A DNA stretch of 64,000 bases from an uncultured Algibacter sp. (GTDB lineage Bacteria; Bacteroidota; Bacteroidia; Flavobacteriales; Flavobacteriaceae), in assembly GCF_947487575.1 (NCBI RefSeq), contig NZ_CANKXG010000004.1, positions 1 through 64,000 on the forward strand. Reading direction: 5' to 3'. The position numbers and the translations under genes were made by a program. Shown here one piece after another: positions 1 to 64,000 of the stretch (within the stretch, counting starts at the first letter, position 1; every line of letters starts with the position of its first letter). The notes beneath the pieces are model-generated. The model was not told the origin of the DNA. It searched no databases and saw only the letters and a program-made list of their open reading frames with translations.

Positions 1-300
1 AATCATATGATTGTTCAGTTTTAATTAATAAATTTAATCCTTTAATAATCTGTATCGACTATTTAGGACTAGACAATATTTGATTTCGATATTACATTAA
101 TCAATTAAATACTTTATTATAATATTAAATTTCAATGGTAGACTTAAAAAAAACTAACAGATGTCATAGTATTAATAATATAATAATTTAAGGGTCTAAT
201 AAATATATAATCTTTAATTTATATAGGCTTTTTTTATCACTTATATTTTCATATTTTCGTCCAAATGAAAAAATAATTAATTTAAAACTGACTAATTAAT
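1..300. other. AT-rich intergenic leader upstream of hppA
   Basis: No reading frame of useful length and no RNA gene is visible. The stretch is very AT-rich and presumably holds the hppA promoter, but I find no clean TAnnTTTG box in it. The window edge cuts off whatever lies further upstream. Confidence 0.5.
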
Positions 301-2709
301 ATGGAATTAATAGTAAAATTTTTACCGGTTTTTGGTGTTGTAGCTTTAATTTTCGTTTTTCTAAAGAGCGGATGGGTTTCGAAACAGGACGTTGGTAATG
401 AAAAAATGTCACGTATTGCTAAGAATATAGCTGATGGTGCCATGGCATTCTTAAAAGCTGAATACAAGGTTTTAGCAATTTTTGTAGCAGCCGTAGCGGT
501 CTTACTTTTCTTTAAGGGGACAAATGAAATAGGATCTAACGGAATGGTAGCAGTATCATTTATTATTGGAGCTATTTGTTCTGCCTTAGCAGGATTTATT
601 GGGATGAAAGTTGCAACAAAAGCTAATGTTAGAACTACAGAAGCTGCAAGAACATCATTAGGACGTGCATTAGAAGTAGCATTTGCAGGAGGAGCTGTAA
701 TGGGTTTAGGCGTTGTAGGTCTTGGTATCTTAGGATTGAGTGGTTTATTTGTGATCTATCAATCCATGTGGCCTGGAGGTGAAAATTTAAGTATGGTATT
801 AAATGTGCTTTCTGGATTTTCTTTAGGAGCTTCATCAATTGCATTATTTGCTAGAGTTGGTGGTGGTATTTATACAAAGGCGGCTGATGTTGGTGCTGAT
901 TTAGTTGGTAAGGTAGAAGCTGGTATTCCAGAAGACCATCCATTAAACCCTGCAACTATTGCAGATAATGTTGGTGATAATGTTGGTGATGTTGCTGGTA
1001 TGGGAGCAGATTTATTTGAATCTTATGTAGGTTCTATTATAGGAACGATGGTATTGGGTGCTTTTATTCTAACACCAGATTTTAGCGGTTTAGGCGCAGT
1101 TTATTTACCTTTAGTTCTTGGAGCTGTAGGTATTGTAATGTCTATTTTAGGCACATTTTTTGTGAAAGTAAAAGATGGTGGAAATCCACAAACAGCTTTA
1201 AACATTGGTGAATTTGGTTCTGCAGGTTTAATGGTTATAGCTTCTTATTTTATAATTAATGCTTTAATTCCTGAATCTGTTGAAGGTTTACCTTTTGGAG
1301 CAATGGGTGTATTTTGGGCAACAATAGCTGGTTTGGTAGCTGGTTTAGGTGTTGGTAAAATAACCGAGTATTATACAGCTACAGGTAAAAAGCCTGTAAT
1401 GTCTATTGTTGAGCAATCTGAAACTGGAGCAGCTACCAATATTATTGCTGGTTTAGGTGTTGGTATGATGTCTACAATGATTCCTATTCTTTTAATTGCT
1501 GCTGCTATTATGATTTCACATCATTTTGCTGGGTTATATGGTATAGCTATAGCTGCGGTAGGAATGTTAGCAAATACAGGTATTCAATTAGCTGTTGATG
1601 CTTACGGGCCAATTTGTGATAATGCAGGTGGTATTGCTGAAATGGCAGAATTACCAAGTGAAGTTAGAGAACGTACTGATAAATTAGATGCTGTTGGTAA
1701 TACAACTGCAGCAGTAGGTAAAGGTTTTGCTATTGCTTCTGCGGCTTTAACTGCTTTAGCATTATTTGCTGCTTTTATGAAAACTGCAGGTGTTACTGCA
1801 ATTGATGTCTCTGAGCCTAAAATTATGGCAGGGTTATTAGTTGGTGGCATGTTGCCATTTGTATTCTCTGCGTTATCAATGAATGCTGTTGGCCGTGCGG
1901 CTATGGCAATGATTGAAGAAGTTCGTCGTCAGTTTAGAGATATTCCAAAATTAAAAGCTGCTCTAGAAGTTATGCGAGCTGTTGATTCTGATATGACTAA
2001 AGCTACAAAAGAGCAAAGAGCTATTTTTGATGCTGCTGATGGTGTTGCAGATTACGGTAAATGTATTGATATTTCAACTAAAGCATCTATAAAAGAAATG
2101 GTATTACCAGGTTTGTTAGCTATTGCTGTACCTGTAGCTATTGGTTTTTTAGGTGGCGCTGAAATGTTAGGAGGGCTTCTTGCAGGTGTAACAACTTGTG
2201 GTGTGCTTATGGCTATCTTCCAATCTAATGCAGGTGGTGCTTGGGATAATGCAAAGAAAACTATAGAAGAGCAAGGTAAAAAAGGAACAGATTCTCATAA
2301 GGCAGCTGTTGTTGGTGATACTGTTGGTGATCCTTTTAAAGATACTTCAGGGCCTTCTTTAAATATCTTATTGAAATTAATGTCTGTGGTAGCTTTGGTA
2401 ATTGCACCAAGTATAGCAATGTCTCCAACAGGAGTTACTGCCTATGCAGATAATATAAATGCTTCAGAACAAATTGAAGTTACTAAAGAAGTTAAAGTTA
2501 AAATGACTAAAACGGATGATGGTACAACTCAAGCAGTTGTTACTACGGTAACCACTAAAAACGGAGAATCATCTACTAGCTATGAAAATTTTGAAGGAAC
2601 AGAAGCTGAAGTTAAGGCAAGTATTAGTGCTTTAAAAGAAAAAGGAAATGATATTATAGTTGAAGCTAAAAATATAGTAAAAGATATTGAAAAAGAGGTA
2701 GTTAAATAG
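301..2709 (+). CDS. hppA: Membrane-bound ion-translocating pyrophosphatase, K+-dependent type
   Basis: Integral membrane pyrophosphatase (802 aa) that couples PPi hydrolysis to H+ or Na+ export across the inner membrane. The substrate site motif [11 protein letters not shown] starts at residue 196 and is followed by the Asp-rich [16 protein letters not shown] segment. A second Asp-rich block ([10 protein letters not shown]) lies near residue 670-685. [10 protein letters not shown] starts at residue 466; Ala470, where K+-independent members carry Lys, marks the K+-dependent subfamily. The sequence alone does not settle H+ versus Na+. The family core normally ends after the last membrane helix (about residue 710 here); this protein adds about 85 hydrophilic residues rich in Thr, Lys and Glu. 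By the known topology of the family the tail should face the periplasm. A long hairpin terminator follows. Confidence 0.97.
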
Positions 2710-2720
2710 TCTATTTAGTT

Positions 2721-2780
2721 TTCCTTATAAAAATACAAAAACCACGTTGTTAAACGTGGTTTTTGTATTTTTATAAGGAA
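2721..2780. terminator. 28-bp perfect hairpin between hppA and the App1 gene
   Basis: Positions 2721-2748 and 2753-2780 are perfect inverted complements around a GTTA loop. The inner arm is GC-richer (ACCACGTT) and the flanks are A/T-rich, so either strand would give a hairpin with a U-rich side. It starts 11 bases after the hppA stop and ends 13 bases before the next start codon. Likely an intrinsic terminator, though the perfect stem is longer than terminators need. Confidence 0.8.
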
Positions 2781-2793
2781 TTGAAAAACACTT

Positions 2794-3792
2794 ATGTTTA
2801 AAAAAGATCCGCTTCAAATTATTGCTTTTCAAACCTATGGAACTTCTAATCATTTATACTTAAGAGGAAGAGCAATTGAAGATGAAAGTATTAACCTTGA
2901 ACAACAAGGGGTTTTTAAACTCCTTGTTAATGCTTGGAAACGTTTTGAAACTGATGAGATTAAAAACACCGAACTTCGTGTTAAAATAGGGGATAATCGA
3001 TTCTATTATACCAAGACTGATAATAGAGGTTATTTTATATTAGATGAAAAGGTTGAAAATTTAAGCGACTACACAAATGTAGATGGTTGGGTGAATTTAG
3101 AATTCTCATATCAAAAAGAACAATTAAAAAGAATAATACAATCACAAAACAGATTTCCTGGAGAAATGCTTATTCCTTCAAAAAAAGCATCTTTTGGAGT
3201 TATTAGTGATATTGATGATACCATTTTACAAACTGGTTTAACATCTGTTTTAAAATGGCGCGTTTTAATAAACACGCTTCTTACACCAGCAGGTAAGCGT
3301 TTACCCTTAGAAGGTGCTCCAGAGTTTTATCATTTGCTGCATAAGGGTAAAACTGGGTTGGAGACCAACCCAATATTTTATGTAAGTCATAGCCCTTGGA
3401 ATTTATATCGTTATTTAGAGTTTTTTTTAAATAAGAATAATTTCCCGAAAGGACCAATAGTGCTAAGAAGTTTCCCTAAATATTTTCCCAAAAAAAGCCA
3501 AGATGAAAAACCAGAAAAGCATAAAGAGATTATCAATATTTTAAAAACGTATCCAACGCTTAAATTTATTTTAATTGGAGATAGCGGGGAACATGACCCA
3601 GATATTTATATGGAAATTGCTGAATCTTATCCTGATAGAATTTTGGCTATATATTTAAGAAGCGTAAATCATAAAAAGAAAATGCTTCGTGTTTCTGCTT
3701 TATATGATGGTTATAATACAACACCTGTATTATTGGTTGAAAATAGCGAACAAGCTATTGAGCATGCTAAAGAAAATGGTTTTGTGCTTTGA
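2794..3792 (+). CDS. App1-family phosphatase (DUF2183), putative phosphatidate phosphatase
   Basis: 332 aa, no signal peptide. The C-terminal half matches the App1 catalytic domain, a HAD-type fold. The nucleophile motif DIDDT is at residues 139-143, a YVSHSPWN segment near residue 202 supplies the next conserved Ser, and LIGDSGEHDPDIY near residue 262 is the acidic motif III. The N-terminal 120 residues look like a beta-rich domain typical of the family. In yeast App1 dephosphorylates phosphatidate; the bacterial substrate is not established. The family call is firm, the substrate is inference. Start ATG follows the long hairpin by 13 bases, so it probably has its own promoter or depends on read-through. 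Confidence 0.88.
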   Translation: MFKKDPLQIIAFQTYGTSNHLYLRGRAIEDESINLEQQGVFKLLVNAWKRFETDEIKNTELRVKIGDNRFYYTKTDNRGYFILDEKVENLSDYTNVDGWVNLEFSYQKEQLKRIIQSQNRFPGEMLIPSKKASFGVISDIDDTILQTGLTSVLKWRVLINTLLTPAGKRLPLEGAPEFYHLLHKGKTGLETNPIFYVSHSPWNLYRYLEFFLNKNNFPKGPIVLRSFPKYFPKKSQDEKPEKHKEIINILKTYPTLKFILIGDSGEHDPDIYMEIAESYPDRILAIYLRSVNHKKKMLRVSALYDGYNTTPVLLVENSEQAIEHAKENGFVL

Positions 3793-3845
3793 TGGCAAAT
3801 ATACTACCAGATTTAGGTTTTAGCCTTTGTAGTTTGCTGTTAGGT

Positions 3846-3988
3846 GCGTTAGGGATTGCAGAGAAAAGCCCACAGCTTTGAAGCCTTAGCGCAGAAGCGA
3901 GGACTTGAAACGAAACATTTATGTTCATGAATTCAAAAATTTGAAATAGAAATCCATGAATAAAAGCCCGACCCTTGTGGTAACGCCC
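3846..3988 (-). repeat. Dispersed structured element, copy 1 (reads on minus strand)
   Basis: Read on the minus strand it begins GGGCGTTACC, contains the hairpin ACC-acaag-GGT, then GGTCGGGCTTTT, and ends GCAATCCCTAACGC. The ends can pair (GCGTTA with TAACGC). Its first ~90 bases are almost identical to copy 2 at 10369-10500, which lies in the opposite orientation. It fills the space between the convergent App1 and kinase genes. Confidence 0.85.
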
Positions 3989-3996
3989 AAAAAAAA

Positions 3997-4611
3997 TTAA
4001 AATAACCCGTTTATTTCAGCGTCAATAGTATTTATAACATCACCTAAATCCTCAGGATTATCCACAAAGTTTAAATTATCAACATCTATAATTAATAGTT
4101 TTCCTTTGTCATAACCATGAATCCAAGCTTCGTAACGCTCGTTTAGTCTACTTAAATAATCTATACTTATTGAGTTTTCATAGTCACGGCCACGTTTATG
4201 AATTTGAGCTACTAAATTAGGAATGGAGCTACGTAAATAAATTAAAACGTCTGGACCTTGCACTAAAGATTCCATTAAATCAAAAAGCGATTTATAGTTT
4301 TCAAAATCACGATTTGGCATTAAACCCATGGCATGCAAGTTGGGTGCAAAAATATGAGCATCCTCATAAATGGTTCTATCTTGAATAATATCTTTTCCGC
4401 TTTGACGAATTTGTAACACTTGACGAAATCTACTGTTTAAAAAGTAAACTTGTAAATTAAAACTCCAACGTTCCATTTGGGTATAAAAATCATCTAAATA
4501 TGGATTGTCTACTACATCTTCTAATTGCGCTTCCCAATTATAGTGCTTAGCTAATAATTTTGTGAGGGTTGTTTTTCCAGCGCCAATATTTCCGGCAATA
4601 GCAATATGCAT
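3997..4611 (-). CDS. Deoxynucleoside kinase (dCK/dGK family)
   Basis: 204 aa soluble kinase that phosphorylates deoxynucleosides for nucleotide salvage. The P-loop GNIGAGKTT occupies residues 7-15 and the DRT motif (family D/E-R-S) is at 78-80, followed by the YEDAHIF segment. An Arg-rich lid segment (HKRGRDYE) lies near residue 138. Length agrees with bacterial deoxyadenosine/deoxyguanosine kinases; which base is preferred cannot be read from the sequence. It starts four bases after the stop codon of the upstream 259-aa gene, so the two are probably cotranscribed. Confidence 0.9.
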   Translation of the reverse strand: MHIAIAGNIGAGKTTLTKLLAKHYNWEAQLEDVVDNPYLDDFYTQMERWSFNLQVYFLNSRFRQVLQIRQSGKDIIQDRTIYEDAHIFAPNLHAMGLMPNRDFENYKSLFDLMESLVQGPDVLIYLRSSIPNLVAQIHKRGRDYENSISIDYLSRLNERYEAWIHGYDKGKLLIIDVDNLNFVDNPEDLGDVINTIDAEINGLF

Positions 4612-4615
4612 AGTG

Positions 4616-5395
4616 TTAATTGATTTTTAGTTGAAATTGTTGTAAGATTTTATTGTTGTAAATATACAAGGTTTCATTGGTTACAAAAAACTGATTTATT
4701 AACAAATTGGATGTTGTTATTGGTGTTATTTTATAACTTTCTTTTTTTATGTAGAATAAAGAGTTTGCTTTTTTTAAGATGATGTTTTCATTACTTTCTA
4801 CCAATGTTGTAAAACCTGAATTTTTAACCTTTTTTAATAGGCTACCAAAATAATTATATGTGTATAAATATTTTTCTGTGAGTAACCAACAAAAGTTATA
4901 ATTGCTTTTTAAGTCTAGTACAGTACTTTGTACAGGTACAGTTTGGGCACGTGTAGTTCTGGTTTTGTAATCAAATAATTCTAATTTTTGTATGTCTTGA
5001 TTAAATATCCAAATAGTATTATCATGTCCGGTAGAGATATGCGAAACGTTTTTATATGACGAAAGTGTGTTAAAGTCTATTTTGAATATTTCAGCTAACC
5101 GATTGTCTAGTATAATTACCGTATTAAAATCTTTATAGAATAAATTAATTTTTAAGGGATTAAAAGTATTTGCAGAATATAAGGTTCCTAACTGTAAATT
5201 GCTATAGGTTATTGAGTTATCATTAGTTTTTTTGTAAATAACATTGTTTTTTAAGTAATAAGAAGTGCCAAAATCATCAACAGAAACCAGAGTGTCAGCG
5301 TTTAAGTTAAATTTTTTAATAAATTTTGTTTCAATAGATTCTTGAGCAAATATTGAAACCGAAAAAAAAAGTACGATGTAAAAAGTATATTTCAT
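4616..5395 (-). CDS. Secreted protein of unknown function, possible beta-propeller
   Basis: 259 aa with a clear signal peptide (hydrophobic residues 4-16, then AQES). The mature part has evenly spaced short segments such as NTIWIFNQDIQKLELFD that resemble blades of a beta-propeller, but I do not recognise a family. It is probably periplasmic or surface-associated. Only four bases separate its stop from the deoxynucleoside kinase start, suggesting one transcript. The 5' end lies 36 bases from the divergent tRNA-Tyr promoter. Confidence 0.75.
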   Translation of the reverse strand: MKYTFYIVLFFSVSIFAQESIETKFIKKFNLNADTLVSVDDFGTSYYLKNNVIYKKTNDNSITYSNLQLGTLYSANTFNPLKINLFYKDFNTVIILDNRLAEIFKIDFNTLSSYKNVSHISTGHDNTIWIFNQDIQKLELFDYKTRTTRAQTVPVQSTVLDLKSNYNFCWLLTEKYLYTYNYFGSLLKKVKNSGFTTLVESNENIILKKANSLFYIKKESYKITPITTSNLLINQFFVTNETLYIYNNKILQQFQLKIN

Positions 5396-5431
5396 TGCAG
5401 TTTGAAAAATACAAAAATCAAACCACTTTTA

Positions 5432-5463
5432 TTTGAAAATAAACAATAACAATAATATATTTG
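5432..5463 (+). promoter_or_regulatory. Bacteroidota-type promoter for tRNA-Tyr
   Basis: TTTG at 5432-5435, a 20-nt spacer, then TATATTTG at 5456-5463, matching the -33/-7 consensus TTTG...TAnnTTTG. The tRNA begins 12 bases after the -7 box. Confidence 0.75.
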
Positions 5464-5474
5464 CAGTCAGTTTT

Positions 5475-5556
<82 letters not shown>

Positions 5557-5565
5557 CTTAACTCG

Positions 5566-5597
5566 AAAAGTTTGCATGAGAATGCAAACTTTTTTTG
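5566..5597 (+). terminator. Intrinsic terminator of tRNA-Tyr
   Basis: A 12-bp stem (AAAAGTTTGCAT / ATGCAAACTTTT) with a GAGA loop, followed by a run of T. Confidence 0.9.
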
Positions 5598-5649
5598 TTT
5601 TAAAATGTTAAGCGAAATTTATTTCACTTAACATTTTAAAACAAAAAAA
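5590..5649. repeat. 23-bp perfect inverted repeat overlapping the tRNA terminator tail
   Basis: Positions 5590-5612 and 5627-5649 are exact inverted complements. A short inner stem GAAAT/ATTTC sits in the loop. The left arm uses the T-run of the preceding terminator. Function unknown; it could be a second terminator reading in either direction. Confidence 0.8.
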
Positions 5650-6101
5650 ATAAGTTGTAATAACAGCGCTGCTTTTCATTTTCAGGATAGGGAAATTAGG
5701 ATATTTAATCCTGTTTTCCTGATGGATAAATATAAAAAGAAAGCAAAATAAAAAGATTGCTTTTTATTGGGATTTCGTTTAACTAGGCGGATATGAAATC
5801 GTTTCAATGTTTTATATCTGACGTCAAACGAAGGTAGCTAATTTTTCTGATAAAGTTAAGCTTATTCACACTTTCAAAAAACGATAAATCGGTATCCAAA
5901 ACAAAGCATTCACGTTTATAAATGTTGCACTAGATTTGTGTTTACAGTTTGAATAATAAGTCCTTAATAATTTTTATCTCAGCAAAGTGTTTTAGCTTTA
6001 TTAATTAAAGGAGTACCAATACTTTTATTCAGTTAATTAGCATCTATATATAAATCATTCAGCAGATATATAGGTTTCATATTTAAATATCCTAAAAGTA
6101 A
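5650..6101. other. Gene-less stretch with serial hairpins
   Basis: About 450 bases without a credible reading frame. I see consecutive foldable segments: 5689-5720 (nested AGGGAAA/TTTTCCT and AGGAT/ATCCT), 5740-5763 (AAAGCAA/TTGCTTT) and 5774-5832 (TTCGTTT/AAACGAA enclosing GATAT/ATATC). The rest (5833-6101) is plain AT-rich DNA. It could hold a small RNA or the eroded remains of an integration at the tRNA; neither is proven. Confidence 0.45.
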
Positions 6102-6129
6102 AAAGGCTGAATTTTAAAATTCAACCTTT
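6102..6129 (-). terminator. Intrinsic terminator of the 60-aa gene
   Basis: On the minus strand AAAGG-T-TGAATTTT pairs with AAAATTCA-G-CCTTT; the one non-Watson-Crick position becomes a U-G wobble in the minus-strand RNA, and a T run follows. It lies just past the stop of the 60-aa gene. Confidence 0.75.
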
Positions 6130-6143
6130 AATTAATTTTTAGT

Positions 6144-6326
6144 TTAAGCAGAATGTGAATTAAACACTTCATAATCTGAATTAGAAAACACATAATCCTG
6201 ACTTTGTTTCATTTTGGTGTATAAGTTTTGATTAACTTTTACGGGAACTTTTAAATTTGGAAATTTAATTAAGTAATACTGCTTTTCTTTTCCTATTAGC
6301 TTTACTTTAGCGGGTTTTTTCTCCAT
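6144..6326 (-). CDS. Small basic protein of unknown function (60 aa)
   Basis: Lys-rich protein with a beta-like pattern (VKLIGKEKQYYLIKFPNL), no signal peptide and no recognised domain. Support for its being real: it stands alone in its interval, has a fitting minus-strand terminator right after the stop, and the ATG is preceded by an A/T-rich leader typical of this genome. It could be a small DNA- or RNA-associated protein, but nothing in the sequence shows it. Confidence 0.6.
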   Translation of the reverse strand: MEKKPAKVKLIGKEKQYYLIKFPNLKVPVKVNQNLYTKMKQSQDYVFSNSDYEVFNSHSA

Positions 6327-6434
6327 AATCTAAGATTTTTAAAAATTAAACTATAAAAAATATTTATTTAAAAAGTAAAGCAAAAAATATTCCAAAATTT
6401 AAACTGTCAGACTAATGAAAAATCGGCAGTTTTT

Positions 6435-7058
6435 CTACCCTTTCTTCTGCTTATTAATTTCGTCTTGTAATTGGCGTCTCACTTTTTGCTCACGTTCTAA
6501 AGCTGTTTTGCGGTGTTCGTTAAATTCTTCTTCAATTTCAGCTAAATTATGATTGGCTTTTCTAGTAATAGCATTACTATTTTTATATTTATAGATAAAG
6601 AAGATAAGTAGTGCCAATAACCCTGCAATAATAGACCACATAAGCACGTTGTAGCTGGTTTTACTCATTTGCATACCAAACAACGCCATATTGTTTTTTT
6701 CAGCATTAGTGGTGTCTAAATTAGTTTGGGTATTTGAAAGATTTGTTTTTAAATCTGAAATTTCCTTAGCCTGAGTTTTAACTACTGCTTGCGTTTCTGC
6801 TAAATTTTTATGTACGGTTTTTAACGAGTCTAAAGTATGCGCTCTTAAAGCTAGAAACATGCTACGCTTTACGGCCTCATAAGCTTGCCCATTAGTACCT
6901 TTAAAATTACCAGACTTTTTAAGAATATATTCGAATTGATTATCAATAGTGCCTTTGTATAAAGACAATTGATCGCTATCCTGTTTTGATTGAGATAATG
7001 AAGTTAAGCTAAATAAGCATGTAACGACTATTAAAATTATGGGTTTTATAGGATTCAT
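6435..7058 (-). CDS. Membrane-anchored coiled-coil protein, function unknown
   Basis: 207 aa. A signal peptide or anchor spans residues 5-20; a heptad-like segment at about 75-125 (repeated Thr, Asn and Leu) predicts a coiled coil; one strong membrane helix follows at about 138-160 (SIIAGLLALLIFFIYKY); the C-terminal 40 residues are highly charged and coiled-coil-like. Similar flavobacterial proteins have been labelled tRNA (guanine-N1)-methyltransferase, but no methyltransferase motif is present. Probably an envelope protein with periplasmic and cytoplasmic coiled coils. Confidence 0.75.
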   Translation of the reverse strand: MNPIKPIILIVVTCLFSLTSLSQSKQDSDQLSLYKGTIDNQFEYILKKSGNFKGTNGQAYEAVKRSMFLALRAHTLDSLKTVHKNLAETQAVVKTQAKEISDLKTNLSNTQTNLDTTNAEKNNMALFGMQMSKTSYNVLMWSIIAGLLALLIFFIYKYKNSNAITRKANHNLAEIEEEFNEHRKTALEREQKVRRQLQDEINKQKKG

Positions 7059-7130
7059 TCTAAATGAGTTTTTTGGTTTTATTTGGTTTGCGAATTTATA
7101 AAATATTGTTTATTAATTGATTATAAATCA

Positions 7131-7156
7131 TAAAAAAGCCTCATTATTATGAGGCT
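7131..7156 (-). terminator. Intrinsic terminator of the GAPDH gene
   Basis: 8-bp stem AGCCTCAT/ATGAGGCT (7137-7156) followed on the minus strand by six T. It lies about 50 bases after the GAPDH stop. Confidence 0.85.
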
Positions 7157-7208
7157 AATTTATATACGATTCAAATTAAAAAATAGATTTTGAATATAAA
7201 TTTATTTT

Positions 7209-8657
7209 TTAATAGTAGGTATAACGTCTAACTTTGGCGATGTATTTTGCTAACCTTATAACTTGGTGGCTATAACCATATTCATTATCGTACCAGATAT
7301 AGAGCAGGATGTTTTTTCCATCTTTACGTACTATAGTAGCCTTGCTATCGTAAATTGAAGGAGCCGAACTTCCAACAATATCACTAGATACCAACTCATC
7401 ACTCAATTCATATTTTATTTGCTCGACCAAGTCACCTTCTAGAGCATATTTCTTTAAAATAGTATTTACACCATTAAGTGATGTTTTGTTTTTTAATTCT
7501 AAGTTAAGAATAGCCAAAGATCCGTTTGGCACAGGCACACGAATAGCGTTTGATGTTAGCTTGCCATCCAAACTTGGTAATGCTTTTGAAACTGCACTTC
7601 CAGCTCCAGTTTCTGTGATTACCATATTTAAACCAGCGGCTCTACCTCGGCGGTATTTTTTATGGAAATTATCAACTAAATTTTGGTCGTTTGTATAAGC
7701 ATGAATCGTTTCTAAGTGGCCGCTTTCTACACCAAAAGAATCTTCCATAGCTTTTAAAACTGGTGTAATAGCATTTGTTGTACAAGAGGCTGCAGAAAAA
7801 ATATCTACCTTATCTGGACTATGCTCTCTATGGTTTACACCATATACAATATTTGGAATTTCTTTTCCAGGGGCTGTTAGTAAAACCTTATCTACACCTT
7901 TAGATTTTAAGTGTTTACTTAACGTAGCTTTGTCTCTAAAAGCACCAGTATTATCTATAACTAAGGCGTTATTTATATTGAATTTTGTATAATCAATCTC
8001 CTCAGGAGAATTAGCGGAAATAATATGAACTGTAGTACCATTTATAATCAATGCATTGTTTTTTGTATCAATAGAAACTGTACCTGGAAAATCGCCATGT
8101 ACAGAATCATTTCTAAGTAATGAAGCTCTTTTTTCTAATATTTGAGTATCAATAGTACCTCTTGTAACAATGGCTCTTAACCGTAATTGGCTGCCTTTTC
8201 CAGTTCTTACCATAATCTCTCTGGCTACTAATCGTCCAATTCTGCCAAAACCATAAAGCACAACGTCTTTTGGTTCTATATTCCCATTTTTACTAGCGTC
8301 TCTGAGTTTAGATGCTACAAAAGCTTTTGCATTATTATGTTTGTTGTCATCTAAGTGATACTCATAAGTAAGCTTTCCAATATCTAATTTTGCCGGAGGT
8401 ACATTAAGCGTTTTTATTGCTTGAGCTATTTCTACAGAGTCAAAAATTGAAATTGGTTTTTGAACAAATTTGCCTGCATAGTCGTGTAAATTTAAAATTT
8501 GGCTCACATTTCTATCAATTAACTGGTTTCTAAATAAAACCAATTCGATAGATTTATCATACCATAAATCACTTACAGTTTTAATAAATTCAACTGTCGC
8601 TTTTCTACGGTCGGCTTGAAAGGCTAATTCTTTTTCATAAGTTTTGTTAGAACCCAT
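7209..8657 (-). CDS. gap: Glyceraldehyde-3-phosphate dehydrogenase with ~130-residue N-terminal extension
   Basis: 482 aa, against about 335 for the usual enzyme. The NAD-binding GFGRIG is at residues 136-141, the catalytic Cys is C292 in SAASCTTN, and the general-base His is in HAYTND (H319). The catalytic part oxidises glyceraldehyde 3-phosphate to 1,3-bisphosphoglycerate. Residues 1-130 are extra, mostly helical and charged, with no domain I recognise; long GAPDHs of this kind occur across flavobacteria, so it is not an assembly fusion. A paralogue of normal length may exist elsewhere. The direction used in vivo (glycolysis or gluconeogenesis) and cofactor preference are not visible. It is monocistronic. 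Confidence 0.95.
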   Translation of the reverse strand: MGSNKTYEKELAFQADRRKATVEFIKTVSDLWYDKSIELVLFRNQLIDRNVSQILNLHDYAGKFVQKPISIFDSVEIAQAIKTLNVPPAKLDIGKLTYEYHLDDNKHNNAKAFVASKLRDASKNGNIEPKDVVLYGFGRIGRLVAREIMVRTGKGSQLRLRAIVTRGTIDTQILEKRASLLRNDSVHGDFPGTVSIDTKNNALIINGTTVHIISANSPEEIDYTKFNINNALVIDNTGAFRDKATLSKHLKSKGVDKVLLTAPGKEIPNIVYGVNHREHSPDKVDIFSAASCTTNAITPVLKAMEDSFGVESGHLETIHAYTNDQNLVDNFHKKYRRGRAAGLNMVITETGAGSAVSKALPSLDGKLTSNAIRVPVPNGSLAILNLELKNKTSLNGVNTILKKYALEGDLVEQIKYELSDELVSSDIVGSSAPSIYDSKATIVRKDGKNILLYIWYDNEYGYSHQVIRLAKYIAKVRRYTYY

Positions 8658-8688
8658 TGCTTAAAATAGTTTAGTTGTTAAATTTTAA

Positions 8689-8696
8689 CAAAAGTA
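8689..8696 (-). promoter_or_regulatory. Candidate -7 box for the GAPDH gene
   Basis: On the minus strand TACTTTTG matches TAnnTTTG and lies 31 bases before the start codon. No clear -33 TTTG is found at the right distance. Confidence 0.4.
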
Positions 8697-8738
8697 CCAT
8701 ATTTCAAACGTTTTCGTAAGCTATTTTAATAAAAAAAT

Positions 8739-8770
8739 AACCCTTCAAAAATTATATATTTTGAAGGGTT
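8739..8770 (-). terminator. Intrinsic terminator of the DegQ gene
   Basis: 12-bp stem AACCCTTCAAAA/TTTTGAAGGGTT followed on the minus strand by a T-rich run. It sits 23 bases after the protease stop. Confidence 0.88.
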
Positions 8771-8793
8771 AATTTAATAATAAAACGTATTGT

Positions 8794-10197
8794 TTATCTA
8801 AAATTATAACGCTCTAAATCACCATTTTTATTTATAAGTTCTAAGCGCAACGCTTCATAATTCGACTTATTTTTCAAAGCTTCTTGTACATCATTTATAT
8901 TTTTAACTTTCAAATCATTAATTGAAGTAATAATACAGCCTTCATGAATTCCGTTCTTTTTCCAATAATCGGCATATTTCGAATTCAGCTCTGTAATCAT
9001 AACGCCATACGTTACATTATATTTCTTAAGTTCAGAAGGTTTTGCATTTTTTATTCTGCCTACTAAAGGCATAGTAAATGTGTTATTTTTGGCAAGTTTA
9101 ACAGGTATATTTTTAATGTCACCATCTCTCGAAACTTTTAAATTAACAATATCATTAGGACGCTTAGCGCTTAAATGACCTGTTAAATCAGAAAATTTAG
9201 AAACTTTAATATTGTCTATTTCTTTAATAATATCACCTTTTTTAACACCCGCTTTTTCAGCTCCAGAATCTTCAACAACACTATCAATATAAACACCTTC
9301 TGTATCAGAAATTCCAATTTTTTTAGCCATAATACTATTAAGAGCACCTCCTTGAATTCCTAAAATGCCATTTTGCACATTGCCATACTCCATAATATCC
9401 TCAATTACTTTTCTAGCAATATTGCTAGGTACAGCAAAAGAATACCCTACATAAGAGCCTGTTTGTGATGTTATTGCGGTATTAATACCAACCAATTCAC
9501 CATTAGTATTAACTAACGCACCACCAGAATTCCCTGGGTTTACAGCCGCATCAGTTTGTATAAAAGATTGTCTGCTAGTACCCGATAAATCTCTGGATTT
9601 TGCACTTATAATACCAGCAGTAACGGTCGATGTTAAGTTAAAAGGATTCCCAACAGCCAAAACCCATTCGCCAATTTTAGCATTGTCAGAATCTGCAAAA
9701 GTTACAAACGGTAAGTCCTCATTAGCTTCAATTTTTAAAAGCGCAATATCCGTTTTTTCATCAGTGCCAATTAATTCAGCAACATAAGTTTTATTGTTAT
9801 TTAAAGTAACAGATAACTCATGCGCATTTTTAATAACATGGTTATTGGTTATGATATATCCATCAGCATTAATAATCACACCAGATCCAGTACCCATTTG
9901 TGCACGCTCAGAGCTCCTTCCAGAAAACAAATCTTGCAGCGAATATTGACCTGAACTTAGTGTTACATTTTTAACGTGTACAACTGCATTAACGGTGTTT
10001 TCAGCTGCAATAGTAAAATCTATGGTGTTTTCAGCCTTAAATAGAGTATTCATATTGCTGGTGGGCAAAAATGATGCGTTTGCGCTTTCAGCCGCCACCA
10101 AAATAGGTTTATCTTCCTCTAAAAATAGTTTGTAGGTTCCTAATGTAAAAATACCGCCTAAAGCCGAAACCAATACTAATGTCAAAATCTTTTTCAT
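8794..10197 (-). CDS. degQ: Periplasmic serine protease/chaperone of the DegP-DegQ (HtrA) family
   Basis: 467 aa. An N-terminal hydrophobic segment (residues 4-25) exports or anchors it. The trypsin-like domain carries the full triad: H120 (ITNNHVI), D150 (TDIALLKI) and S224 (NPGNSGGALV). Two PDZ domains follow, at about 275-365 and 380-467, as in Do-type proteases. It degrades or refolds damaged envelope proteins. It is monocistronic with its own terminator. I use degQ loosely; DegP, DegQ and DegS types cannot be separated here, though two PDZ domains argue against DegS. Confidence 0.95.
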   Translation of the reverse strand: MKKILTLVLVSALGGIFTLGTYKLFLEEDKPILVAAESANASFLPTSNMNTLFKAENTIDFTIAAENTVNAVVHVKNVTLSSGQYSLQDLFSGRSSERAQMGTGSGVIINADGYIITNNHVIKNAHELSVTLNNNKTYVAELIGTDEKTDIALLKIEANEDLPFVTFADSDNAKIGEWVLAVGNPFNLTSTVTAGIISAKSRDLSGTSRQSFIQTDAAVNPGNSGGALVNTNGELVGINTAITSQTGSYVGYSFAVPSNIARKVIEDIMEYGNVQNGILGIQGGALNSIMAKKIGISDTEGVYIDSVVEDSGAEKAGVKKGDIIKEIDNIKVSKFSDLTGHLSAKRPNDIVNLKVSRDGDIKNIPVKLAKNNTFTMPLVGRIKNAKPSELKKYNVTYGVMITELNSKYADYWKKNGIHEGCIITSINDLKVKNINDVQEALKNKSNYEALRLELINKNGDLERYNFR

Positions 10198-10224
10198 AAT
10201 TTTCAGTTTAAGTTTAAAATAATT

Positions 10225-10285
10225 CCTTAAGTATTTATACTTAAGGTTTCCTTTGAATTTGTCATTCCCGTGTAAACGGGAATCT
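10225..10285. repeat. Two short hairpins upstream of degQ, one a GTCATTCC-type repeat
   Basis: 10225-10246 is a 9-bp stem CCTTAAGTA/TACTTAAGG. At 10261-10285, GTCATTCCCG...CGGGAATCT forms ATTCCCG/CGGGAAT; a related sequence (GTCATTCCTGCGAAGGC, then AAGAATCT) is at 48674-48699. This looks like a family of small dispersed palindromes. Confidence 0.65.
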
Positions 10286-10368
10286 ATTAACGATTAAAAT
10301 TAAATATTTATTGAATCAAAAATTCAACTTTAACGACTATTTAACAATCCTTGTATCATTAACAATTT

Positions 10369-10500
10369 GGGCGTTACCGCAAGGGTCGGGCTTTTATTCA
10401 TGGATTTCTATTTCAAATTTTTGAATTCATGAACATAAATGTTTCGTTACAAGTCCTCGCTCGTGCCTCTCTGTGGGCTTTCCTCTGCAATCCCTAACGC
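10369..10500 (+). repeat. Dispersed structured element, copy 2
   Basis: Begins GGGCGTTACC-gcaag-GGTCGGGCTTTT and ends CTGCAATCCCTAACGC, with terminal pairing GCGTTA/TAACGC. The first ~90 bases nearly match copy 1 (3846-3988) in inverted orientation, including the internal hairpin built on TTCATG...CATGAA. It lies between the divergent degQ and dapF genes. Confidence 0.88.
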
Positions 10501-10588
10501 ACTTCGTTGTAAACATCTGCAAAAAAAGTAAGCTTTTTTCTACCTGCCAAAATTATCGCTAAGAATCAAAAAATTTAAATCACTTCTT

Positions 10589-10596
10589 TATCTTTG
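10589..10596 (+). promoter_or_regulatory. -7 box of the dapF operon
   Basis: TATCTTTG matches TAnnTTTG. The ATG at 10606 is only 10 bases downstream, so the transcript should have almost no leader. This argues against the in-frame TTG at 10594, which overlaps the box. Confidence 0.6.
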
Positions 10597-10605
10597 CAAC
10601 ATATT

Positions 10606-11379
10606 ATGCAGCACACCTTTTACAAATACCAAGGCACAGGAAACGATTTTGTGATGATTGATAATCGTCAACAAACTTTCGACAAAAATAATACCAAACA
10701 TATTGCATTTTTATGCGACCGACGTTTTGGCATAGGTGCAGATGGTTTAATTCTATTAGAAAATCATCCTGAATATGATTTTAAAATGGTATACTACAAC
10801 GCAGATGGTAATGAAAGTTCTATGTGTGGTAATGGGGGACGCTGTCTTGTGGCATTCGCAAAACAGTTAGGCGTCATTACAAATAAAGCTGCTTTCGAAG
10901 CTATAGATGGTTTGCACCATGCTAGTATAGACGGCGATATAGTTAAGCTTCAAATGTTAGATGTTGATACTGTTGAAACTTATAAAAATCATGTTTTTTT
11001 AAACACAGGTTCGCCACACCATGTACAATTTGAAAACGATATTGAAAAGTTCGATATTAAATCAAAAGGCGCTAATATTCGTTATGGAGCACCTTATTAT
11101 AACGCTGGTAGTAATGTGAATTTCGTAAAGAAAGCATCAAATACAACCTTTAGAGTTAGAACTTACGAACGAGGCGTAGAAAATGAAACCCTATCATGTG
11201 GTACCGGTGTTACAGCAGTAGCTATAGCAATGCATCATTTAGGCGAAACAGATAAAAATCAAGTTACTTTAAATGTTGAAGGCGGAAAACTAGAAGTATG
11301 TTTTGATGTTGAAAATGGGATCTATAAAAATGTATGGCTAATTGGCCCTGCAACACTTGTATTTAAAGGAAGTATATGA
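10606..11379 (+). CDS. dapF: Diaminopimelate epimerase
   Basis: 257 aa. Converts LL- to meso-diaminopimelate for peptidoglycan and lysine synthesis. The two catalytic cysteines are C74 (SSMCGNGGRC) and C198 (ETLSCGTG), and the N-terminal FYKYQGTGNDFVMIDN is typical of the family. I chose ATG 10606 over an upstream in-frame TTG (10594) because the family begins close to this Met and the -7 promoter box overlaps the TTG. First gene of an operon with GNAT, mltG and the DUF2279 gene; its stop overlaps the GNAT start (ATGA). Confidence 0.96.
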   Translation: MQHTFYKYQGTGNDFVMIDNRQQTFDKNNTKHIAFLCDRRFGIGADGLILLENHPEYDFKMVYYNADGNESSMCGNGGRCLVAFAKQLGVITNKAAFEAIDGLHHASIDGDIVKLQMLDVDTVETYKNHVFLNTGSPHHVQFENDIEKFDIKSKGANIRYGAPYYNAGSNVNFVKKASNTTFRVRTYERGVENETLSCGTGVTAVAIAMHHLGETDKNQVTLNVEGGKLEVCFDVENGIYKNVWLIGPATLVFKGSI

Positions 11380-11900
11380 TAACGCTAAAAGGCAAAAACA
11401 TATTTTTACGTGCCTTAGAACCAGAGGATTTAGAGTTTATTCATACTATTGAAAACGACGAATCTATTTGGGGAATTAGTAATACCCAAACACCATATTC
11501 TAAATTTTTAATCAAACAATATTTGGAACATGCTCACAAAGATATTTTCGAAGTGAAACAATTACGACTGGTTATTTCAAGTTATGATAATAGCGCTTTG
11601 GGTATGATTGATTTATTCGATTTTGATTTTAAAAACAGAAGAGCAGGAGTTGGTATTTTGGTTAAAGAACCTAATGATAGATTAAAGGGTTATGGGCGAG
11701 AGGCTTTAAAATTACTAATCGATTATAGTTTTATACATTTAGATTTGCATCAATTATATTGTAATATTTCAGAGGAAAATGCTGCCAGTATTAAATTGTT
11801 TTCAAATCAAGGATTTAAAAAAATTGGATTAAAAAAAGAATGGAACTATGTAAATGGTTCTTATAAAAACGAATATTTATATCAGCTTATTAATAATTAA
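11376..11900 (+). CDS. GNAT N-acetyltransferase, RimJ/RimL-like
   Basis: 174 aa. An N-terminal LRALEPEDLEFIHTIEND strand-helix, an acetyl-CoA-binding region around residues 95-115 (LKGYGREALKLLIDY) and the late ENAASIKLFSNQGFKKIG motif are those of the RimJ/RimL branch of GNAT enzymes. The acceptor could be a protein N-terminus or a small amine and is not visible. It overlaps dapF by four bases and mltG begins directly after its stop, so all are translated from one message. Confidence 0.88.
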   Translation: MITLKGKNIFLRALEPEDLEFIHTIENDESIWGISNTQTPYSKFLIKQYLEHAHKDIFEVKQLRLVISSYDNSALGMIDLFDFDFKNRRAGVGILVKEPNDRLKGYGREALKLLIDYSFIHLDLHQLYCNISEENAASIKLFSNQGFKKIGLKKEWNYVNGSYKNEYLYQLINN

Positions 11901-12944
11901 ATGTACATAAAAAAGATACTCTTAACGATTTTGGTCATTGGTCTTATAGTGGCCGCATTTTTTGCGAATTTTGTTTATAAAGCTATGTTGAAACCCAATA
12001 CTACTTTTAATAACGAAGTCGCCTATATTTTTGTACCAACTAAAGCTAGCTACGACCAAGTTAGAAACCAACTTAAGCCTTTGCTTAATGATATTGACTC
12101 TTTTGATGATTTAGCTGAACAGAAAAAATATACAACTAATATAAAAGCTGGTCGTTTTGCGATAAAAAAGGGAATGACCAATAACGATATTATAAATTCT
12201 ATTAGAAGTAAAAATTTACCAATTAAAGTATCTTTTAATAATCAAAGCACTTTAGAAAAATTAGCTGGACGAGTTTCAAAAGAAATAGAAGCTGACAGTA
12301 TTTCTCTTTTAAACGCCATGAAAAATGCTTCTTTTTTAACTAAAAACAAGTTTAAAGAAGAAACTGCGTTGGGTATGTATCTTCCAAATAGTTATGAGTT
12401 TTTCTGGAATACCTCTGCTAAATCTTTTAGATCGCGTATGTTAAAAGAATATAACCGTTTCTGGACTGATGCAAAAATTAAAAAAGCGCATGATAATGGC
12501 TTGTCTCAAGATCAAGTTATTGCATTGGCCTCTATAGTTTACGAAGAGTCAAAACAAGCATCTGAACAACCAATAATAGCAGGTGTCTATATGAATAGAC
12601 TAAAAATTGGAATGCCACTTCAAGCAGATCCAACATTAAAGTTTGCTGCTTACAAACTCCCTAAATATAAAAACACCGTTATAAAACGTGTGCTTAATGT
12701 ACATAAAGATATTGTGTCGCCATATAATACTTATAAAAATAGAGGATTACCACCAGGACTTATTGCAATGCCAGACATTTCAGCAATTAATGCAGTTTTA
12801 AATTATGAAAAGCATAAATACTTATATTTTGCTGCCGATACGAAGCGTTTTGGTTTTCATAAATTTGCTAAAACATTATCTCAGCATAATGTAAATGCTA
12901 GAGAATATCAACGTTATTTATCATCTCAAGGGATCAATAAATAG
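11901..12944 (+). CDS. mltG: Endolytic murein transglycosylase MltG
   Basis: 347 aa, YceG-like family. One N-terminal membrane helix (residues 5-27) anchors it and the rest is periplasmic. The catalytic glutamate lies in ASIVYEESKQ (E215/E216), and the family end motif with NTYKNRGLPPGLIAMP is at about 278-297. It cuts nascent glycan strands and so sets their length. The start codon directly follows the GNAT stop; the stop TAG overlaps the GTG of the next gene. Confidence 0.95.
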   Translation: MYIKKILLTILVIGLIVAAFFANFVYKAMLKPNTTFNNEVAYIFVPTKASYDQVRNQLKPLLNDIDSFDDLAEQKKYTTNIKAGRFAIKKGMTNNDIINSIRSKNLPIKVSFNNQSTLEKLAGRVSKEIEADSISLLNAMKNASFLTKNKFKEETALGMYLPNSYEFFWNTSAKSFRSRMLKEYNRFWTDAKIKKAHDNGLSQDQVIALASIVYEESKQASEQPIIAGVYMNRLKIGMPLQADPTLKFAAYKLPKYKNTVIKRVLNVHKDIVSPYNTYKNRGLPPGLIAMPDISAINAVLNYEKHKYLYFAADTKRFGFHKFAKTLSQHNVNAREYQRYLSSQGINK

Positions 12945-13858
12945 TGCATTTTTCTGGTGTAAAATATATTGCTTATTTTCTTTTATTACCACTGTTTTCC
13001 ATTGCTCAACAATCTAAGCTAAATACGTTTTTAACACCCAGTGATACACTTAATAAACCAAGAAGAAATGCAGTTGTTATTTCTGAAGTTTCTTTGGGAG
13101 CAATAACGCTTGTTGGTTTAAATCAACTGTGGTATGCTGATTTTAAACGTTCAAATTTTCATACTACAAATGATAATAATGAATGGTTACAAATGGACAA
13201 AATGGGACATGTTTTTGCCTCTTATCAACTTGGAAAGCACGGAGCCCAACTTTTAAATTGGAGTGGAGTAAGTAAACGCGACCAATTATTATATGGAGCT
13301 ACATTAGGTTTTGCATTTTTAACAGCAGTAGAAGTTCTTGACGGGTATTCTTCAGAGTGGGGCTTTTCATGGGGTGATGTTTTAGCAAATGGTGCAGGGT
13401 CAAGTCTTTATATTGGGCAAGAATTGTTATGGAAAGAACAACGAATTGCCTTAAAATACTCTTTTCATCAAACAAAATATGCAAAACAGCGGCCAGATAA
13501 GCTTGGTAAAAACTTATTAGAGCAAATTTTGAAAGACTATAACGGGCAAACCTACTGGCTTAGTGCTAATTTGCATGCCTTTTTTAAAGAAAGTAAAATA
13601 CCTAAATGGTTAAATGTTGCCGTAGGCTTTGGTGCAGAAGGGATGCTGACAGGTTTAAAAGATGTTGACAATCAAGTGTTAACAACTAATCAACGGTATA
13701 GGCAGTACTATTTAAGTTTTGACTTAAATTTGAATGCAATTAGGACAAATTCAAAATTGTTAAAGTCTATTTTTGATGTTGTTAATATGATAAAAATACC
13801 ATTTCCAACCATTGAGTTCAATAAAAATGGAGCTGTATTTCATCTATTCTACAATTAG
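12944..13858 (+). CDS. DUF2279 (YfiM-like) envelope protein
   Basis: 304 aa. A signal peptide ends near SIAQQS (residue 22). The DUF2279 core lies at about 75-150, with DKMGHVFASYQLGK, the YGATLGFAFLTAVEVLDGYS segment and GFSWGDVLANGAG; the conserved His, Glu, Asp and Gly pattern suggests a membrane-embedded lipid-active or structural role, but the function is unknown. Translation starts at a GTG that shares its first base with the mltG stop (TAGTG), which implies translational coupling. Last gene of the dapF operon. Confidence 0.82.
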   Translation: MHFSGVKYIAYFLLLPLFSIAQQSKLNTFLTPSDTLNKPRRNAVVISEVSLGAITLVGLNQLWYADFKRSNFHTTNDNNEWLQMDKMGHVFASYQLGKHGAQLLNWSGVSKRDQLLYGATLGFAFLTAVEVLDGYSSEWGFSWGDVLANGAGSSLYIGQELLWKEQRIALKYSFHQTKYAKQRPDKLGKNLLEQILKDYNGQTYWLSANLHAFFKESKIPKWLNVAVGFGAEGMLTGLKDVDNQVLTTNQRYRQYYLSFDLNLNAIRTNSKLLKSIFDVVNMIKIPFPTIEFNKNGAVFHLFYN

Positions 13859-13881
13859 AAATTACACTTAAACGATTAATT

Positions 13882-13912
13882 TTGAAGTTATTTAAAAAAA
13901 GACTAATTTTGC
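13882..13912 (+). promoter_or_regulatory. Promoter of the lysozyme-like gene
   Basis: TTTG at 13882-13885, 19-nt spacer, TAATTTTG at 13905-13912: a close fit to the Bacteroidota consensus. The start codon follows 35 bases later. Confidence 0.75.
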
Positions 13913-13947
13913 ACGCTCAAATTTCAAGGCATATTTAATTTAAAAAT

Positions 13948-14628
13948 ATGCTGAAAAAATTTAAAATTATGGTAAGAAATATTGCAAGTTACGTATCTGT
14001 TACGCTTACAATATTAACACTATTGTATGCTTCGTTTCAGTCAAAAGAAACAATTGATTTGAGTAAGTATTCTACTGAAGGCTTGATTTTAAATTACACA
14101 GTAAGTATTGATGCAACTGTAAATGATAATCATTCTGCACTAACCGACTCAGATTTTGAGTTTTCACCTTATTTAGGAAAATCATTTGTTGGCTTTAAAG
14201 AAGCACTAGCTTTTAAAGAGTCTGGAGGCGATTATTCTTCAGTAAATACATATGGCTATTTAGGTAAATATCAATTTGGGTCTGAAACTTTAAAACTTAT
14301 TGGAATTCATAATCCTACAAAATTTTTAAAGAATCCAAAATTACAAGAAAAAGCATTTATTGCTAATTCAGCTCGTAACAAATGGATATTAAGGCGTGAT
14401 ATTAAGAATTTTGTTGGAAAGCGAATTAACGGAATTATAATAACAGAATCTGGAATGTTAGCAGCAGCACACCTTGCTGGCCCTGGAAGTGTTAAAAAAT
14501 ACTTAAGAAGCTACGGTCTTGATAACTTTGCTGATGGATATGGTACTACAGTACACAATTATATGAAGCGTTTTTCTGGATACGATACGTCTTTTATAAA
14601 AGGAAATAAAAAGGCTAAAGCTCTGTAG
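13948..14628 (+). CDS. Exported lysozyme-like (transglycosylase-type) protein
   Basis: 226 aa with an N-terminal membrane segment (residues 12-30). The middle segment FKEALAFKESGGDYSSVN, followed by YGYLGKYQFGSETLKLIG, has the ESGG-(D/N)-Y and GKYQF pattern of the lysozyme-like superfamily; the Glu of KESGG would be the catalytic acid. Related flavobacterial proteins are often labelled LysM peptidoglycan-binding proteins, but I see no LysM repeat. A second Met eight codons in (13969) is an alternative start. It follows the mltG operon and converges on the RsmI-like gene with only four bases between stops. Confidence 0.75.
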   Translation: MLKKFKIMVRNIASYVSVTLTILTLLYASFQSKETIDLSKYSTEGLILNYTVSIDATVNDNHSALTDSDFEFSPYLGKSFVGFKEALAFKESGGDYSSVNTYGYLGKYQFGSETLKLIGIHNPTKFLKNPKLQEKAFIANSARNKWILRRDIKNFVGKRINGIIITESGMLAAAHLAGPGSVKKYLRSYGLDNFADGYGTTVHNYMKRFSGYDTSFIKGNKKAKAL

Positions 14629-14632
14629 TTAT

Positions 14633-15349
14633 TTAGCTTTTATGAATAATAAATATAGTAGGTCTTTTATGAAGATCTACCTTATTTTTTTTCCATTGAT
14701 TTGCCGACTGCGTTTTTATAAACTCACTACTTAGGGTAATATCACAAGCTACACAAATACCAGTGTTGTTCTCTAAAACTGATGATAAATCTTCTAACAT
14801 CTTATTGTTTCTATATGGTGTTTCAATGAAAATTTGTGATTGATTTTTCTCAAATGAAAGACGCTCTAATCTTTTAATTTCATTTTTACGCGCACCCTTA
14901 TCTATAGGAAGGTAACCGTTAAATGTGAAGCTTTGTCCGTTCATTCCAGAACTCATAATGGCCATTAGAATAGATGAGGGGCCAACTAAAGGTATTACTT
15001 TTATGCTTTTTTGATGTGCAATCTTTACAATTTCAGCACCTGGATCTGCAACGCCAGGACATCCAGCTTCAGACAATAACCCAACATCAGTTCCATTTAG
15101 ACATGGAAATAAAAACGATGGTAATTCGGTTTCATCTGTAAATTTATTTAAATGAAACATATTTAGAGAGGGCTGTGATTTTTCTGGACTAATTTTTTTT
15201 ATAAAACGCCTTGCTGTTTTATCATTTTCAACAATAAAAGTATCTATATTATTAATAGTTTGCTTTACTGTTATTGGCAAAACGTCTAATGGGTTGTTAT
15301 CTCCTAATGTAGTTGGAATTAAATAAAGCTTACCTTTTTTATTATTCAT
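14633..15349 (-). CDS. RsmI-like SAM-dependent methyltransferase (tetrapyrrole methylase fold)
   Basis: 238 aa. GKLYLIPTTLGDNN at the N-terminus, SEAGCPGVADPG near residue 93 and VGPSS near residue 122 match the RsmI/YraL family, which 2'-O-methylates C1402 of 16S rRNA. The motifs differ from the classic RsmI (ATPIGNL, SDAGTP), so this may be a divergent paralogue with another RNA target. Third gene of a minus-strand operon after dnaA and the phosphatase (15-base gap). Confidence 0.85.
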   Translation of the reverse strand: MNNKKGKLYLIPTTLGDNNPLDVLPITVKQTINNIDTFIVENDKTARRFIKKISPEKSQPSLNMFHLNKFTDETELPSFLFPCLNGTDVGLLSEAGCPGVADPGAEIVKIAHQKSIKVIPLVGPSSILMAIMSSGMNGQSFTFNGYLPIDKGARKNEIKRLERLSFEKNQSQIFIETPYRNNKMLEDLSSVLENNTGICVACDITLSSEFIKTQSANQWKKNKVDLHKRPTIFIIHKS

Positions 15350-15364
15350 ATTGTAGCTGTAATT

Positions 15365-15814
15365 TTATAGTAAGTTTTTTGCAATAATATCACAAGCTTC
15401 ATCTAACATTTGGTAGACGTTTTCGAAACCATAATCTCCTCCGTAGTATGGGTCTGGGACTTCGTGGTTTTTGTTTGGGTGTACTTCATTCAAAATTAAT
15501 TTCACTTTAGCAATATCGTCCTCATGTCTAGCAAGCTTAATTACGTTTTGAAAATTAGATTCATCCATAACGTAAATGAAATCAAAAGTATCAAAATCTA
15601 AAACATTAAATTGGCGACCTTTTAAATTTGAGATATCTAAACCGTGTTTTCTTGCCACAGCTATAGAACGTTTATCTGGAGCACTTCCTGAATGATAATT
15701 TGCTGTACCAGCAGAATCAACTATAAAATTATTTGAAAGTTTAGATTTTATTATGCCTTCAGCTAGAGGAGAACGACAAATGTTTCCTAAGCAAACCATT
15801 AAAATTTTAGTCAT
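15365..15814 (-). CDS. Low-molecular-weight protein-tyrosine phosphatase
   Basis: 149 aa, the usual size. The P-loop CLGNICRS gives nucleophile C8 and R14; the general acid Asp lies in VPDPYYGG near residue 120. Such enzymes remove phosphate from tyrosine (often from capsule-type BY-kinases) or, in some lineages, from arginine. Sits 14 bases after dnaA and 15 before the RsmI-like gene on the same strand, so cotranscription with dnaA is likely. The substrate is unknown. Confidence 0.93.
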   Translation of the reverse strand: MTKILMVCLGNICRSPLAEGIIKSKLSNNFIVDSAGTANYHSGSAPDKRSIAVARKHGLDISNLKGRQFNVLDFDTFDFIYVMDESNFQNVIKLARHEDDIAKVKLILNEVHPNKNHEVPDPYYGGDYGFENVYQMLDEACDIIAKNLL

Positions 15815-15828
15815 TATGTGAATGTATT

Positions 15829-17256
15829 TTAAACAGAAAGTTTTTTACCGATATCGTCAACGTATTTTTTAAATTGTTTATCTGTTGATGATAGATTGTC
15901 AACTGTTTTGCAAGCATGTAAAACGGTTGCATGGTCACGTTTTCCTATTTGAGAACCAATACTAGCAAGTGATGCTTTGGTGAATTTTTTAGCAAAAAAC
16001 ATAGCTAATTGACGGGCTTGTACAATATGGCGTTTTCTAGTTTTAGATTGTAAAGTATCTACATCCATTTGGAAATAGTCAGATACAACTTTTTGAATGT
16101 AATCTATAGAAACTTCACGTTTTGTGTTCTTTACAAACTTCTCTACTATAATTCGAGCTAAATCAATTGTAATTTCTTTTTTATTGAAAGACGATTGCGC
16201 AATCAATGATATAATTGCTCCTTCTAGCTCTCTAACATTAGTTTTAATGTTTTTTGCAACATATTCAATTATATCATCAGGCATTTCAACACCATCGCGA
16301 TATAATTTATTTTTTAAAATTGAAACACGAGTTTCAAAATCTGGATTTTGTAATTCAGCAGATAATCCCCATTTAAAGCGTGATAATAGACGTTGTTCAA
16401 TATCTTGCATATCAACCGGTGCTTTATCACTGGTTAAAATAACTTGCTTACCATTTTGGTGTAAATGATTGAATATATGAAAGAATACATCTTGTGTTCC
16501 TGTTTTTCCAGATAAGAATTGAACATCGTCAATAATAAGAACATCAATAATTTGATAAAAATGAATAAAATCATTTCTATTATTCTTTTTTACGGCATCA
16601 ATATATTGTTGCGTAAACTTCTCAGCGGAAATATATAAAACTGTTTTTTCTGGATATTTATCTTTAATGTCAACACCAATAGCATGTGCTAAATGTGTTT
16701 TTCCTAAACCAACACCTCCAAAAATTAATAACGGGTTAAAAGATGTACCTCCAGGTTTGTTGGCAACAGCTAACCCTGCACTTCGTGCTAATCTATTAGA
16801 GTCGCCTTCTAAGAAGTTTTCAAAGCTATAGTTGGGATTAAGTTGAGATTCAATCTTTACGTTTCTAATACCAGGAATAACAAATGGATTTCTAAGTTCA
16901 GGACTCTTATTGTTTAAAGGAACATCAACATCTTGTGATTTTAAAGCACCTCTATTAGCACTTGGGATTTTTTCAGTAAATGGTTGCTTGTTACCATACG
17001 TGTTTTCCATTTTTATAATGTAAACAAGTCTGGCGGTTTCCCCTAATTCTTTAGTGAGTGAAACTTTAAGAATTTTAACATAATGCTCTTCAAGCCACTC
17101 GTAAAAGAATTTGCTAGGCACTTGAATACTAAGAGCGGTATCAGTTAATTTAACTGCTTTTATTGGTTCAAACCAAGTCTTATATGCTTGCGGTTGAATA
17201 TTATCTTTTATAAACCCTAGACAATTATCCCATACCGATTGCGCAGTTACACTCAT
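15829..17256 (-). CDS. dnaA: Chromosomal replication initiator DnaA
   Basis: 475 aa. Domain I at residues 1-85; a linker to about 135; the AAA+ domain with Walker A GGVGLGKTHL (K186) and Walker B VLIIDDVQF; and the C-terminal DNA-binding domain IV with RKRHIVQARQLAMFFAKK and the signature IGKRDHATVLHACK. Binds DnaA boxes and opens oriC. No box cluster is visible next to the gene here, which fits Bacteroidota where oriC is often elsewhere. Probably heads the operon with the phosphatase and RsmI-like genes. Confidence 0.98.
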   Translation of the reverse strand: MSVTAQSVWDNCLGFIKDNIQPQAYKTWFEPIKAVKLTDTALSIQVPSKFFYEWLEEHYVKILKVSLTKELGETARLVYIIKMENTYGNKQPFTEKIPSANRGALKSQDVDVPLNNKSPELRNPFVIPGIRNVKIESQLNPNYSFENFLEGDSNRLARSAGLAVANKPGGTSFNPLLIFGGVGLGKTHLAHAIGVDIKDKYPEKTVLYISAEKFTQQYIDAVKKNNRNDFIHFYQIIDVLIIDDVQFLSGKTGTQDVFFHIFNHLHQNGKQVILTSDKAPVDMQDIEQRLLSRFKWGLSAELQNPDFETRVSILKNKLYRDGVEMPDDIIEYVAKNIKTNVRELEGAIISLIAQSSFNKKEITIDLARIIVEKFVKNTKREVSIDYIQKVVSDYFQMDVDTLQSKTRKRHIVQARQLAMFFAKKFTKASLASIGSQIGKRDHATVLHACKTVDNLSSTDKQFKKYVDDIGKKLSV

Positions 17257-17290
17257 GTTTTGTTTTTGTTGTATTTTTTAGTTAGAATTT

Positions 17291-17392
17291 ATATGAAAAT
17301 TGATTTTTCATATCCCCCTTTTGAACTTCACGCAAATATGTGAACAAAATTCTTAAAAAAAAAATGAATTACTATTGAATTTTAAGAATTTT
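17291..17392. repeat. Inverted repeats in the dnaA/thioesterase divergent interval
   Basis: A 9-bp hairpin ATATGAAAA/TTTTCATAT (17291-17313) lies just upstream of dnaA, and a 13-bp perfect inverted repeat AAAATTCTTAAAA / TTTTAAGAATTTT (17346-17358 and 17380-17392) lies further out. Such symmetry suits a regulator site or transcript hairpin; no clean promoter box is evident. Confidence 0.55.
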
Positions 17393-17445
17393 TTCCTCAT
17401 GTTTAAGCTCATGCCGAAACTACAAAAAAATATTTAAATAAACTT

Positions 17446-17844
17446 ATGAAAATCGATGAAATACAAATAAGAGTGAGATATGGTGAAACAGATCAAATGG
17501 GTGTTGTATACCACGGTAATTATGCATTATACCTTGAAATGGGGAGAATTGAATGGTTAAGAAAGTTGGGAGTCTCTTATAAAGCGATGGAAAAAAATGG
17601 TATTATGTTACCTGTAGTTTCTTTAAATATAAACTATAAAAAATCAGCAGGTTATGATGATGTAATTAATGTAAAAACTCAACTAAAAAAGAAGCCAACA
17701 GCAAAGATAGAGTTTGAGTATGAAATTACTAATACGGATGGCGAGATTTTAACAACTGCCGAAACAACATTGGTTTTTATAGATATGGAAACAAATCGTC
17801 CAGTAAGGGCGCCTCAGTATATCTTAGAATTAATTGAAGGCTAA
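17446..17844 (+). CDS. YbgC-type acyl-CoA thioesterase (4HBT hot-dog fold)
   Basis: 132 aa, normal length. The active-site segment VRYGETDQMGVVYHGNYALYL carries D16 and H23, and EMGRIEWLR follows, both diagnostic of the YbgC/4-hydroxybenzoyl-CoA thioesterase family. It hydrolyses acyl-CoA or acyl-ACP; the chain preference is unknown. Divergent from dnaA, and its stop overlaps the convergent YigZ stop by four bases. Confidence 0.92.
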   Translation: MKIDEIQIRVRYGETDQMGVVYHGNYALYLEMGRIEWLRKLGVSYKAMEKNGIMLPVVSLNINYKKSAGYDDVINVKTQLKKKPTAKIEFEYEITNTDGEILTTAETTLVFIDMETNRPVRAPQYILELIEG

Positions 17845-18452
17845 TTAAGTTTTTTTATATCAACTTCATAAAGATGATTAAAAATCTCAAAAATGGATTT
17901 TGCTTCATTTTTTCTTACTGTAATTGTTATTTCGCAACTCATTTCTAATTTTTGATTAATTATTTTAAGTTGTTTTTCTTTGATGACACGCATCACACTA
18001 TTCATATTCTTATAGTCAAAATAAATAAGGTAATCAGTATTAATAGTTCTTTCAATTATAGCGGAATTCTCAAGAACCATTTGAGCAGCAGTTCTGTAAG
18101 CATTAATTAAACCACCAACACCTAGTTTTACACCACCAAAATAACGCACTACAACAATTAAAATATTGGTAAGCTCAAAAGATTGTATTTGTCCGTAAAT
18201 AGGCATTCCTGCAGAATTACTAGGTTCTCCATCATCATTTGCACGGTAAGTAATAGTCTCTGTCCCTAACTGGTAAGCATAACACCAATGCCTTGCAGCG
18301 TGATGTTTCTTTTTTAATTGCTCTAAGTGTTTTTTTATATGTTCTTCATTTATAACAGGAAAAGTGTATCCAAAAAACTTGCTGTTTTTGTCTTTAAACA
18401 AAGCTGGTTCAGGAATAGTTTCAATAGTTTTATATGTGTCCTTTTCAGTCAA
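17841..18452 (-). CDS. YigZ/IMPACT family protein
   Basis: 203 aa. The UPF0029/IMPACT N-terminal domain shows NDDGEPSNSAGMPI near residue 73 and VVRYFGGVKLGVGGLINAY near residue 99; the C-terminal ~70 residues form the YigZ-type ferredoxin-like domain. The family is linked to translation control but has no settled reaction. Last gene of the minus-strand operon LEA-ribD-HAD-YigZ, five bases after the HAD gene. Confidence 0.92.
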   Translation of the reverse strand: MTEKDTYKTIETIPEPALFKDKNSKFFGYTFPVINEEHIKKHLEQLKKKHHAARHWCYAYQLGTETITYRANDDGEPSNSAGMPIYGQIQSFELTNILIVVVRYFGGVKLGVGGLINAYRTAAQMVLENSAIIERTINTDYLIYFDYKNMNSVMRVIKEKQLKIINQKLEMSCEITITVRKNEAKSIFEIFNHLYEVDIKKLN

Positions 18453-18457
18453 GCTAT

Positions 18458-19069
18458 TTAGAAGAGATTTTTCTTAGTTTCAAAAAGATTCACAATATCT
18501 TCATTTTCAGGATTAATGTGCCACGTTTTAATATTCAAACGCTTTGCAGTTTCTATGTTGTCTTTATTATCATCTATAAAAAGGCATTCTTTAGTTTTGA
18601 GTTTATTTTCATTTAAAACAAATTCAAAAATATCTTCATTTGGTTTTACTAAGTTTATTTCATGTGAAAGGTAAAAGGCATCAAAGCAATTTTTAAAGTC
18701 CTCATAAAATGAAACATGCTCTTTTATATAATTAATATGAAGTTCGTTTGTGTTACTCAATAATATCAATTTATATTTTGAAGATGATTTAAGTTCTTTT
18801 AAAAACTCTAAACGCTGTTTCGGGAAATCTTTCAGCATAAGATTCCAAAGATTAATAAGTCCTTCTTTTGATAATTTCGGGAAATTTTCAGTATAGAACT
18901 GAAGAAATTCATCTGTTGAAATTAATCCTTGCTCATAAAAACTATTAAACCCAAGCATTTCATCTGATAGAGATTCTATTTCAAAAGTTTCTAGGGCATG
19001 TTTATGTGCAGCTTCAATATTTAAATTAATAAATACGTTGCCAAAATCGAAAATGATAGTTTTAATCAT
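18458..19069 (-). CDS. HAD-superfamily hydrolase (subfamily IA)
   Basis: 203 aa. The nucleophile motif is FDFGNV with D8; motif II is LLSNTNE near residue 104; the acidic motif III is LFIDDNKDNIE near residue 165. A helical cap sits between. Typical of HAD-IA phosphatases acting on small phosphorylated metabolites. Its start overlaps the ribD stop by eight bases; in several bacteria a HAD enzyme removes the phosphate of the RibD product, so a role in riboflavin synthesis is an attractive inference. Confidence 0.9.
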   Translation of the reverse strand: MIKTIIFDFGNVFINLNIEAAHKHALETFEIESLSDEMLGFNSFYEQGLISTDEFLQFYTENFPKLSKEGLINLWNLMLKDFPKQRLEFLKELKSSSKYKLILLSNTNELHINYIKEHVSFYEDFKNCFDAFYLSHEINLVKPNEDIFEFVLNENKLKTKECLFIDDNKDNIETAKRLNIKTWHINPENEDIVNLFETKKNLF

Positions 19070-20066
19070 TCAAGTATATTTTAAGATTATCAGTTAGTAA
19101 GTTTTCTTCAGAAATTAATTTTCCTTTGAAATTGGGCGCTTTTATACCTTTTTTGAATTCAATCTGTCCAGTAAAAACTCTTGCTTCATCCCAAAGGTTT
19201 TCATTTATAAAGGTTTGAAGTGTTTTTGCACCACCTTCAATAATCACTGAATTTATATCATTACTAAATAATAAACCTGCAATTTGTTTTGTCAGGGGCT
19301 TAGTGAAATCAGTGTTGTTTTTAGAGATTAATATAGTTTTTGAGTCTTTATTAAAAACATGAAGTCTTTTAGATAATTTCTCGTCTTTATCAATAACAAT
19401 CCTAATAGGGTTTTCGCCTATCCAATCTCTAGTGGTTAAACTTGGATTGTCTTCTAAAACGGTATTTTTTCCTACTAAAATAGCTTGTTCTTCAGCTCGC
19501 CATTTATGCACTAATTGCCTAGAAAGCGTATTCGTAATCCAAATTGGTTTTTGTTCACTTTTAGTTTTTGGAGCAATAAAACCATCACTAGTTTCTGCCC
19601 ATTTTAAAATAATATAAGGTCGTTTTTTATTATGAAACGTAAAAAAACGTTTATGATGATTTTTACATTCATCTTCTAAAACACCAACAGTTACAGTACA
19701 ACCAGCAGCTATAAGTTTTTTTATGCCTTTACCAGCTACTCTTTCATTGTCATCAACACAACCAATAATAACGTTTGGTATTTGATGTTTTATAATAAGG
19801 TCGCTACAAGGTGGTGTTTTCCCGTAGTGGGAGCAAGGTTCTAACGTTACATAAATTGTGGCTTCTTTTAGTAAACCTTTATTTGAGACAGAATTTATGG
19901 CGTTTACTTCAGCATGATTACATCCATAAGCGCTTGTGTAACCGTCACCTATAATTTTATTATTATGGACAATAACGCTACCAACCATAGGGTTTGGCCT
20001 GGTGTTTCCTAAACCATTTTTTGCTATTTCAAGACAGCGTTTTATGTATGTTTCGTGTAGTGTCAA
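19062..20066 (-). CDS. ribD: Riboflavin biosynthesis deaminase/reductase RibD
   Basis: 334 aa bifunctional enzyme of riboflavin synthesis. The N-terminal zinc deaminase domain has H51-A-E53 and the two zinc cysteines C78 and C87 (EPCSHYGKTPPCSD). The C-terminal reductase domain begins near residue 150 (RPYIILKWAETSDGFIA) and ends with the VIIEGGAKTLQTFI motif. It overlaps the HAD gene and follows the LEA-like lipoprotein by two bases, so it is in an operon. No FMN riboswitch is visible upstream. Confidence 0.97.
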   Translation of the reverse strand: MTLHETYIKRCLEIAKNGLGNTRPNPMVGSVIVHNNKIIGDGYTSAYGCNHAEVNAINSVSNKGLLKEATIYVTLEPCSHYGKTPPCSDLIIKHQIPNVIIGCVDDNERVAGKGIKKLIAAGCTVTVGVLEDECKNHHKRFFTFHNKKRPYIILKWAETSDGFIAPKTKSEQKPIWITNTLSRQLVHKWRAEEQAILVGKNTVLEDNPSLTTRDWIGENPIRIVIDKDEKLSKRLHVFNKDSKTILISKNNTDFTKPLTKQIAGLLFSNDINSVIIEGGAKTLQTFINENLWDEARVFTGQIEFKKGIKAPNFKGKLISEENLLTDNLKIYLND

Positions 20067-20068
20067 TT

Positions 20069-20524
20069 CTAAAATTTAATTTTCACATCTTCAGTTTGGT
20101 TAATTTCATAAGTCGATGAAAACCCTAATACTCTATATTTAATATCGCCTTTATATTGCACTTTAACTTTCTTACTAAATAAACTTCCAATTAATCCACC
20201 AATACTTTTATTGCTAAATATGCTATCTGTTGGTACATTTGTTTTTAAAGGCACTGAGAATTCTTTTTTTGCTGGCACCTCAAAGCTTTCTGTAGAAACA
20301 CTTGCCATTTCGTTGTCGTTTACAAACACTTTTATTTCATCGGTTTGTAGTTCGCCACCAATATCATTTGGGTTTATAAACTTTGCTTCGGCAGTAAAAG
20401 TGATGTATTTAGAAGTCGATTCTAAAACCTTGATGTTTTCTAGACCAATAAATTGAGGTTTTTCATTTACAGAACAGCTTAAAAAAGCTAAACAAATTGT
20501 TGATAAAATTATAAGTTTTCCCAT
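20069..20524 (-). CDS. LEA14-like lipoprotein
   Basis: 151 aa. A lipoprotein signal ends at LAFLSC (Cys17). The body (KYITFTAEAKFINPNDIGGELQ and VPLKTNVPTD) follows the alternating beta pattern of LEA type 2 / WHy domains, seen in many Bacteroidota lipoproteins of unknown role. First gene of the ribD operon; the link to riboflavin synthesis may be only positional. Confidence 0.75.
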   Translation of the reverse strand: MGKLIILSTICLAFLSCSVNEKPQFIGLENIKVLESTSKYITFTAEAKFINPNDIGGELQTDEIKVFVNDNEMASVSTESFEVPAKKEFSVPLKTNVPTDSIFSNKSIGGLIGSLFSKKVKVQYKGDIKYRVLGFSSTYEINQTEDVKIKF

Positions 20525-20565
20525 GATATTTTTTTTCGATTTAACGTATCTTCACTACCTTAAAA

Positions 20566-21065
20566 GTGCTACTTAAAGTGAGTAAAGATACTATAGTTAT
20601 TCGAGAAATAGAACCTCAAGACAATGCTCAAATGGAGCAAGTAATTAGGGCGTGTTTTCATGAGTTTAAAATTCCGTTAGAAGGCACTGCATATTCTGAT
20701 AATGAAACACCTAGAATGTATGAATCTTATCAAAATGATAATGATGTGTATTTTGTAATTGTTAAAAATGATGAAGTTTTAGGCGGTGGCGGCGTAAAAC
20801 CTTTACCAGATTTTGAAGGTAATGTGTGTGAAATTCAAAAAATGTATTTCTCTCCTAAAGTAAGAGGTGCAGGTTATGGTAGACAATTGTTTGAAAAATG
20901 TATGAAAGCTGCTAAAGATTTAGGATATAAAAAATGTTATTTAGAATCTGCTTCGCAACTTAAAGCTGCTATTCATATTTATGAAAGTTACGGGTTTAAG
21001 CATTTAGGTAATGCTCTTGGAAATACAGGTCATTACTCTTGTGGTGTATGGATGATAAAGGATTT

Positions 21066-21069
<4 letters not shown>
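20566..21069 (+). CDS. GNAT-family N-acetyltransferase
   Basis: 167 aa. The acetyl-CoA loop KVRGAGYGRQLFEKCM and the late ESASQLKAAIHIYESYGF motif are clear. There is no ATG: translation starts at a GTG, either 20566 or four codons later at 20578 (GTG AGT AAA), and the sequence does not decide. Its stop overlaps the likely prmC start (ATGA), so the gene is cotranscribed with prmC and ligA. Confidence 0.88.
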
Positions 21070-23917
<2,848 letters not shown>

Positions 23918-23972
23918 TTGCACATTTTTATCGATTAAAAGTAATTTTATACGTTTAATTGTAAAAATAACT

Positions 23973-23980
23973 TATATTTG
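23973..23980 (+). promoter_or_regulatory. -7 box of the polytopic membrane protein gene
   Basis: TATATTTG, 23 bases before the start codon. No well-spaced -33 element is seen. Confidence 0.5.
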
Positions 23981-24003
23981 TACTTCAACAATAAATTACT
24001 CTC

Positions 24004-24741
24004 ATGTACAAGTCGAAAGTCTTGGTAGGATTTGTTTTAATGTGTTATTTCTTATTTGCTATTTTTGAATTTAGTGGTAATGAAGTGGTAGCATATTACT
24101 TTAATTCATTAATTGTACCCTTAATTACAATTATTTACATTTTATTTATTGAGCCAAAAAGCAAATTATTTTTAATGTTTTTAGTATGCTATTCTTTATC
24201 AGACATCTTAGGAATAGTAATTGATAATATGCCTTATGATGAATCACAAAAACTTTATGATTTTGAATATTATGTTGGTAATTCGCTATATATATTAGCT
24301 TATTTTTTTCTGATAATAAAAATCAGTAAATCTCTTAGCTTTTCTCATATTTTTAAAAACTTCAAGCTTCATTTATTAGTGTTATGTGTTCTAAATGTTT
24401 ACCTGTTATATGTTTTGCATGATATAATTGACCCTAATCTTGTGCTTGAAAGTGATTATTACTTAGAATTAACTTATAATATTGTTGTTCTCTTTCTACT
24501 GTCTTTATCATTATTAAATTATTTTTATAAGGACAATACAAAATCACTTTACTTATTTCTAGGAGCGTTGTGTATTGTTTTTTCTGAAGTACTAGATATA
24601 GCTTATATATATGTATCTCAAAGATATTTTTTAAACTTTTTGGCAACAACACTTGCCTTAGGAGCCTTTTGTTTCTTCTTTCAACAATCAAAATTATTAA
24701 ATATTGCTAATGAAGAAGAGAAATATATTGTTACTGAGTAA
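24004..24741 (+). CDS. Polytopic membrane protein of unknown function
   Basis: 245 aa with about seven to eight hydrophobic helices spread evenly along the chain (residues 5-20, 30-48, 54-72, 92-108, 122-140, 155-172, 181-200, 210-226) and short loops. The arrangement recalls YhhN/TMEM86-type proteins, but I see no diagnostic motif and do not assign it. Own promoter box upstream; it converges on the DoxX gene with five bases between stops. Confidence 0.7.
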   Translation: MYKSKVLVGFVLMCYFLFAIFEFSGNEVVAYYFNSLIVPLITIIYILFIEPKSKLFLMFLVCYSLSDILGIVIDNMPYDESQKLYDFEYYVGNSLYILAYFFLIIKISKSLSFSHIFKNFKLHLLVLCVLNVYLLYVLHDIIDPNLVLESDYYLELTYNIVVLFLLSLSLLNYFYKDNTKSLYLFLGALCIVFSEVLDIAYIYVSQRYFLNFLATTLALGAFCFFFQQSKLLNIANEEEKYIVTE

Positions 24742-24746
24742 AAAAG

Positions 24747-25127
24747 TTATGCTTTTTTTAAAAAAGGAATATCTTTCCTGTATAAATAAAGAATAATAGC
24801 AGAAAGTGCAAAAGTAACTATAGCTGTGCCAAAGAGCACACCATCATCATTTCTTACTTCAATACCCAATTGCGTTAAGTGCATCATGATTGCTCCACCA
24901 ATAATACCTAGAGTTAAACCAGCTCCTATCCAAACAGTTTTTGGTATGAGAAGTAAAATACCAGCAATTAGTTCCAAAATTCCAATACCAATTCTTCCTA
25001 CTGGTTCTAAACCAACAGTTTTAAAAATATAGACACTGTCTGGGTGTGCGGAAAATTTAAAACGTAAAGTTTGTATTAAAATAACGGCTACAATAAGTCG
25101 TAAAGCGAAAGGAATGTGTTTTTTCAT
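24747..25127 (-). CDS. DoxX-family membrane protein
   Basis: 126 aa with four membrane helices. The segment FKTVGLEPVGRIGIGILELIAG and the LLIPKTVWIGAGLTLGIIGGAIMMH helix are typical of DoxX/DoxD-like small membrane proteins, whose role (quinol or redox related) is poorly defined. Single gene. Confidence 0.85.
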   Translation of the reverse strand: MKKHIPFALRLIVAVILIQTLRFKFSAHPDSVYIFKTVGLEPVGRIGIGILELIAGILLLIPKTVWIGAGLTLGIIGGAIMMHLTQLGIEVRNDDGVLFGTAIVTFALSAIILYLYRKDIPFLKKA

Positions 25128-25194
25128 AATACGGATGTTTAGTTAAAAACTTAGACGCTCTCAACCTCAATTCATAACAAAAAGATAAAACTAC

Positions 25195-26112
25195 TTATAC
25201 AATTATTGAAGTTCCATTGGCTGACTTGCCCTTATTTGAATCAAAATAAAAATCTATTCTCCCCAAGTTTATACCATAGCATCCAACTTGGTTAACTAGC
25301 ATGTTTTTATTTTCAATATTTTTAACAACAGTAGGTTTTGGTAAAAAAGTATGAGTGTGCCCGCCTATAATTAAATCAATATCTTTTGTAGCTTTTGCAA
25401 GTGTTAAATCACTTATTTTGTTAGGATTATTTTTATAATAATAACCTAAATGTGATAGACAGATAATTAAATCGCATCCTTTTTCAGTTTTCAAAATTCG
25501 TGACATATCTTGACTAATTTCAACCGGGTTTAAATATTTTGTTTCCTTAAACATGTTTGGGGCAACTAGCCCATCTAATTTAATTCCAAGACCAAAAACA
25601 CCTATTTTTATACCATCCTTTTTAAAAATTTTATAAGGTTTTGTATGTGTATCCATTATGGTGTTAGAAAAATCATAATTTGCAGTTATAAACTGAAATT
25701 TGGCATGGGGTAATTGTGCATATAAACCATCAATGCTATTGTCAAAATCATGATTACCAATAGTTGCAGCATCGTATTTTAACTTACTCATAAGTTTAAA
25801 CTCTAATTCTCCACCATAGTAATTAAAATATGGTGTGCCTTGAAAAATATCGCCTGCATCTAGTAATAAAGTGTTAGGGTTTTCTTTCTTTATAGATTCT
25901 ACTAAACTTGCACGTCTAGCTATTCCGCCTTTATTTGCGTTTCTGCCATGGTCAGGTCCAAAAGTATCAATATGACTATGCACATCATTTGTATGAAGAA
26001 TAGTAATTTTTGTATCCTTTGGCAAATTAGTGAAGGATTGTAAACCTAAGCTTCCTATAGTTGCTAAAGCTGTTCCTGCTGATGCTTTTTGTATAAAATG
26101 TCTACGCTTCAT
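25195..26112 (-). CDS. 5'-nucleotidase-type metallophosphatase, catalytic half
   Basis: 305 aa. An RR-containing signal (MKRRHFIQKAS...) looks like a twin-arginine export signal. The metallophosphoesterase motifs are in order: HTNDVHSH near residue 40, DAGDIFQGTP near 87, GNHDFD near 117, and GGHTHTF near 251. It lacks the C-terminal nucleotide-binding domain that completes a normal 5'-nucleotidase (about 550 aa); that domain is encoded by the gene just upstream. The two proteins probably work together or were split from one ancestor. Confidence 0.92.
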   Translation of the reverse strand: MKRRHFIQKASAGTALATIGSLGLQSFTNLPKDTKITILHTNDVHSHIDTFGPDHGRNANKGGIARRASLVESIKKENPNTLLLDAGDIFQGTPYFNYYGGELEFKLMSKLKYDAATIGNHDFDNSIDGLYAQLPHAKFQFITANYDFSNTIMDTHTKPYKIFKKDGIKIGVFGLGIKLDGLVAPNMFKETKYLNPVEISQDMSRILKTEKGCDLIICLSHLGYYYKNNPNKISDLTLAKATKDIDLIIGGHTHTFLPKPTVVKNIENKNMLVNQVGCYGINLGRIDFYFDSNKGKSANGTSIIV

Positions 26113-26115
26113 AAT

Positions 26116-26874
26116 TTACTTTATTTGAATAAATCTATCATCAATATTAGGTTTTATAGTGTCAAGTTTATTAAACTTATCAATTATAGCGTTTCTAATT
26201 TTATAATTTAATCTATAAATACTATCGTTTGGTTTAAAAAAATACATGTTATCTCCACCATTATATAAATAATCGCTGGTGGCAACATAATAGGTTTTGT
26301 TTTGTTTTATTGTTTTACCTTTTATTTTAGCTTCAATGATATTGAAATTTTTATCAATAGATAAATTTAATTTTGAAATTGGATGCGCCCTTTTTGCTCT
26401 GATTAAATAATGAATTAAACTATCAATTTGATTAGTTTTAAGTGCAACAACAACAATGCTATTCTCAAAAGGCATTAATTGAAAAGCTGTTCTTTTTGAG
26501 ACTCCTCCTTTGTTTAATGGAGATCTAATACCCCCGTGATTTAACAAAACCAAATCAATCTCTTTTCCTGTTCTGCTTTTAAAGATAGGATTAGCTTCAC
26601 TATAAACTGCATCTGCCATAAAATTACCTACAGCAGTATTAAAATTACCATCGTTTTTTGAATATGTACTTAGTGAATAGGCTATAATACTATCTAAATC
26701 TTTTTGGATATTATCTCGAAACGGTTTTATAAATGCTTCAATATTTGAGTCAATAGCCAGCGAATCTGTAATTTGAATTTGTGTACCTTTAATTTTAGAA
26801 AGTTGTAATTTATCTTGTTTGCAATTCAGAAAAATTAAAACATATAACAAAATAAAGAAATGTGTAAACCTCAT
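26116..26874 (-). CDS. 5'-nucleotidase C-terminal domain protein
   Basis: 252 aa. A lipoprotein-like signal (ILLYVLIFLNCKQ, Cys near 19) is followed by the 5'-nucleotidase C-terminal fold: NTAVGNFMADAV near residue 78, LLNHGGIRSPL near 109, FQLMPFENSIVVV near 130, and a DYLYNGGDNMYFF substrate loop near 205. On its own it has no catalytic metal site. The partner metallophosphatase begins three bases after its stop. Gene order is substrate-binding half first, catalytic half second, the reverse of the fused enzyme. Confidence 0.92.
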   Translation of the reverse strand: MRFTHFFILLYVLIFLNCKQDKLQLSKIKGTQIQITDSLAIDSNIEAFIKPFRDNIQKDLDSIIAYSLSTYSKNDGNFNTAVGNFMADAVYSEANPIFKSRTGKEIDLVLLNHGGIRSPLNKGGVSKRTAFQLMPFENSIVVVALKTNQIDSLIHYLIRAKRAHPISKLNLSIDKNFNIIEAKIKGKTIKQNKTYYVATSDYLYNGGDNMYFFKPNDSIYRLNYKIRNAIIDKFNKLDTIKPNIDDRFIQIK

Positions 26875-26905
26875 ACGAAAATCTATAATTTGAATGTACT
26901 TTTGC

Positions 26906-26913
26906 TACCTTTG
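26906..26913 (+). promoter_or_regulatory. -7 box of the DUF6913-dapA operon
   Basis: TACCTTTG fits TAnnTTTG and lies 18 bases before the DUF6913 start, in the 57-base divergent interval with the 5'-nucleotidase genes. Confidence 0.5.
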
Positions 26914-26931
26914 CGCAAAGAATAAAGATAA

Positions 26932-27462
26932 ATGATTTTAAAGGGTTTTAAAGAAAAATCTAATAAAAAGCACTTAAATAAATTGTTAGATAACCGACAA
27001 GTTAATGTTAATAACGATAAAGTTATAAGTTTAGGTGTTATCTTAAATATTGATGAGTTTGATGATTTTGAGGCCTTTAACATATTAGCTGAATATATAA
27101 AAGTACGCCCAAATAGATTGAAAATTATAGCATACTCTTCAAGTAAAAAGAATGATTTATTGTCTTGGAATGAATGTTATAATCCTAAAGATTTTGGTTG
27201 GAAAGGAGATATAAAAAATTCAGAATTACAAACTTTTTTAGATACTAAATTTGATGTCTTGATAAGTTATTATGAAAAAGAAATTCTAGAGTTGAAGTTA
27301 ATAACTGCTGAATCCAAAGCAAAATTTAAAATCGGGATTTTACAACCTGATGAGCGTTTGAATGATTTAATTATTAAAACCAATTTAAAACAGTTCAATC
27401 TTTTTAAAGAAGAAGTGTTTAAATACCTAACCATTTTTAAAAAAATAAGTAGTAATGAATAA
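26932..27462 (+). CDS. DUF6913-type flavobacterial protein
   Basis: 176 aa soluble protein without signal peptide, resembling the flavobacterial family DUF6913. No catalytic motif can be seen. It overlaps the dapA start by eight bases, so the two are translationally coupled. A role connected with lysine/diaminopimelate synthesis is only suggested by position. Confidence 0.72.
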
Positions 27463-28333
27463 TAAGTTTGTAGGAACGGGAGTTGCATTAGTTACACCAT
27501 TTAATTCAGATTTAAGTATAGATCATAAAGCATTAACCAATATTGTAAATTATAATATTGAAAATGGTACAGATTATCTTGTGATTTGTGGAACAACAGG
27601 AGAGAGTGTAACGCTTACTAAGCAAGAGAAGAAAGAAGTAGTAGCTATCATCTCAGAGGCTAATAAAGGACGATTGCCACTGGTTTTAGGTATTGGGGGA
27701 AACAACACAATTGCTGTAGTTGAAGAGATTAAATCTACAGATTTAAGTAGTATTGATGCTATATTATCTGTTTCTCCATATTACAGCAAACCAACGCAAG
27801 AAGGCATTTATCAACATTTCAAAGCTGTTTCAGAAGCATCTCCAGTAGATATAATTTTATATAATGTTCCTGGACGTACTTCTAAAAACGTGGAGGTAGA
27901 AACTACTTTGAGACTAGCTAACGATTTCAAGAATGTTATAGCAGTTAAAGAAGCAGGAAACAATATGGCTCAATATTTAGAGTTAATAAAAAATAAACCA
28001 TCAAATTTTTTAATAATTTCTGGTGATGATGATTTGGCACTAGGGGTAACTTTAGCAGGAGGTTCTGGAGTTATTTCTGTAATAGGACAAGCTTTTCCTA
28101 GTGAATTTTCAAACATGATTCGGTTAGGGTTAAAAGGCAAAACTAATGAAGCTTACAAGCTTCATTTTAGACTTATGGATGTTATTGGTTATATTTTTGA
28201 AGAGAATAACCCTGCTGGAATTAAAGCCGTTTTTGAAGCCTTAAATTTATGCCAGGATACAGTTAGATTACCTATAGTCCCAGCGTCTAAAAACTTAAAA
28301 TCAAAAATAACAGATTTTGTAAAAACATTCTAA
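27455..28333 (+). CDS. dapA: 4-hydroxy-tetrahydrodipicolinate synthase
   Basis: 292 aa TIM-barrel enzyme that condenses pyruvate with aspartate semialdehyde. The Schiff-base lysine is K165 (VIAVKEAG), with the partner tyrosine Y136 in LYNVPGR and the GTTGES pyruvate loop at 46-51. It makes precursor for lysine and peptidoglycan, the same pathway as dapF at 10.6 kb. Overlaps the preceding gene by eight bases. Confidence 0.97.
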
Positions 28334-28424
28334 TCTGTTAAATATTACTTAAACCTTATAATTGCTGCATATTTGCCATTATTTTAGCATTCAAATAATA
28401 TTTTTAAATTCCATATTAATAGCG

Positions 28425-28432
28425 TATTTTTG
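28425..28432 (+). promoter_or_regulatory. -7 box of the bamD operon
   Basis: TATTTTTG, 19 bases before the bamD start; no clear -33 element. Confidence 0.45.
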
Positions 28433-28451
28433 CATGCTGTATTAAAAATCT

Positions 28452-29291
28452 ATGAAAAAAATTTTTTACATATTAACAACTTTTGCTGTTTTTAGTAGTT
28501 GTAGCGAATATCAAAAGGCTTTAAAGGCTGATGGAGAAGGTGCTATTGCTGAAAAATTTAAAATGGGAGAAGCGTTGTATAAAGAAGGTAAATTTGCTAA
28601 GGCCAATAGACTTTTTGCACAAATTGTTCCTAATTATAGGGGGAAACCACAGGCTGAAAAATTAATGTACTTGTATTCTCATACGTTTTATGAAATGGGA
28701 GATTACTATGTAGCTGGTTATCAGTTTGAGCGTTTTGCTTCAAGCTATCCTAAAAGCGAAAAGGTGGCTGAGGCTTCTTTTTTAAGTGCAAAAAGTGCTT
28801 ATCAATTATCACCTGTTTATAGTAAAGATCAAACAGAAACTAAGGAAGCTATAGAAAAACTTCAAGAGTTTATAAATGTATATACAGAATCAAATAATGT
28901 TTCAGAAGCTAGTAAACTAGTTCAAGAATTAGATTTTAAACTTGAGAAAAAAGCTTATGAGACAGCAAAACAGTATAATCAAATTTCTGATTATCCTGCA
29001 TCTGTAAGATCTTTTGATAATTTTATTTTCGAGTTTCCAGGTTCTAAGTTGCGTGAAGATGCCTTGTATTATAGACTAGATTCAGCTTATAAATTAGCGC
29101 TTAATAGTATAGAAGTTAAAAGAACACTTCAAGCGGGTTTGGTATATTTGAAAAAAGAACGTTTAGAAGCTGCAAAAGAGTACTCAGATGCGTTTAAATT
29201 AGCCTATGCTAATTCAAAATATATTGAAGATGTAAATGAGATGGCTTCAGAAATCAATGATGAATTAAAAAATTACAGCACAAAAAGTTAA
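28452..29291 (+). CDS. bamD: Outer-membrane assembly lipoprotein BamD
   Basis: 279 aa. A lipoprotein signal ends at FSSCSEY (Cys near residue 17). Tetratricopeptide-like helices run from about residue 35 (MGEALYKEGKFAKANRLFAQIV, then GDYYVAGYQFERFASSYP), as in BamD/YfiO. It is part of the BAM complex that folds outer-membrane beta-barrels. Followed by rpoZ after 11 bases; the bamD-rpoZ-coaBC order is conserved in flavobacteria. Confidence 0.95.
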   Translation: MKKIFYILTTFAVFSSCSEYQKALKADGEGAIAEKFKMGEALYKEGKFAKANRLFAQIVPNYRGKPQAEKLMYLYSHTFYEMGDYYVAGYQFERFASSYPKSEKVAEASFLSAKSAYQLSPVYSKDQTETKEAIEKLQEFINVYTESNNVSEASKLVQELDFKLEKKAYETAKQYNQISDYPASVRSFDNFIFEFPGSKLREDALYYRLDSAYKLALNSIEVKRTLQAGLVYLKKERLEAAKEYSDAFKLAYANSKYIEDVNEMASEINDELKNYSTKS

Positions 29292-29302
29292 ATAATAATA
29301 TA

Positions 29303-29632
29303 ATGGATTTAAAAAAAACCAATGCTCCAGTTAATACGGTAACGTATGATAGAAATCAAATTGATGAGCCAACAGAGAATATCTACGAGTCAATTTCAAT
29401 TATATCAAGACGTGCAGAACAAATTAACACAGAGATTAAAAAAGAACTTATTGATAAGTTAGAAGAATTTGCTACTTATAATGATAGTCTTGAAGAAATC
29501 TTTGAAAACAAAGAGCAAATTGAGGTTTCTAAATTTTACGAAAAATTACCAAAACCTCATGCATTAGCTGTTCAAGAATGGCTAACAGATAAAATATATT
29601 TTAGAAATACTGACGAAGATAGTCAGGAATAA
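29303..29632 (+). CDS. rpoZ: RNA polymerase omega subunit (Rpb6-like)
   Basis: 109 aa. The segment NIYESISIISRRAEQINTEI is the Rpb6/omega core helix, and the C-terminal extension with KPHALAVQEWLTDKIYFRN is usual in Bacteroidota. It stabilises the beta' subunit. Its place between bamD and coaBC supports the call, since omega is often coupled to coenzyme A genes. Confidence 0.92.
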   Translation: MDLKKTNAPVNTVTYDRNQIDEPTENIYESISIISRRAEQINTEIKKELIDKLEEFATYNDSLEEIFENKEQIEVSKFYEKLPKPHALAVQEWLTDKIYFRNTDEDSQE

Positions 29633-29654
29633 TTTCTAAATTTAAACACCATTA

Positions 29655-29770
29655 AATAAACTCCAATACCGTTTTAATAAATGGTCTTGGAGTTTATTAG
29701 TTTTTAGGGTTTTAAAAACTAAGGGCTTACTTTTTTTTAAATTTTAATACCTTGTGGGCTATTCAAGGTA
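29655..29770. other. Three consecutive hairpins between rpoZ and coaBC
   Basis: Stems AATAAACTCCAA/TTGGAGTTTATT (29655-29698), TTAGTTTTTA/TAAAAACTAA (29697-29722) and TACCTTG/CAAGGTA (29748-29770) follow each other. The first could end the bamD-rpoZ message; the third ends 29 bases before the coaBC start. Confidence 0.5.
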
Positions 29771-29798
29771 GTTTATTTGGTTATTAAACAAAGGTATT

Positions 29799-31010
29799 AT
29801 GAGTATACTAAGTGGAAAAAATATATTATTAGGTATTACTGGTGGTATTGCCGCTTATAAAACAGCTTCACTTGTTCGGTTATTTGTAAAAACTGGTGCT
29901 AAGGTAAAAGTTATAATGACGCCTGCTGCTAAAGATTTTATTACACCATTAACGCTATCTACACTATCAAAACACCCTGTTCATTCTTCTTTTACTAATG
30001 AAGAAGATGATAATGCTGTTTGGAATAATCATGTAGATTTAGGACTATGGGCAGATATATTTATTGTTGCACCAGCCACTGCAAACACCTTGTCTAAAAT
30101 GGCAAATGGTGTTTGTGATAATTTATTATTAGCAACATATTTATCTGCAAAATGCCCTGTATATTTTGCTCCAGCTATGGATTTGGATATGTATAAACAC
30201 CCTTCAACGATAGAGTCTTTTAAAAAGTTGGATGCTTTTAAAAACATTATGATTCCTGCTGCAACTGGTGAATTAGCTAGTGGATTAGTGGGAGAAGGAA
30301 GAATGGCAGAGCCTGAAGATATTGTTGAGTTTATAGAGCAAGATATTTTAGGAACATTACCACTTAATGGAAAGAAAATATTAATTACCGCCGGACCAAC
30401 TTACGAAGCTATTGATCCCGTTCGTTTTATAGGAAACCATTCTAGTGGTAAAATGGGTTTTGAAATTGCTAAAGCAGCTGCTAATCTTGGCGCTGAGGTT
30501 GTATTGATAACTGGGCCGACACATCAGAATGTAACACATTCAAACATAAAAATAGTGCCAGTTATTAGCGCGCAAGATATGTACAATGAAGTGCATAAGT
30601 ATTTTGATACCACAAATATTGCTATACTTTCTGCGGCTGTAGCAGATTTTACACCAAAAGAAGTAGCTAGTCAGAAAATAAAAAAGAAGTCTGAAACGTT
30701 AACTTTAGAGTTAGAAAAAACTAAAGATATTTTAGCATCTCTAGGAGTTATTAAGAAAAATCAGTTTTTGGTTGGTTTTGCATTAGAAACTAACAACGAG
30801 CTTGAAAATGCAAAAGGAAAATTAAAAAGAAAGAATTTAAATTTAATTGTGTTAAATTCGTTAAATGACAAAGGTGCTGGTTTTAAAACTGACACTAATA
30901 AAGTAACTTTTATTGATGATAAAGAAAACATATTAGAGTTTCAATTAAAGTCGAAAAGTGAAGTTGCTTCAGATTTATTAAATAAAATAATATCAGAAAT
31001 TGATGCGTAA
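29799..31010 (+). CDS. coaBC: Bifunctional phosphopantothenoylcysteine decarboxylase/synthetase
   Basis: 403 aa. CoaC flavoprotein part at residues 1-180, with GITGGIAAYK near the start, NGVCDNLL near 105 and the PAMDLDMY motif near 124; CoaB synthetase part from about 187, with ITAGPTYEAIDPVRFIGN and SSGKMG. Catalyses the second and third steps from pantothenate to coenzyme A; coaE for the last step is at 36.5 kb. Its last codons overlap the DUF4835 gene. Confidence 0.97.
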   Translation: MSILSGKNILLGITGGIAAYKTASLVRLFVKTGAKVKVIMTPAAKDFITPLTLSTLSKHPVHSSFTNEEDDNAVWNNHVDLGLWADIFIVAPATANTLSKMANGVCDNLLLATYLSAKCPVYFAPAMDLDMYKHPSTIESFKKLDAFKNIMIPAATGELASGLVGEGRMAEPEDIVEFIEQDILGTLPLNGKKILITAGPTYEAIDPVRFIGNHSSGKMGFEIAKAAANLGAEVVLITGPTHQNVTHSNIKIVPVISAQDMYNEVHKYFDTTNIAILSAAVADFTPKEVASQKIKKKSETLTLELEKTKDILASLGVIKKNQFLVGFALETNNELENAKGKLKRKNLNLIVLNSLNDKGAGFKTDTNKVTFIDDKENILEFQLKSKSEVASDLLNKIISEIDA

Positions 31011-31890
31011 TATTTTAATTGTATTAATATTTTTTCTTGGAATTAAAGGAGGCTCGCAAGAGTTAAATTGTAATGTTGTTGTAAATGCAGAACAAACGGG
31101 TAACGAAAATTTCCCCATATTTAAAACGCTAGAGAAACAACTTAATGAGTTTGTTAATAATACAAAATGGACTAAAAAAACTTTTAAAGACCAAGAACGC
31201 ATTAGTTGCAACATGTTTTTGAATATTACAGATTATAGTGGCGAATCTTTTCAAGGGACTTTACAAATACAATCTTCAAGACCAATTTACGGGTCATCTT
31301 TTAGTACTCCTATCTACAATTTTAATGATAAAGATTTTAGTTTTAGATATTTAGAATTTCAAAATTTAATTTATAACCCTAATCAGTTTGAGTCTAACTT
31401 AATATCTATTTTGGCGTTTCATATAAATATAATTTTAGCTATGGATGCCGACTCATTTTCAGAAAAAGGGGGTGATGAATATTATAAGCAAGCTCAAATT
31501 ATAACAAACTATTCACAACAAAGTAATTTTCAAGGTTGGAAATTAGAAGATGGTTTACAAAGTAGGTTTACTCTAATTGATAATGTGTTGTCTCCCACTT
31601 TTAAGGAATATCGTGACATTATGTACAATTACCACAGAAAAGGTTTAGATTTAATGAGCGATAATGTAAAAGCAGGAAAAGCTGAAGTTGCGTCTTCTTT
31701 AGAGAAATTTACGGCAATGAACAGTCGTAGACCAAACTCCTTTTTACTTCGAACATTTTTTGATGCCAAAGCAGAAGAAATTGAGCAAATATTTACAGAT
31801 GGCCCACCTGTTAATATTGCAAGTTTAAAAGAAACACTCCAAAAAGTGGCACCCTTACATAGTAGTAAGTGGCAAAATATAAAGCTTTAA
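31003..31890 (+). CDS. DUF4835 exported protein
   Basis: 295 aa from ATG 31003, which overlaps coaBC by eight bases; a TTG one codon earlier is possible but unlikely. A signal peptide covers residues 1-18. The body (LNCNVVVNAEQTG, LISILAFHINIILAMDADSF and the long C-terminal helices) matches DUF4835, a Bacteroidota family without assigned function. Its constant position between coaBC and recN suggests shared transcription, not necessarily shared function. Confidence 0.88.
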   Translation: MRNILIVLIFFLGIKGGSQELNCNVVVNAEQTGNENFPIFKTLEKQLNEFVNNTKWTKKTFKDQERISCNMFLNITDYSGESFQGTLQIQSSRPIYGSSFSTPIYNFNDKDFSFRYLEFQNLIYNPNQFESNLISILAFHINIILAMDADSFSEKGGDEYYKQAQIITNYSQQSNFQGWKLEDGLQSRFTLIDNVLSPTFKEYRDIMYNYHRKGLDLMSDNVKAGKAEVASSLEKFTAMNSRRPNSFLLRTFFDAKAEEIEQIFTDGPPVNIASLKETLQKVAPLHSSKWQNIKL

Positions 31891-31954
31891 AATAAGTTTG
31901 CAATTTATTGATACAAATTGATTGTTAACTCAATACTGCAACCAATATTAGAAT

Positions 31955-33607
31955 ATGCTAACCTCACTTTCCATAAAAAATTACGCTTTAATTGATAAGC
32001 TTCATGTCGATTTTAATGATGGTTTTTCTATAATTACTGGTGAAACTGGAGCTGGAAAATCAATACTACTTGGCGGGTTATCATTAATACTAGGTAAACG
32101 AGCAGATTTAAGTAGTTTAAAAGATGCTTCTCAAAAATGTATTATAGAGGCTGTTTTTAATATATCGAATTACAAGTTGGAATCACTTTTTAAATCTGAA
32201 GATTTCGATTATGAGCCGCAAACAATAATACGAAGAGAAATTTTGCCTTCAGGAAAATCTAGGGCGTTTGTCAATGATTCTCCTGTAAACCTAGCCAGTT
32301 TGCAATTATTAGGAGCAAGGTTAATAGATGTGCATTCGCAACACCAAACACTCCAACTAACAAGTAACGATTTTCAGTTTCAGGTTATTGATGCTTTGGC
32401 AAATAATGAAGACGCATTACAAAATTACGGTGCCGAATTAAACACATATAAAGCTCTTAAAAAAGAGCTTGAAGAACTTCATGTGTTTCAAGTTGAGGCT
32501 ATTAAAGAACACGATTATAATTCGTTTTTATTAAATGAATTAACAGAGGCAGACTTAGTTGAAGGTGAAGTAGAGCGTTTAGAGGAAGAATATGAAACCT
32601 TAAATAATATTGAGGGTATTAAAGAGAAACTTTCGGAAGCATATCAACTTTTAAGTGATGATGATTTAGGTGTTATAGCCTCAATCACAGCATTAAAAAG
32701 CGTATTTCAAAAGCTATCTGGGTTTTCATCTAAATATGAAGAATTATACAATAGAGTAAATAGTAGCTTGATTGAAATGGATGATTTGTATAGTGAAGTC
32801 AATGATTTTCAAGAAAATATCGATGCAGACCCAAAGCGGTTAGAGTTTGTTGATACTAAACTTAAAGCGCTTCATAACTTAATGCAAAAACATGCAGCTG
32901 CAAATGTTTCAGAGCTAATTGTTATTAAAGATGAACTAGATAAAAAAGTGTCAATTACCGAAAACCTTGATGAAGTTATTCAGAAAAAACAATCTGAAAT
33001 AACCTCAAAAGAAAATCAATTGAATACGATTACTAAGGCTATTCACGATAAACGTTCAGAAGTTATTCCACAATTAAAAAAACAATTAGAAGCCATTTTA
33101 ATTGGTTTAGGTATGCCAAATGCACAGTTTAAAATTGAAGCTTTGTACGGAAACTCATTTTTTACAAATGGAAAAGATGAATTGTCTTTTTTATTTTCCG
33201 CTAATAAGGGAGGGAGTTTTAATGAACTTAAAAGGGCAGCTTCTGGAGGAGAATTATCAAGAATTATGCTTGCTATAAAATCGATTTTAGCCAAATATAT
33301 TAAGTTGCCAACTATTGTTTTTGATGAAATTGATACTGGTGTTTCTGGTGAAATATCAAATAAAATGGGAGATATTATGTTGCAAATGAGTAAAACAATG
33401 CAAGTATTGTCTATAACTCATTTACCACAAGTTGCAGCCAAAGGACATTCACATTTTAAAGTATATAAAGAAGATGTAAATGAGGTGACAGAAACCAATT
33501 TGATAAAATTAAATCACGATGAGCGTATTGTAGAAATAGCACAAATGTTGGGAGGGACAGAAATGTCAACATCGGCTATTGCTCATGCAAAAGAATTACT
33601 CAATTAG
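31955..33607 (+). CDS. recN: DNA repair ATPase RecN
   Basis: 550 aa SMC-like protein of double-strand break repair. Walker A GETGAGKSI near residue 30, long coiled coils at about 155-370, the ABC signature ASGGELSRIMLA near 428, and Walker B TIVFDEIDTG near 452. Length is normal. Follows DUF4835 by 64 bases. Confidence 0.96.
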   Translation: MLTSLSIKNYALIDKLHVDFNDGFSIITGETGAGKSILLGGLSLILGKRADLSSLKDASQKCIIEAVFNISNYKLESLFKSEDFDYEPQTIIRREILPSGKSRAFVNDSPVNLASLQLLGARLIDVHSQHQTLQLTSNDFQFQVIDALANNEDALQNYGAELNTYKALKKELEELHVFQVEAIKEHDYNSFLLNELTEADLVEGEVERLEEEYETLNNIEGIKEKLSEAYQLLSDDDLGVIASITALKSVFQKLSGFSSKYEELYNRVNSSLIEMDDLYSEVNDFQENIDADPKRLEFVDTKLKALHNLMQKHAAANVSELIVIKDELDKKVSITENLDEVIQKKQSEITSKENQLNTITKAIHDKRSEVIPQLKKQLEAILIGLGMPNAQFKIEALYGNSFFTNGKDELSFLFSANKGGSFNELKRAASGGELSRIMLAIKSILAKYIKLPTIVFDEIDTGVSGEISNKMGDIMLQMSKTMQVLSITHLPQVAAKGHSHFKVYKEDVNEVTETNLIKLNHDERIVEIAQMLGGTEMSTSAIAHAKELLN

Positions 33608-33655
33608 CTTATCATTCCTGTGAAGAGAAAACTATTTAAATTATAATTTTAATAC

Positions 33656-33663
33656 TATATTTG
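33656..33663 (+). promoter_or_regulatory. -7 box of fabI
   Basis: TATATTTG, 39 bases before the fabI start; -33 element not clear. Confidence 0.5.
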
Positions 33664-33702
33664 ATAATCTTGATTAAATCAATAAAAAATAACTAACTAA
33701 AT

Positions 33703-34521
33703 ATGTCATACAATTTACTAAAAGGAAAAAAGGGAATTATTTTCGGGGCATTAGATTCTAACTCAATTGCTTGGAAAACTGCAGAACGTGTTCATGAAGA
33801 AGGCGGTACATTTGTTTTAACAAACGCTCCAGTAGCTATGCGAATGGGACAAATAAACGAATTGGCAGAAAAAACAGGTTCTCAAATTATTCCTGCTGAT
33901 GCGACTTCAGAAGAGGATTTGAAAAATCTTGTAGAGCAATCTATGGAAATTTTAGGAGGTAAAATCGATTTCGTTTTACACTCTATTGGAATGTCTATAA
34001 ACGTTAGAAAAGGAAAACATTATACCGACCAAAACTATGCTTGGACACAAAAAGGAACGGATGTTTCTGCTATGTCTTTTCATAAAGTTATGCAAACATT
34101 ATATAAAGCAGATGCTATGAATGAATGGGGAAGTATCGTAGCATTAACCTATATGGCAGCTCAACGTGTTTTTCCTGATTATAATGATATGGCAGATAAT
34201 AAAGCCTATTTAGAAAGTATTGCTCGTAGTTTTGGTTATTTCTTTGGTAGAGATAAAAAAGTTCGTGTAAATACAATTTCGCAATCACCAACACCAACAA
34301 CAGCAGGAAGTGGTGTAAAAGGATTTGATGGATTTATTGCTTATGCTGATAAAATGTCGCCACTTGGAAATGCGACTGCTTTAGACTGTGCAAACTATAC
34401 AGTATCAATGTTTAGTGATTTAACAAAACGTGTTACATTGCAAAACTTATTTCATGATGGTGGTTTCAACAATATGGGTGTAAGTGATGCTGTAATGAGT
34501 ACATTTGTAGGAGAAGAATAA
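33703..34521 (+). CDS. fabI: Enoyl-[acyl-carrier-protein] reductase FabI
   Basis: 272 aa short-chain dehydrogenase fold. The catalytic Y-x6-K pair is Y160/K167 (PDYNDMADNKAY) and the nucleotide loop GALDSNSIAW is at 15-24. NADH-dependent last step of fatty-acid elongation, the target of triclosan in other bacteria. It stands alone, with a strong terminator downstream. Confidence 0.96.
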   Translation: MSYNLLKGKKGIIFGALDSNSIAWKTAERVHEEGGTFVLTNAPVAMRMGQINELAEKTGSQIIPADATSEEDLKNLVEQSMEILGGKIDFVLHSIGMSINVRKGKHYTDQNYAWTQKGTDVSAMSFHKVMQTLYKADAMNEWGSIVALTYMAAQRVFPDYNDMADNKAYLESIARSFGYFFGRDKKVRVNTISQSPTPTTAGSGVKGFDGFIAYADKMSPLGNATALDCANYTVSMFSDLTKRVTLQNLFHDGGFNNMGVSDAVMSTFVGEE

Positions 34522-34541
34522 ATTAAATATTTATATTGAAG

Positions 34542-34571
34542 AAAGCCACCAATAAAACGGTGGCTTTTTTG
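34542..34571 (+). terminator. Intrinsic terminator of fabI
   Basis: 9-bp stem AAAGCCACC/GGTGGCTTT followed by a T run. Confidence 0.92.
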
Positions 34572-34572
34572 T

Positions 34573-34580
34573 TACTTTTG
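34573..34580 (+). promoter_or_regulatory. -7 box immediately before the glycosyltransferase gene
   Basis: TACTTTTG ends four bases before the ATG at 34585. If used, the transcript would be essentially leaderless. No -33 TTTG at standard spacing is clear. Confidence 0.4.
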
Positions 34581-34584
34581 TGTT

Positions 34585-35592
34585 ATGCAAATACAATTTT
34601 CATTCATAATTCCAGTTTATAATCGCCCTGATGAAGTTCAAGAACTTTTGGAGAGTTTTATAGCTTTAGAAGGAGATGTGCCGTTTGAGATTGTAATTGT
34701 AGAAGATGGGTCAACTAAAACCTCAAAAGCAGTTGTTGATACATTTAGTAAAAGTTTAAATATTTCATATTTTTTCAAGGAAAACTCTGGGCCTGGAGAT
34801 TCCAGAAACTTTGGAATGCAGCATGCTAAAGGGAATTATTTTATCATTTTAGATTCAGATTGTATTTTACCCAAAGATTATTTAGTTGAAGCTAACAAAA
34901 GTTTAAAAGCAGATTATGTAGATTGTTTTGGAGGTCCAGATGCGGCTCATAGTTCCTTTTCTAATTTACAAAAAGCCATTAATTTTTCAATGACATCTTT
35001 TATTACTACTGGAGGTATTCGAGGAAATAAGAAAAGTGTCGATAAATTTCAACCCAGAAGTTTCAATATGGGGCTTTCTAAAAAAGCTTTTGAAGACTCT
35101 AAAGGTTTTGGAAGAATTCATCCAGGTGAAGATCCAGATTTATCAATTAGACTTTGGGAGTTAGGCTATAAAACCAAATTAATCCCAGAAGCTTTTGTGT
35201 ATCATAAGCGTCGAATATCTTGGAGTAACTTTTATAAACAAGTCAATAAATTTGGTATGGTACGTCCTATTTTAAATAAGTGGCATCCGTCTACAAAAAA
35301 GCTTACTTATTGGTTTCCTACATTGTTTAGTTTAGGTTTAATAGTAGCATTTTTGCTGTTCATATTTGGTTTTAAATGGTTATTTGTTAGTTACGGATTA
35401 TATTTTTTTATAGCATTGATGTTAGCTCTATTTAGTACTAGAAATGTAATAGTATCGGTATTAGTCTTACCTGCAATTTTAGTTCAGTTTTTTGGTTATG
35501 GTTATGGGTTTTTAAAATCGACTTTAGCAATTTCAGTATTAAATAAAACCCCAGAAGTACATTTCCCTAAATTATTTTTTAAATTAAAATAA
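34585..35592 (+). CDS. Membrane-anchored family 2 glycosyltransferase
   Basis: 335 aa. GT-A domain at residues 1-240 with SFIIPVYNRPDEV, a VEDGSTK nucleotide-binding strand, and the metal-binding DSDC near residue 91; GEDPDLSIRL near 193 is the acceptor-site motif. Two to three membrane helices follow (about 250-310). Likely transfers sugar to a lipid-linked or envelope glycan. The stop TAA shares its last base with the start of the YbbR gene. Confidence 0.9.
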   Translation: MQIQFSFIIPVYNRPDEVQELLESFIALEGDVPFEIVIVEDGSTKTSKAVVDTFSKSLNISYFFKENSGPGDSRNFGMQHAKGNYFIILDSDCILPKDYLVEANKSLKADYVDCFGGPDAAHSSFSNLQKAINFSMTSFITTGGIRGNKKSVDKFQPRSFNMGLSKKAFEDSKGFGRIHPGEDPDLSIRLWELGYKTKLIPEAFVYHKRRISWSNFYKQVNKFGMVRPILNKWHPSTKKLTYWFPTLFSLGLIVAFLLFIFGFKWLFVSYGLYFFIALMLALFSTRNVIVSVLVLPAILVQFFGYGYGFLKSTLAISVLNKTPEVHFPKLFFKLK

Positions 35593-36548
35593 TGGAAAAA
35601 CTAAGAGCAGATATCTTAACGTCGTTTAAAAATAGAAAAATTAATGTATTCATTTTATTTCTGTTTTTTGCATTTGTTATTTTAATGTTTACAAAGCTTT
35701 CAAAAGAGTACACTAATACTATTGCTTTTGATGTTGAAAAGCTAAACATACCTCAAGAGAATATTATTTTAAACGATTCAACAAAAATTAATATCACATT
35801 AAAAACTCATGGTTTTAGGTGGTTAAAGTATTATTTCTCTAAGCCAAAAATCAAAATAGACTTTAATGAAGACGTTCATAAAAAAGAAGGTGTTTTTGTT
35901 TGGAACAAATCAAAAGCCTATTTGAATAACATACAATTTGATAAAGCAGTAGAAATTCTCAATATCTCACCAGACCCAATAACCTTTAGATATGGCGTTA
36001 ATATGGTTAAAACAGTTCCTGTTTTATTTAATACAGATGTTAGTTTTAGCCCTGGTTTTAGTACAACTAGCGCTATAATTTCTGAACCAGATTCAGTAAC
36101 TGTCGTGGGTCCAAATATATTGGTTTCAGAAATTGAGTCTTTAGAATTGGAGGACGTTACTTTTAAAGATATTAAATCAGATATACTTGAAAAAGTAAAT
36201 ATTAAGTTACCTCAAAATGTATCTGATTTAAAGTTTTCAACGAATCAAGTAGTTTTAAAAGCTAAAGTTGAAAAATTCACGGAGGGTACACTTAAAATTC
36301 CAGTTTCAATAATTAATGCGCCTAAAAATACAAATTTAAAGTACTTTCCTAGGATGGTAAGCGTTTCATATTATGTCAGTTTAAGTAACTTTAATGCTAT
36401 AAAAGCAAATGATTTTAAAGTAGTTTGCGATTTTAATAAAACAAATGAAAATCAGTCTTTTTTAATTCCAGAATTGGTTAAAACTCCAGGCTTAGTGCAG
36501 CATTCTAAAATTAGTCAACAACGTATAGAATTTATAATTACAAAATGA
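35592..36548 (+). CDS. YbbR-like domain protein
   Basis: 318 aa with one N-terminal membrane helix (residues 17-35) and a periplasmic body of YbbR-like beta repeats (PVLFNTDVSFSPGF, SEPDSVTVVGP). In other phyla YbbR is the regulator of the diadenylate cyclase CdaA, but no cyclase gene is next to it here. Overlaps the glycosyltransferase by one base and coaE by four. Confidence 0.85.
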   Translation: MEKLRADILTSFKNRKINVFILFLFFAFVILMFTKLSKEYTNTIAFDVEKLNIPQENIILNDSTKINITLKTHGFRWLKYYFSKPKIKIDFNEDVHKKEGVFVWNKSKAYLNNIQFDKAVEILNISPDPITFRYGVNMVKTVPVLFNTDVSFSPGFSTTSAIISEPDSVTVVGPNILVSEIESLELEDVTFKDIKSDILEKVNIKLPQNVSDLKFSTNQVVLKAKVEKFTEGTLKIPVSIINAPKNTNLKYFPRMVSVSYYVSLSNFNAIKANDFKVVCDFNKTNENQSFLIPELVKTPGLVQHSKISQQRIEFIITK

Positions 36549-37129
36549 TTATTGTAGGACTTACGGGTGGTATAGGCAGTGGCAAGACTACTGTTGCCAA
36601 ACAATTTTTGAAATTAGGAATCCCTGTTTATATTGCTGATGATGAAGCTAAAAGCTTAATGCGAAGGTCAAAAATCATAAAAAGAAAACTCATTAAATTA
36701 TTTGGTAACGATGCTTATATTAATGGTGAATTAAATAAGCCATTTTTAGCTAGTATTATATTTAATGACAAATCCTATTTGAAAAAAATGAACGCTATTG
36801 TTCACCCAAAAGTAGCAAAGCATTTTGAAAAGTGGGTATTAAAGCAAGATGCACCTTATGTTATTAAAGAAGTGGCAATTTTGTTTGAAAACGGAGGTAA
36901 CGAAACCTGCGATTTTGTAATTACAGTTGTGGCTCCAATAAAAACAAGAATAAAACGTTTGCTAAAACGAGATGATACTTCAAAAGAGAAGATTGAAGCA
37001 ATCATGAAAAATCAATGGACAGATGAAGAAAAAATTAAGCATTCTCATTTTGTAATTGATAATACAGAACTTGAAAAGACTATAAATCAAGTTAAAAAAA
37101 TCCATAAGAAACTTCTTGTTAAACCATAA
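36545..37129 (+). CDS. coaE: Dephospho-CoA kinase
   Basis: 194 aa. P-loop GLTGGIGSGKTT (residues 5-16, K14), DDEAKSLMR near 33, and the VHPKVAKHF and EVAILFENG motifs. Performs the last step of coenzyme A synthesis. Starts inside the YbbR stop (ATGA). The histidine-kinase gene follows after 75 bases. Confidence 0.96.
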   Translation: MIIVGLTGGIGSGKTTVAKQFLKLGIPVYIADDEAKSLMRRSKIIKRKLIKLFGNDAYINGELNKPFLASIIFNDKSYLKKMNAIVHPKVAKHFEKWVLKQDAPYVIKEVAILFENGGNETCDFVITVVAPIKTRIKRLLKRDDTSKEKIEAIMKNQWTDEEKIKHSHFVIDNTELEKTINQVKKIHKKLLVKP

Positions 37130-37204
37130 AAGGCTTAAATTTTAACATTTTTGTTAATGTAAGGTTAAAAACAAGATTACTATATGTTAAAATGTTAATT
37201 TTGA

Positions 37205-38776
37205 ATGATGGGCAAAAAGTTATTCATCCTGCTAATAATACTCATGAGCTTGTCGCTAGTTGGTATTATTGCGATTCAAGCTTATTATATTAACGATTCA
37301 GTTAATAACGAAAAGGAACGTTTTAAGTTTAATGTTCTAACGGCGCTTAATTACGTTTCTAATATTATTGAAGAAAACGAATCAGAACAATATTTCTCTA
37401 AGTTTATAGGATTAGATAGTGAGAAAAAAGTAGATGAAGAAGCCGTTTCGCAGTTGTTAATTTATCAAAAAAACAACAGTACAAAAGAAATGTTTGTTTA
37501 CAGAGGTGATGTTTTAGAAGAAAACTATAAACTAACTTCTTCGCTCTTTGACATTGGTTTCGATAGTCTTGATATCAAGAATATTACTTCAAAATCAACA
37601 ACCGAAATATATAGTAGTGCAGGAGGTGATGATAAGGATATAAAAAGCCCTATTTCAAAAATCATAAAAAGTGGAAGTATTGATGAAGGGCAGCGTTTAA
37701 GTTTTGAAAAAGGGTTTAAAGAAATGCGTAAAACGTATCCCATTCATAAACGTGTGTCGGAAAAAGAAATTAAAGAATTACTGGTAGATAAGCTCAAAAA
37801 AGATGATATCAATATCGATTTTGAATTTGCCATTTACAGTAACGATTTAGCAACAAAAGTGAGAAGCGATAATTTTGAAAACAGGCCAGAATCAAACTTT
37901 AAAGTTCCTATTTTGTATGATGAAAATAACCAAACACCATATAGACTTATAGTAAATTTTCCTGACGATAGTAAGTTTATTTTGTCTGGTATTATTGGGA
38001 TGATATTGTTATCAATAACATTTACATCAATTATCATATTAGCGTATTCAAGTGCTTTATTTCAGTTAGTAAAACAACGTAAAATTTCAGAAATAAAAAC
38101 TGATTTTATTAATAATATGACACATGAGTTTAAAACGCCAATTGCAACAATTAATTTAGCTATAGATTCTATTAAGAACCCTAAAATAATTGATGATAAG
38201 GAAAAAGTGCTAAGATATCTTGGCATGATAAAGGAGGAAAACAAGAGGATGCATGCGCAGGTTGAAAACGTATTAAGAATATCTAAGTTAGAGAAAAACG
38301 AATTAAATATTAGTAAGGATAGAGTAGAGCTACACGACTTAATTGACGATGCCTTAACACATGTTGCGCTTATAGTTGAAGACAGACAAGGGTATATAAA
38401 AACCTTTTTTAATGCCGATAAAGCGTCGATTTTAGCAAACGAAACTCATTTTACCAATGTTATAGTAAATATTATGGATAATGCCATAAAGTATTCACCT
38501 GAAGCTCCTGAAGTTGAAGTGTATACAGAAAATGTTGGAACAAATATTATATTAAAAATTAAAGACCATGGTAGCGGTATGAGTAAAGCAGCTGCCAAAA
38601 AGGTGTTCGAAAAATTTTATAGAGAGCACACCGGAAATATTCATAACGTAAAAGGCCATGGATTAGGCTTAGCTTACGTTAAACGAATTGTAGAAGACCA
38701 TCAAGGTCATGTATCAGTAGAAACAGAAAAAGACAAAGGAAGCACATTTATAATTAAGCTGCCGCTAATATCATAA
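37205..38776 (+). CDS. Membrane sensor histidine kinase
   Basis: 523 aa. A membrane helix at about 5-27, a periplasmic sensor of about 230 residues, a second helix at about 258-282, then HisKA with phosphoacceptor H307 (NNMTHEFKTPIAT) and a HATPase domain with N, G1 (IKDHGSGMS) and G2 (GHGLGLAYVK) boxes. Pairs with the response regulator two bases downstream. The signal is unknown. The -7-like TAATTTTG (37196-37203) ends one base before the ATG, so either it is not the promoter or translation starts at the second Met (37208). Confidence 0.94.
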   Translation: MMGKKLFILLIILMSLSLVGIIAIQAYYINDSVNNEKERFKFNVLTALNYVSNIIEENESEQYFSKFIGLDSEKKVDEEAVSQLLIYQKNNSTKEMFVYRGDVLEENYKLTSSLFDIGFDSLDIKNITSKSTTEIYSSAGGDDKDIKSPISKIIKSGSIDEGQRLSFEKGFKEMRKTYPIHKRVSEKEIKELLVDKLKKDDINIDFEFAIYSNDLATKVRSDNFENRPESNFKVPILYDENNQTPYRLIVNFPDDSKFILSGIIGMILLSITFTSIIILAYSSALFQLVKQRKISEIKTDFINNMTHEFKTPIATINLAIDSIKNPKIIDDKEKVLRYLGMIKEENKRMHAQVENVLRISKLEKNELNISKDRVELHDLIDDALTHVALIVEDRQGYIKTFFNADKASILANETHFTNVIVNIMDNAIKYSPEAPEVEVYTENVGTNIILKIKDHGSGMSKAAAKKVFEKFYREHTGNIHNVKGHGLGLAYVKRIVEDHQGHVSVETEKDKGSTFIIKLPLIS

Positions 38777-38778
38777 CT

Positions 38779-39483
38779 ATGGAAGACTTTAAAAAAAGAA
38801 TATTGTTAGTAGAAGACGATCCAAATTTCGGAACCGTACTTAAAGATTATTTAATGATGAATGATTACGAAGTAACCCACGCCAAAAACGGTATGGAAGG
38901 CTTCGAAAAATTCAAGAAAGACGATTTCGATTTATGCATCCTAGACGTTATGATGCCCTATAAAGACGGCTTTACACTAGCCAAAGAAATAAGAGAAAAA
39001 AACACAGACGTTCCCATTATATTCCTAACCGCAAAAACGATGAAAGAAGACGTTTTAAAAGGGTATAAAGTAGGCGCAGACGATTATTTAAACAAACCCT
39101 TTGATAGTGAGGTGCTTTTAATGAAAATTAAAGCCATCATCCAACGAAAAGCTACCGAGACTATTTCAGATAGCAAACAATTCGAGTTTAAAATTGGGCG
39201 TTTCGATTTAAATTCAAAACTCCGTTTCCTAAAGTTCGATGGAGAAAATCCCGTAAAACTATCACCAAAAGAAAACGAGTTATTACGTTTATTAGCATTG
39301 CATGAAAACGATTTAATGCCTCGCGAATTAGCGCTAACAAAAATCTGGCGAGACGATAATTATTTCACATCCCGAAGTATGGATGTTTACATCGCAAAGC
39401 TTCGTAAGTACATGAAATTAGACGATAAAGTAGAAATACTAAACATCCACGGCGAAGGTTTTAGATTGGTAATAAACCAGTAA
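38779..39483 (+). CDS. OmpR-family response regulator
   Basis: 234 aa. Receiver domain with acidic pocket EDD at 12-14, phosphorylation site D56 (CILDVMMPYKDG), the Thr in FLTAKT and the Lys of NKPF; C-terminal winged-helix DNA-binding domain from about 130 (LSPKENELLRLL, then SRSMDVYIAKLRKY). Cognate to the preceding kinase. From about 38850 on its codons end in C much more often than those of the kinase gene. Confidence 0.95.
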   Translation: MEDFKKRILLVEDDPNFGTVLKDYLMMNDYEVTHAKNGMEGFEKFKKDDFDLCILDVMMPYKDGFTLAKEIREKNTDVPIIFLTAKTMKEDVLKGYKVGADDYLNKPFDSEVLLMKIKAIIQRKATETISDSKQFEFKIGRFDLNSKLRFLKFDGENPVKLSPKENELLRLLALHENDLMPRELALTKIWRDDNYFTSRSMDVYIAKLRKYMKLDDKVEILNIHGEGFRLVINQ

Positions 39484-39505
39484 AAAACACCGTTTTATGA
39501 TATTT

Positions 39506-39533
39506 AAAATCCTGTTTCATGCAGGATTTTTTT
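39506..39533 (+). terminator. Intrinsic terminator of the two-component operon
   Basis: 9-bp stem AAAATCCTG/CAGGATTTT, then a T run; ends six bases before dispersed element copy 3. Confidence 0.88.
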
Positions 39534-39538
39534 GTTTT

Positions 39539-39631
39539 GGGCGTTACCCCGAAAAGGGGTCGGGCTTTCACTACTCAATCTTTTTGCGAAAAGCAAAAAG
39601 GATTTCAAACATGCCGTTCAATCCCTAACGC
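39539..39631 (+). repeat. Dispersed structured element, copy 3 (short form)
   Basis: Begins GGGCGTTACCCC-gaaa-AGGGGTCGGGCTTT: the internal hairpin is lengthened to ACCCC/GGGGT. A second hairpin CTTTTTGC/GCAAAAAG follows and the end is CAATCCCTAACGC, pairing with GCGTTA at the start. It lacks the long variable segment of copies 1 and 2. Confidence 0.85.
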
Positions 39632-39799
39632 GGGTTGGTTTACTAAAGTTGGTGCTTATTTAAAGTTGTTTTCGTACCTACTAAATACATAGTTTAGAGC
39701 TTAGAAATTTGAATAAGAATTTACAACCTTTTATGTGTTATATACGCATGTTACGGGCAGTTGTTTTTTTCCAATTCGAGATTAAAAAACTTCTACTAT
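39632..39799. other. Intergenic stretch, left side of an accessory patch
   Basis: No gene. It holds TTACGGGCAGTTG at 39751-39763, which resembles the reverse complement of TATCCCGTAAATA-type sequence at 41119-41131 on the far side of the two lipoprotein genes; this could mark the edges of an inserted block. Confidence 0.35.
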
Positions 39800-40171
39800 C
39801 TATTGGTCTTGAATTGTAATTGACACTGTTTCACCTTTTATTGCTGTAAGTGTAAAACCGGATAAACCACCACTAGAAAGAGGAACTTCAAAATAGAAAG
39901 TAGGTGTTTCATCATCATCAAAGAAAAAATCTTCTGGAATATATCTCGCTTCACCATTCTGGTCAGTAATTAGATTTGGATAATCGTAATTTGGATATAG
40001 ATTTGTATTCAATTCTACGCTTATCTCAATTCCTTGTTTTGGATTACCATTTAAATCAAGAGTTTCGATTAATAGTATAGCGTCACTAGAATTGTTATTG
40101 TCATCATCATTACTGCAGGAAAAAGTAAAAATAATAGTCAATAGGGCTAAAATCATAAATTGTTTTTTCAT
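39800..40171 (-). CDS. Orphan lipoprotein, Ig-like or carboxypeptidase-regulatory-like fold
   Basis: 123 aa. The signal ends at IFTFSCSNDDD: a Cys followed by Asp/Asn, the flavobacterial surface-export type of lipoprotein signal. The body has the pattern ILLIETLDLNGNPKQGIEISVE...ITDQNGEARYIPE, typical of small beta-sandwich domains that decorate surface proteins. No relative is visible nearby. It lies in a patch of repeats and looks accessory. Confidence 0.7.
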   Translation of the reverse strand: MKKQFMILALLTIIFTFSCSNDDDNNNSSDAILLIETLDLNGNPKQGIEISVELNTNLYPNYDYPNLITDQNGEARYIPEDFFFDDDETPTFYFEVPLSSGGLSGFTLTAIKGETVSITIQDQ

Positions 40172-40374
40172 AAATCTAAGTTGTTAAAATTGACCTACTT
40201 CAAAATTCAGTTTGCTTTTCGGTTTGTTCCCAACATTATATTCAAGTCAAATTCAGTCGTTCGATTTGACAGTCAATAATCGTAATTTGTAAGTTGTTGA
40301 GAAAACTAAAATGAAAACCTGATGATTTCTGATGAAAATTTTGTTTTTCAGCCGAAATATTGGTTTTAATTGCC
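40172..40374. other. Intergenic stretch between two accessory lipoproteins
   Basis: AT-rich, no gene I can support. Overlapping minus-strand frames around 40242-40475 run into the structured repeat and have no protein-like composition. Confidence 0.4.
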
Positions 40375-40510
40375 CACAACGTGTTTGTATAAGAATAGTT
40401 GCGGGTTTGCGTGCGAGGATTTTCCGAAGGAAAATCAGATGTAGCAAATACGCAACTACCTTTGTTTAAGCACAAAATAGCAATTATTTTTATACGTTGT
40501 TGTGCAACGT
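40375..40510. repeat. Structured repeat with nested stems
   Basis: Ends CACAACGT and ACGTTGTTGTG are near-inverted. Inside, AGTTGCG (40397-40403) pairs with CGCAACT (40451-40457), TTTGC (40406-40410) with GCAAA (40444-40448), and GATTTTCC (40418-40425) with GGAAAATC (40429-40436) around a GAA loop. All stems are nested, so one strand folds into a long arm. Similar sequences recur between accessory genes in flavobacteria as far as I recall. Confidence 0.7.
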
Positions 40511-40519
40511 ATTTTATTT

Positions 40520-41035
40520 TTAGAAAGTCTTAAATTTTCCTTTAAACTCTCTTTTAAAAATTTCATCTTTTGCTCCTTGTTTTTTTAATTCTCCAGCAAA
40601 ATAGTTTTGGGTCAAAAAAATAGAATAGTAACCGATTATTTTTTTAGAATTAAACGGATTAGAATTCAGTTTTAAGTCAACACTATCCACTTTAAAAGTC
40701 ATCTCACTTCCATCAATTACATCAGTTGATTCGTCATATTCAGCATTTATGATTTCGAGCTTTGAATTCAGTTCAAGAGTTACATAGTGTCCTGTGAGTC
40801 CATCGTTGTTATTGTTAACGATTAAAATATTTTCACCATTTTCTCGTAACTCAAAAGTATTCTCCAATATAAAATCAGTATTCGTAGAAGAATCATGAGG
40901 GAAATATAAATCATCTTTGTCATATGAGTTTATTTCTAATATTTCCACTTGTCCAAGTTTTTCATTTTTCGAACAGCTCATACTAAAAATAAGCACTAAA
41001 ATCAGTAAAATGTATTTTTGAGTTCGGTTTTTCAT
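40520..41035 (-). CDS. Orphan lipoprotein of unknown function
   Basis: 171 aa from ATG 41035; a GTG three codons earlier (41044) lies inside an inverted-repeat arm and is unlikely. The lipoprotein signal ends at IFSMSCSKNE. The body is acidic and beta-rich with no recognised domain. The gene is framed by GTTGTGCAAC (40499-40508) and its inverse GTTGCACAAC (41038-41047), which makes it look like a mobile or cassette-like unit. Confidence 0.7.
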   Translation of the reverse strand: MKNRTQKYILLILVLIFSMSCSKNEKLGQVEILEINSYDKDDLYFPHDSSTNTDFILENTFELRENGENILIVNNNNDGLTGHYVTLELNSKLEIINAEYDESTDVIDGSEMTFKVDSVDLKLNSNPFNSKKIIGYYSIFLTQNYFAGELKKQGAKDEIFKREFKGKFKTF

Positions 41036-41154
41036 ATGTTGCACAACTCGTTATATAATCAATTTTATTGTCGATATCCCGTAAATAAGTCAGGATATGG
41101 AAAGTTTTGCGTCGTTGTTATCCCGTAAATATAATTAATTTTTCCTACGATAAT

Positions 41155-41811
41155 TTAAATGCGTTTCATCAACCAATCCTTAAACTCGTAAAAATTTTGA
41201 GGAGCAACACCGTGTCCCACAGGGAACTCAGAATATTTGTGCTTGATGTTTAAGCCATCTAAAAAAGGAAGTGTAAGTCTTGCCCAACTAACAGGAATTA
41301 CTTGGTCTGAACTTCCGTGAGAGCAGTAAAAATCTAAGTTTGAGTAATCTCGATGTTCTATATCCTCAGGAAAAATATCTTTATTAATATAGCCACTAAG
41401 TGCTACAATATTTTTAACCTTCTCAGGATACGTTAAAGCCACAGCATAACTTAAAATAGAACCTTGGCTAAACCCTAAGAGCGATACATTGTTTTTATCT
41501 ACAGGATATTCAGCGATAGCTTCATCAATAAAATTTGCAATTAAATCTCGAGATGCTTTAGCTTGTACGTTATCACTCCATTTCCCTTTGTCTTCATCAA
41601 AATTAATAGCATACCAAGCATTGCCAAAAGGTTGCATCGGGTAGGGCGCTTTCACTGAAATGATAAAAAGGTTTTCAGGTAATTCTGCAGCAAACGAAAA
41701 CAAATCGTTTTCATCACTACCATAACCATGCATTAAAATAAGTAATGGTGCATTTTCGGTTAAACTAGATTCACGAATAATATGATGTAAAGAGAGTTTG
41801 CTATTTAACAT
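41155..41811 (-). CDS. Alpha/beta-hydrolase esterase (phospholipase/carboxylesterase family)
   Basis: 218 aa, no signal peptide. The oxyanion segment is LMHGYGSDEND near residue 27; the nucleophile S115 is in GFSQGS; Asp in the DQVIP segment (near 178) and His in VGHGVAP (near 203) complete the triad. Close to acyl-protein-thioesterase-type carboxylesterases. The substrate is unknown. It borders the accessory patch but looks native. Confidence 0.92.
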   Translation of the reverse strand: MLNSKLSLHHIIRESSLTENAPLLILMHGYGSDENDLFSFAAELPENLFIISVKAPYPMQPFGNAWYAINFDEDKGKWSDNVQAKASRDLIANFIDEAIAEYPVDKNNVSLLGFSQGSILSYAVALTYPEKVKNIVALSGYINKDIFPEDIEHRDYSNLDFYCSHGSSDQVIPVSWARLTLPFLDGLNIKHKYSEFPVGHGVAPQNFYEFKDWLMKRI

Positions 41812-41915
41812 GTATTTGTTTTAGACTTGATGGTTCGTGGCTCGATTGAATCCTTTTTGGAATTTTGTTTTTTTATTTTGGAATTTATTAGCTCGCAGAC
41901 GTGTTCAGAGCTAAT

Positions 41916-42254
41916 TTAAGATCCAAGGTTTGAAAATATTTTTTGGTAGAAATCACCAACTAAAGGAACAGTTTGTGCTTTTCTTCCAATGGCATTTGAT
42001 AATCCATAAACAAAAAGCACAGCAAAAAATAAATAAAAACTAGAGGTTACTAACCAACTATCAAAACTTCCAATAATATAGCCTAATGCCCAAAAAGTAA
42101 GCCATAAACCCAAAGACTGCCTAATATGAAAACTAGCAAAAGTACTTTTTTTAGCATCTTCATTATTTAAATAGTACGCTATAATAACTCCAAAAATGGT
42201 GATATAACTTATAATGGCGTTTTGGCGCCCTTTATCAATATCTTGTTCTGTCAT
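41916..42254 (-). CDS. Small membrane protein, DUF4870-like
   Basis: 112 aa with three to four membrane helices (about 13-30, 49-66, 70-88). The FASFHIRQSLGLWLTFWALG segment, with His and Gln before a long helix, is the hallmark of DUF4870-type proteins. Function unknown. It starts three bases after the dihydroorotase-like gene ends, in the same operon. Confidence 0.8.
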   Translation of the reverse strand: MTEQDIDKGRQNAIISYITIFGVIIAYYLNNEDAKKSTFASFHIRQSLGLWLTFWALGYIIGSFDSWLVTSSFYLFFAVLFVYGLSNAIGRKAQTVPLVGDFYQKIFSNLGS

Positions 42255-42257
42255 TGT

Positions 42258-43514
42258 TTAAGAATTTAAAACGGCTTGGTTGTTTGCAATAATACCATAA
42301 GCCTTTCCTTTTAAAGATTCATTTTCAAAAATGGCGTTCTTAGATCTTGAAACGATATCCTTTTTAGAAAATGTGTATTTAGTATCAGGGTTAAAGAGCG
42401 CAATATTTGCCATATTTCCAATAGCTATTGGTGTTGCTTCAATACCGAATCTAGTTTTTCCTTTCGTTAAAATGTCGATTGTTTTTTTAGTAGTGAATAT
42501 GCTTTGCAAAGCTCCAAAAGCACTTTCTAATCCAATCGCCCCATAATTGGCGTGGTCGAATTCTATCTTTTTTTCTTCTACATCAATAGGGTTGTGATCT
42601 GTAGTCACCATATCAATAGTGCCATCTTTTACAGCTTCAATTAGAGCGTCAATGTCCGTTTGTGTTCTTAAAGGAGGTAACACCTTGAAATTGGTATCAA
42701 AGTCCGTTAAAACAGCATCAGAGAAGTATAAGTTATGAATTGCTACGCTACAGGTAATATCTAATTTTTTCTTTTTTGCTTCTCGTATCAAAGCCACCGA
42801 AGTTGCTGTTGAAATGGTTGGAATGTGTAATTTTCCGCCCGTATATTCAAGTAAAAACAAATCTCTTGCTACTTGTAATTCTTCAGCTAAAGCAGGATTG
42901 CCTTTTAAACCTAATCTGGTGCTTGTTATGTTTTCATTCATAACACCGTTTCCAGAAATTTTGTTTTCTTGAGGAAAAGAGCAAACCAATCCGTCAAAAT
43001 TACTTGCATATTGCAAAGCAATTTTCATCATATTTGGGTTTGCTATTGGTTTTTTGTAATCGTAAAATGCTACTGCGCCTGCAGAACTCATATCGTAAAG
43101 CTCAGCTAAATCATTTCCTTTACTAGCAGCTGTTAAAGCGCCAATAGGCAATAAATTAACGGCGTTTTTACTTGCTTTTGAATTTAAAAATGTAATATCA
43201 GAATTAGAATCAATTACTGGGTTTGTGTTCGCATTTACAGCAACTGAAGTAAATCCAGAATAAGCCGCAGTTTTTAATCCGTTTTGTATCGTTTCGCGTT
43301 CTTCGTACCCTGGTTCTCCAAAGCTCACACTACTATCAAACCAACCTTGAGAAATATAGAGGTTGTCACGTTTAATTTCTTTGTAATTTTTTGGGTTTTT
43401 AATGCTGCTGGAAATCTTAGTAATCTTGCCGTTTTCAATTAATAAATCTTGAGTTGTATTATGAAACTCACTTTTTGAATCTATAATTGTGGCCGATTTT
43501 ATAAGTATGTTCAT
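42258..43514 (-). CDS. Dihydroorotase-like protein lacking metal ligands (probable pseudoenzyme)
   Basis: 418 aa, aligned by eye along its whole length with type I dihydroorotases: FGEPGYEERETIQNGLKTAA, NTNPVIDS, NPPLR-like LPPLRTQTDIDAL, and TDHNPIDVEEKK near residue 310. The metal-binding HxHxR of active enzymes is replaced here by S62-V-S64-F-G66; the later metal histidines are also missing (VCSFPQE for xCxHCED, HIPTIST for HxxHIST), and TPHHL reads AIHNL. The terminal Asp (TTDHNP) is kept. So it should not bind the usual two-zinc centre. Non-catalytic DHOase homologues are known to assemble with aspartate transcarbamoylase in some bacteria. It overlaps the BatA gene by four bases. Confidence 0.88.
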   Translation of the reverse strand: MNILIKSATIIDSKSEFHNTTQDLLIENGKITKISSSIKNPKNYKEIKRDNLYISQGWFDSSVSFGEPGYEERETIQNGLKTAAYSGFTSVAVNANTNPVIDSNSDITFLNSKASKNAVNLLPIGALTAASKGNDLAELYDMSSAGAVAFYDYKKPIANPNMMKIALQYASNFDGLVCSFPQENKISGNGVMNENITSTRLGLKGNPALAEELQVARDLFLLEYTGGKLHIPTISTATSVALIREAKKKKLDITCSVAIHNLYFSDAVLTDFDTNFKVLPPLRTQTDIDALIEAVKDGTIDMVTTDHNPIDVEEKKIEFDHANYGAIGLESAFGALQSIFTTKKTIDILTKGKTRFGIEATPIAIGNMANIALFNPDTKYTFSKKDIVSRSKNAIFENESLKGKAYGIIANNQAVLNS

Positions 43515-45436
43515 TTAAAGAATTTTAAGATGAGCATTTCAATAATCAATAACGCTAATGCAAAAATAACAAACCATTTCCATAGGGCGTTAACTTTTGT
43601 GTCACTTTTTATGGTATCGAAAATTTCGGTAATTGAATCACTAACGGTTACATGCTCTATATTAGAAAGATCTCTGTAGGCTAAATGACTTTCAGATCTG
43701 TTATAATTGTAACTCAGGTTTTTTATAGTATCATCTTTGTTAATTAAAGCATAAGTCCCAGCACTAGAGGGTTCTTCGGAAGTATTTACAACCACTTTAT
43801 TATTAAAGTATTGTTGCTTGGGTATAATATTTATGTCGTTTTTTTTAAGCGATAAAACAGCATCTTGTTGCATTTTTGTATCAACATCAAATGTGTTTTC
43901 TTTTCCAATGGTATAATATAATTCAGGAATTTTAAAACTTTGCTTCGCTATATTGTAAAGTGTTGGAACAATTAAAGGTGAATTTTTAAAACTAGAATTA
44001 TTGCTGTTTAAAGGGGAGGTGAAAACAAAGGCATTTTTATATTGCCCTAAAAAGAGTTTGCCGTCTTCAAAATTTAATACAGATGAAAGATTGTTAGTGT
44101 TTATGTTATAAAAACTATTAACCTTCGGGTATTGGAAATTTTTAACTTGTTTTTCAAAAACACCATTGTTATATAATGGATGCGAATAGTTTATGGTAGT
44201 TATGCGCTTTTCTGAGTTAATTAAACCATTAAAAACACTATTATAATTAGCTAGTAATTGATTGTAAGATGAGAGATTGCTTGCTTTTGAAGGTATGACA
44301 ATTATTGAGCCACCTTGATTTGTAAATTGCTTTAAAGCTGAACTTAATGCAATAGGAATGTTTTTTAATTCATTTAAAATAATAAGGTGTTGCGAATCAA
44401 TTAAATTATAACTTAAATCGCGTTCTGAAGTGGCACTATAATTAAATTCAGATGGGTTATAAATGCGTTTTAAGAATGAATCATCCTGTCCGTTGATGCT
44501 AAAAACATTAATTTTTGAAGCTTGATTGATATTGAAATAAAGCGTATTATCAAATTGTAAACTAGAATCGTTAATAGTTATTTTTCCATTTATAATTTGA
44601 CTAATAGGAAGCGAAAAAGTGGCTTCGGCATCCTGCTTAATTGCAACTGAAGTTTTTGCAATAAGCTTATCATTATTGAATAATGAAACGGGTAAGTTTT
44701 CAACTGAACTTCCACTGTTTTTTAGTATAACCTTTAGATCTACCGATGTAGGGTTGGTTTCAGAAATGTATAGGCTATCTATTGTAATATTGTTTTTGCT
44801 TAAAGGGCTTAATTTTACAAAATTCAAGTTGGTTAATGAGTCTTTATTGATGTTTAAAGTTGATTCATATTCCTGAAAATCAGATATTAAAATTATATTA
44901 TTTAAAGTTTTAGTTTTGTTTGTTAAAAAAGCTTTGCTTTTCAATAAAGCCGCCTCAATTGTTAATTGATTTGAGGTGTAATCAAGTTTTAATAAGTCGT
45001 TTTTAATAGCTTTTATTGTGGTATTTTTAAAAACATTATCGTTTGTGAAAATCGATATATTTTCATCTTCTGGTACATTTGATATGATGTCTTGAACCGC
45101 ACGTTTTAGTAATTCTCCATGTGTGCCTTTAGCTTGCATGCTAAACGAATTATCTAAATAAATTACCGTTTCTTTTTCAGTTTTAAAGCTATTTGATTTT
45201 GAAGTAAAAGACTGTGCAAATGCAAAAACAAGGGCGGCTAGTAATAATAATCTAGTGAGGAGAATTAACCATTTTTTTATTTGCGAACTTTTACGAGTTT
45301 GTAATGTTGCTTCTTTTAGAAATGCCACATTAGTAAAATCAACTTTTTGAAACTTACGAAGCTTAAATAAATGAACAATAATTGGGATAAGCAGTAAAAA
45401 TAATGCGTAAAGAAGTTCTGGGTGTTTAAACTGCAT
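43511..45436 (-). CDS. BatA-type membrane protein with vWA-like domain
   Basis: 641 aa. The N-terminal double-membrane segment (HPELLYALFLLLIPIIVHLF at residues 5-24 and a helix at 56-76) is the BatA/aerotolerance N-terminal domain. A von Willebrand A-like domain follows from about 88 (TVIYLDNSFSMQAKG, a degenerate MIDAS motif with DNSFS for DxSxS); a large periplasmic part and a final membrane helix end the protein. Bat proteins are linked to stress tolerance but their reaction is unknown. Overlaps the dihydroorotase-like gene (ATGA). Confidence 0.88.
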   Translation of the reverse strand: MQFKHPELLYALFLLLIPIIVHLFKLRKFQKVDFTNVAFLKEATLQTRKSSQIKKWLILLTRLLLLAALVFAFAQSFTSKSNSFKTEKETVIYLDNSFSMQAKGTHGELLKRAVQDIISNVPEDENISIFTNDNVFKNTTIKAIKNDLLKLDYTSNQLTIEAALLKSKAFLTNKTKTLNNIILISDFQEYESTLNINKDSLTNLNFVKLSPLSKNNITIDSLYISETNPTSVDLKVILKNSGSSVENLPVSLFNNDKLIAKTSVAIKQDAEATFSLPISQIINGKITINDSSLQFDNTLYFNINQASKINVFSINGQDDSFLKRIYNPSEFNYSATSERDLSYNLIDSQHLIILNELKNIPIALSSALKQFTNQGGSIIVIPSKASNLSSYNQLLANYNSVFNGLINSEKRITTINYSHPLYNNGVFEKQVKNFQYPKVNSFYNINTNNLSSVLNFEDGKLFLGQYKNAFVFTSPLNSNNSSFKNSPLIVPTLYNIAKQSFKIPELYYTIGKENTFDVDTKMQQDAVLSLKKNDINIIPKQQYFNNKVVVNTSEEPSSAGTYALINKDDTIKNLSYNYNRSESHLAYRDLSNIEHVTVSDSITEIFDTIKSDTKVNALWKWFVIFALALLIIEMLILKFFK

Positions 45437-45474
45437 GTTGTTTTAGATTGAGCAAATCTATATAATTTTTTTCA

Positions 45475-46482
45475 TTAACAAAAGAAAACATAATCTTCAA
45501 TAGACTTAAGACTTAATTTATTAAGATAATCTCTTATTTCTATTTGTGCTTCTTTATTGGCAACCGTAATAATACTCTGTGTATTTTCAATAGTCTCTAA
45601 ATCCTTAAAAGGTCTCAGAACTTTGCCATAAATATCTTTTCCTATCTTTTTTGGGTTATCGCAAATCCACTCAAAAGCAATATGCTTTTCAATAAGCGAT
45701 TTAGCAATAAACTTCCCTTTATTGCCTGCACCCCAAACCACAAGTGTTTTTTCAGAATTATAGTCTAAGTCTAAAAAATAGTCCAATTTCAGAGGGATAA
45801 AATGATTTTCAGTATAATGAGCATCAGTTCTAGAGGTGCGATGGCTATAATCTCTCCAATTATGTACAACAACATCACAAGGAATGCATTTAAAACCATG
45901 CTTATAAAATCGAAATGCTAAATCATAGTCCTCTGGATACCTATTGGGGTTAAAAGCATCACAAGTTAATAAATCGTCTTTATGTAGCATCCAGCAAGGC
46001 GAAGGGATAACACACTCTTTATATATTTCAGAATAATTGGAACCGTTTTTAGTTAATCCATTCAACCAAACCTCATAGCTTTTGTAGCCCTCCTTTATGC
46101 CTTCTTCTGAAAAATAATGCACCATTCCAACCGCAAGGTGTCCTTTTCCGTAGTTCATTAAATTACTAGCTAAAACTTCTAGTTTGTTGGGCAACATAAC
46201 ATCGTCACTATCCATTCTAGTTATTAGCTCGCCTGAGCTTTTTTTAAAGGCTAATTGCAATGCATCAATAATACCACTTCCAGAATTTTTAATTAGTTTA
46301 ATCCTGTCATCATTTTTGGCAAAATACTCAACTATCGAAAAACTAGCATCAATTGAATTATCATCAACAATAAGCAGTTCCCAATTGGTATAAGTTTGGT
46401 TTATAATTGATTCTAAACAAGCGCCAATATATGCTTCGGTGTTCTTAAAAGGAATCAATATGCTTACTAATGGGCTTTGCAT
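45475..46482 (-). CDS. Family 2 glycosyltransferase fused to a Rossmann-like C-terminal domain
   Basis: 335 aa. GT-A domain at residues 1-235: VSILIPFKNTEAYIG, VDDNSID, the metal-binding DSDD near residue 93, and the acceptor motif RYPEDYDLAFR near 180. The last ~90 residues form an extra domain beginning VVWGAGNKGKFIAKSL, a GxGxxG dinucleotide- or nucleotide-sugar-binding turn, ending near FC. No membrane helix. The fusion may join sugar transfer with recognition of a nucleotide-linked substrate. Confidence 0.88.
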   Translation of the reverse strand: MQSPLVSILIPFKNTEAYIGACLESIINQTYTNWELLIVDDNSIDASFSIVEYFAKNDDRIKLIKNSGSGIIDALQLAFKKSSGELITRMDSDDVMLPNKLEVLASNLMNYGKGHLAVGMVHYFSEEGIKEGYKSYEVWLNGLTKNGSNYSEIYKECVIPSPCWMLHKDDLLTCDAFNPNRYPEDYDLAFRFYKHGFKCIPCDVVVHNWRDYSHRTSRTDAHYTENHFIPLKLDYFLDLDYNSEKTLVVWGAGNKGKFIAKSLIEKHIAFEWICDNPKKIGKDIYGKVLRPFKDLETIENTQSIITVANKEAQIEIRDYLNKLSLKSIEDYVFFC

Positions 46483-46569
46483 TCTGCGAATTTAACAAAA
46501 CCTTAAGAAAGCAACGTGTAACAATGTGGTAATTTGCGCGTCAATTAAAAAATTATAAAAACCATTTGG

Positions 46570-48459
46570 ATGTATACAAAAACACTATTCTCGTTATTTG
46601 CTGGTGCTGTATTAGTTGGCTGTGGGTCTACTAAAAATATTAGTAACGATTTAGCAACAAGCTTACCTATAGAAACCTCAATAAATCTTTCTAATATTTC
46701 TGAAGATAAAGCTCCTGTAACAATTAACCCAGGACGTTTTACTGTAGAAACTGTAACATATAGATTACCTAGAGTTATACAAGGTACATACTCTGTGAGC
46801 GACTTTGGTAAGTATATTGACGACTTTAAAGCCTTTGATTATGAAGGAAATGAAATGACTGTAAATAAATCAGATACCAACTCATGGACCATTGCAAATG
46901 CTAAGCAGTTAGACAAAATAACGTATTTAGTTAATGATACTTATGATATTGAAGTACAGGGTGGCATTGGAAAAGACACCCCTTTTTCTCCAGCAGGAAC
47001 CAATTTAGAACCCAACAATTATGTATTAAACCTACATGGTTTTATTGGTTATTTTGATTCGTTAAAAAATAATCAGTATAAATTAGATGTTACTGCGGCT
47101 GCAGATTTTGCTCGTACTTCGGCCTTACAAAATGTAAGTTCAAAAACTACAGAAGATGAAAAATTAACTACTACAAGTTATTTTGCACCTAGATATTTCG
47201 ATATTACAGATAACCCAATGATGTATGGTAATTTGGATGTAGAAGAGTTTCAAGTCGGCGACATCAAAATTGTATTAAGTGTTTACTCACCAAACAAAGT
47301 ACATACCGCAAAATCACTTAAAGATATTGTTCTTAAGATGATGGTAGCACAAAAAGCGTATCTAGGTGATGTTAATACAACACCGCGATATGATATTTAT
47401 TTGTATTTATCAGAAGGCAAAGCAGAGTCTCCAAAAGGTTTCGGTGCTTTAGAACATCATACATCTACTGTTGTTGTATTGCCAGAGTCTATGGATGAAG
47501 CAAGAATAGCATCAACCATGACAGATGTTGTCTCGCACGAGTTTTTTCATATTGTAACACCATTAAGCGTACATTCAGAAGATGTACATTATTTCGATTA
47601 TAACAATCCAACATTTTCTAAGCATTTATGGATGTATGAAGGGGTTACAGAGTATTTTGCAACCCTATTTCAAGTAGACCAAGGCTTAGTTGAAGAGGCA
47701 GATTTTTATAAGAAAATAATGAGTAAAATAGATGCCTCAAAAAAATTAGACGACGCTATGAGTTTTACCATTATGAGCGAAAATGTCTTAAAAGCACCTT
47801 ATAAAGACCAATATTTGAATGTGTACCAAAAAGGTGCGTTAATTGGGATGTGTATTGATATTTTAATACGCGAAGAAAGTAATGGTAACAGAGGTATTCT
47901 TTCTTTAATGAAAGAATTGTCAAATAAATACGGAAAAAACAAACCCTTTAATGACGATAAGTTGATTGAAGAAATTACAGCAATGACTTATCCATCTGTA
48001 GGCGAATTTTTAAACACACACGTAGTAGGGGATATTCCAATCAATTACAACACATTCTTCGAAAAAGCAGGTTTGGAAATTGGCAAATCTAAAATAGAAG
48101 CAAATTATATTTTAATGAATGGCGCTCCAATTGTTAGTGGAGACCCAACTAAAGGCATCTTTTTTATAGATACTGTTTTAGAAAATAGTTTCTGGAAAGA
48201 GCAAGGCGCGCAACCTAACGACATTATAAAATCGATTGATGGAGAAGAGGTAACACTTCAAAACGCTAATAAAATCTTAGGTACAGTTTTTGGTTGGAAA
48301 CCAGGAAGAGATATCGAGGTTAAATTGGAAAGAGACGGTAAAGAGGTTATCATTAAAACTACTACAACCCAAGGATATACCTTAGGTAAGGCGTTAAAAC
48401 AAAAAGAAAACACCACGGCTGCTCAAAATGCATTGCGAAACGCTTGGCTAAAAGGATAG
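46570..48459 (+). CDS. M61-family metallopeptidase lipoprotein with PDZ domain
   Basis: 629 aa. A lipoprotein signal ends at LVGC (C18). The zinc site is H323-E-F-F-H327 in VSHEFFHIVTP, followed by a WMYEGVTEYFA segment holding the third ligand Glu, as in the glycyl-aminopeptidase-like M61 family. A PDZ domain lies at about 525-600 (FWKEQGAQPNDIIKSIDGEE). It acts in the periplasm or on the outer membrane. Followed by an intrinsic terminator. Confidence 0.94.
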   Translation: MYTKTLFSLFAGAVLVGCGSTKNISNDLATSLPIETSINLSNISEDKAPVTINPGRFTVETVTYRLPRVIQGTYSVSDFGKYIDDFKAFDYEGNEMTVNKSDTNSWTIANAKQLDKITYLVNDTYDIEVQGGIGKDTPFSPAGTNLEPNNYVLNLHGFIGYFDSLKNNQYKLDVTAAADFARTSALQNVSSKTTEDEKLTTTSYFAPRYFDITDNPMMYGNLDVEEFQVGDIKIVLSVYSPNKVHTAKSLKDIVLKMMVAQKAYLGDVNTTPRYDIYLYLSEGKAESPKGFGALEHHTSTVVVLPESMDEARIASTMTDVVSHEFFHIVTPLSVHSEDVHYFDYNNPTFSKHLWMYEGVTEYFATLFQVDQGLVEEADFYKKIMSKIDASKKLDDAMSFTIMSENVLKAPYKDQYLNVYQKGALIGMCIDILIREESNGNRGILSLMKELSNKYGKNKPFNDDKLIEEITAMTYPSVGEFLNTHVVGDIPINYNTFFEKAGLEIGKSKIEANYILMNGAPIVSGDPTKGIFFIDTVLENSFWKEQGAQPNDIIKSIDGEEVTLQNANKILGTVFGWKPGRDIEVKLERDGKEVIIKTTTTQGYTLGKALKQKENTTAAQNALRNAWLKG

Positions 48460-48489
48460 AGTAATTTTAGAATAAAGAATTTAAGATTA

Positions 48490-48528
48490 ACGATTGGTGA
48501 ATTTAAAATTTGTCAATCGTTTTTTTTT
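48490..48528 (+). terminator. Intrinsic terminator of the M61 peptidase gene
   Basis: ACGATTG/CAATCGT stem with an inner AATTT/AAATT pairing, followed by eight T; it ends two bases before dispersed element copy 4. Confidence 0.85.
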
Positions 48529-48530
48529 AT

Positions 48531-48634
48531 GGCATTACCTATATCCTGAATTTAGTTCAGGATATAGGTCGGGCTTTGCGTTACAAGTCCTCGTTCGTGC
48601 CTCACTGTGGGCTTTCCACTGCAATCCCTAATGC
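48531..48634 (+). repeat. Dispersed structured element, copy 4 (compensated ends)
   Basis: Begins GGCATTACC and ends CAATCCCTAATGC: the terminal pair is GCATTA/TAATGC, against GCGTTA/TAACGC in the other copies, a compensatory change. The internal hairpin is extended to ACCTATATCCTGAA/TTCAGGATATAGGT. The segment from GTTACAAGTCCTCG to the end matches copy 2 closely. Confidence 0.88.
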
Positions 48635-48673
48635 AGTTTAGTCTGCCAATTTAGTTTTTATTCTCTAAGTTTT

Positions 48674-48699
48674 GTCATTCCTGCGAAGGCAAGAATCTA
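48674..48699. repeat. GTCATTCC-type short palindrome
   Basis: GTCATTCCTGCGAAGGC then AAGAATCT; related to 10261-10285. Sits 40 bases after dispersed element copy 4, as the other copy sits near copy 2. Confidence 0.6.
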
Positions 48700-48729
48700 C
48701 TTGAAAAATATTAAGAAATAAAGCAAATA

Positions 48730-49515
48730 TTAAAACCCTTCAAAAACACCCAATCCAAATAAAGCAAAATCATATTTTACAGGATCAGTTGGGTCTAGTT
48801 TTCTAAGAGCAGTATCTAATTCAGCTAAAGCCTTAGCATCATTTTGTTTTCTTTTTAACAGACCAAGTTTTCTAGCCACGTTCCCAGAATGTACATCCAA
48901 AGGGCAAGATAATAGGCTAGGAGAAATGCTATTCCAAATACCAAAATCAACACCAGTTTTATCGTTTCTAACCATCCAACGTAAAAACATATTAATACGT
49001 TTAGCAGCAGAATTTTTTAAAGGGTCACTAACATGCTTTTGGGTGCGTTGTAGATGTTCAATTTCAAAAAAAACAGATTTAAATTTCGAAATAGAGTTTT
49101 GTAAATTATGTGTTTCAGTATGCTTAGCAAAAACATTTTCTAAACCGCCATGATTTTTATAAATATGCTGTAAAGATTTTATAAATTGTGTGCAATCATT
49201 ACCATTAAACGTTCTATGGACAAAGGGTTGAAGTTTTTCTAAATCAATTTCCTCGTGGTTAATTATAAAATCAAAAGGTGCGTTGTCTAGTAAATTCATC
49301 AGTTTGTTAGCATTATTTATAATGCTTTTTCGGTTTCCCCAAGCAATAGTTGCTGTTAAAAAACCAGAAACTTCAATATCTTCCTTTTTACTGTATTTAT
49401 GTGGTATTTGTATGGGGTCGCTTTCAATAAATTTTGGGTTATTATATTGAATAACTTTAGCGTCCAAAAAGTCTTTAAGCTCACTTTTAGTTAGTTTCTT
49501 TGTTTTTTCTTTCAT
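48730..49515 (-). CDS. TIGR02757 family protein
   Basis: 261 aa soluble helical protein. The segments LTATIAWGNRKSIINNANKLM near residue 57 and KRINMFLRWMVRND, then LDVHSGNVARKLGLL near 208, match the TIGR02757 family found across Bacteroidota and some other phyla. The HhH-like C-terminal half resembles DNA glycosylases in pattern, but no function is established. Single gene. Confidence 0.88.
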   Translation of the reverse strand: MKEKTKKLTKSELKDFLDAKVIQYNNPKFIESDPIQIPHKYSKKEDIEVSGFLTATIAWGNRKSIINNANKLMNLLDNAPFDFIINHEEIDLEKLQPFVHRTFNGNDCTQFIKSLQHIYKNHGGLENVFAKHTETHNLQNSISKFKSVFFEIEHLQRTQKHVSDPLKNSAAKRINMFLRWMVRNDKTGVDFGIWNSISPSLLSCPLDVHSGNVARKLGLLKRKQNDAKALAELDTALRKLDPTDPVKYDFALFGLGVFEGF

Positions 49516-49601
49516 AGTTAAACAAAAATAATTGTAATTAGCTTAACAAAAAGTAGACTTAGGATATTAATTATAAATATTTATTGATAGTAATAGCTTA
49601 A

Positions 49602-50774
49602 ATGGCTCAAAGAAAATTCATTTTACCAATTATAGTATTATCTCAGTTTTGCTGTACATCACTTTGGTTTGTTGGTAATGCTTTTATTAATGACTTAGCA
49701 AATAGTTTTAATTTACAACCATCAGCTTTAGGTAATTTAACTTCTGCAGTACAATTTGGGTTTATTTTAGGAACTTTCTTGTTTGCGGTTTTTACCGTTT
49801 CTGATAGGTATTCACCATCCAAAGTATTTTTGGTTAGTGCTTTAATTGCTTCAGTTTTTAATATATTAATAGTATTTGGTAATCATACTTTAATAAGTTT
49901 GGTTATTCTTCGTTTTTTTACAGGGTTTTTTTTAGCTGGAATTTATCCTGTAGGAATGAAAATTGCATCAGATTATTACCAAAAAGGGTTAGGTAAATCT
50001 TTAGGTTTTTTAGTGGGAGCATTAGTTTTAGGAACTGCTTTTCCGCATTTATTAAAGGGGTTTAAGGATTTTTTACTTTGGAAAAACATGATTTATATAA
50101 CTTCTATTTTAGCTACGTTTGGTGGTTTAATTATGTTTTTATTAGTTCCTGACGGTCCTTATAAAAAGCGCATGCAAAAATTTGATGTTTCTGTGTTTTA
50201 TAATGTTTTTAAAATTAGAAAATTTAGAAGCGCGGCATATGGATATTTTGGGCATATGTGGGAGTTATACACTTTTTGGGCATTTGTTCCAATTCTGTTA
50301 AAGGGATATGCAGAGTATCATGGAAATGCACTCATAAATATACCATTGCTAAGTTTCTTAATTATTGCTATTGGTAGTTTAGGTTGTGTAGCTTCTGGCT
50401 ATTTGTCACAGCAATATGCAGTTAAAAATGTTGCTTTTTCTGCTCTTACTTTATCTTGTATATGCTGTTTGTTGTCGCCAGTATTTTTTATGCTTAATTC
50501 AGAAATCACTTTTATAATATTCTTAATGTTTTGGGGTGTAGTTGTTATTGCAGATTCGCCTTTGTTTTCTACTTTAGTAGCGCAGAATGTAGCAGCAGAA
50601 TCCAAAGGAACTGCTTTAACTATAGTTAATTCTATAGGCTTCGCAATTACCATAGTGAGTATTCAACTATTTAGTTATTTAGTAAATAAAGTAGATGTTC
50701 AATACCTTTTTTTAATGCTAGCTATTGGACCTATTTTAGGATTGTATTCGTGTTTTAAGATAAAAGACCGCTAG
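49602..50774 (+). CDS. Major facilitator superfamily transporter
   Basis: 390 aa with twelve membrane helices. The loop 2-3 motif is weak (FTVSDRYSPSKVFL), and RFFTGFFLAGIYPVGMKIASDYY near residue 106 is the conserved helix 4-5 region. It is an inner-membrane carrier; the substrate cannot be predicted. Converges on the ABC ATPase gene with seven bases between stops. Confidence 0.88.
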   Translation: MAQRKFILPIIVLSQFCCTSLWFVGNAFINDLANSFNLQPSALGNLTSAVQFGFILGTFLFAVFTVSDRYSPSKVFLVSALIASVFNILIVFGNHTLISLVILRFFTGFFLAGIYPVGMKIASDYYQKGLGKSLGFLVGALVLGTAFPHLLKGFKDFLLWKNMIYITSILATFGGLIMFLLVPDGPYKKRMQKFDVSVFYNVFKIRKFRSAAYGYFGHMWELYTFWAFVPILLKGYAEYHGNALINIPLLSFLIIAIGSLGCVASGYLSQQYAVKNVAFSALTLSCICCLLSPVFFMLNSEITFIIFLMFWGVVVIADSPLFSTLVAQNVAAESKGTALTIVNSIGFAITIVSIQLFSYLVNKVDVQYLFLMLAIGPILGLYSCFKIKDR

Positions 50775-50781
50775 GGAGGGG

Positions 50782-51444
50782 CTAGTTAATTATTTCCCCA
50801 TCAACCATAGTTAGCTTTCTATCTGCCATATTAGCCAAGTCTTTATTGTGAGTTACAATAATAAAAGTTTGTCCAAACTCATCACGAAGTTTAAAAAATA
50901 AGTTATGTAAGCTTTCAGCAGATTCGCTATCCAAATTCCCAGAAGGTTCATCAGCAAAAATCACCTCCGGATTATTAATTAAAGCCCTAGCTACTGCAAC
51001 ACGTTGCTGTTCTCCTCCAGAAAGCTCATTTGGTTTATGATCATAGCGCTCAGACAAACCTAAAAAACCCAAAAGTTCTTTAGCGCGTTTTTCGGCATCT
51101 GCCTTTTTTGTTCCTTTTATAAAAGCAGGTAAACAAACATTTTCTATAGCTGTAAATTCTGGTAATAATTGATGAAATTGAAAAATAAAACCCAGATGCT
51201 CATTTCTAAATTTAGCTAAAGTTTTATCTTTAAGTGAATTTATTTGAGTGTTGTTTATTATTATTTCTGAGTCTGCTTTTGAGGTTGCTTTATCAAGTGT
51301 GCCTAAAATATGCAGTAAGGTGGTTTTTCCAGCTCCTGAAGCGCCAACAATAGAAACAATTTCACCCTTTTTTATGTGAATATTTACGCCTTTTAAAACT
51401 TGTAAATCGCCGTAATATTTATGAATGTTTTTCGCTTGAACCAT
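50782..51444 (-). CDS. LolD-like ABC transporter ATPase
   Basis: 220 aa, a single ATPase domain. Walker [10 protein letters not shown] (K40), Q-loop in [12 protein letters not shown], signature LSGGEQQRV, Walker [13 protein letters not shown] and the H-loop THNKDLA. Length and motifs fit the LolD/MacB-type (o228) group, which in LolCDE releases lipoproteins from the inner membrane. No permease gene is next to it, so the partner must lie elsewhere. Confidence 0.9.
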
Positions 51445-51494
51445 TTGTGAAAAATAACAGATGTGAATTTACTACTTTATAATGTGATGTACAA

Positions 51495-53987
51495 TTATGA
51501 ACTGTTTTTGTTACGCAATACATTCTTAATATTTTTGTTATCAATAAAATAAACTAATCGTAAAGAAAATGTATTTCGTTTATCTTGTTTAAATAAGCTT
51601 TTTAAACTATCAAAATAACTATCTTTTGAATCATTGGTGTTGTTAAAAATTTGGTTTCTATATAGTGCTGTAAGTTGGCTGCCAGGTGCAAATTGCCAAG
51701 TATAACTAAAATCTAAATTCCAAGTATTAAAGTTTGCATTAGGGTTAAAATCGGCATCTTCACCAATAGTATTTTTTGTATGTGTATTAGATACTAAAAG
51801 ACTTCCGTTGTTTTGTAAATTATAAACTTGATTATCATAAGTAACCCTACTTAAATAGTTTCTGAAGCTTAGTGTTAATGCTTTAAACGAATTAAAATTA
51901 TAGCTTCCAGAAATATTTACTTCGGTCTCAATACGCCTACGCTGGCCAAAAATAATTTCGTTATCAATATCTTGTCCGTTTATGTAGCCTCTGTCAGCCG
52001 TATAATCATCATACTCAAACCCAAATACAACCAATAGTTTTTCGTTAAATTTAAAACGTGGGTTTATACCATACCACCAATTATTAAAGTTATCTCTTTC
52101 TTTTTCAAAAAATTTGGCATAACCAATGTTTGTTTCAATGGCAAAAAAAGCATTAAAATTTGATGAAAACCAAATGTTGGATTGTGCATAATTTTTAGTT
52201 ACGAAATAGCTGTCAAATCCATTTCTGGGTTCAAAATAATCAAAGCGTTTTCCAATATTCCAATTACCATTAATTCCAAAAGAATGTAGTTTTTTAGTTG
52301 TCGCTCTAAAATTATAACCAATATTAGCACCAGTAAATGTATTTGGATTAGCTAGTCGATTGTAATTAAACCAACTATTTATTCGGTAATTATTTAACTT
52401 TTTTGTTGGTTTAAATATTCTATAGCTTATTTCAGCACCAAAATTGCTGTAATTATTTCTAAACTGTATTCCTAAATCATTAATATCATAATTTTGGTCA
52501 GCGTAGTTGAATATAGCGCTATATCTTAATTTTCCGCTATTTTTTCCAATACCAACTCTTGCGCTGTAACCTACATTTTTATCTTCAGCATCATTAAAAG
52601 AACTCATTTTTACTTCACCTATAGCGCCATAGGTGTTTTTTTTATTCATTAAATCTAATAAAAGCCCAGTAACATTAGAATCTCTAAAATCACCATCTCT
52701 AGTTACGTTTGTATTAATTAGTGTAATAGAAGAGTTTTTGTTAAACTGTTGGTCTAAAACCAATATGTTATAGTTTGCTAGTGGCTCTACTAATGTATCT
52801 CTTTTTGATTCTCTAGAAGTTTCTTCGGGTGTGTTTTCGTTTATAATTTCGATTTTTTTAATAGTGGCAAACGTTTTTTTTGTAATGGCGTTAAAGAAAC
52901 CTATGCCTAATCCTTTTTTTGTTCTTCCAGATACTTTTATAGCATTTATCAATTGTACTTTACTTGGAAAATTAATAAATTCTTCATCATCATCAATTTC
53001 AGGAGTTGCTGAAGGACTGTCACCAACACGTCTAGAATAAAATAAGTTTCCTTTATTGAATAAATCTACACCTTCGGTAAAAAACTGTCGTTGTTCAGTA
53101 AATTGTTGCTCAAATGGTCCAAGATTTAGTTCTACATTATCAAAACCAGCTTGACTAAAATCAGGAACTAAGGTAGCATCCAAAGTAATGTTTTCTGTAA
53201 TGCCATATTTAACATCCAAGCCAGCTGCAAAATCGGTTTCGGTTTCTCCTTCAAAATCACTCACCAATCCTGAAGCATACGGGTAAAAACTCAATCTTGT
53301 TGGTGGTTTAATATTTTTAAGTCCTTTTAATTCGGCATTGTATAAGCCAATATTTCCTTTTGTTACATCAATAGCATTCCACGTAAATTGTGCTCTAGTT
53401 TTTCTAAAATGTCTATGAAATTGAATACCCCAAGTTGGGTTTTCTTGCTGTGTAAAACGAAGCGCTCTATAAGGTATTTTTACCTCTGCAATCCAACCAT
53501 CTTCAACTATTTTTACGGCACTTTCCCAAACTGCATTCCATCCAAAATCTTCACCGTTACTAGGGCTCTCAACAGCATCGGCTTGGGTGCCAGAGCTAAA
53601 AACAAAAAATTCGGTGTTGTTTTGAGCATCATTATTTGGGTTAAAAATAATGCCAAAAAAATCGGATTGCCCAAAATTATCACGTTGCGTAAACTGGCGC
53701 ATAATGTCTTCAGGATTGTCATGTAGGTATGCAGAAATATAAATGGCGTTATCATCATAACACATTTTAATTTCGCTACGTTTTTCTTTAACAGCCAATT
53801 TGCCTACGTCTGGTCTAAACTGAATAAAATTAGTTGCTACTTGTGAATTATCCCAAATGCTTTCATCAAGAACACCATCAATAGTTGGTGCTTTTTTAGC
53901 TCTAGTTATTTGATAAGCTTTTTTGGGTTGAGCTTCTAGTATTGTAAATATGCAAAAGAACAGCATTAAAAATGTTGCTTGCTTCAT
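51495..53987 (-). CDS. DUF5916 outer-membrane protein with CBM9-like domain
   Basis: 830 aa. A signal peptide (residues 1-19) precedes a carbohydrate-binding family 9-like domain (APTIDGVLDESIWDNSQ, then CYDDNAIYISAYLHD, ending near residue 215). The remainder is rich in alternating aromatic strands, ends NVLRNKNSS, and matches the DUF5916 beta-barrel. Located in the outer membrane; ligand unknown. Single gene. Confidence 0.88.
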   Translation of the reverse strand: MKQATFLMLFFCIFTILEAQPKKAYQITRAKKAPTIDGVLDESIWDNSQVATNFIQFRPDVGKLAVKEKRSEIKMCYDDNAIYISAYLHDNPEDIMRQFTQRDNFGQSDFFGIIFNPNNDAQNNTEFFVFSSGTQADAVESPSNGEDFGWNAVWESAVKIVEDGWIAEVKIPYRALRFTQQENPTWGIQFHRHFRKTRAQFTWNAIDVTKGNIGLYNAELKGLKNIKPPTRLSFYPYASGLVSDFEGETETDFAAGLDVKYGITENITLDATLVPDFSQAGFDNVELNLGPFEQQFTEQRQFFTEGVDLFNKGNLFYSRRVGDSPSATPEIDDDEEFINFPSKVQLINAIKVSGRTKKGLGIGFFNAITKKTFATIKKIEIINENTPEETSRESKRDTLVEPLANYNILVLDQQFNKNSSITLINTNVTRDGDFRDSNVTGLLLDLMNKKNTYGAIGEVKMSSFNDAEDKNVGYSARVGIGKNSGKLRYSAIFNYADQNYDINDLGIQFRNNYSNFGAEISYRIFKPTKKLNNYRINSWFNYNRLANPNTFTGANIGYNFRATTKKLHSFGINGNWNIGKRFDYFEPRNGFDSYFVTKNYAQSNIWFSSNFNAFFAIETNIGYAKFFEKERDNFNNWWYGINPRFKFNEKLLVVFGFEYDDYTADRGYINGQDIDNEIIFGQRRRIETEVNISGSYNFNSFKALTLSFRNYLSRVTYDNQVYNLQNNGSLLVSNTHTKNTIGEDADFNPNANFNTWNLDFSYTWQFAPGSQLTALYRNQIFNNTNDSKDSYFDSLKSLFKQDKRNTFSLRLVYFIDNKNIKNVLRNKNSS

Positions 53988-54168
53988 GTTTTTTGATTTG
54001 ATTGATGATGTATGTTATTAGTCACATTACTACAACAAAACTAATTTTGTTATGTTTTATTATTCACAATAAAAAGTTAAAAATTTTTATAGTAGTATTA
54101 AAGAGTAGGTTATCAACATATATTTTAATTATCTTTATTTTTAAAATTAAGAGACTAAAAACACCAAT

Positions 54169-54756
54169 ATGCCGTATAAGAATTTTGAAGAATATAGTAT
54201 GAAAGTTACCGATGATGTTAAAGAGAGGTACGAAAATATTATTAAAGATTTAGGAGAAGACGCTAATCGTGATGGTCTTTTAAAAACACCAGAGCGTGCG
54301 GCAAAAGCTATGCAATTTTTAACACAAGGCTATGATCAAGACCCTGTTGAAATCCTTAAAGGAGCTATGTTCAAGGAATCTTATAACGAAATGGTTATTG
54401 TAAAAGATATTGAGCTATACTCACTTTGCGAACATCATATTTTGCCATTTTTTGGAAAGGCACATATTGCGTATATACCAAATGGGCAAATTGTAGGGCT
54501 AAGTAAATTACCTAGAATAGTAGATGTTTTTGCGAGGCGTTTACAAGTACAAGAACGTTTAACAGAACAAATTTTAGACTGCATAAACGATACGCTTAAA
54601 CCACAAGGTGTAGCTGTGGTAATTGAGGCAGCGCATATGTGCATGATGATGCGTGGCGTACAAAAGCAAAATTCGACCACTACAACGTCTGGGTTTAGAG
54701 GTCAGTTTGAAAAAATTGAAACTAGAAATGAGTTTCTAAAGCTTATTGGAAAATAA
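54169..54756 (+). CDS. folE: GTP cyclohydrolase I
   Basis: 195 aa. Zinc ligands C87 and H90 ([10 protein letters not shown]) and C158 ([10 protein letters not shown]); [15 protein letters not shown] carries substrate contacts. First step of tetrahydrofolate synthesis, from GTP to dihydroneopterin triphosphate. ATG 54169 is used here; another in-frame ATG at 54199 would remove ten poorly conserved residues. Confidence 0.97.
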
Positions 54757-54797
54757 ACTTGGTACGTTTCTTGTTATATTTTTAATAAATATATAGA

Positions 54798-55064
54798 ATG
54801 AATTTAGATAACTTAAGTAAATATAAAAAACTCGTATTAAGCCTTGTATTTGACGCTATTGGTATGTTAACCATCTTCGATATTATTTGGGCGCCAGCAT
54901 CTGGTTATTTAATGAGTAAAATGTACAAAGGCACCAGAGGTAAAATTGCTGGTGTGGTGTCGTTTATTGAAGAAATTATTCCAGGTTTTGATATTATTCC
55001 AACCTTTACTATTATGTGGTTTTTAACCTATGTGTTTCAGAAAGAAGAAGTCTTACAGGTTTAG
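54798..55064 (+). CDS. Small membrane protein of unknown function (88 aa)
   Basis: Two hydrophobic stretches (about 11-32 and 62-82) separated by a GTRGKIAGVVSFIEEIIPGFD loop. I recognise no family, but the composition and its position 41 bases after folE suggest a real, possibly cotranscribed gene. Confidence 0.7.
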   Translation: MNLDNLSKYKKLVLSLVFDAIGMLTIFDIIWAPASGYLMSKMYKGTRGKIAGVVSFIEEIIPGFDIIPTFTIMWFLTYVFQKEEVLQV

Positions 55065-55071
55065 CTGGTAG

Positions 55072-55155
55072 ATGGAATCCTTACGCCAGACAGAAGGGTG
55101 GGAGCAACATAGTTGCCGAGCCATTTTGGTCAGCTTTTCGCTGAATGGATTCCAT
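55072..55155. repeat. Structured intergenic element with three stems
   Basis: Outer pair ATGGAATCC (55072-55080) / GGATTCCAT (55147-55155); inside, GCAAC-ata-GTTGC (55104-55116) and CAGC-ttttc-GCTG (55131-55143). It is GC-richer than its surroundings. Only one copy in this window; it looks like a member of a dispersed family. Confidence 0.65.
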
Positions 55156-55271
55156 GGTTTTGTATAAGATTACTATGGGAGATTGTCGACTGAGCCACTA
55201 AACTTATACTTATTTTGTGTTTTTATCTTTGTTGACCCAAAATACACATTAATTTTATATGTTGTTGTAGC

Positions 55272-55388
55272 TGGTATGTTTCTTCAGAAATTGCAAAAGA
55301 TATTATTGCAATATCAAAGTCTTTTAATGTTGATGCTAATATTGTAGGTAGGGTAGAAGATTTAATTCTGATGAAAATCAGAACCTAA
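55272..55388 (+). pseudogene. purM: Decayed 3' fragment of purM
   Basis: The frame 55275-55388 reads YVSSEIAKDIIAISKSFN then VDANIVGRVED and stops after a few unrelated residues (LILMKIRT). This is the C-terminal end of phosphoribosylformylglycinamidine cyclo-ligase (AIR synthetase, purine synthesis). Nothing upstream continues it: the frame dissolves into CCSW and noncoding sequence. About 30 codons survive out of a normal 330-390, so it is a remnant of a duplication or rearrangement. The intact gene must be elsewhere. Confidence 0.7.
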
Positions 55389-55389
55389 C

Positions 55390-55419
55390 AAAAAACTCAC
55401 TATAAAAAGTGAGTTTTTT
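55390..55419. terminator. Terminator hairpin after the purM remnant
   Basis: 12-bp stem AAAAAACTCACT/AGTGAGTTTTTT, T-rich on both strands. It begins one base after the remnant's stop, as if the terminator travelled with it. Confidence 0.8.
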
Positions 55420-55436
55420 GTTTTTAAATATTAAAT

Positions 55437-55472
55437 AAAAATGCCAAAACAAATTTTTGTTTTGGCATTTTT
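55437..55472 (-). terminator. Terminator of the repeat lipoprotein gene
   Basis: Long stem AAAATGCCAAAACAAA / TTTGTTTTGGCATTTT, T-rich on the minus strand, ending two bases before the stop codon of the minus-strand gene. Confidence 0.85.
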
Positions 55473-55473
55473 A

Positions 55474-57126
55474 TTAGTTAGTGATATTAACAACCTTTGT
55501 TATGGTAGGTGTTTCATCACCATTTTCGTAAATATCAATTTGCATAGTAAGAGGTCGATAAGAAGTAATGTTCAAGTCTGTAGTTAAGTCATCTGAAGTT
55601 GCTTCTATAACTTGCGTGTGAGTATCTCTATCTAGTTGTTCTATAAACCAATTTACTCTTGAAGTTATTGAATAACTCCAGTAAGGCTGTGGCAAATCAT
55701 CACCAATTGGATGAGTTGATATTCTAGTTATTATTATTTTTAAACTTGTATTTTTAGGCAAAATAGCTGAAAAACTATACCTCTCTCGAGTTTTTGCTTC
55801 TGTAAATGAATTCGCTAAAATATTATCACCAAAAAAACCTGTTTCTGGATATTCTATACTAGCAGGCAGTGTAGTAAAGGTTTCTTCATTGCCATAGGCC
55901 GTAGTACCTTCACTATTTGTAGCATAAGCTCTTACATAATACGTTGTATTTGGAGTTAAATTAGTAAATGAGCTTTCAAAAACGCCCTGACCACTTCCGT
56001 CAATAGTTTTATTATCGCTTATGGTAGGATTAGTTGCGGTACTCCAGCAAATCCCTCTTGTAGCAATTTCATTCCCATTATTATCTGTAATATCTCCTCC
56101 ACTTTTAGCTGTAGTTTGTTCTATCTCACTAATTGCTGTTGTTGTTAGGATTGGGGCTAGTGCCTTAGTTTTAAAAGAAATATCTTCTCCATAAGCAATT
56201 TCTCCTTCGCTATTAATGGCGTATGCTCTGACGTAATATATTGTGTTTTCTGTAAGTGATGTTAGGGTAGAGCTAAATTCTCCTGAGCCTGTTCCATCAC
56301 TTGTAAAATCTCCAGTAATGGTAGGTAAGGCTTCTATACCCCAGCAAACACCTCTTTGAGTAATTAATAGATTGCTAGGGAATTCAACTTTTCCATTTAT
56401 TATAGCAGAATTTTGTGCAATATCAGTTACCGCAACAGAAGTTACTTCAGGTAAAGGCAATTTCGTTTTAAAAAGTATAAAGTTACCATAAGTAGTTTCT
56501 TCTGATGACGTCGCGTAAGCTCTGGCATAATAGGTTGTGCCAGGGCTTAATTCTTTAATTTCACTTTCAAAATCATCATTCCCAGTTCCTTCTTTTGTAT
56601 TACTATCACTAATATCTGGATATAAAGAAGTTGTAGACCAGCAAATGCCTTTTTCTATGATGTCTATATTCTCGATTTGCATCGTTGCACCAACAGTTGC
56701 AGATGCTTCTTCAATATAAGAAGCTTCTAATGTTAGTATATTTACTAATGAAGGATTTGTTTCAAAGCGAATAATCTTTCCATAACTTGTACCAACTTCA
56801 TTAGTTGCATAAGCTCTTGCAAAGTATAAAGTTCCAGGTTGTAAATTTTCAATTTTACTTGTAAAGTTTTCATCTCCTGCGCCATGAGTTGTTTTGCTGT
56901 CATTTAGGTCTGGTTCTACAGAAGTTTCAGACCAACATATTCCTTTTTGAGAAATTTGACTGTTTCCATTATCTGATATAATTCCAGTAATGTTTACAGA
57001 ATTATGAGTGAGATTTGTAGTTTGTTCTGTTGTTAATTCTGGTAAAAAGATAATTTCTTCTTCATTTTCACTACAGCTAAAAATGAATAGAAAAAGACAA
57101 GAAAAATGTAGTAATTTACTTTTCAT
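55474..57126 (-). CDS. Surface lipoprotein with four fibronectin-III-like repeats
   Basis: 550 aa from ATG 57126. A longer frame exists (to 57231), but the lipoprotein signal MKSKLLHFSCLFLFIFSC starts at this internal Met, so I use it. After the Cys come four repeats of about 95 residues, each with GICWS or GVCWG, a D-S-(K/N)-T-x-(E/D/H)-G-(A/T/S)-G turn, GTLYFARAYATN or TTYYVRAYATNSEG and an F-(K/E)-T end. The last ~130 residues are a different, beta-rich domain. The Cys-Ser-Glu-Asn-Glu-Glu start suits export to the cell surface. Probably adhesion or substrate binding. Confidence 0.85.
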   Translation of the reverse strand: MKSKLLHFSCLFLFIFSCSENEEEIIFLPELTTEQTTNLTHNSVNITGIISDNGNSQISQKGICWSETSVEPDLNDSKTTHGAGDENFTSKIENLQPGTLYFARAYATNEVGTSYGKIIRFETNPSLVNILTLEASYIEEASATVGATMQIENIDIIEKGICWSTTSLYPDISDSNTKEGTGNDDFESEIKELSPGTTYYARAYATSSEETTYGNFILFKTKLPLPEVTSVAVTDIAQNSAIINGKVEFPSNLLITQRGVCWGIEALPTITGDFTSDGTGSGEFSSTLTSLTENTIYYVRAYAINSEGEIAYGEDISFKTKALAPILTTTAISEIEQTTAKSGGDITDNNGNEIATRGICWSTATNPTISDNKTIDGSGQGVFESSFTNLTPNTTYYVRAYATNSEGTTAYGNEETFTTLPASIEYPETGFFGDNILANSFTEAKTRERYSFSAILPKNTSLKIIITRISTHPIGDDLPQPYWSYSITSRVNWFIEQLDRDTHTQVIEATSDDLTTDLNITSYRPLTMQIDIYENGDETPTITKVVNITN

Positions 57127-57400
57127 AACTATTTTTTTGATTTGATATAGTAATTTATTTATGATATTTATATGCATTAATTCAGATGTATAGGTTCTTT
57201 TAAGAAAAGTATATTTATTATATATTTCCATTTTGTCATATCTTTCAATAAAGTCAATTGAGTTGGCATGTTTTATTCATATTTTATTACGTAGCTTCAA
57301 TGACTTATATCAATCGATAGCAAATTTATCACAATCTCAATTTTTTGTAGTCTAAAATCTATTCTAAAATTGTTAACAAGTCCCACTAAAATAACTATTT
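57127..57400. other. Divergent interval between the repeat lipoprotein and pyrG
   Basis: About 270 bases without a credible gene. The only clear signal is the pyrG promoter region at its right end (see next entry). Confidence 0.5.
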
Positions 57401-59077
<1,677 letters not shown>

Positions 59078-59127
59078 AATTGGATAGCTTTTTGATTATT
59101 CAATAAACTTTATAATAAATAATGTTT

Positions 59128-59190
59128 GTCATATTGAGCGCAGTCGAAATATCTTTAAAATAGATTTTTCATTACATTCAGAATAACATC
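59128..59190. repeat. GTCATATTGAGCG-type intergenic repeat
   Basis: GTCATATTGAGCGCAGTCGA is followed by ATATC..., and the far end ATTCAGAATAAC is an imperfect inverse of the start. Sequences of this type are widespread between flavobacterial genes from what I recall. One copy here, between pyrG and yidC. Confidence 0.5.
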
Positions 59191-59202
59191 AACTAAAATT
59201 AG

Positions 59203-61083
59203 ATGGAAGAAAAAAAATTAGACATAAATTCAATTATAGGTTTTGTACTCATCTTTGGAATTCTAGCATACATGCTTTGGCAGAACCAGCCTTCGCCAGA
59301 GGAATTAGAAGCTCAAGAAAAAGCAAAACAAGAACAAGTTGAAGCTGAACAAAAAGAAAAAGAAGAGACTTTAGTTACTACTGCTACTGATTATACGGTT
59401 GGTTCAGGAGTAGATTCACTTCAAATGATTCAACTTAAAAATAAATTAGGGGCATTTGCATATTCTGCTTCTCAATCTAATGATAAAGAAACAGTTGTTG
59501 AAAGTGATTTACTGGCACTTAAGTTTAGTAATAAAGGGGGTTATCTTTCTGAGGTAAGATTAAAACAATTTGTCGATTACGACTCTATTCCAATCTACAT
59601 AATTAAAGATAATAATGCCTCTTTCAATATTAATTTTGGAACCACTGACAGCAGAATTTTAAATACAAAAGATTTACCGTTTGTTCCTCAGGTTACTAAA
59701 AATGGAAATGTTACTGTAGTTTCTATGAAACTTAAAGTTTCCGAAAGTCAGTTTTTAGAATACCGCTATGAGTTGAAGCAAGGTGATTATATGATTGATT
59801 TTGCTATTCGTTCTCAAGGATTAAGCAATGTGATTAATAGTTCGCAAGCCATCAATTTAGATTGGAAATTGAAAGGGTATCGTCATGCAAAAAGTATTTC
59901 TTATGAAAACAGATATACAGATATTCATTATGATTATGAAGGAGGAAAAGCAGATTACACAAGAGATGGTGAGGATGAGATTGAAGATGTAGCTTGGATT
60001 GGTTATAAGCAACATTTCTTTTCGTCAGCATTATTAACAGATACACGTTTTAAAAATGTAACAGTTAAAACTGAAAACTTAGTAAAAGACGAGACTATAG
60101 ACACGGTTTATACTAAAAGTTTTGCAGCAACAATCCCTTTAGAATTGCAAGGTGGAGAAATCAATCAAACTATGGATTGGTATTACGGACCAAGTGATTT
60201 TAAAGTACTTAATAAATATGATAGAAATTTAGACGAATTGGTGCCATTTGGTTGGGGACTTTTCGGTTGGATAAACCGTTATATTTTTATGCCATTGTTT
60301 GGTTTCTTAGGTGGATTTATGTCTTATGGTATTGCTATTGTTGTGATGACTGTTTTGGTGAAATTCCTATTATCTTTTGTACAATACAAGCAGTTTTTAT
60401 CTCAGGCAAAAATGAAAATTTTAAAGCCAGAATTAGATGCTATTAGAGAAAAACATAAGGATAATAAAATGAAAGCGCAACAAGAAACTATGGCGTTGCA
60501 AAACAAAGCAGGAGCAAGCCCTATGGCGGGATGTTTGCCAGCTTTAATTCAACTACCTGTGTTTTATGCACTGTTTCAATTTTTTCCATCTGCGTTTGAT
60601 TTAAGACAGAAATCTTTCCTTTGGGTTGATGATTTATCTTCTTATGATGTTATTGCAAACTTACCTTTTAACATTCCTTTTTATGGAAACCACGTGAGTT
60701 TGTTCCCAATATTAGCGTCTGTTGCAATTTTCTTTTACATGCGTTTAACAACAGGACAGAATATGCAATCTCAACCTCAGCAAGAAGGGATGCCAGATAT
60801 GGCGAAAATGATGAAGTACATGATGTATTTCTCTCCTATAATGATGTTGTTTTTCTTTAATAACTATGCATCAGGTTTGAGTTTGTATTACTTTATTTCG
60901 AATGTTATTAGTATTGGAATTATTTTAGTTATTAAAAATTTTATTCTTGATGAAGATAAAATTCATGCTGATATGCAAGAGAAGAAAAAGAAGCCTAAAA
61001 AGCAAGGTCGTTTTCAAAAGAAAATGGCTGAAATGATGGAGCAAGCAGAAAAGCAAAAGCAAGCTCAAAAAAAGGGTAAGTAA
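59203..61083 (+). CDS. yidC: Membrane protein insertase YidC
   Basis: 626 aa. N-terminal membrane helix (residues 10-25), a large periplasmic domain to about 340, then the five-helix insertase core: FGWINRYIFMPLFGFLGGFMSYG near 350, the conserved QYKQFLSQAKM and GCLPALIQLPVFYALFQFF segments, and a Lys-rich cytoplasmic tail. Inserts proteins with or without SecYEG. Has a terminator 40 bases on. Confidence 0.97.
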   Translation: MEEKKLDINSIIGFVLIFGILAYMLWQNQPSPEELEAQEKAKQEQVEAEQKEKEETLVTTATDYTVGSGVDSLQMIQLKNKLGAFAYSASQSNDKETVVESDLLALKFSNKGGYLSEVRLKQFVDYDSIPIYIIKDNNASFNINFGTTDSRILNTKDLPFVPQVTKNGNVTVVSMKLKVSESQFLEYRYELKQGDYMIDFAIRSQGLSNVINSSQAINLDWKLKGYRHAKSISYENRYTDIHYDYEGGKADYTRDGEDEIEDVAWIGYKQHFFSSALLTDTRFKNVTVKTENLVKDETIDTVYTKSFAATIPLELQGGEINQTMDWYYGPSDFKVLNKYDRNLDELVPFGWGLFGWINRYIFMPLFGFLGGFMSYGIAIVVMTVLVKFLLSFVQYKQFLSQAKMKILKPELDAIREKHKDNKMKAQQETMALQNKAGASPMAGCLPALIQLPVFYALFQFFPSAFDLRQKSFLWVDDLSSYDVIANLPFNIPFYGNHVSLFPILASVAIFFYMRLTTGQNMQSQPQQEGMPDMAKMMKYMMYFSPIMMLFFFNNYASGLSLYYFISNVISIGIILVIKNFILDEDKIHADMQEKKKKPKKQGRFQKKMAEMMEQAEKQKQAQKKGK

Positions 61084-61122
61084 TTGTTAGTGCTGAAGGT
61101 CTTTCAGTATCTTTTAAAATAT

Positions 61123-61158
61123 AAAAGCTGTCAAGAAAACATTTTTGGCAGCTTTTTT
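61123..61158 (+). terminator. Intrinsic terminator of yidC
   Basis: Stem AAAAGCTGTCAA / TTGGCAGCTTTT (one G-U pair), followed by T. Confidence 0.85.
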
Positions 61159-61281
61159 GTTATAACATAATTAAAGTTTAGTCGTTAACTAAATGTAATT
61201 TTCCGCGAAATCGTAAGATTCATGAATTCATTAATATTAAATAATGAATAATGAATAAAGGGATAAAATAAAATTTTAAAA

Positions 61282-61986
61282 ATGAAGATGTATTATAGTT
61301 TTTTATTTTTCTTAATGTTTAATAGTTTCATGTTTGCTCAAAACGTAAATCAATTTGATACCAACGGAAAGCGCCATGGTGTATGGAAAAAGCATTTTGA
61401 GGACACTAATATTTTAAGATACGAAGGACAGTTTAATCATGGAAAGGAAGTAGGGTTGTTTAAATTTTATAAGAATTATAAAAAGAAAGCTATTCTTTCG
61501 GCAACTAAATTATTTAATGAGGCAAATAAAATAGCTGAGGTAAAGTTTTTGGCATCTAATGGAAAAGTGATTAGTGAAGGAAACATGAATGGTAAAACAT
61601 ATATTGGTACTTGGAAATACTATCAAAAAAATTCAGATCAATTACTTACAATCGAAAATTATAATGATAAAGGCGAGTTAGTAGGGGAGCGTTTGGTGTA
61701 TTACCCAAATGGACAAATAGCCGAAAAACAAAATTATATTAATGGCAAATTGAATGGTGAATCGTTTTGGCTATCTGAAAAAAATGTAGTTTTAAAAACA
61801 TATATATATGAAAATGACGAATTGCATGGCGCTGCAAAATTTTATAGCCCTAAAGGGGAATTACTATCTGAAGGTCAATATAAAAGAGGTAAAAAACACG
61901 GCGTTTGGAAGTACTACGAAGACGCAAAACTTGTAAAGGAAAAAGACTTTACCTATAAACCTAAATACATAAAAAAAACGCCTTAA
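61282..61986 (+). CDS. Exported MORN-type repeat protein (YwqK-like)
   Basis: 234 aa. A signal peptide ends at FMFAQN. At least four MORN-like units follow: GKRHGVWKKHF, GKTYIGTWKYYQ, GKLNGESFWLS, GKKHGVWKYYED. Such proteins are sometimes labelled antitoxins of the YwqK family, but no toxin partner is present and it is secreted. Probably an envelope protein binding lipid or protein. The last codons lie within a terminator of the opposite strand. Confidence 0.82.
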   Translation: MKMYYSFLFFLMFNSFMFAQNVNQFDTNGKRHGVWKKHFEDTNILRYEGQFNHGKEVGLFKFYKNYKKKAILSATKLFNEANKIAEVKFLASNGKVISEGNMNGKTYIGTWKYYQKNSDQLLTIENYNDKGELVGERLVYYPNGQIAEKQNYINGKLNGESFWLSEKNVVLKTYIYENDELHGAAKFYSPKGELLSEGQYKRGKKHGVWKYYEDAKLVKEKDFTYKPKYIKKTP

Positions 61987-61998
61987 TTTCTTAAGGCG
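61970..61998 (-). terminator. Terminator of the FAS1 gene, inside the MORN gene's end
   Basis: On the minus strand CGCCTTAA-GAAA-TTAAGGCG is followed by eight T. It lies 74 bases after the FAS1 stop and overlaps the last codons and stop of the convergent gene. Confidence 0.8.
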
Positions 61999-62071
61999 CC
62001 CTCTTTTTCATAGACAATTTTAGCGGGAATTACTAATGTTTGCCTACAATCAACAAACCAAACTAATTTTA

Positions 62072-63460
62072 TTAATTAGACGGTAGTAATACTTTATCAA
62101 TAACATGAACAACACCATTTGTTGCATGTACATTTAGTAAAGAAGTAACCAACCCTGCTGGAGTTGATCCTGCTGCATCCTGAATAGTTAAAGTATCTAA
62201 GTCAATTGTTACGTTTTGTCCATTTAACATAGGAGCTTGTAAATCATCAGTCAAATCTGTTGAAAAGATATACACGCTTGGCTCAACTACATGATGAGTC
62301 AATATTGCTACTAGAACACTTGCATCTGTGGCATTAATTGCATCAACATTAGCAAAACCAGCATCCATAAATGCAGCATCTGTTGGGGCAAAAACTGTAA
62401 ATGGACCTGCAGTACCAAAAGTATCACCTAAACCAGCTTGAGCTAATGCCGCAGCTAACATTGTAAATTCAGCAGGATTGCCTCCAGCAAGACTAGCTAC
62501 TATATCATTAATGGTATTAGTCGGTGGAATTAAAGTTCTGTCAATAACATGAACGACACCATTAGACCCAGTAATGTCTGTTGCTGTTACCATAGTTGTT
62601 CCATTTATTGAAACTGCTCCTCCTGCATTTGTAATGTATATATTTCCTCCTAAAGTAGAAACTTCAGCAGCTGCTATACCTGAATCAGGGAGCATAGATT
62701 GCATAATAGTACCATCAACAACGTGATAAGCTAAAACAGTATCAACAATGTCTGCTACGTCTGCTAAATCTGTTATTCCAGCAGCAGTAAATGCATCGTT
62801 AGTAGGAGCAAAAAGAGTTAAACCACTATCACCTGGGCCATTACTTAATAAAAGCTCTAATATACTTGGGTCGGCTGCAAGAACTGCCTCAATAAGTGTC
62901 GTAAAGTTTTTATTAAAATAAGCTGGTGCTACAATAGTTCCAACTATAGGTAACATTGATGGCGGTACAAGTACACTATTAATTACATGAACTACACCAT
63001 TTGTTGCTAAACCATCTACAGCAATAACTTGAGCGCTATCTATAAATACGCCATTAGAATCTGCAACAACGTCAACAGTTTCGCCACCAGCCATTGTAAT
63101 GGTGCCAGATGTTACGTCACTAGCTTCTAAAGCTGCTGAAGCAAAAACATGATGCTGCAAAACACTTTTAAGTACATCTTCTGGAATATCATCAATAGAT
63201 GTTTGTCCTATGGCGCCAAGTAAGTCAGCAAAAGCCGTATTGTTTGGAGCAAAAACTGTATAAGTTCCATTTCCGCTTAATAAATCAACTAAGTCTGGAT
63301 ATTTTACTAAGGCAGTAACTAAGCTAGAAAGTTCTGGTGTAGCTTGTGCAAGTTCTACAATGCTGTTTGTAGGTTCAAATTCAATTGTGCTATCGTCATC
63401 ATCATTACTACATGATGTAATTGTAAGCACTGAAAATAATATTATAGCAAATTTTTTCAT
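62072..63460 (-). CDS. Lipoprotein with three fasciclin (FAS1) domains
   Basis: 462 aa from ATG 63460, where the signal MKKFAIILFSVLTITSCS begins; a start six codons earlier (63478) is possible but breaks the signal pattern. Cys followed by SNDDDD suits surface export. Three FAS1 domains (about 25-160, 165-310, 315-462) each show a YTVFAPNNTAFADL-like H1 box and an ATNGVVHVI-like H2 box. FAS1 domains mediate adhesion. Preceded by a good promoter; monocistronic. Confidence 0.93.
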   Translation of the reverse strand: MKKFAIILFSVLTITSCSNDDDDSTIEFEPTNSIVELAQATPELSSLVTALVKYPDLVDLLSGNGTYTVFAPNNTAFADLLGAIGQTSIDDIPEDVLKSVLQHHVFASAALEASDVTSGTITMAGGETVDVVADSNGVFIDSAQVIAVDGLATNGVVHVINSVLVPPSMLPIVGTIVAPAYFNKNFTTLIEAVLAADPSILELLLSNGPGDSGLTLFAPTNDAFTAAGITDLADVADIVDTVLAYHVVDGTIMQSMLPDSGIAAAEVSTLGGNIYITNAGGAVSINGTTMVTATDITGSNGVVHVIDRTLIPPTNTINDIVASLAGGNPAEFTMLAAALAQAGLGDTFGTAGPFTVFAPTDAAFMDAGFANVDAINATDASVLVAILTHHVVEPSVYIFSTDLTDDLQAPMLNGQNVTIDLDTLTIQDAAGSTPAGLVTSLLNVHATNGVVHVIDKVLLPSN

Positions 63461-63504
63461 GGGATTTAAATTTTTCATTTTTCAAAAGTTTTATGTTTGT
63501 TTAA

Positions 63505-63537
63505 CAAATATATAAAATAATTAAACAAAATATCAAA
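63505..63537 (-). promoter_or_regulatory. Promoter of the FAS1 gene
   Basis: On the minus strand TTTG (63534-63537), a 21-nt spacer, TATATTTG (63505-63512), giving a leader of about 40 bases to ATG 63460. Confidence 0.65.
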
Positions 63538-63630
63538 TTATGTTTAATATTTTTATAAATAAATTAAACAAAATGTATTTCGTCGATTATTTCATTTTTT
63601 TAATTAATCACAGAATCTTACAATATTATG

Positions 63631-63638
63631 TATCTTTG
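63631..63638 (+). promoter_or_regulatory. -7 box of mnmA
   Basis: TATCTTTG, 14 bases before the start codon at 63653. Confidence 0.5.
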
Positions 63639-63652
63639 TGCACTAATTTTTA

Positions 63653-64000
63653 ATGATGAAACGAGTAATTATTGGTCTTTCAGGAGGTGTGGATTCTAGC
63701 GTTGCTGCTTATTTATTAAAGGAGCAAGGTTATGAGGTAATTGGCTTGTTTATGAAAAACTGGCATGATGACTCTGTAACTATATCTAATGAGTGTCCAT
63801 GGTTAGATGATAGTAATGATGCTATGCTAGTAGCTGAAAAATTAGGTATTCCTTTTCAAACTGTCGATTTAAGCGAACAATATAAAGAACGCATTGTTGA
63901 TTATATGTTCGATGAATATAAGAAAGGTAGAACACCAAACCCAGATGTACTTTGTAATAGAGAGATTAAGTTTGATGTGTTCATGAAAATAGCTTTAGAG
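63653..64000 (+). CDS. mnmA: tRNA-specific 2-thiouridylase MnmA, 5' part (runs off the window)
   Basis: The first 116 codons are present. [19 protein letters not shown] carries the SGGVDSS PP-loop (residues 10-16) that activates tRNA by adenylation; [10 protein letters not shown] follows, and [17 protein letters not shown] near residue 95 holds the first catalytic Cys. Thiolates U34 of tRNA for Lys, Glu and Gln. The second Met (63656) is an equal start choice. Confidence 0.95.

Follow-up and report, generated by a model that had tools for sequence, protein, structure and literature searches.

What kind of sequence recurs four times, in varied form, between the genes of an uncultured Algibacter sp.? 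The copies were found in the window, the whole 64,000-nt stretch analysed here (contig NZ_CANKXG010000004.1, positions 1 to 64,000), and had been proposed to be either a REP-like element moved by a transposase acting elsewhere or a structured RNA.

Four copies in the window

All four copies described by the sequence-only reading are present. A covariance-model search returned exactly four in the window, with the E-values given below, and the next match has an E-value of 0.27; the copies at 39541 and 48532 are among the 71 training rows of the model, and those at 3846 and 10371 lie outside the training set. The features are as follows.

3846–3986, minus strand: copy 1, P1 to P1' (covariance model, 64.5 bits, E 1.8e-16)
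10371–10500, plus strand: copy 2 (covariance model, 60.8 bits, E 2e-15)
39506–39536, approximate ends, plus strand: terminator-like hairpin and T-run directly 5' of copy 3 (by eye)
39541–39631, plus strand: copy 3 (covariance model, 86.5 bits, E 7.5e-23)
39554–39640, minus strand: Flavo-1 (RF01705) match over the P3 arm of copy 3 (23.8 bits, gathering score 42)
39558–39568, plus strand: core GGTCGGGCTTT of copy 3 (sequence search)
48488–48528, approximate ends, plus strand: terminator-like hairpin and T-run directly 5' of copy 4 (by eye)
48532–48634, plus strand: copy 4 (covariance model, 78.2 bits, E 1.8e-20)
48563–48636, minus strand: Flavo-1 (RF01705) match in copy 4 (34.6 bits, gathering score 42)

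The ends of each copy are complementary and can be read directly. GCGTTA pairs with TAACGC in three copies (3981–3986 with 3846–3851 in copy 1, 10371–10376 with 10495–10500 in copy 2, and 39541–39546 with 39626–39631 in copy 3), and copy 4 carries the compensated pair GCATTA (48532–48537) and TAATGC (48629–48634). The P2 hairpins vary in the way first described, with a 5-nt loop, with ACCCC/GGGGT in copy 3 and with a 14-bp stem in copy 4; the P2 tip is ACAAG in copy 1 and GCAAG in copy 2, both of which have an extra TTCATG...CATGAA module. The P3 arm is of type A in copies 1, 2 and 4 and of type B in copy 3. The core GGTCGGGCTTT comprises the end of P2, a linker C and the 5' side of the P3 base with its conserved C.T mismatch. 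It has four exact matches within the window, and four further matches with two mismatches are at chance level. Every copy lies between listed ORFs, with a stop codon about 10 nt ahead of the one at 3846. The placement of two copies behind terminators agrees with a reading by eye, in which a terminator-like hairpin and T-run stand just ahead of 39541 and 48532.

Pairing, Flavo-1 and exchangeable arms

Across the 3.5-Mb genome we found 98 exact cores, against none with a reversed-pattern control. The fold is three-armed, consisting of a 6-bp P1, P2, and a P3 base whose C.T mismatch is constant (71 of 71 aligned copies). As parsed, copies measure 43–312 nt (n = 92) and contain P1, P2 and, in most cases, a P3 arm, with a usual element length of 75–200 nt. 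Selection on pairing, as originally proposed, is supported: the ends are complementary, as is the base of the long arm, and many changes are compensated. In a permutation test on 82 of the 98 copies, anchored without using pairing although some are misanchored inside B arms, 451 of 492 end positions were paired, a value reached in 0 of 20,000 permutations. The 99.3% figure from our alignment A1 (71 copies, hand-picked from 85 short ones among 119) is inflated because all of its copies were preselected for pairing. Because the preselecting scan yields many false matches (81 with the reversed control), it was filtered.

The predicted three-way junction rests on covariation. When copy 3 was folded as a single sequence, the junction was not the minimum, and the fold was no better than shuffles as RNA or DNA (z -0.63). 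G.T was counted 13 times versus 7 for A.C (245 rows, 9 of them later filtered out), and enforced-fold energies were cheaper for the top strand in 43 of 94 cases and for the bottom strand in 50; neither measure singles out one strand as the folded one. A hairpin behind P1' (GCRRR...YYYGC, 5 pairs) shows only a small excess, 34 of 235 versus 18.9 expected, and is not counted as part of the element. The surroundings of a Bacillus match (L192) are without structure.

Two features had been missed by the earlier reading, namely the identity of the long arm and the interchangeability of the arms. Judged by sequence and model alignment, the long arm is the Flavo-1 motif (Rfam RF01705) read on the opposite strand: the P3 arm aligns with model positions 1–76, on the strand complementary to that of the shell described here. 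The two share the sequences of the P3 arm and apparently its fold, but the Rfam model covers the arm only, on the opposite strand and without P1 and P2. None of the window copies reaches the 42-bit threshold, and two are absent from the matches listed. The same genome has 22 Flavo-1 matches above the gathering score, some of them inside the P1/P2 shell, and shell copies that pass the cut-off include L047 (59.1 bits), L014 (50.9 bits) and L023 (50.6 bits). A Flavo-1 match at E up to 1 was obtained for 8 of 20 copy-bearing loci. Flavo-1 occurs, unevenly, in at least 96 of 149 family genomes. The motif appears as a table row in PMC2864571, and a tabulation in PMC9029176 counts it as one of the most abundant of the catalogued small-RNA families and leaves its function column blank. 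The portions of the literature on dispersed folded flavobacterial or Bacteroidetes repeats and on Flavo-1 that we searched describe no such modular element; a literature search with the letters GGTCGGGCTTT gave only papers unrelated by title.

The same outer shell (P1, P2) is combined with P3 arms and tips that are interchangeable. P2 and P3 types show no association (p 0.36), and the tips of type-A arms are species-specific (Fisher p 1e-4; the sample for the congener G150 comes from a single contig). P3 arms of the same kinds occur inside both the P1/P2 shell and the canonical Flavo-1 one. Further copies are plentiful in related genomes, at 37 to 138 in each of ten genomes of the genus. Sites common to at least two of three congeneric species number 13, and the copies at them have the same orientation in 22 of 22 filled pairs. 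The P3 arms differ at 9 of the 13 sites and in 13 of the 22 pairs (14 if the extra module counts), after arm types were corrected by hand (G044:82699 is type A, and the extra module at G150:190790 is a parsing artefact). At one shared site (G000:104042 and G150:152649) both species carry GCGCAA/TTGCGC, a rare P1, and one has arm A, the other arm B. Flanks are kept up to the element edge despite different arms at site 197904 and in the pairs L176/L177 and L207/L219. Different arms at one site may reflect either arm exchange or more than one insertion at that spot. Other species of the genus lack the element at some sites; the count of 17 in 92 includes at least four filled by variants outside the core pattern. 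In three cases read, the inserted stretch extends about 15 nt before and 70–90 nt beyond P1; these comparisons, at about 80% identity, involve too much divergence for junctions or a target duplication to be fixed. The 98 cores, the empty sites and the copies on plasmids and predicted phages described below support the proposal of a dispersed, mobile-like element.

RNA gene, transposase substrate or replicon signal

Were Flavo-1 a noncoding RNA or mRNA-end element, one strand would be transcribed and many dispersed copies would be functional. In line with the suggestion of a structured RNA, the long arm is the catalogued Flavo-1, which Rfam lists as an sRNA gene (RF01705). The covariation and the conserved mismatch are compatible with an RNA, as is the closeness to preceding genes: of the 55 copies with a gene end on their 5' side, 31 stand no more than 16 nt from that gene's stop codon. 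Strand preference, however, is near nil: orientation is close to random, with gene ends on the 5' side in 55 copies and on the 3' side in 52 (n = 99), and the Rfam model lies on the opposite strand. In the part of a published transcriptome study that treats them, Flavo-1 matches are sense or antisense indistinctly and many fall outside transcripts (PMC9723704). Copy number ranges from 0 to more than 100 within the family, and the fold of copy 3 is, as noted, no better than shuffles. Given the near-random gene orientation and the lack of a consistent RNA-seq strand, the data fit mobile or recombining DNA better than an RNA gene, and we regard the RNA account as unlikely.

Mobilisation by a resident Y1 (RAYT/TnpA-REP) transposase is far less probable still. 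REP and REPIN sequences are likewise folded, intergenic and of high copy number (PMC3733652; see also PMC3116915), Y1_Tnp matches occur in 8 of 10 genus and 59 of 149 family genomes, some inside very long ORFs, and the single Y1 gene of the genome itself lies about 1.5 kb from a copy. Nevertheless, in the congener G150, with its 126 copies, there is no match to Y1_Tnp (PF01797), and a resident Y1 transposase is therefore most probably not the motor. Seven of the 19 family genomes with at least 13 cores also have no Y1_Tnp match (one of the seven, G140, is only 75% complete), and no core was found within about 1.5 kb at 12 of 13 Y1 loci fetched. Y1_Tnp was the sole enzyme family examined as a motor, and it came out negative. 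Replichore bias is absent (14 vs 19 among 33 copies on one 3.9-Mb scaffold, a small sample, with dnaA at 345 kb, the origin assumed at dnaA and the terminus opposite), leaving IS200/IS605-like lagging-strand insertion unsupported. REPs are 20–40 bp palindromes, most tagged GTAG or CGTC, in the relevant part of PMC3733652, whereas the present element is three-armed and shows no dependence on a Y1 gene; the 92 parsed copies, at 43–312 nt, do not fit a palindrome of 20–40 nt.

The copies on mobile replicons raise another possibility, that of a replication or packaging signal (single-strand initiation, a cut or pac-like site) folding as ssDNA, of which the chromosomal copies would be dispersed descendants. 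The element is found on Bacteroides plasmids, with two copies on the same strand of p5482, and on a microvirus-like contig, and plasmid mosaic joints coincide with its 3' end. Eight lineages, with pairwise identities of 20–43%, have it behind a TerL-like gene, and it recurs in 4 of another 77 TerL relatives (3 different sequences), each time immediately behind terL. That the same spot recurs in phages so deeply diverged suggests a role beyond that of a parasite. Against this, 73 of the 77 TerL relatives gave no match, although at least 5 of them end at or within 50 nt past the stop codon, too early for a copy to be seen, and phages may just tolerate an element in the gap behind terL. Among 24 cleanly bounded copies in predicted phages, 11 lie 1–27 nt behind a terminase-like gene but 13 lie elsewhere, and the INPHARED phages searched contained no match. 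The chromosomal copies number about 100, and a search of 10 genus genomes, run without a positive control, found no TerL family member. This positional evidence leaves a replicon signal quite unlikely. Marginally less likely again is the fuller version, in which the element serves the phages and plasmids of Bacteroidota as an ssDNA signal for packaging, cutting or strand initiation, and the chromosomal Flavo-1 copies descend from it and owe their persistence to transport by those replicons; if true, what is accepted as an sRNA family would be a dispersed replicon signal able to rewrite its own arm via exchange between copies.

A proposed modular DNA element of Bacteroidota

With a probability of about 60%, we favour the reading that the copies belong to a MITE- or BOX-like intergenic DNA element of Bacteroidota that is foldable and non-autonomous, and that they form the three-way-junction shell of Flavo-1 repeats. 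The nearest likeness of kind, not of homology, is to the BOX repeats of streptococci, which are modular, foldable and intergenic in the account given in part of PMC3049150. There, about half of the BOX insertions are present in all strains compared, and in S. suis two shells (boxA/C and boxE/F) surround the same inner modules, much as the P1/P2 and canonical Flavo-1 shells surround the same P3 arm kinds. Here too, exchangeable inner modules sit within a conserved shell at dispersed sites. BOX, however, varies in the number of tandem boxB modules, whereas here one arm differs in kind. Like MITEs, as outlined in the same source (PMC3049150), the element is small, non-autonomous, intergenic and strongly base-paired. 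It differs from them in that its inverted ends are only 6 nt long and that no target duplication was seen in the comparisons at about 80% identity. Integron attC sites could conceivably be a further parallel.

Under the favoured reading of a non-autonomous DNA element, new copies would occasionally be inserted close to gene ends. A putative enzyme acting in trans would insert them and, by recognising the folded strand, would select for pairing. Inserted copies would then persist for long times and could swap arms through recombination or gene conversion between copies, for which the conserved P1, P2 and P3-base blocks would provide homologous ends.

On these data, the Rfam Flavo-1 model describes a single arm of a larger folded element, and does so on the opposite strand. 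If the favoured reading is right, many RNA annotations in Bacteroidota would be mobile or recombining DNA, and whole-arm replacement in fixed repeats of about 100 nt would, in our judgement, be an unusual form of bacterial concerted evolution. The recurrent spot behind terL offers a concrete system in which a function of the element may be tested.

Pairing in the element and its copies in the window

The sequence-only reading had proposed four copies of the element in the window, all between genes. All four are real and stand between ORFs, and each holds one of the four exact matches to the core GGTCGGGCTTT in the window. A covariance model made from 71 copies, with 39541 and 48532 in the training set and 3846 and 10371 outside it, recovers the four at E 7.5e-23 to 2e-15; the next match has E 0.27, and no fifth copy was found.

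Copies of the element in the window
3846-3986, minus strand: between ORFs, with the extra module
10371-10500, plus strand: between ORFs, with the extra module
39541-39631, plus strand: between ORFs, covariance-model training row
48532-48634, plus strand: between ORFs, covariance-model training row

The parsed copies follow a common order: an AT-rich head (mostly ending TTTGG), P1 (six pairs), P2 (CC...GG plus a variable stem), a linker C, and the P3 base, whose five pairs are broken by a C.T mismatch present without exception in 71/71 aligned copies. When covariation was tested for significance on the alignment of these 71 copies, as had been proposed, both-sided changes were found at 7 of the 13 pairs (32 cells), a result matched by 0/500 shuffles. 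Paired cells amount to 99.3% in this alignment, whose rows were preselected for pairing, and fall to 51% or less when the partner is slid by one column. In an independent test, 82 of 98 copies were anchored without the use of pairing; 451 of 492 positions were paired, and 0/20,000 permutations reached as high a value. The pairing is thus under selection, as had been read from the four copies alone.

Examples of fully compensated P1 types among 245 scanned elements, 9 of which were later filtered out
GCGTGA/TCACGC: 11
GCGCTA/TAGCGC: 10
GCATTA/TAATGC: 5
GCGCAA/TTGCGC: 4
GCGTAA/TTACGC: 2
GGGTTA/TAACCC: 2

The phage copy L449 carries a further P1 variant, GCGTC/GACGC, and the P3 base occurs in the same scan as GGGCTT/AATCCC, GGGCTA/TATCCC, AGGCTT/AATCCT and GCGCTA/TATCGC. 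Fold energy by itself makes a weak, unconvincing case for structure: the fold of the copy at 39541-39631 is not better than that of its shuffles, and the unconstrained minimum-energy fold closes P1 in 85/94 copies on the top strand and 77/94 on the bottom strand. As to whether the folded molecule is RNA or DNA, the gene context and a published transcriptome (PMC9723704) lean towards DNA. With context ORFs predicted by script rather than by a gene caller, 6 of 100 copies in the own genome overlap ORFs at least 80 aa long, and the 99 copies with flanking ORFs on both sides lie in tandem (33 + 30), convergent (22) or divergent (14) arrangements. A gene ends on the 5' side in 55 of these 99 and on the 3' side in 52, with the stop codon at most 16 nt away in 31/55 and 2/52, respectively. 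This spacing is consistent with an element that begins abruptly on its 5' side and trails off on its 3' side.

Modular arms and the relation to Flavo-1

The element is modular. In 92 clean copies the P3 arm is of type A (36), B (16), C (21), D (12) or another kind (7), the P2 tips vary, and P2 type shows no association with P3 type (permutation p 0.36). Among 100 copies, an extra TTCATG...CATGAA module occurs three times with type A and once each with B, C and D. The loops contain further palindromic repeats such as CCCGATAGCTATCGGG, located in P2 or P3 tips, and type-C arms enclose a dispersed palindrome like GTCATTGCGAGGAGYGAGCGACGTGGCAATCTG in their P3 loop (L176, L009, L014 and others). 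Armless shells (P1, P2 and P3 base only) were seen near 1500 in L044, in genome G155 at the site of window copy 48532, and in G151 at joined position 35602; these may be stages in the exchange of arms, or may have arisen by deletion. A second repeat with GGTTCGTTTAACG or a close variant follows P1' by ~50-100 nt in 7/100 own copies (L012, L016, L017, L018, L020, L060, L066), and a search over the 304 kb of contig C4 found none.

On the opposite strand, the P3 arm corresponds to the RNA motif Flavo-1 (Rfam RF01705), which a motif table in PMC2864571 gives as a Bacteroidetes motif.

Flavo-1 matches over P3 arms in the window
39554-39640, opposite strand: 23.8 bits, cut-off 42
48563-48636, opposite strand: 34.6 bits, cut-off 42

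Flavo-1 matches in the own genome number 100 at E up to 10, and 22 exceed the cut-off. Some of these 22 (L014, L023, L047) have the same shell as the window copies; others have a different one, roughly TTTAGGAGCTATTTCC(N)GCT...ATC(N')GGGCTAGGG, around arms of the same kinds with the C.T mismatch kept (L125-L128, L134; 20 stretches viewed). In genome G127 the arm is followed by GGGCTA in 19/20 stretches, the GCTATTTCC part being unrecognisable in 3 of those 19 (L279, L291, L292); stretch L275 is truncated by the contig end and its display is wrong. Many canonical Flavo-1 copies in this genome (L276-L294) score high, up to 82 bits, perhaps after a recent expansion, and the genome is well suited to mapping exact ends. 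As two shells surround the same kinds of arm, the Flavo-1 family appears to comprise several shells and arms, a single arm being what the Rfam model covers.

Different arms at shared sites

Sites were compared between contigs of three congeneric species, the own genome (G000:C4, 304 kb), G150 (G150:C5, 320 kb) and G044 (G044:C3, 366 kb). The 92 directed comparisons gave 40 filled, 35 unmapped and 17 'empty' results, at least 4 of these 17 actually holding element variants. The filled comparisons represent 22 distinct pairs at 13 sites. Orientation is identical in 22/22 pairs, and the P3 arm differs in 13 of the 22 pairs and at 9 of the 13 sites (hand-corrected). Most simply, this would mean that copies remain in place and swap their arms, by recombination between copies. 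Insertion recurring at one spot and in one orientation would also yield different arms at shared sites, yet it fits less well with the rare P1 GCGCAA/TTGCGC found in both G000:104042 (arm A) and G150:152649 (arm B), or with site 197904, where the flanks are common to three species right up to the element and the interior differs. The same pattern is seen in pairs from other genera (L176/L177, L207/L219). Some, by contrast, retain the arm: L158, L224 and L240 have type D in common, at a site where L218 has type C. Type-A tips are species-specific (Fisher p 1e-4 over the compared tip classes): CCTNCG-type tips make up 24/40 in G000 and 1/10 on the G150 contig, and CCGATAGC-type tips 2/40 and 5/10.

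Empty sites were found in comparisons of G044:279611 with G000 and G150, of G000:119073 with G044, and of window copies 39541 and 3846 with G155 and G150, respectively. Three insertions read closely (G044:279611, G000:119073, G150:91710) carry extra sequence of ~15 nt before P1 and 70-90 nt behind, with no clear duplication seen. The element is probably mobile, and an enzyme would bring about its movement. A REP-like element moved by a transposase had been suggested; for Y1_Tnp (PF01797), the sole family tested, this fails in G150, which has 126 copies and no match. This domain is found in 8/10 genomes of the genus and 59/149 of the family, is missing from 7 of 19 family genomes with at least 13 cores, and has a core within ~1.5 kb at 1 of 13 loci, the own genome's; we therefore rejected it as the motor. 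Orientation shows no replichore bias on one 3.9-Mb scaffold (14 vs 19). A dnaA-like ORF at window 15829-17256 (minus strand) is 95% identical to the single match in this Wocania scaffold, and the window may lie near the replication origin.

Spread over different replicons

In the own genome (3.5 Mb, 35 contigs) the exact core occurs 98 times, 45 on one strand and 53 on the other, and the reversed core pattern has 0 matches. Loosening the final TT to WT gives 123, and 37 to 138 in nine other genomes of the genus. Across 149 family genomes, the 11-mer core occurs 0 to 107 times per genome, ~108 having only 0 to 3, chance matches included, and at least 96 have Flavo-1 matches. With up to 12 candidates scored per genome, the covariance model is positive in at least 46/296 genomes across the phylum: 24 belong to the family, the own genome among them, 2 more to the order, 14 more to the class, and 6 lie outside the class. 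Among the matches listed for named genomes, an 18-mer of the element occurs in Algibacter, Tamlana, Mariniflexile, Flavobacterium, Polaribacter, Aquimarina, Bizionia, Wocania and others. G265, from another family of the phylum, has a lone copy (L344, 85.9 bits) and no second match, which suggests that it was recently transferred or is a contaminant.

An 88-nt typed query matched 76 of 72,556 plasmid records, exclusively from Bacteroides, Phocaeicola, Parabacteroides or Butyricimonas, at 80-90% identity in 40 and 60-80% in 36. The two copies of plasmid p5482 share one strand, and the copy in B. fragilis Q1F2-p2 adjoins the stop codon of a recombinase gene. Sequence surrounding p5482 copy 18634 is common to 55 records; 16 cover the full query, in 26 the shared block stops where the element's 3' end lies (query 577), in 10 it begins just past that point (582/583) and in 3 further on, and since many are near-identical plasmids, these represent few independent events. 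L539 resembles p5482 in its left part and L540 in its right part, and may be the product of recombination between elements of two plasmids.

No match was found in INPHARED; pattern scans of IMG/VR gave 75, 18 and 34 stretches. We examined 39 contigs (11 of the 75 with a recognisable right end, and 28 new), of which 24 hold a cleanly bounded element, 4 have none by script, and the remainder are either wrongly bounded or spurious. One complete element lies in L410 (IMGVR_UViG_3300000304_000116), a 6.4-kb microvirus-like contig that encodes a Phage_F capsid protein and a replication protein, at ~4342-4418 on the strand opposite its genes, ~300 nt behind the capsid gene and overlapping a 119-aa ORF. 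In 11 of the 24, the element stands 1-27 nt behind the ORF of a single protein family (521-579 aa; 303 aa where the contig end truncates it), and these form 8 lineages of 20-43% pairwise identity after merging L386/L411, L404/L355 and L448/L452. Three lineages (L365, L440, L454) match phrog_2, the terminase large subunit (TerL), and the other 5 do not; L365 scores under the Pfam cut-off against Terminase_6N, and the family profile has an insignificant terminase match in PDB (E 0.3). Among the best 80 of 481 TerL relatives, at least 5 of which (L470, L476, L488, L516, L525) extend no more than 50 nt past the stop codon, 7 (E up to 5e-4) have the element, each directly behind terL; 3 are input phages, leaving 4/77 others, with L471 and L472 identical in sequence. 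Searches with the L410 capsid protein and with three single TerL proteins gave too few relatives for a test of place conservation. The element's recurrence behind terL stands out as the finding that surprises most and is explained least.
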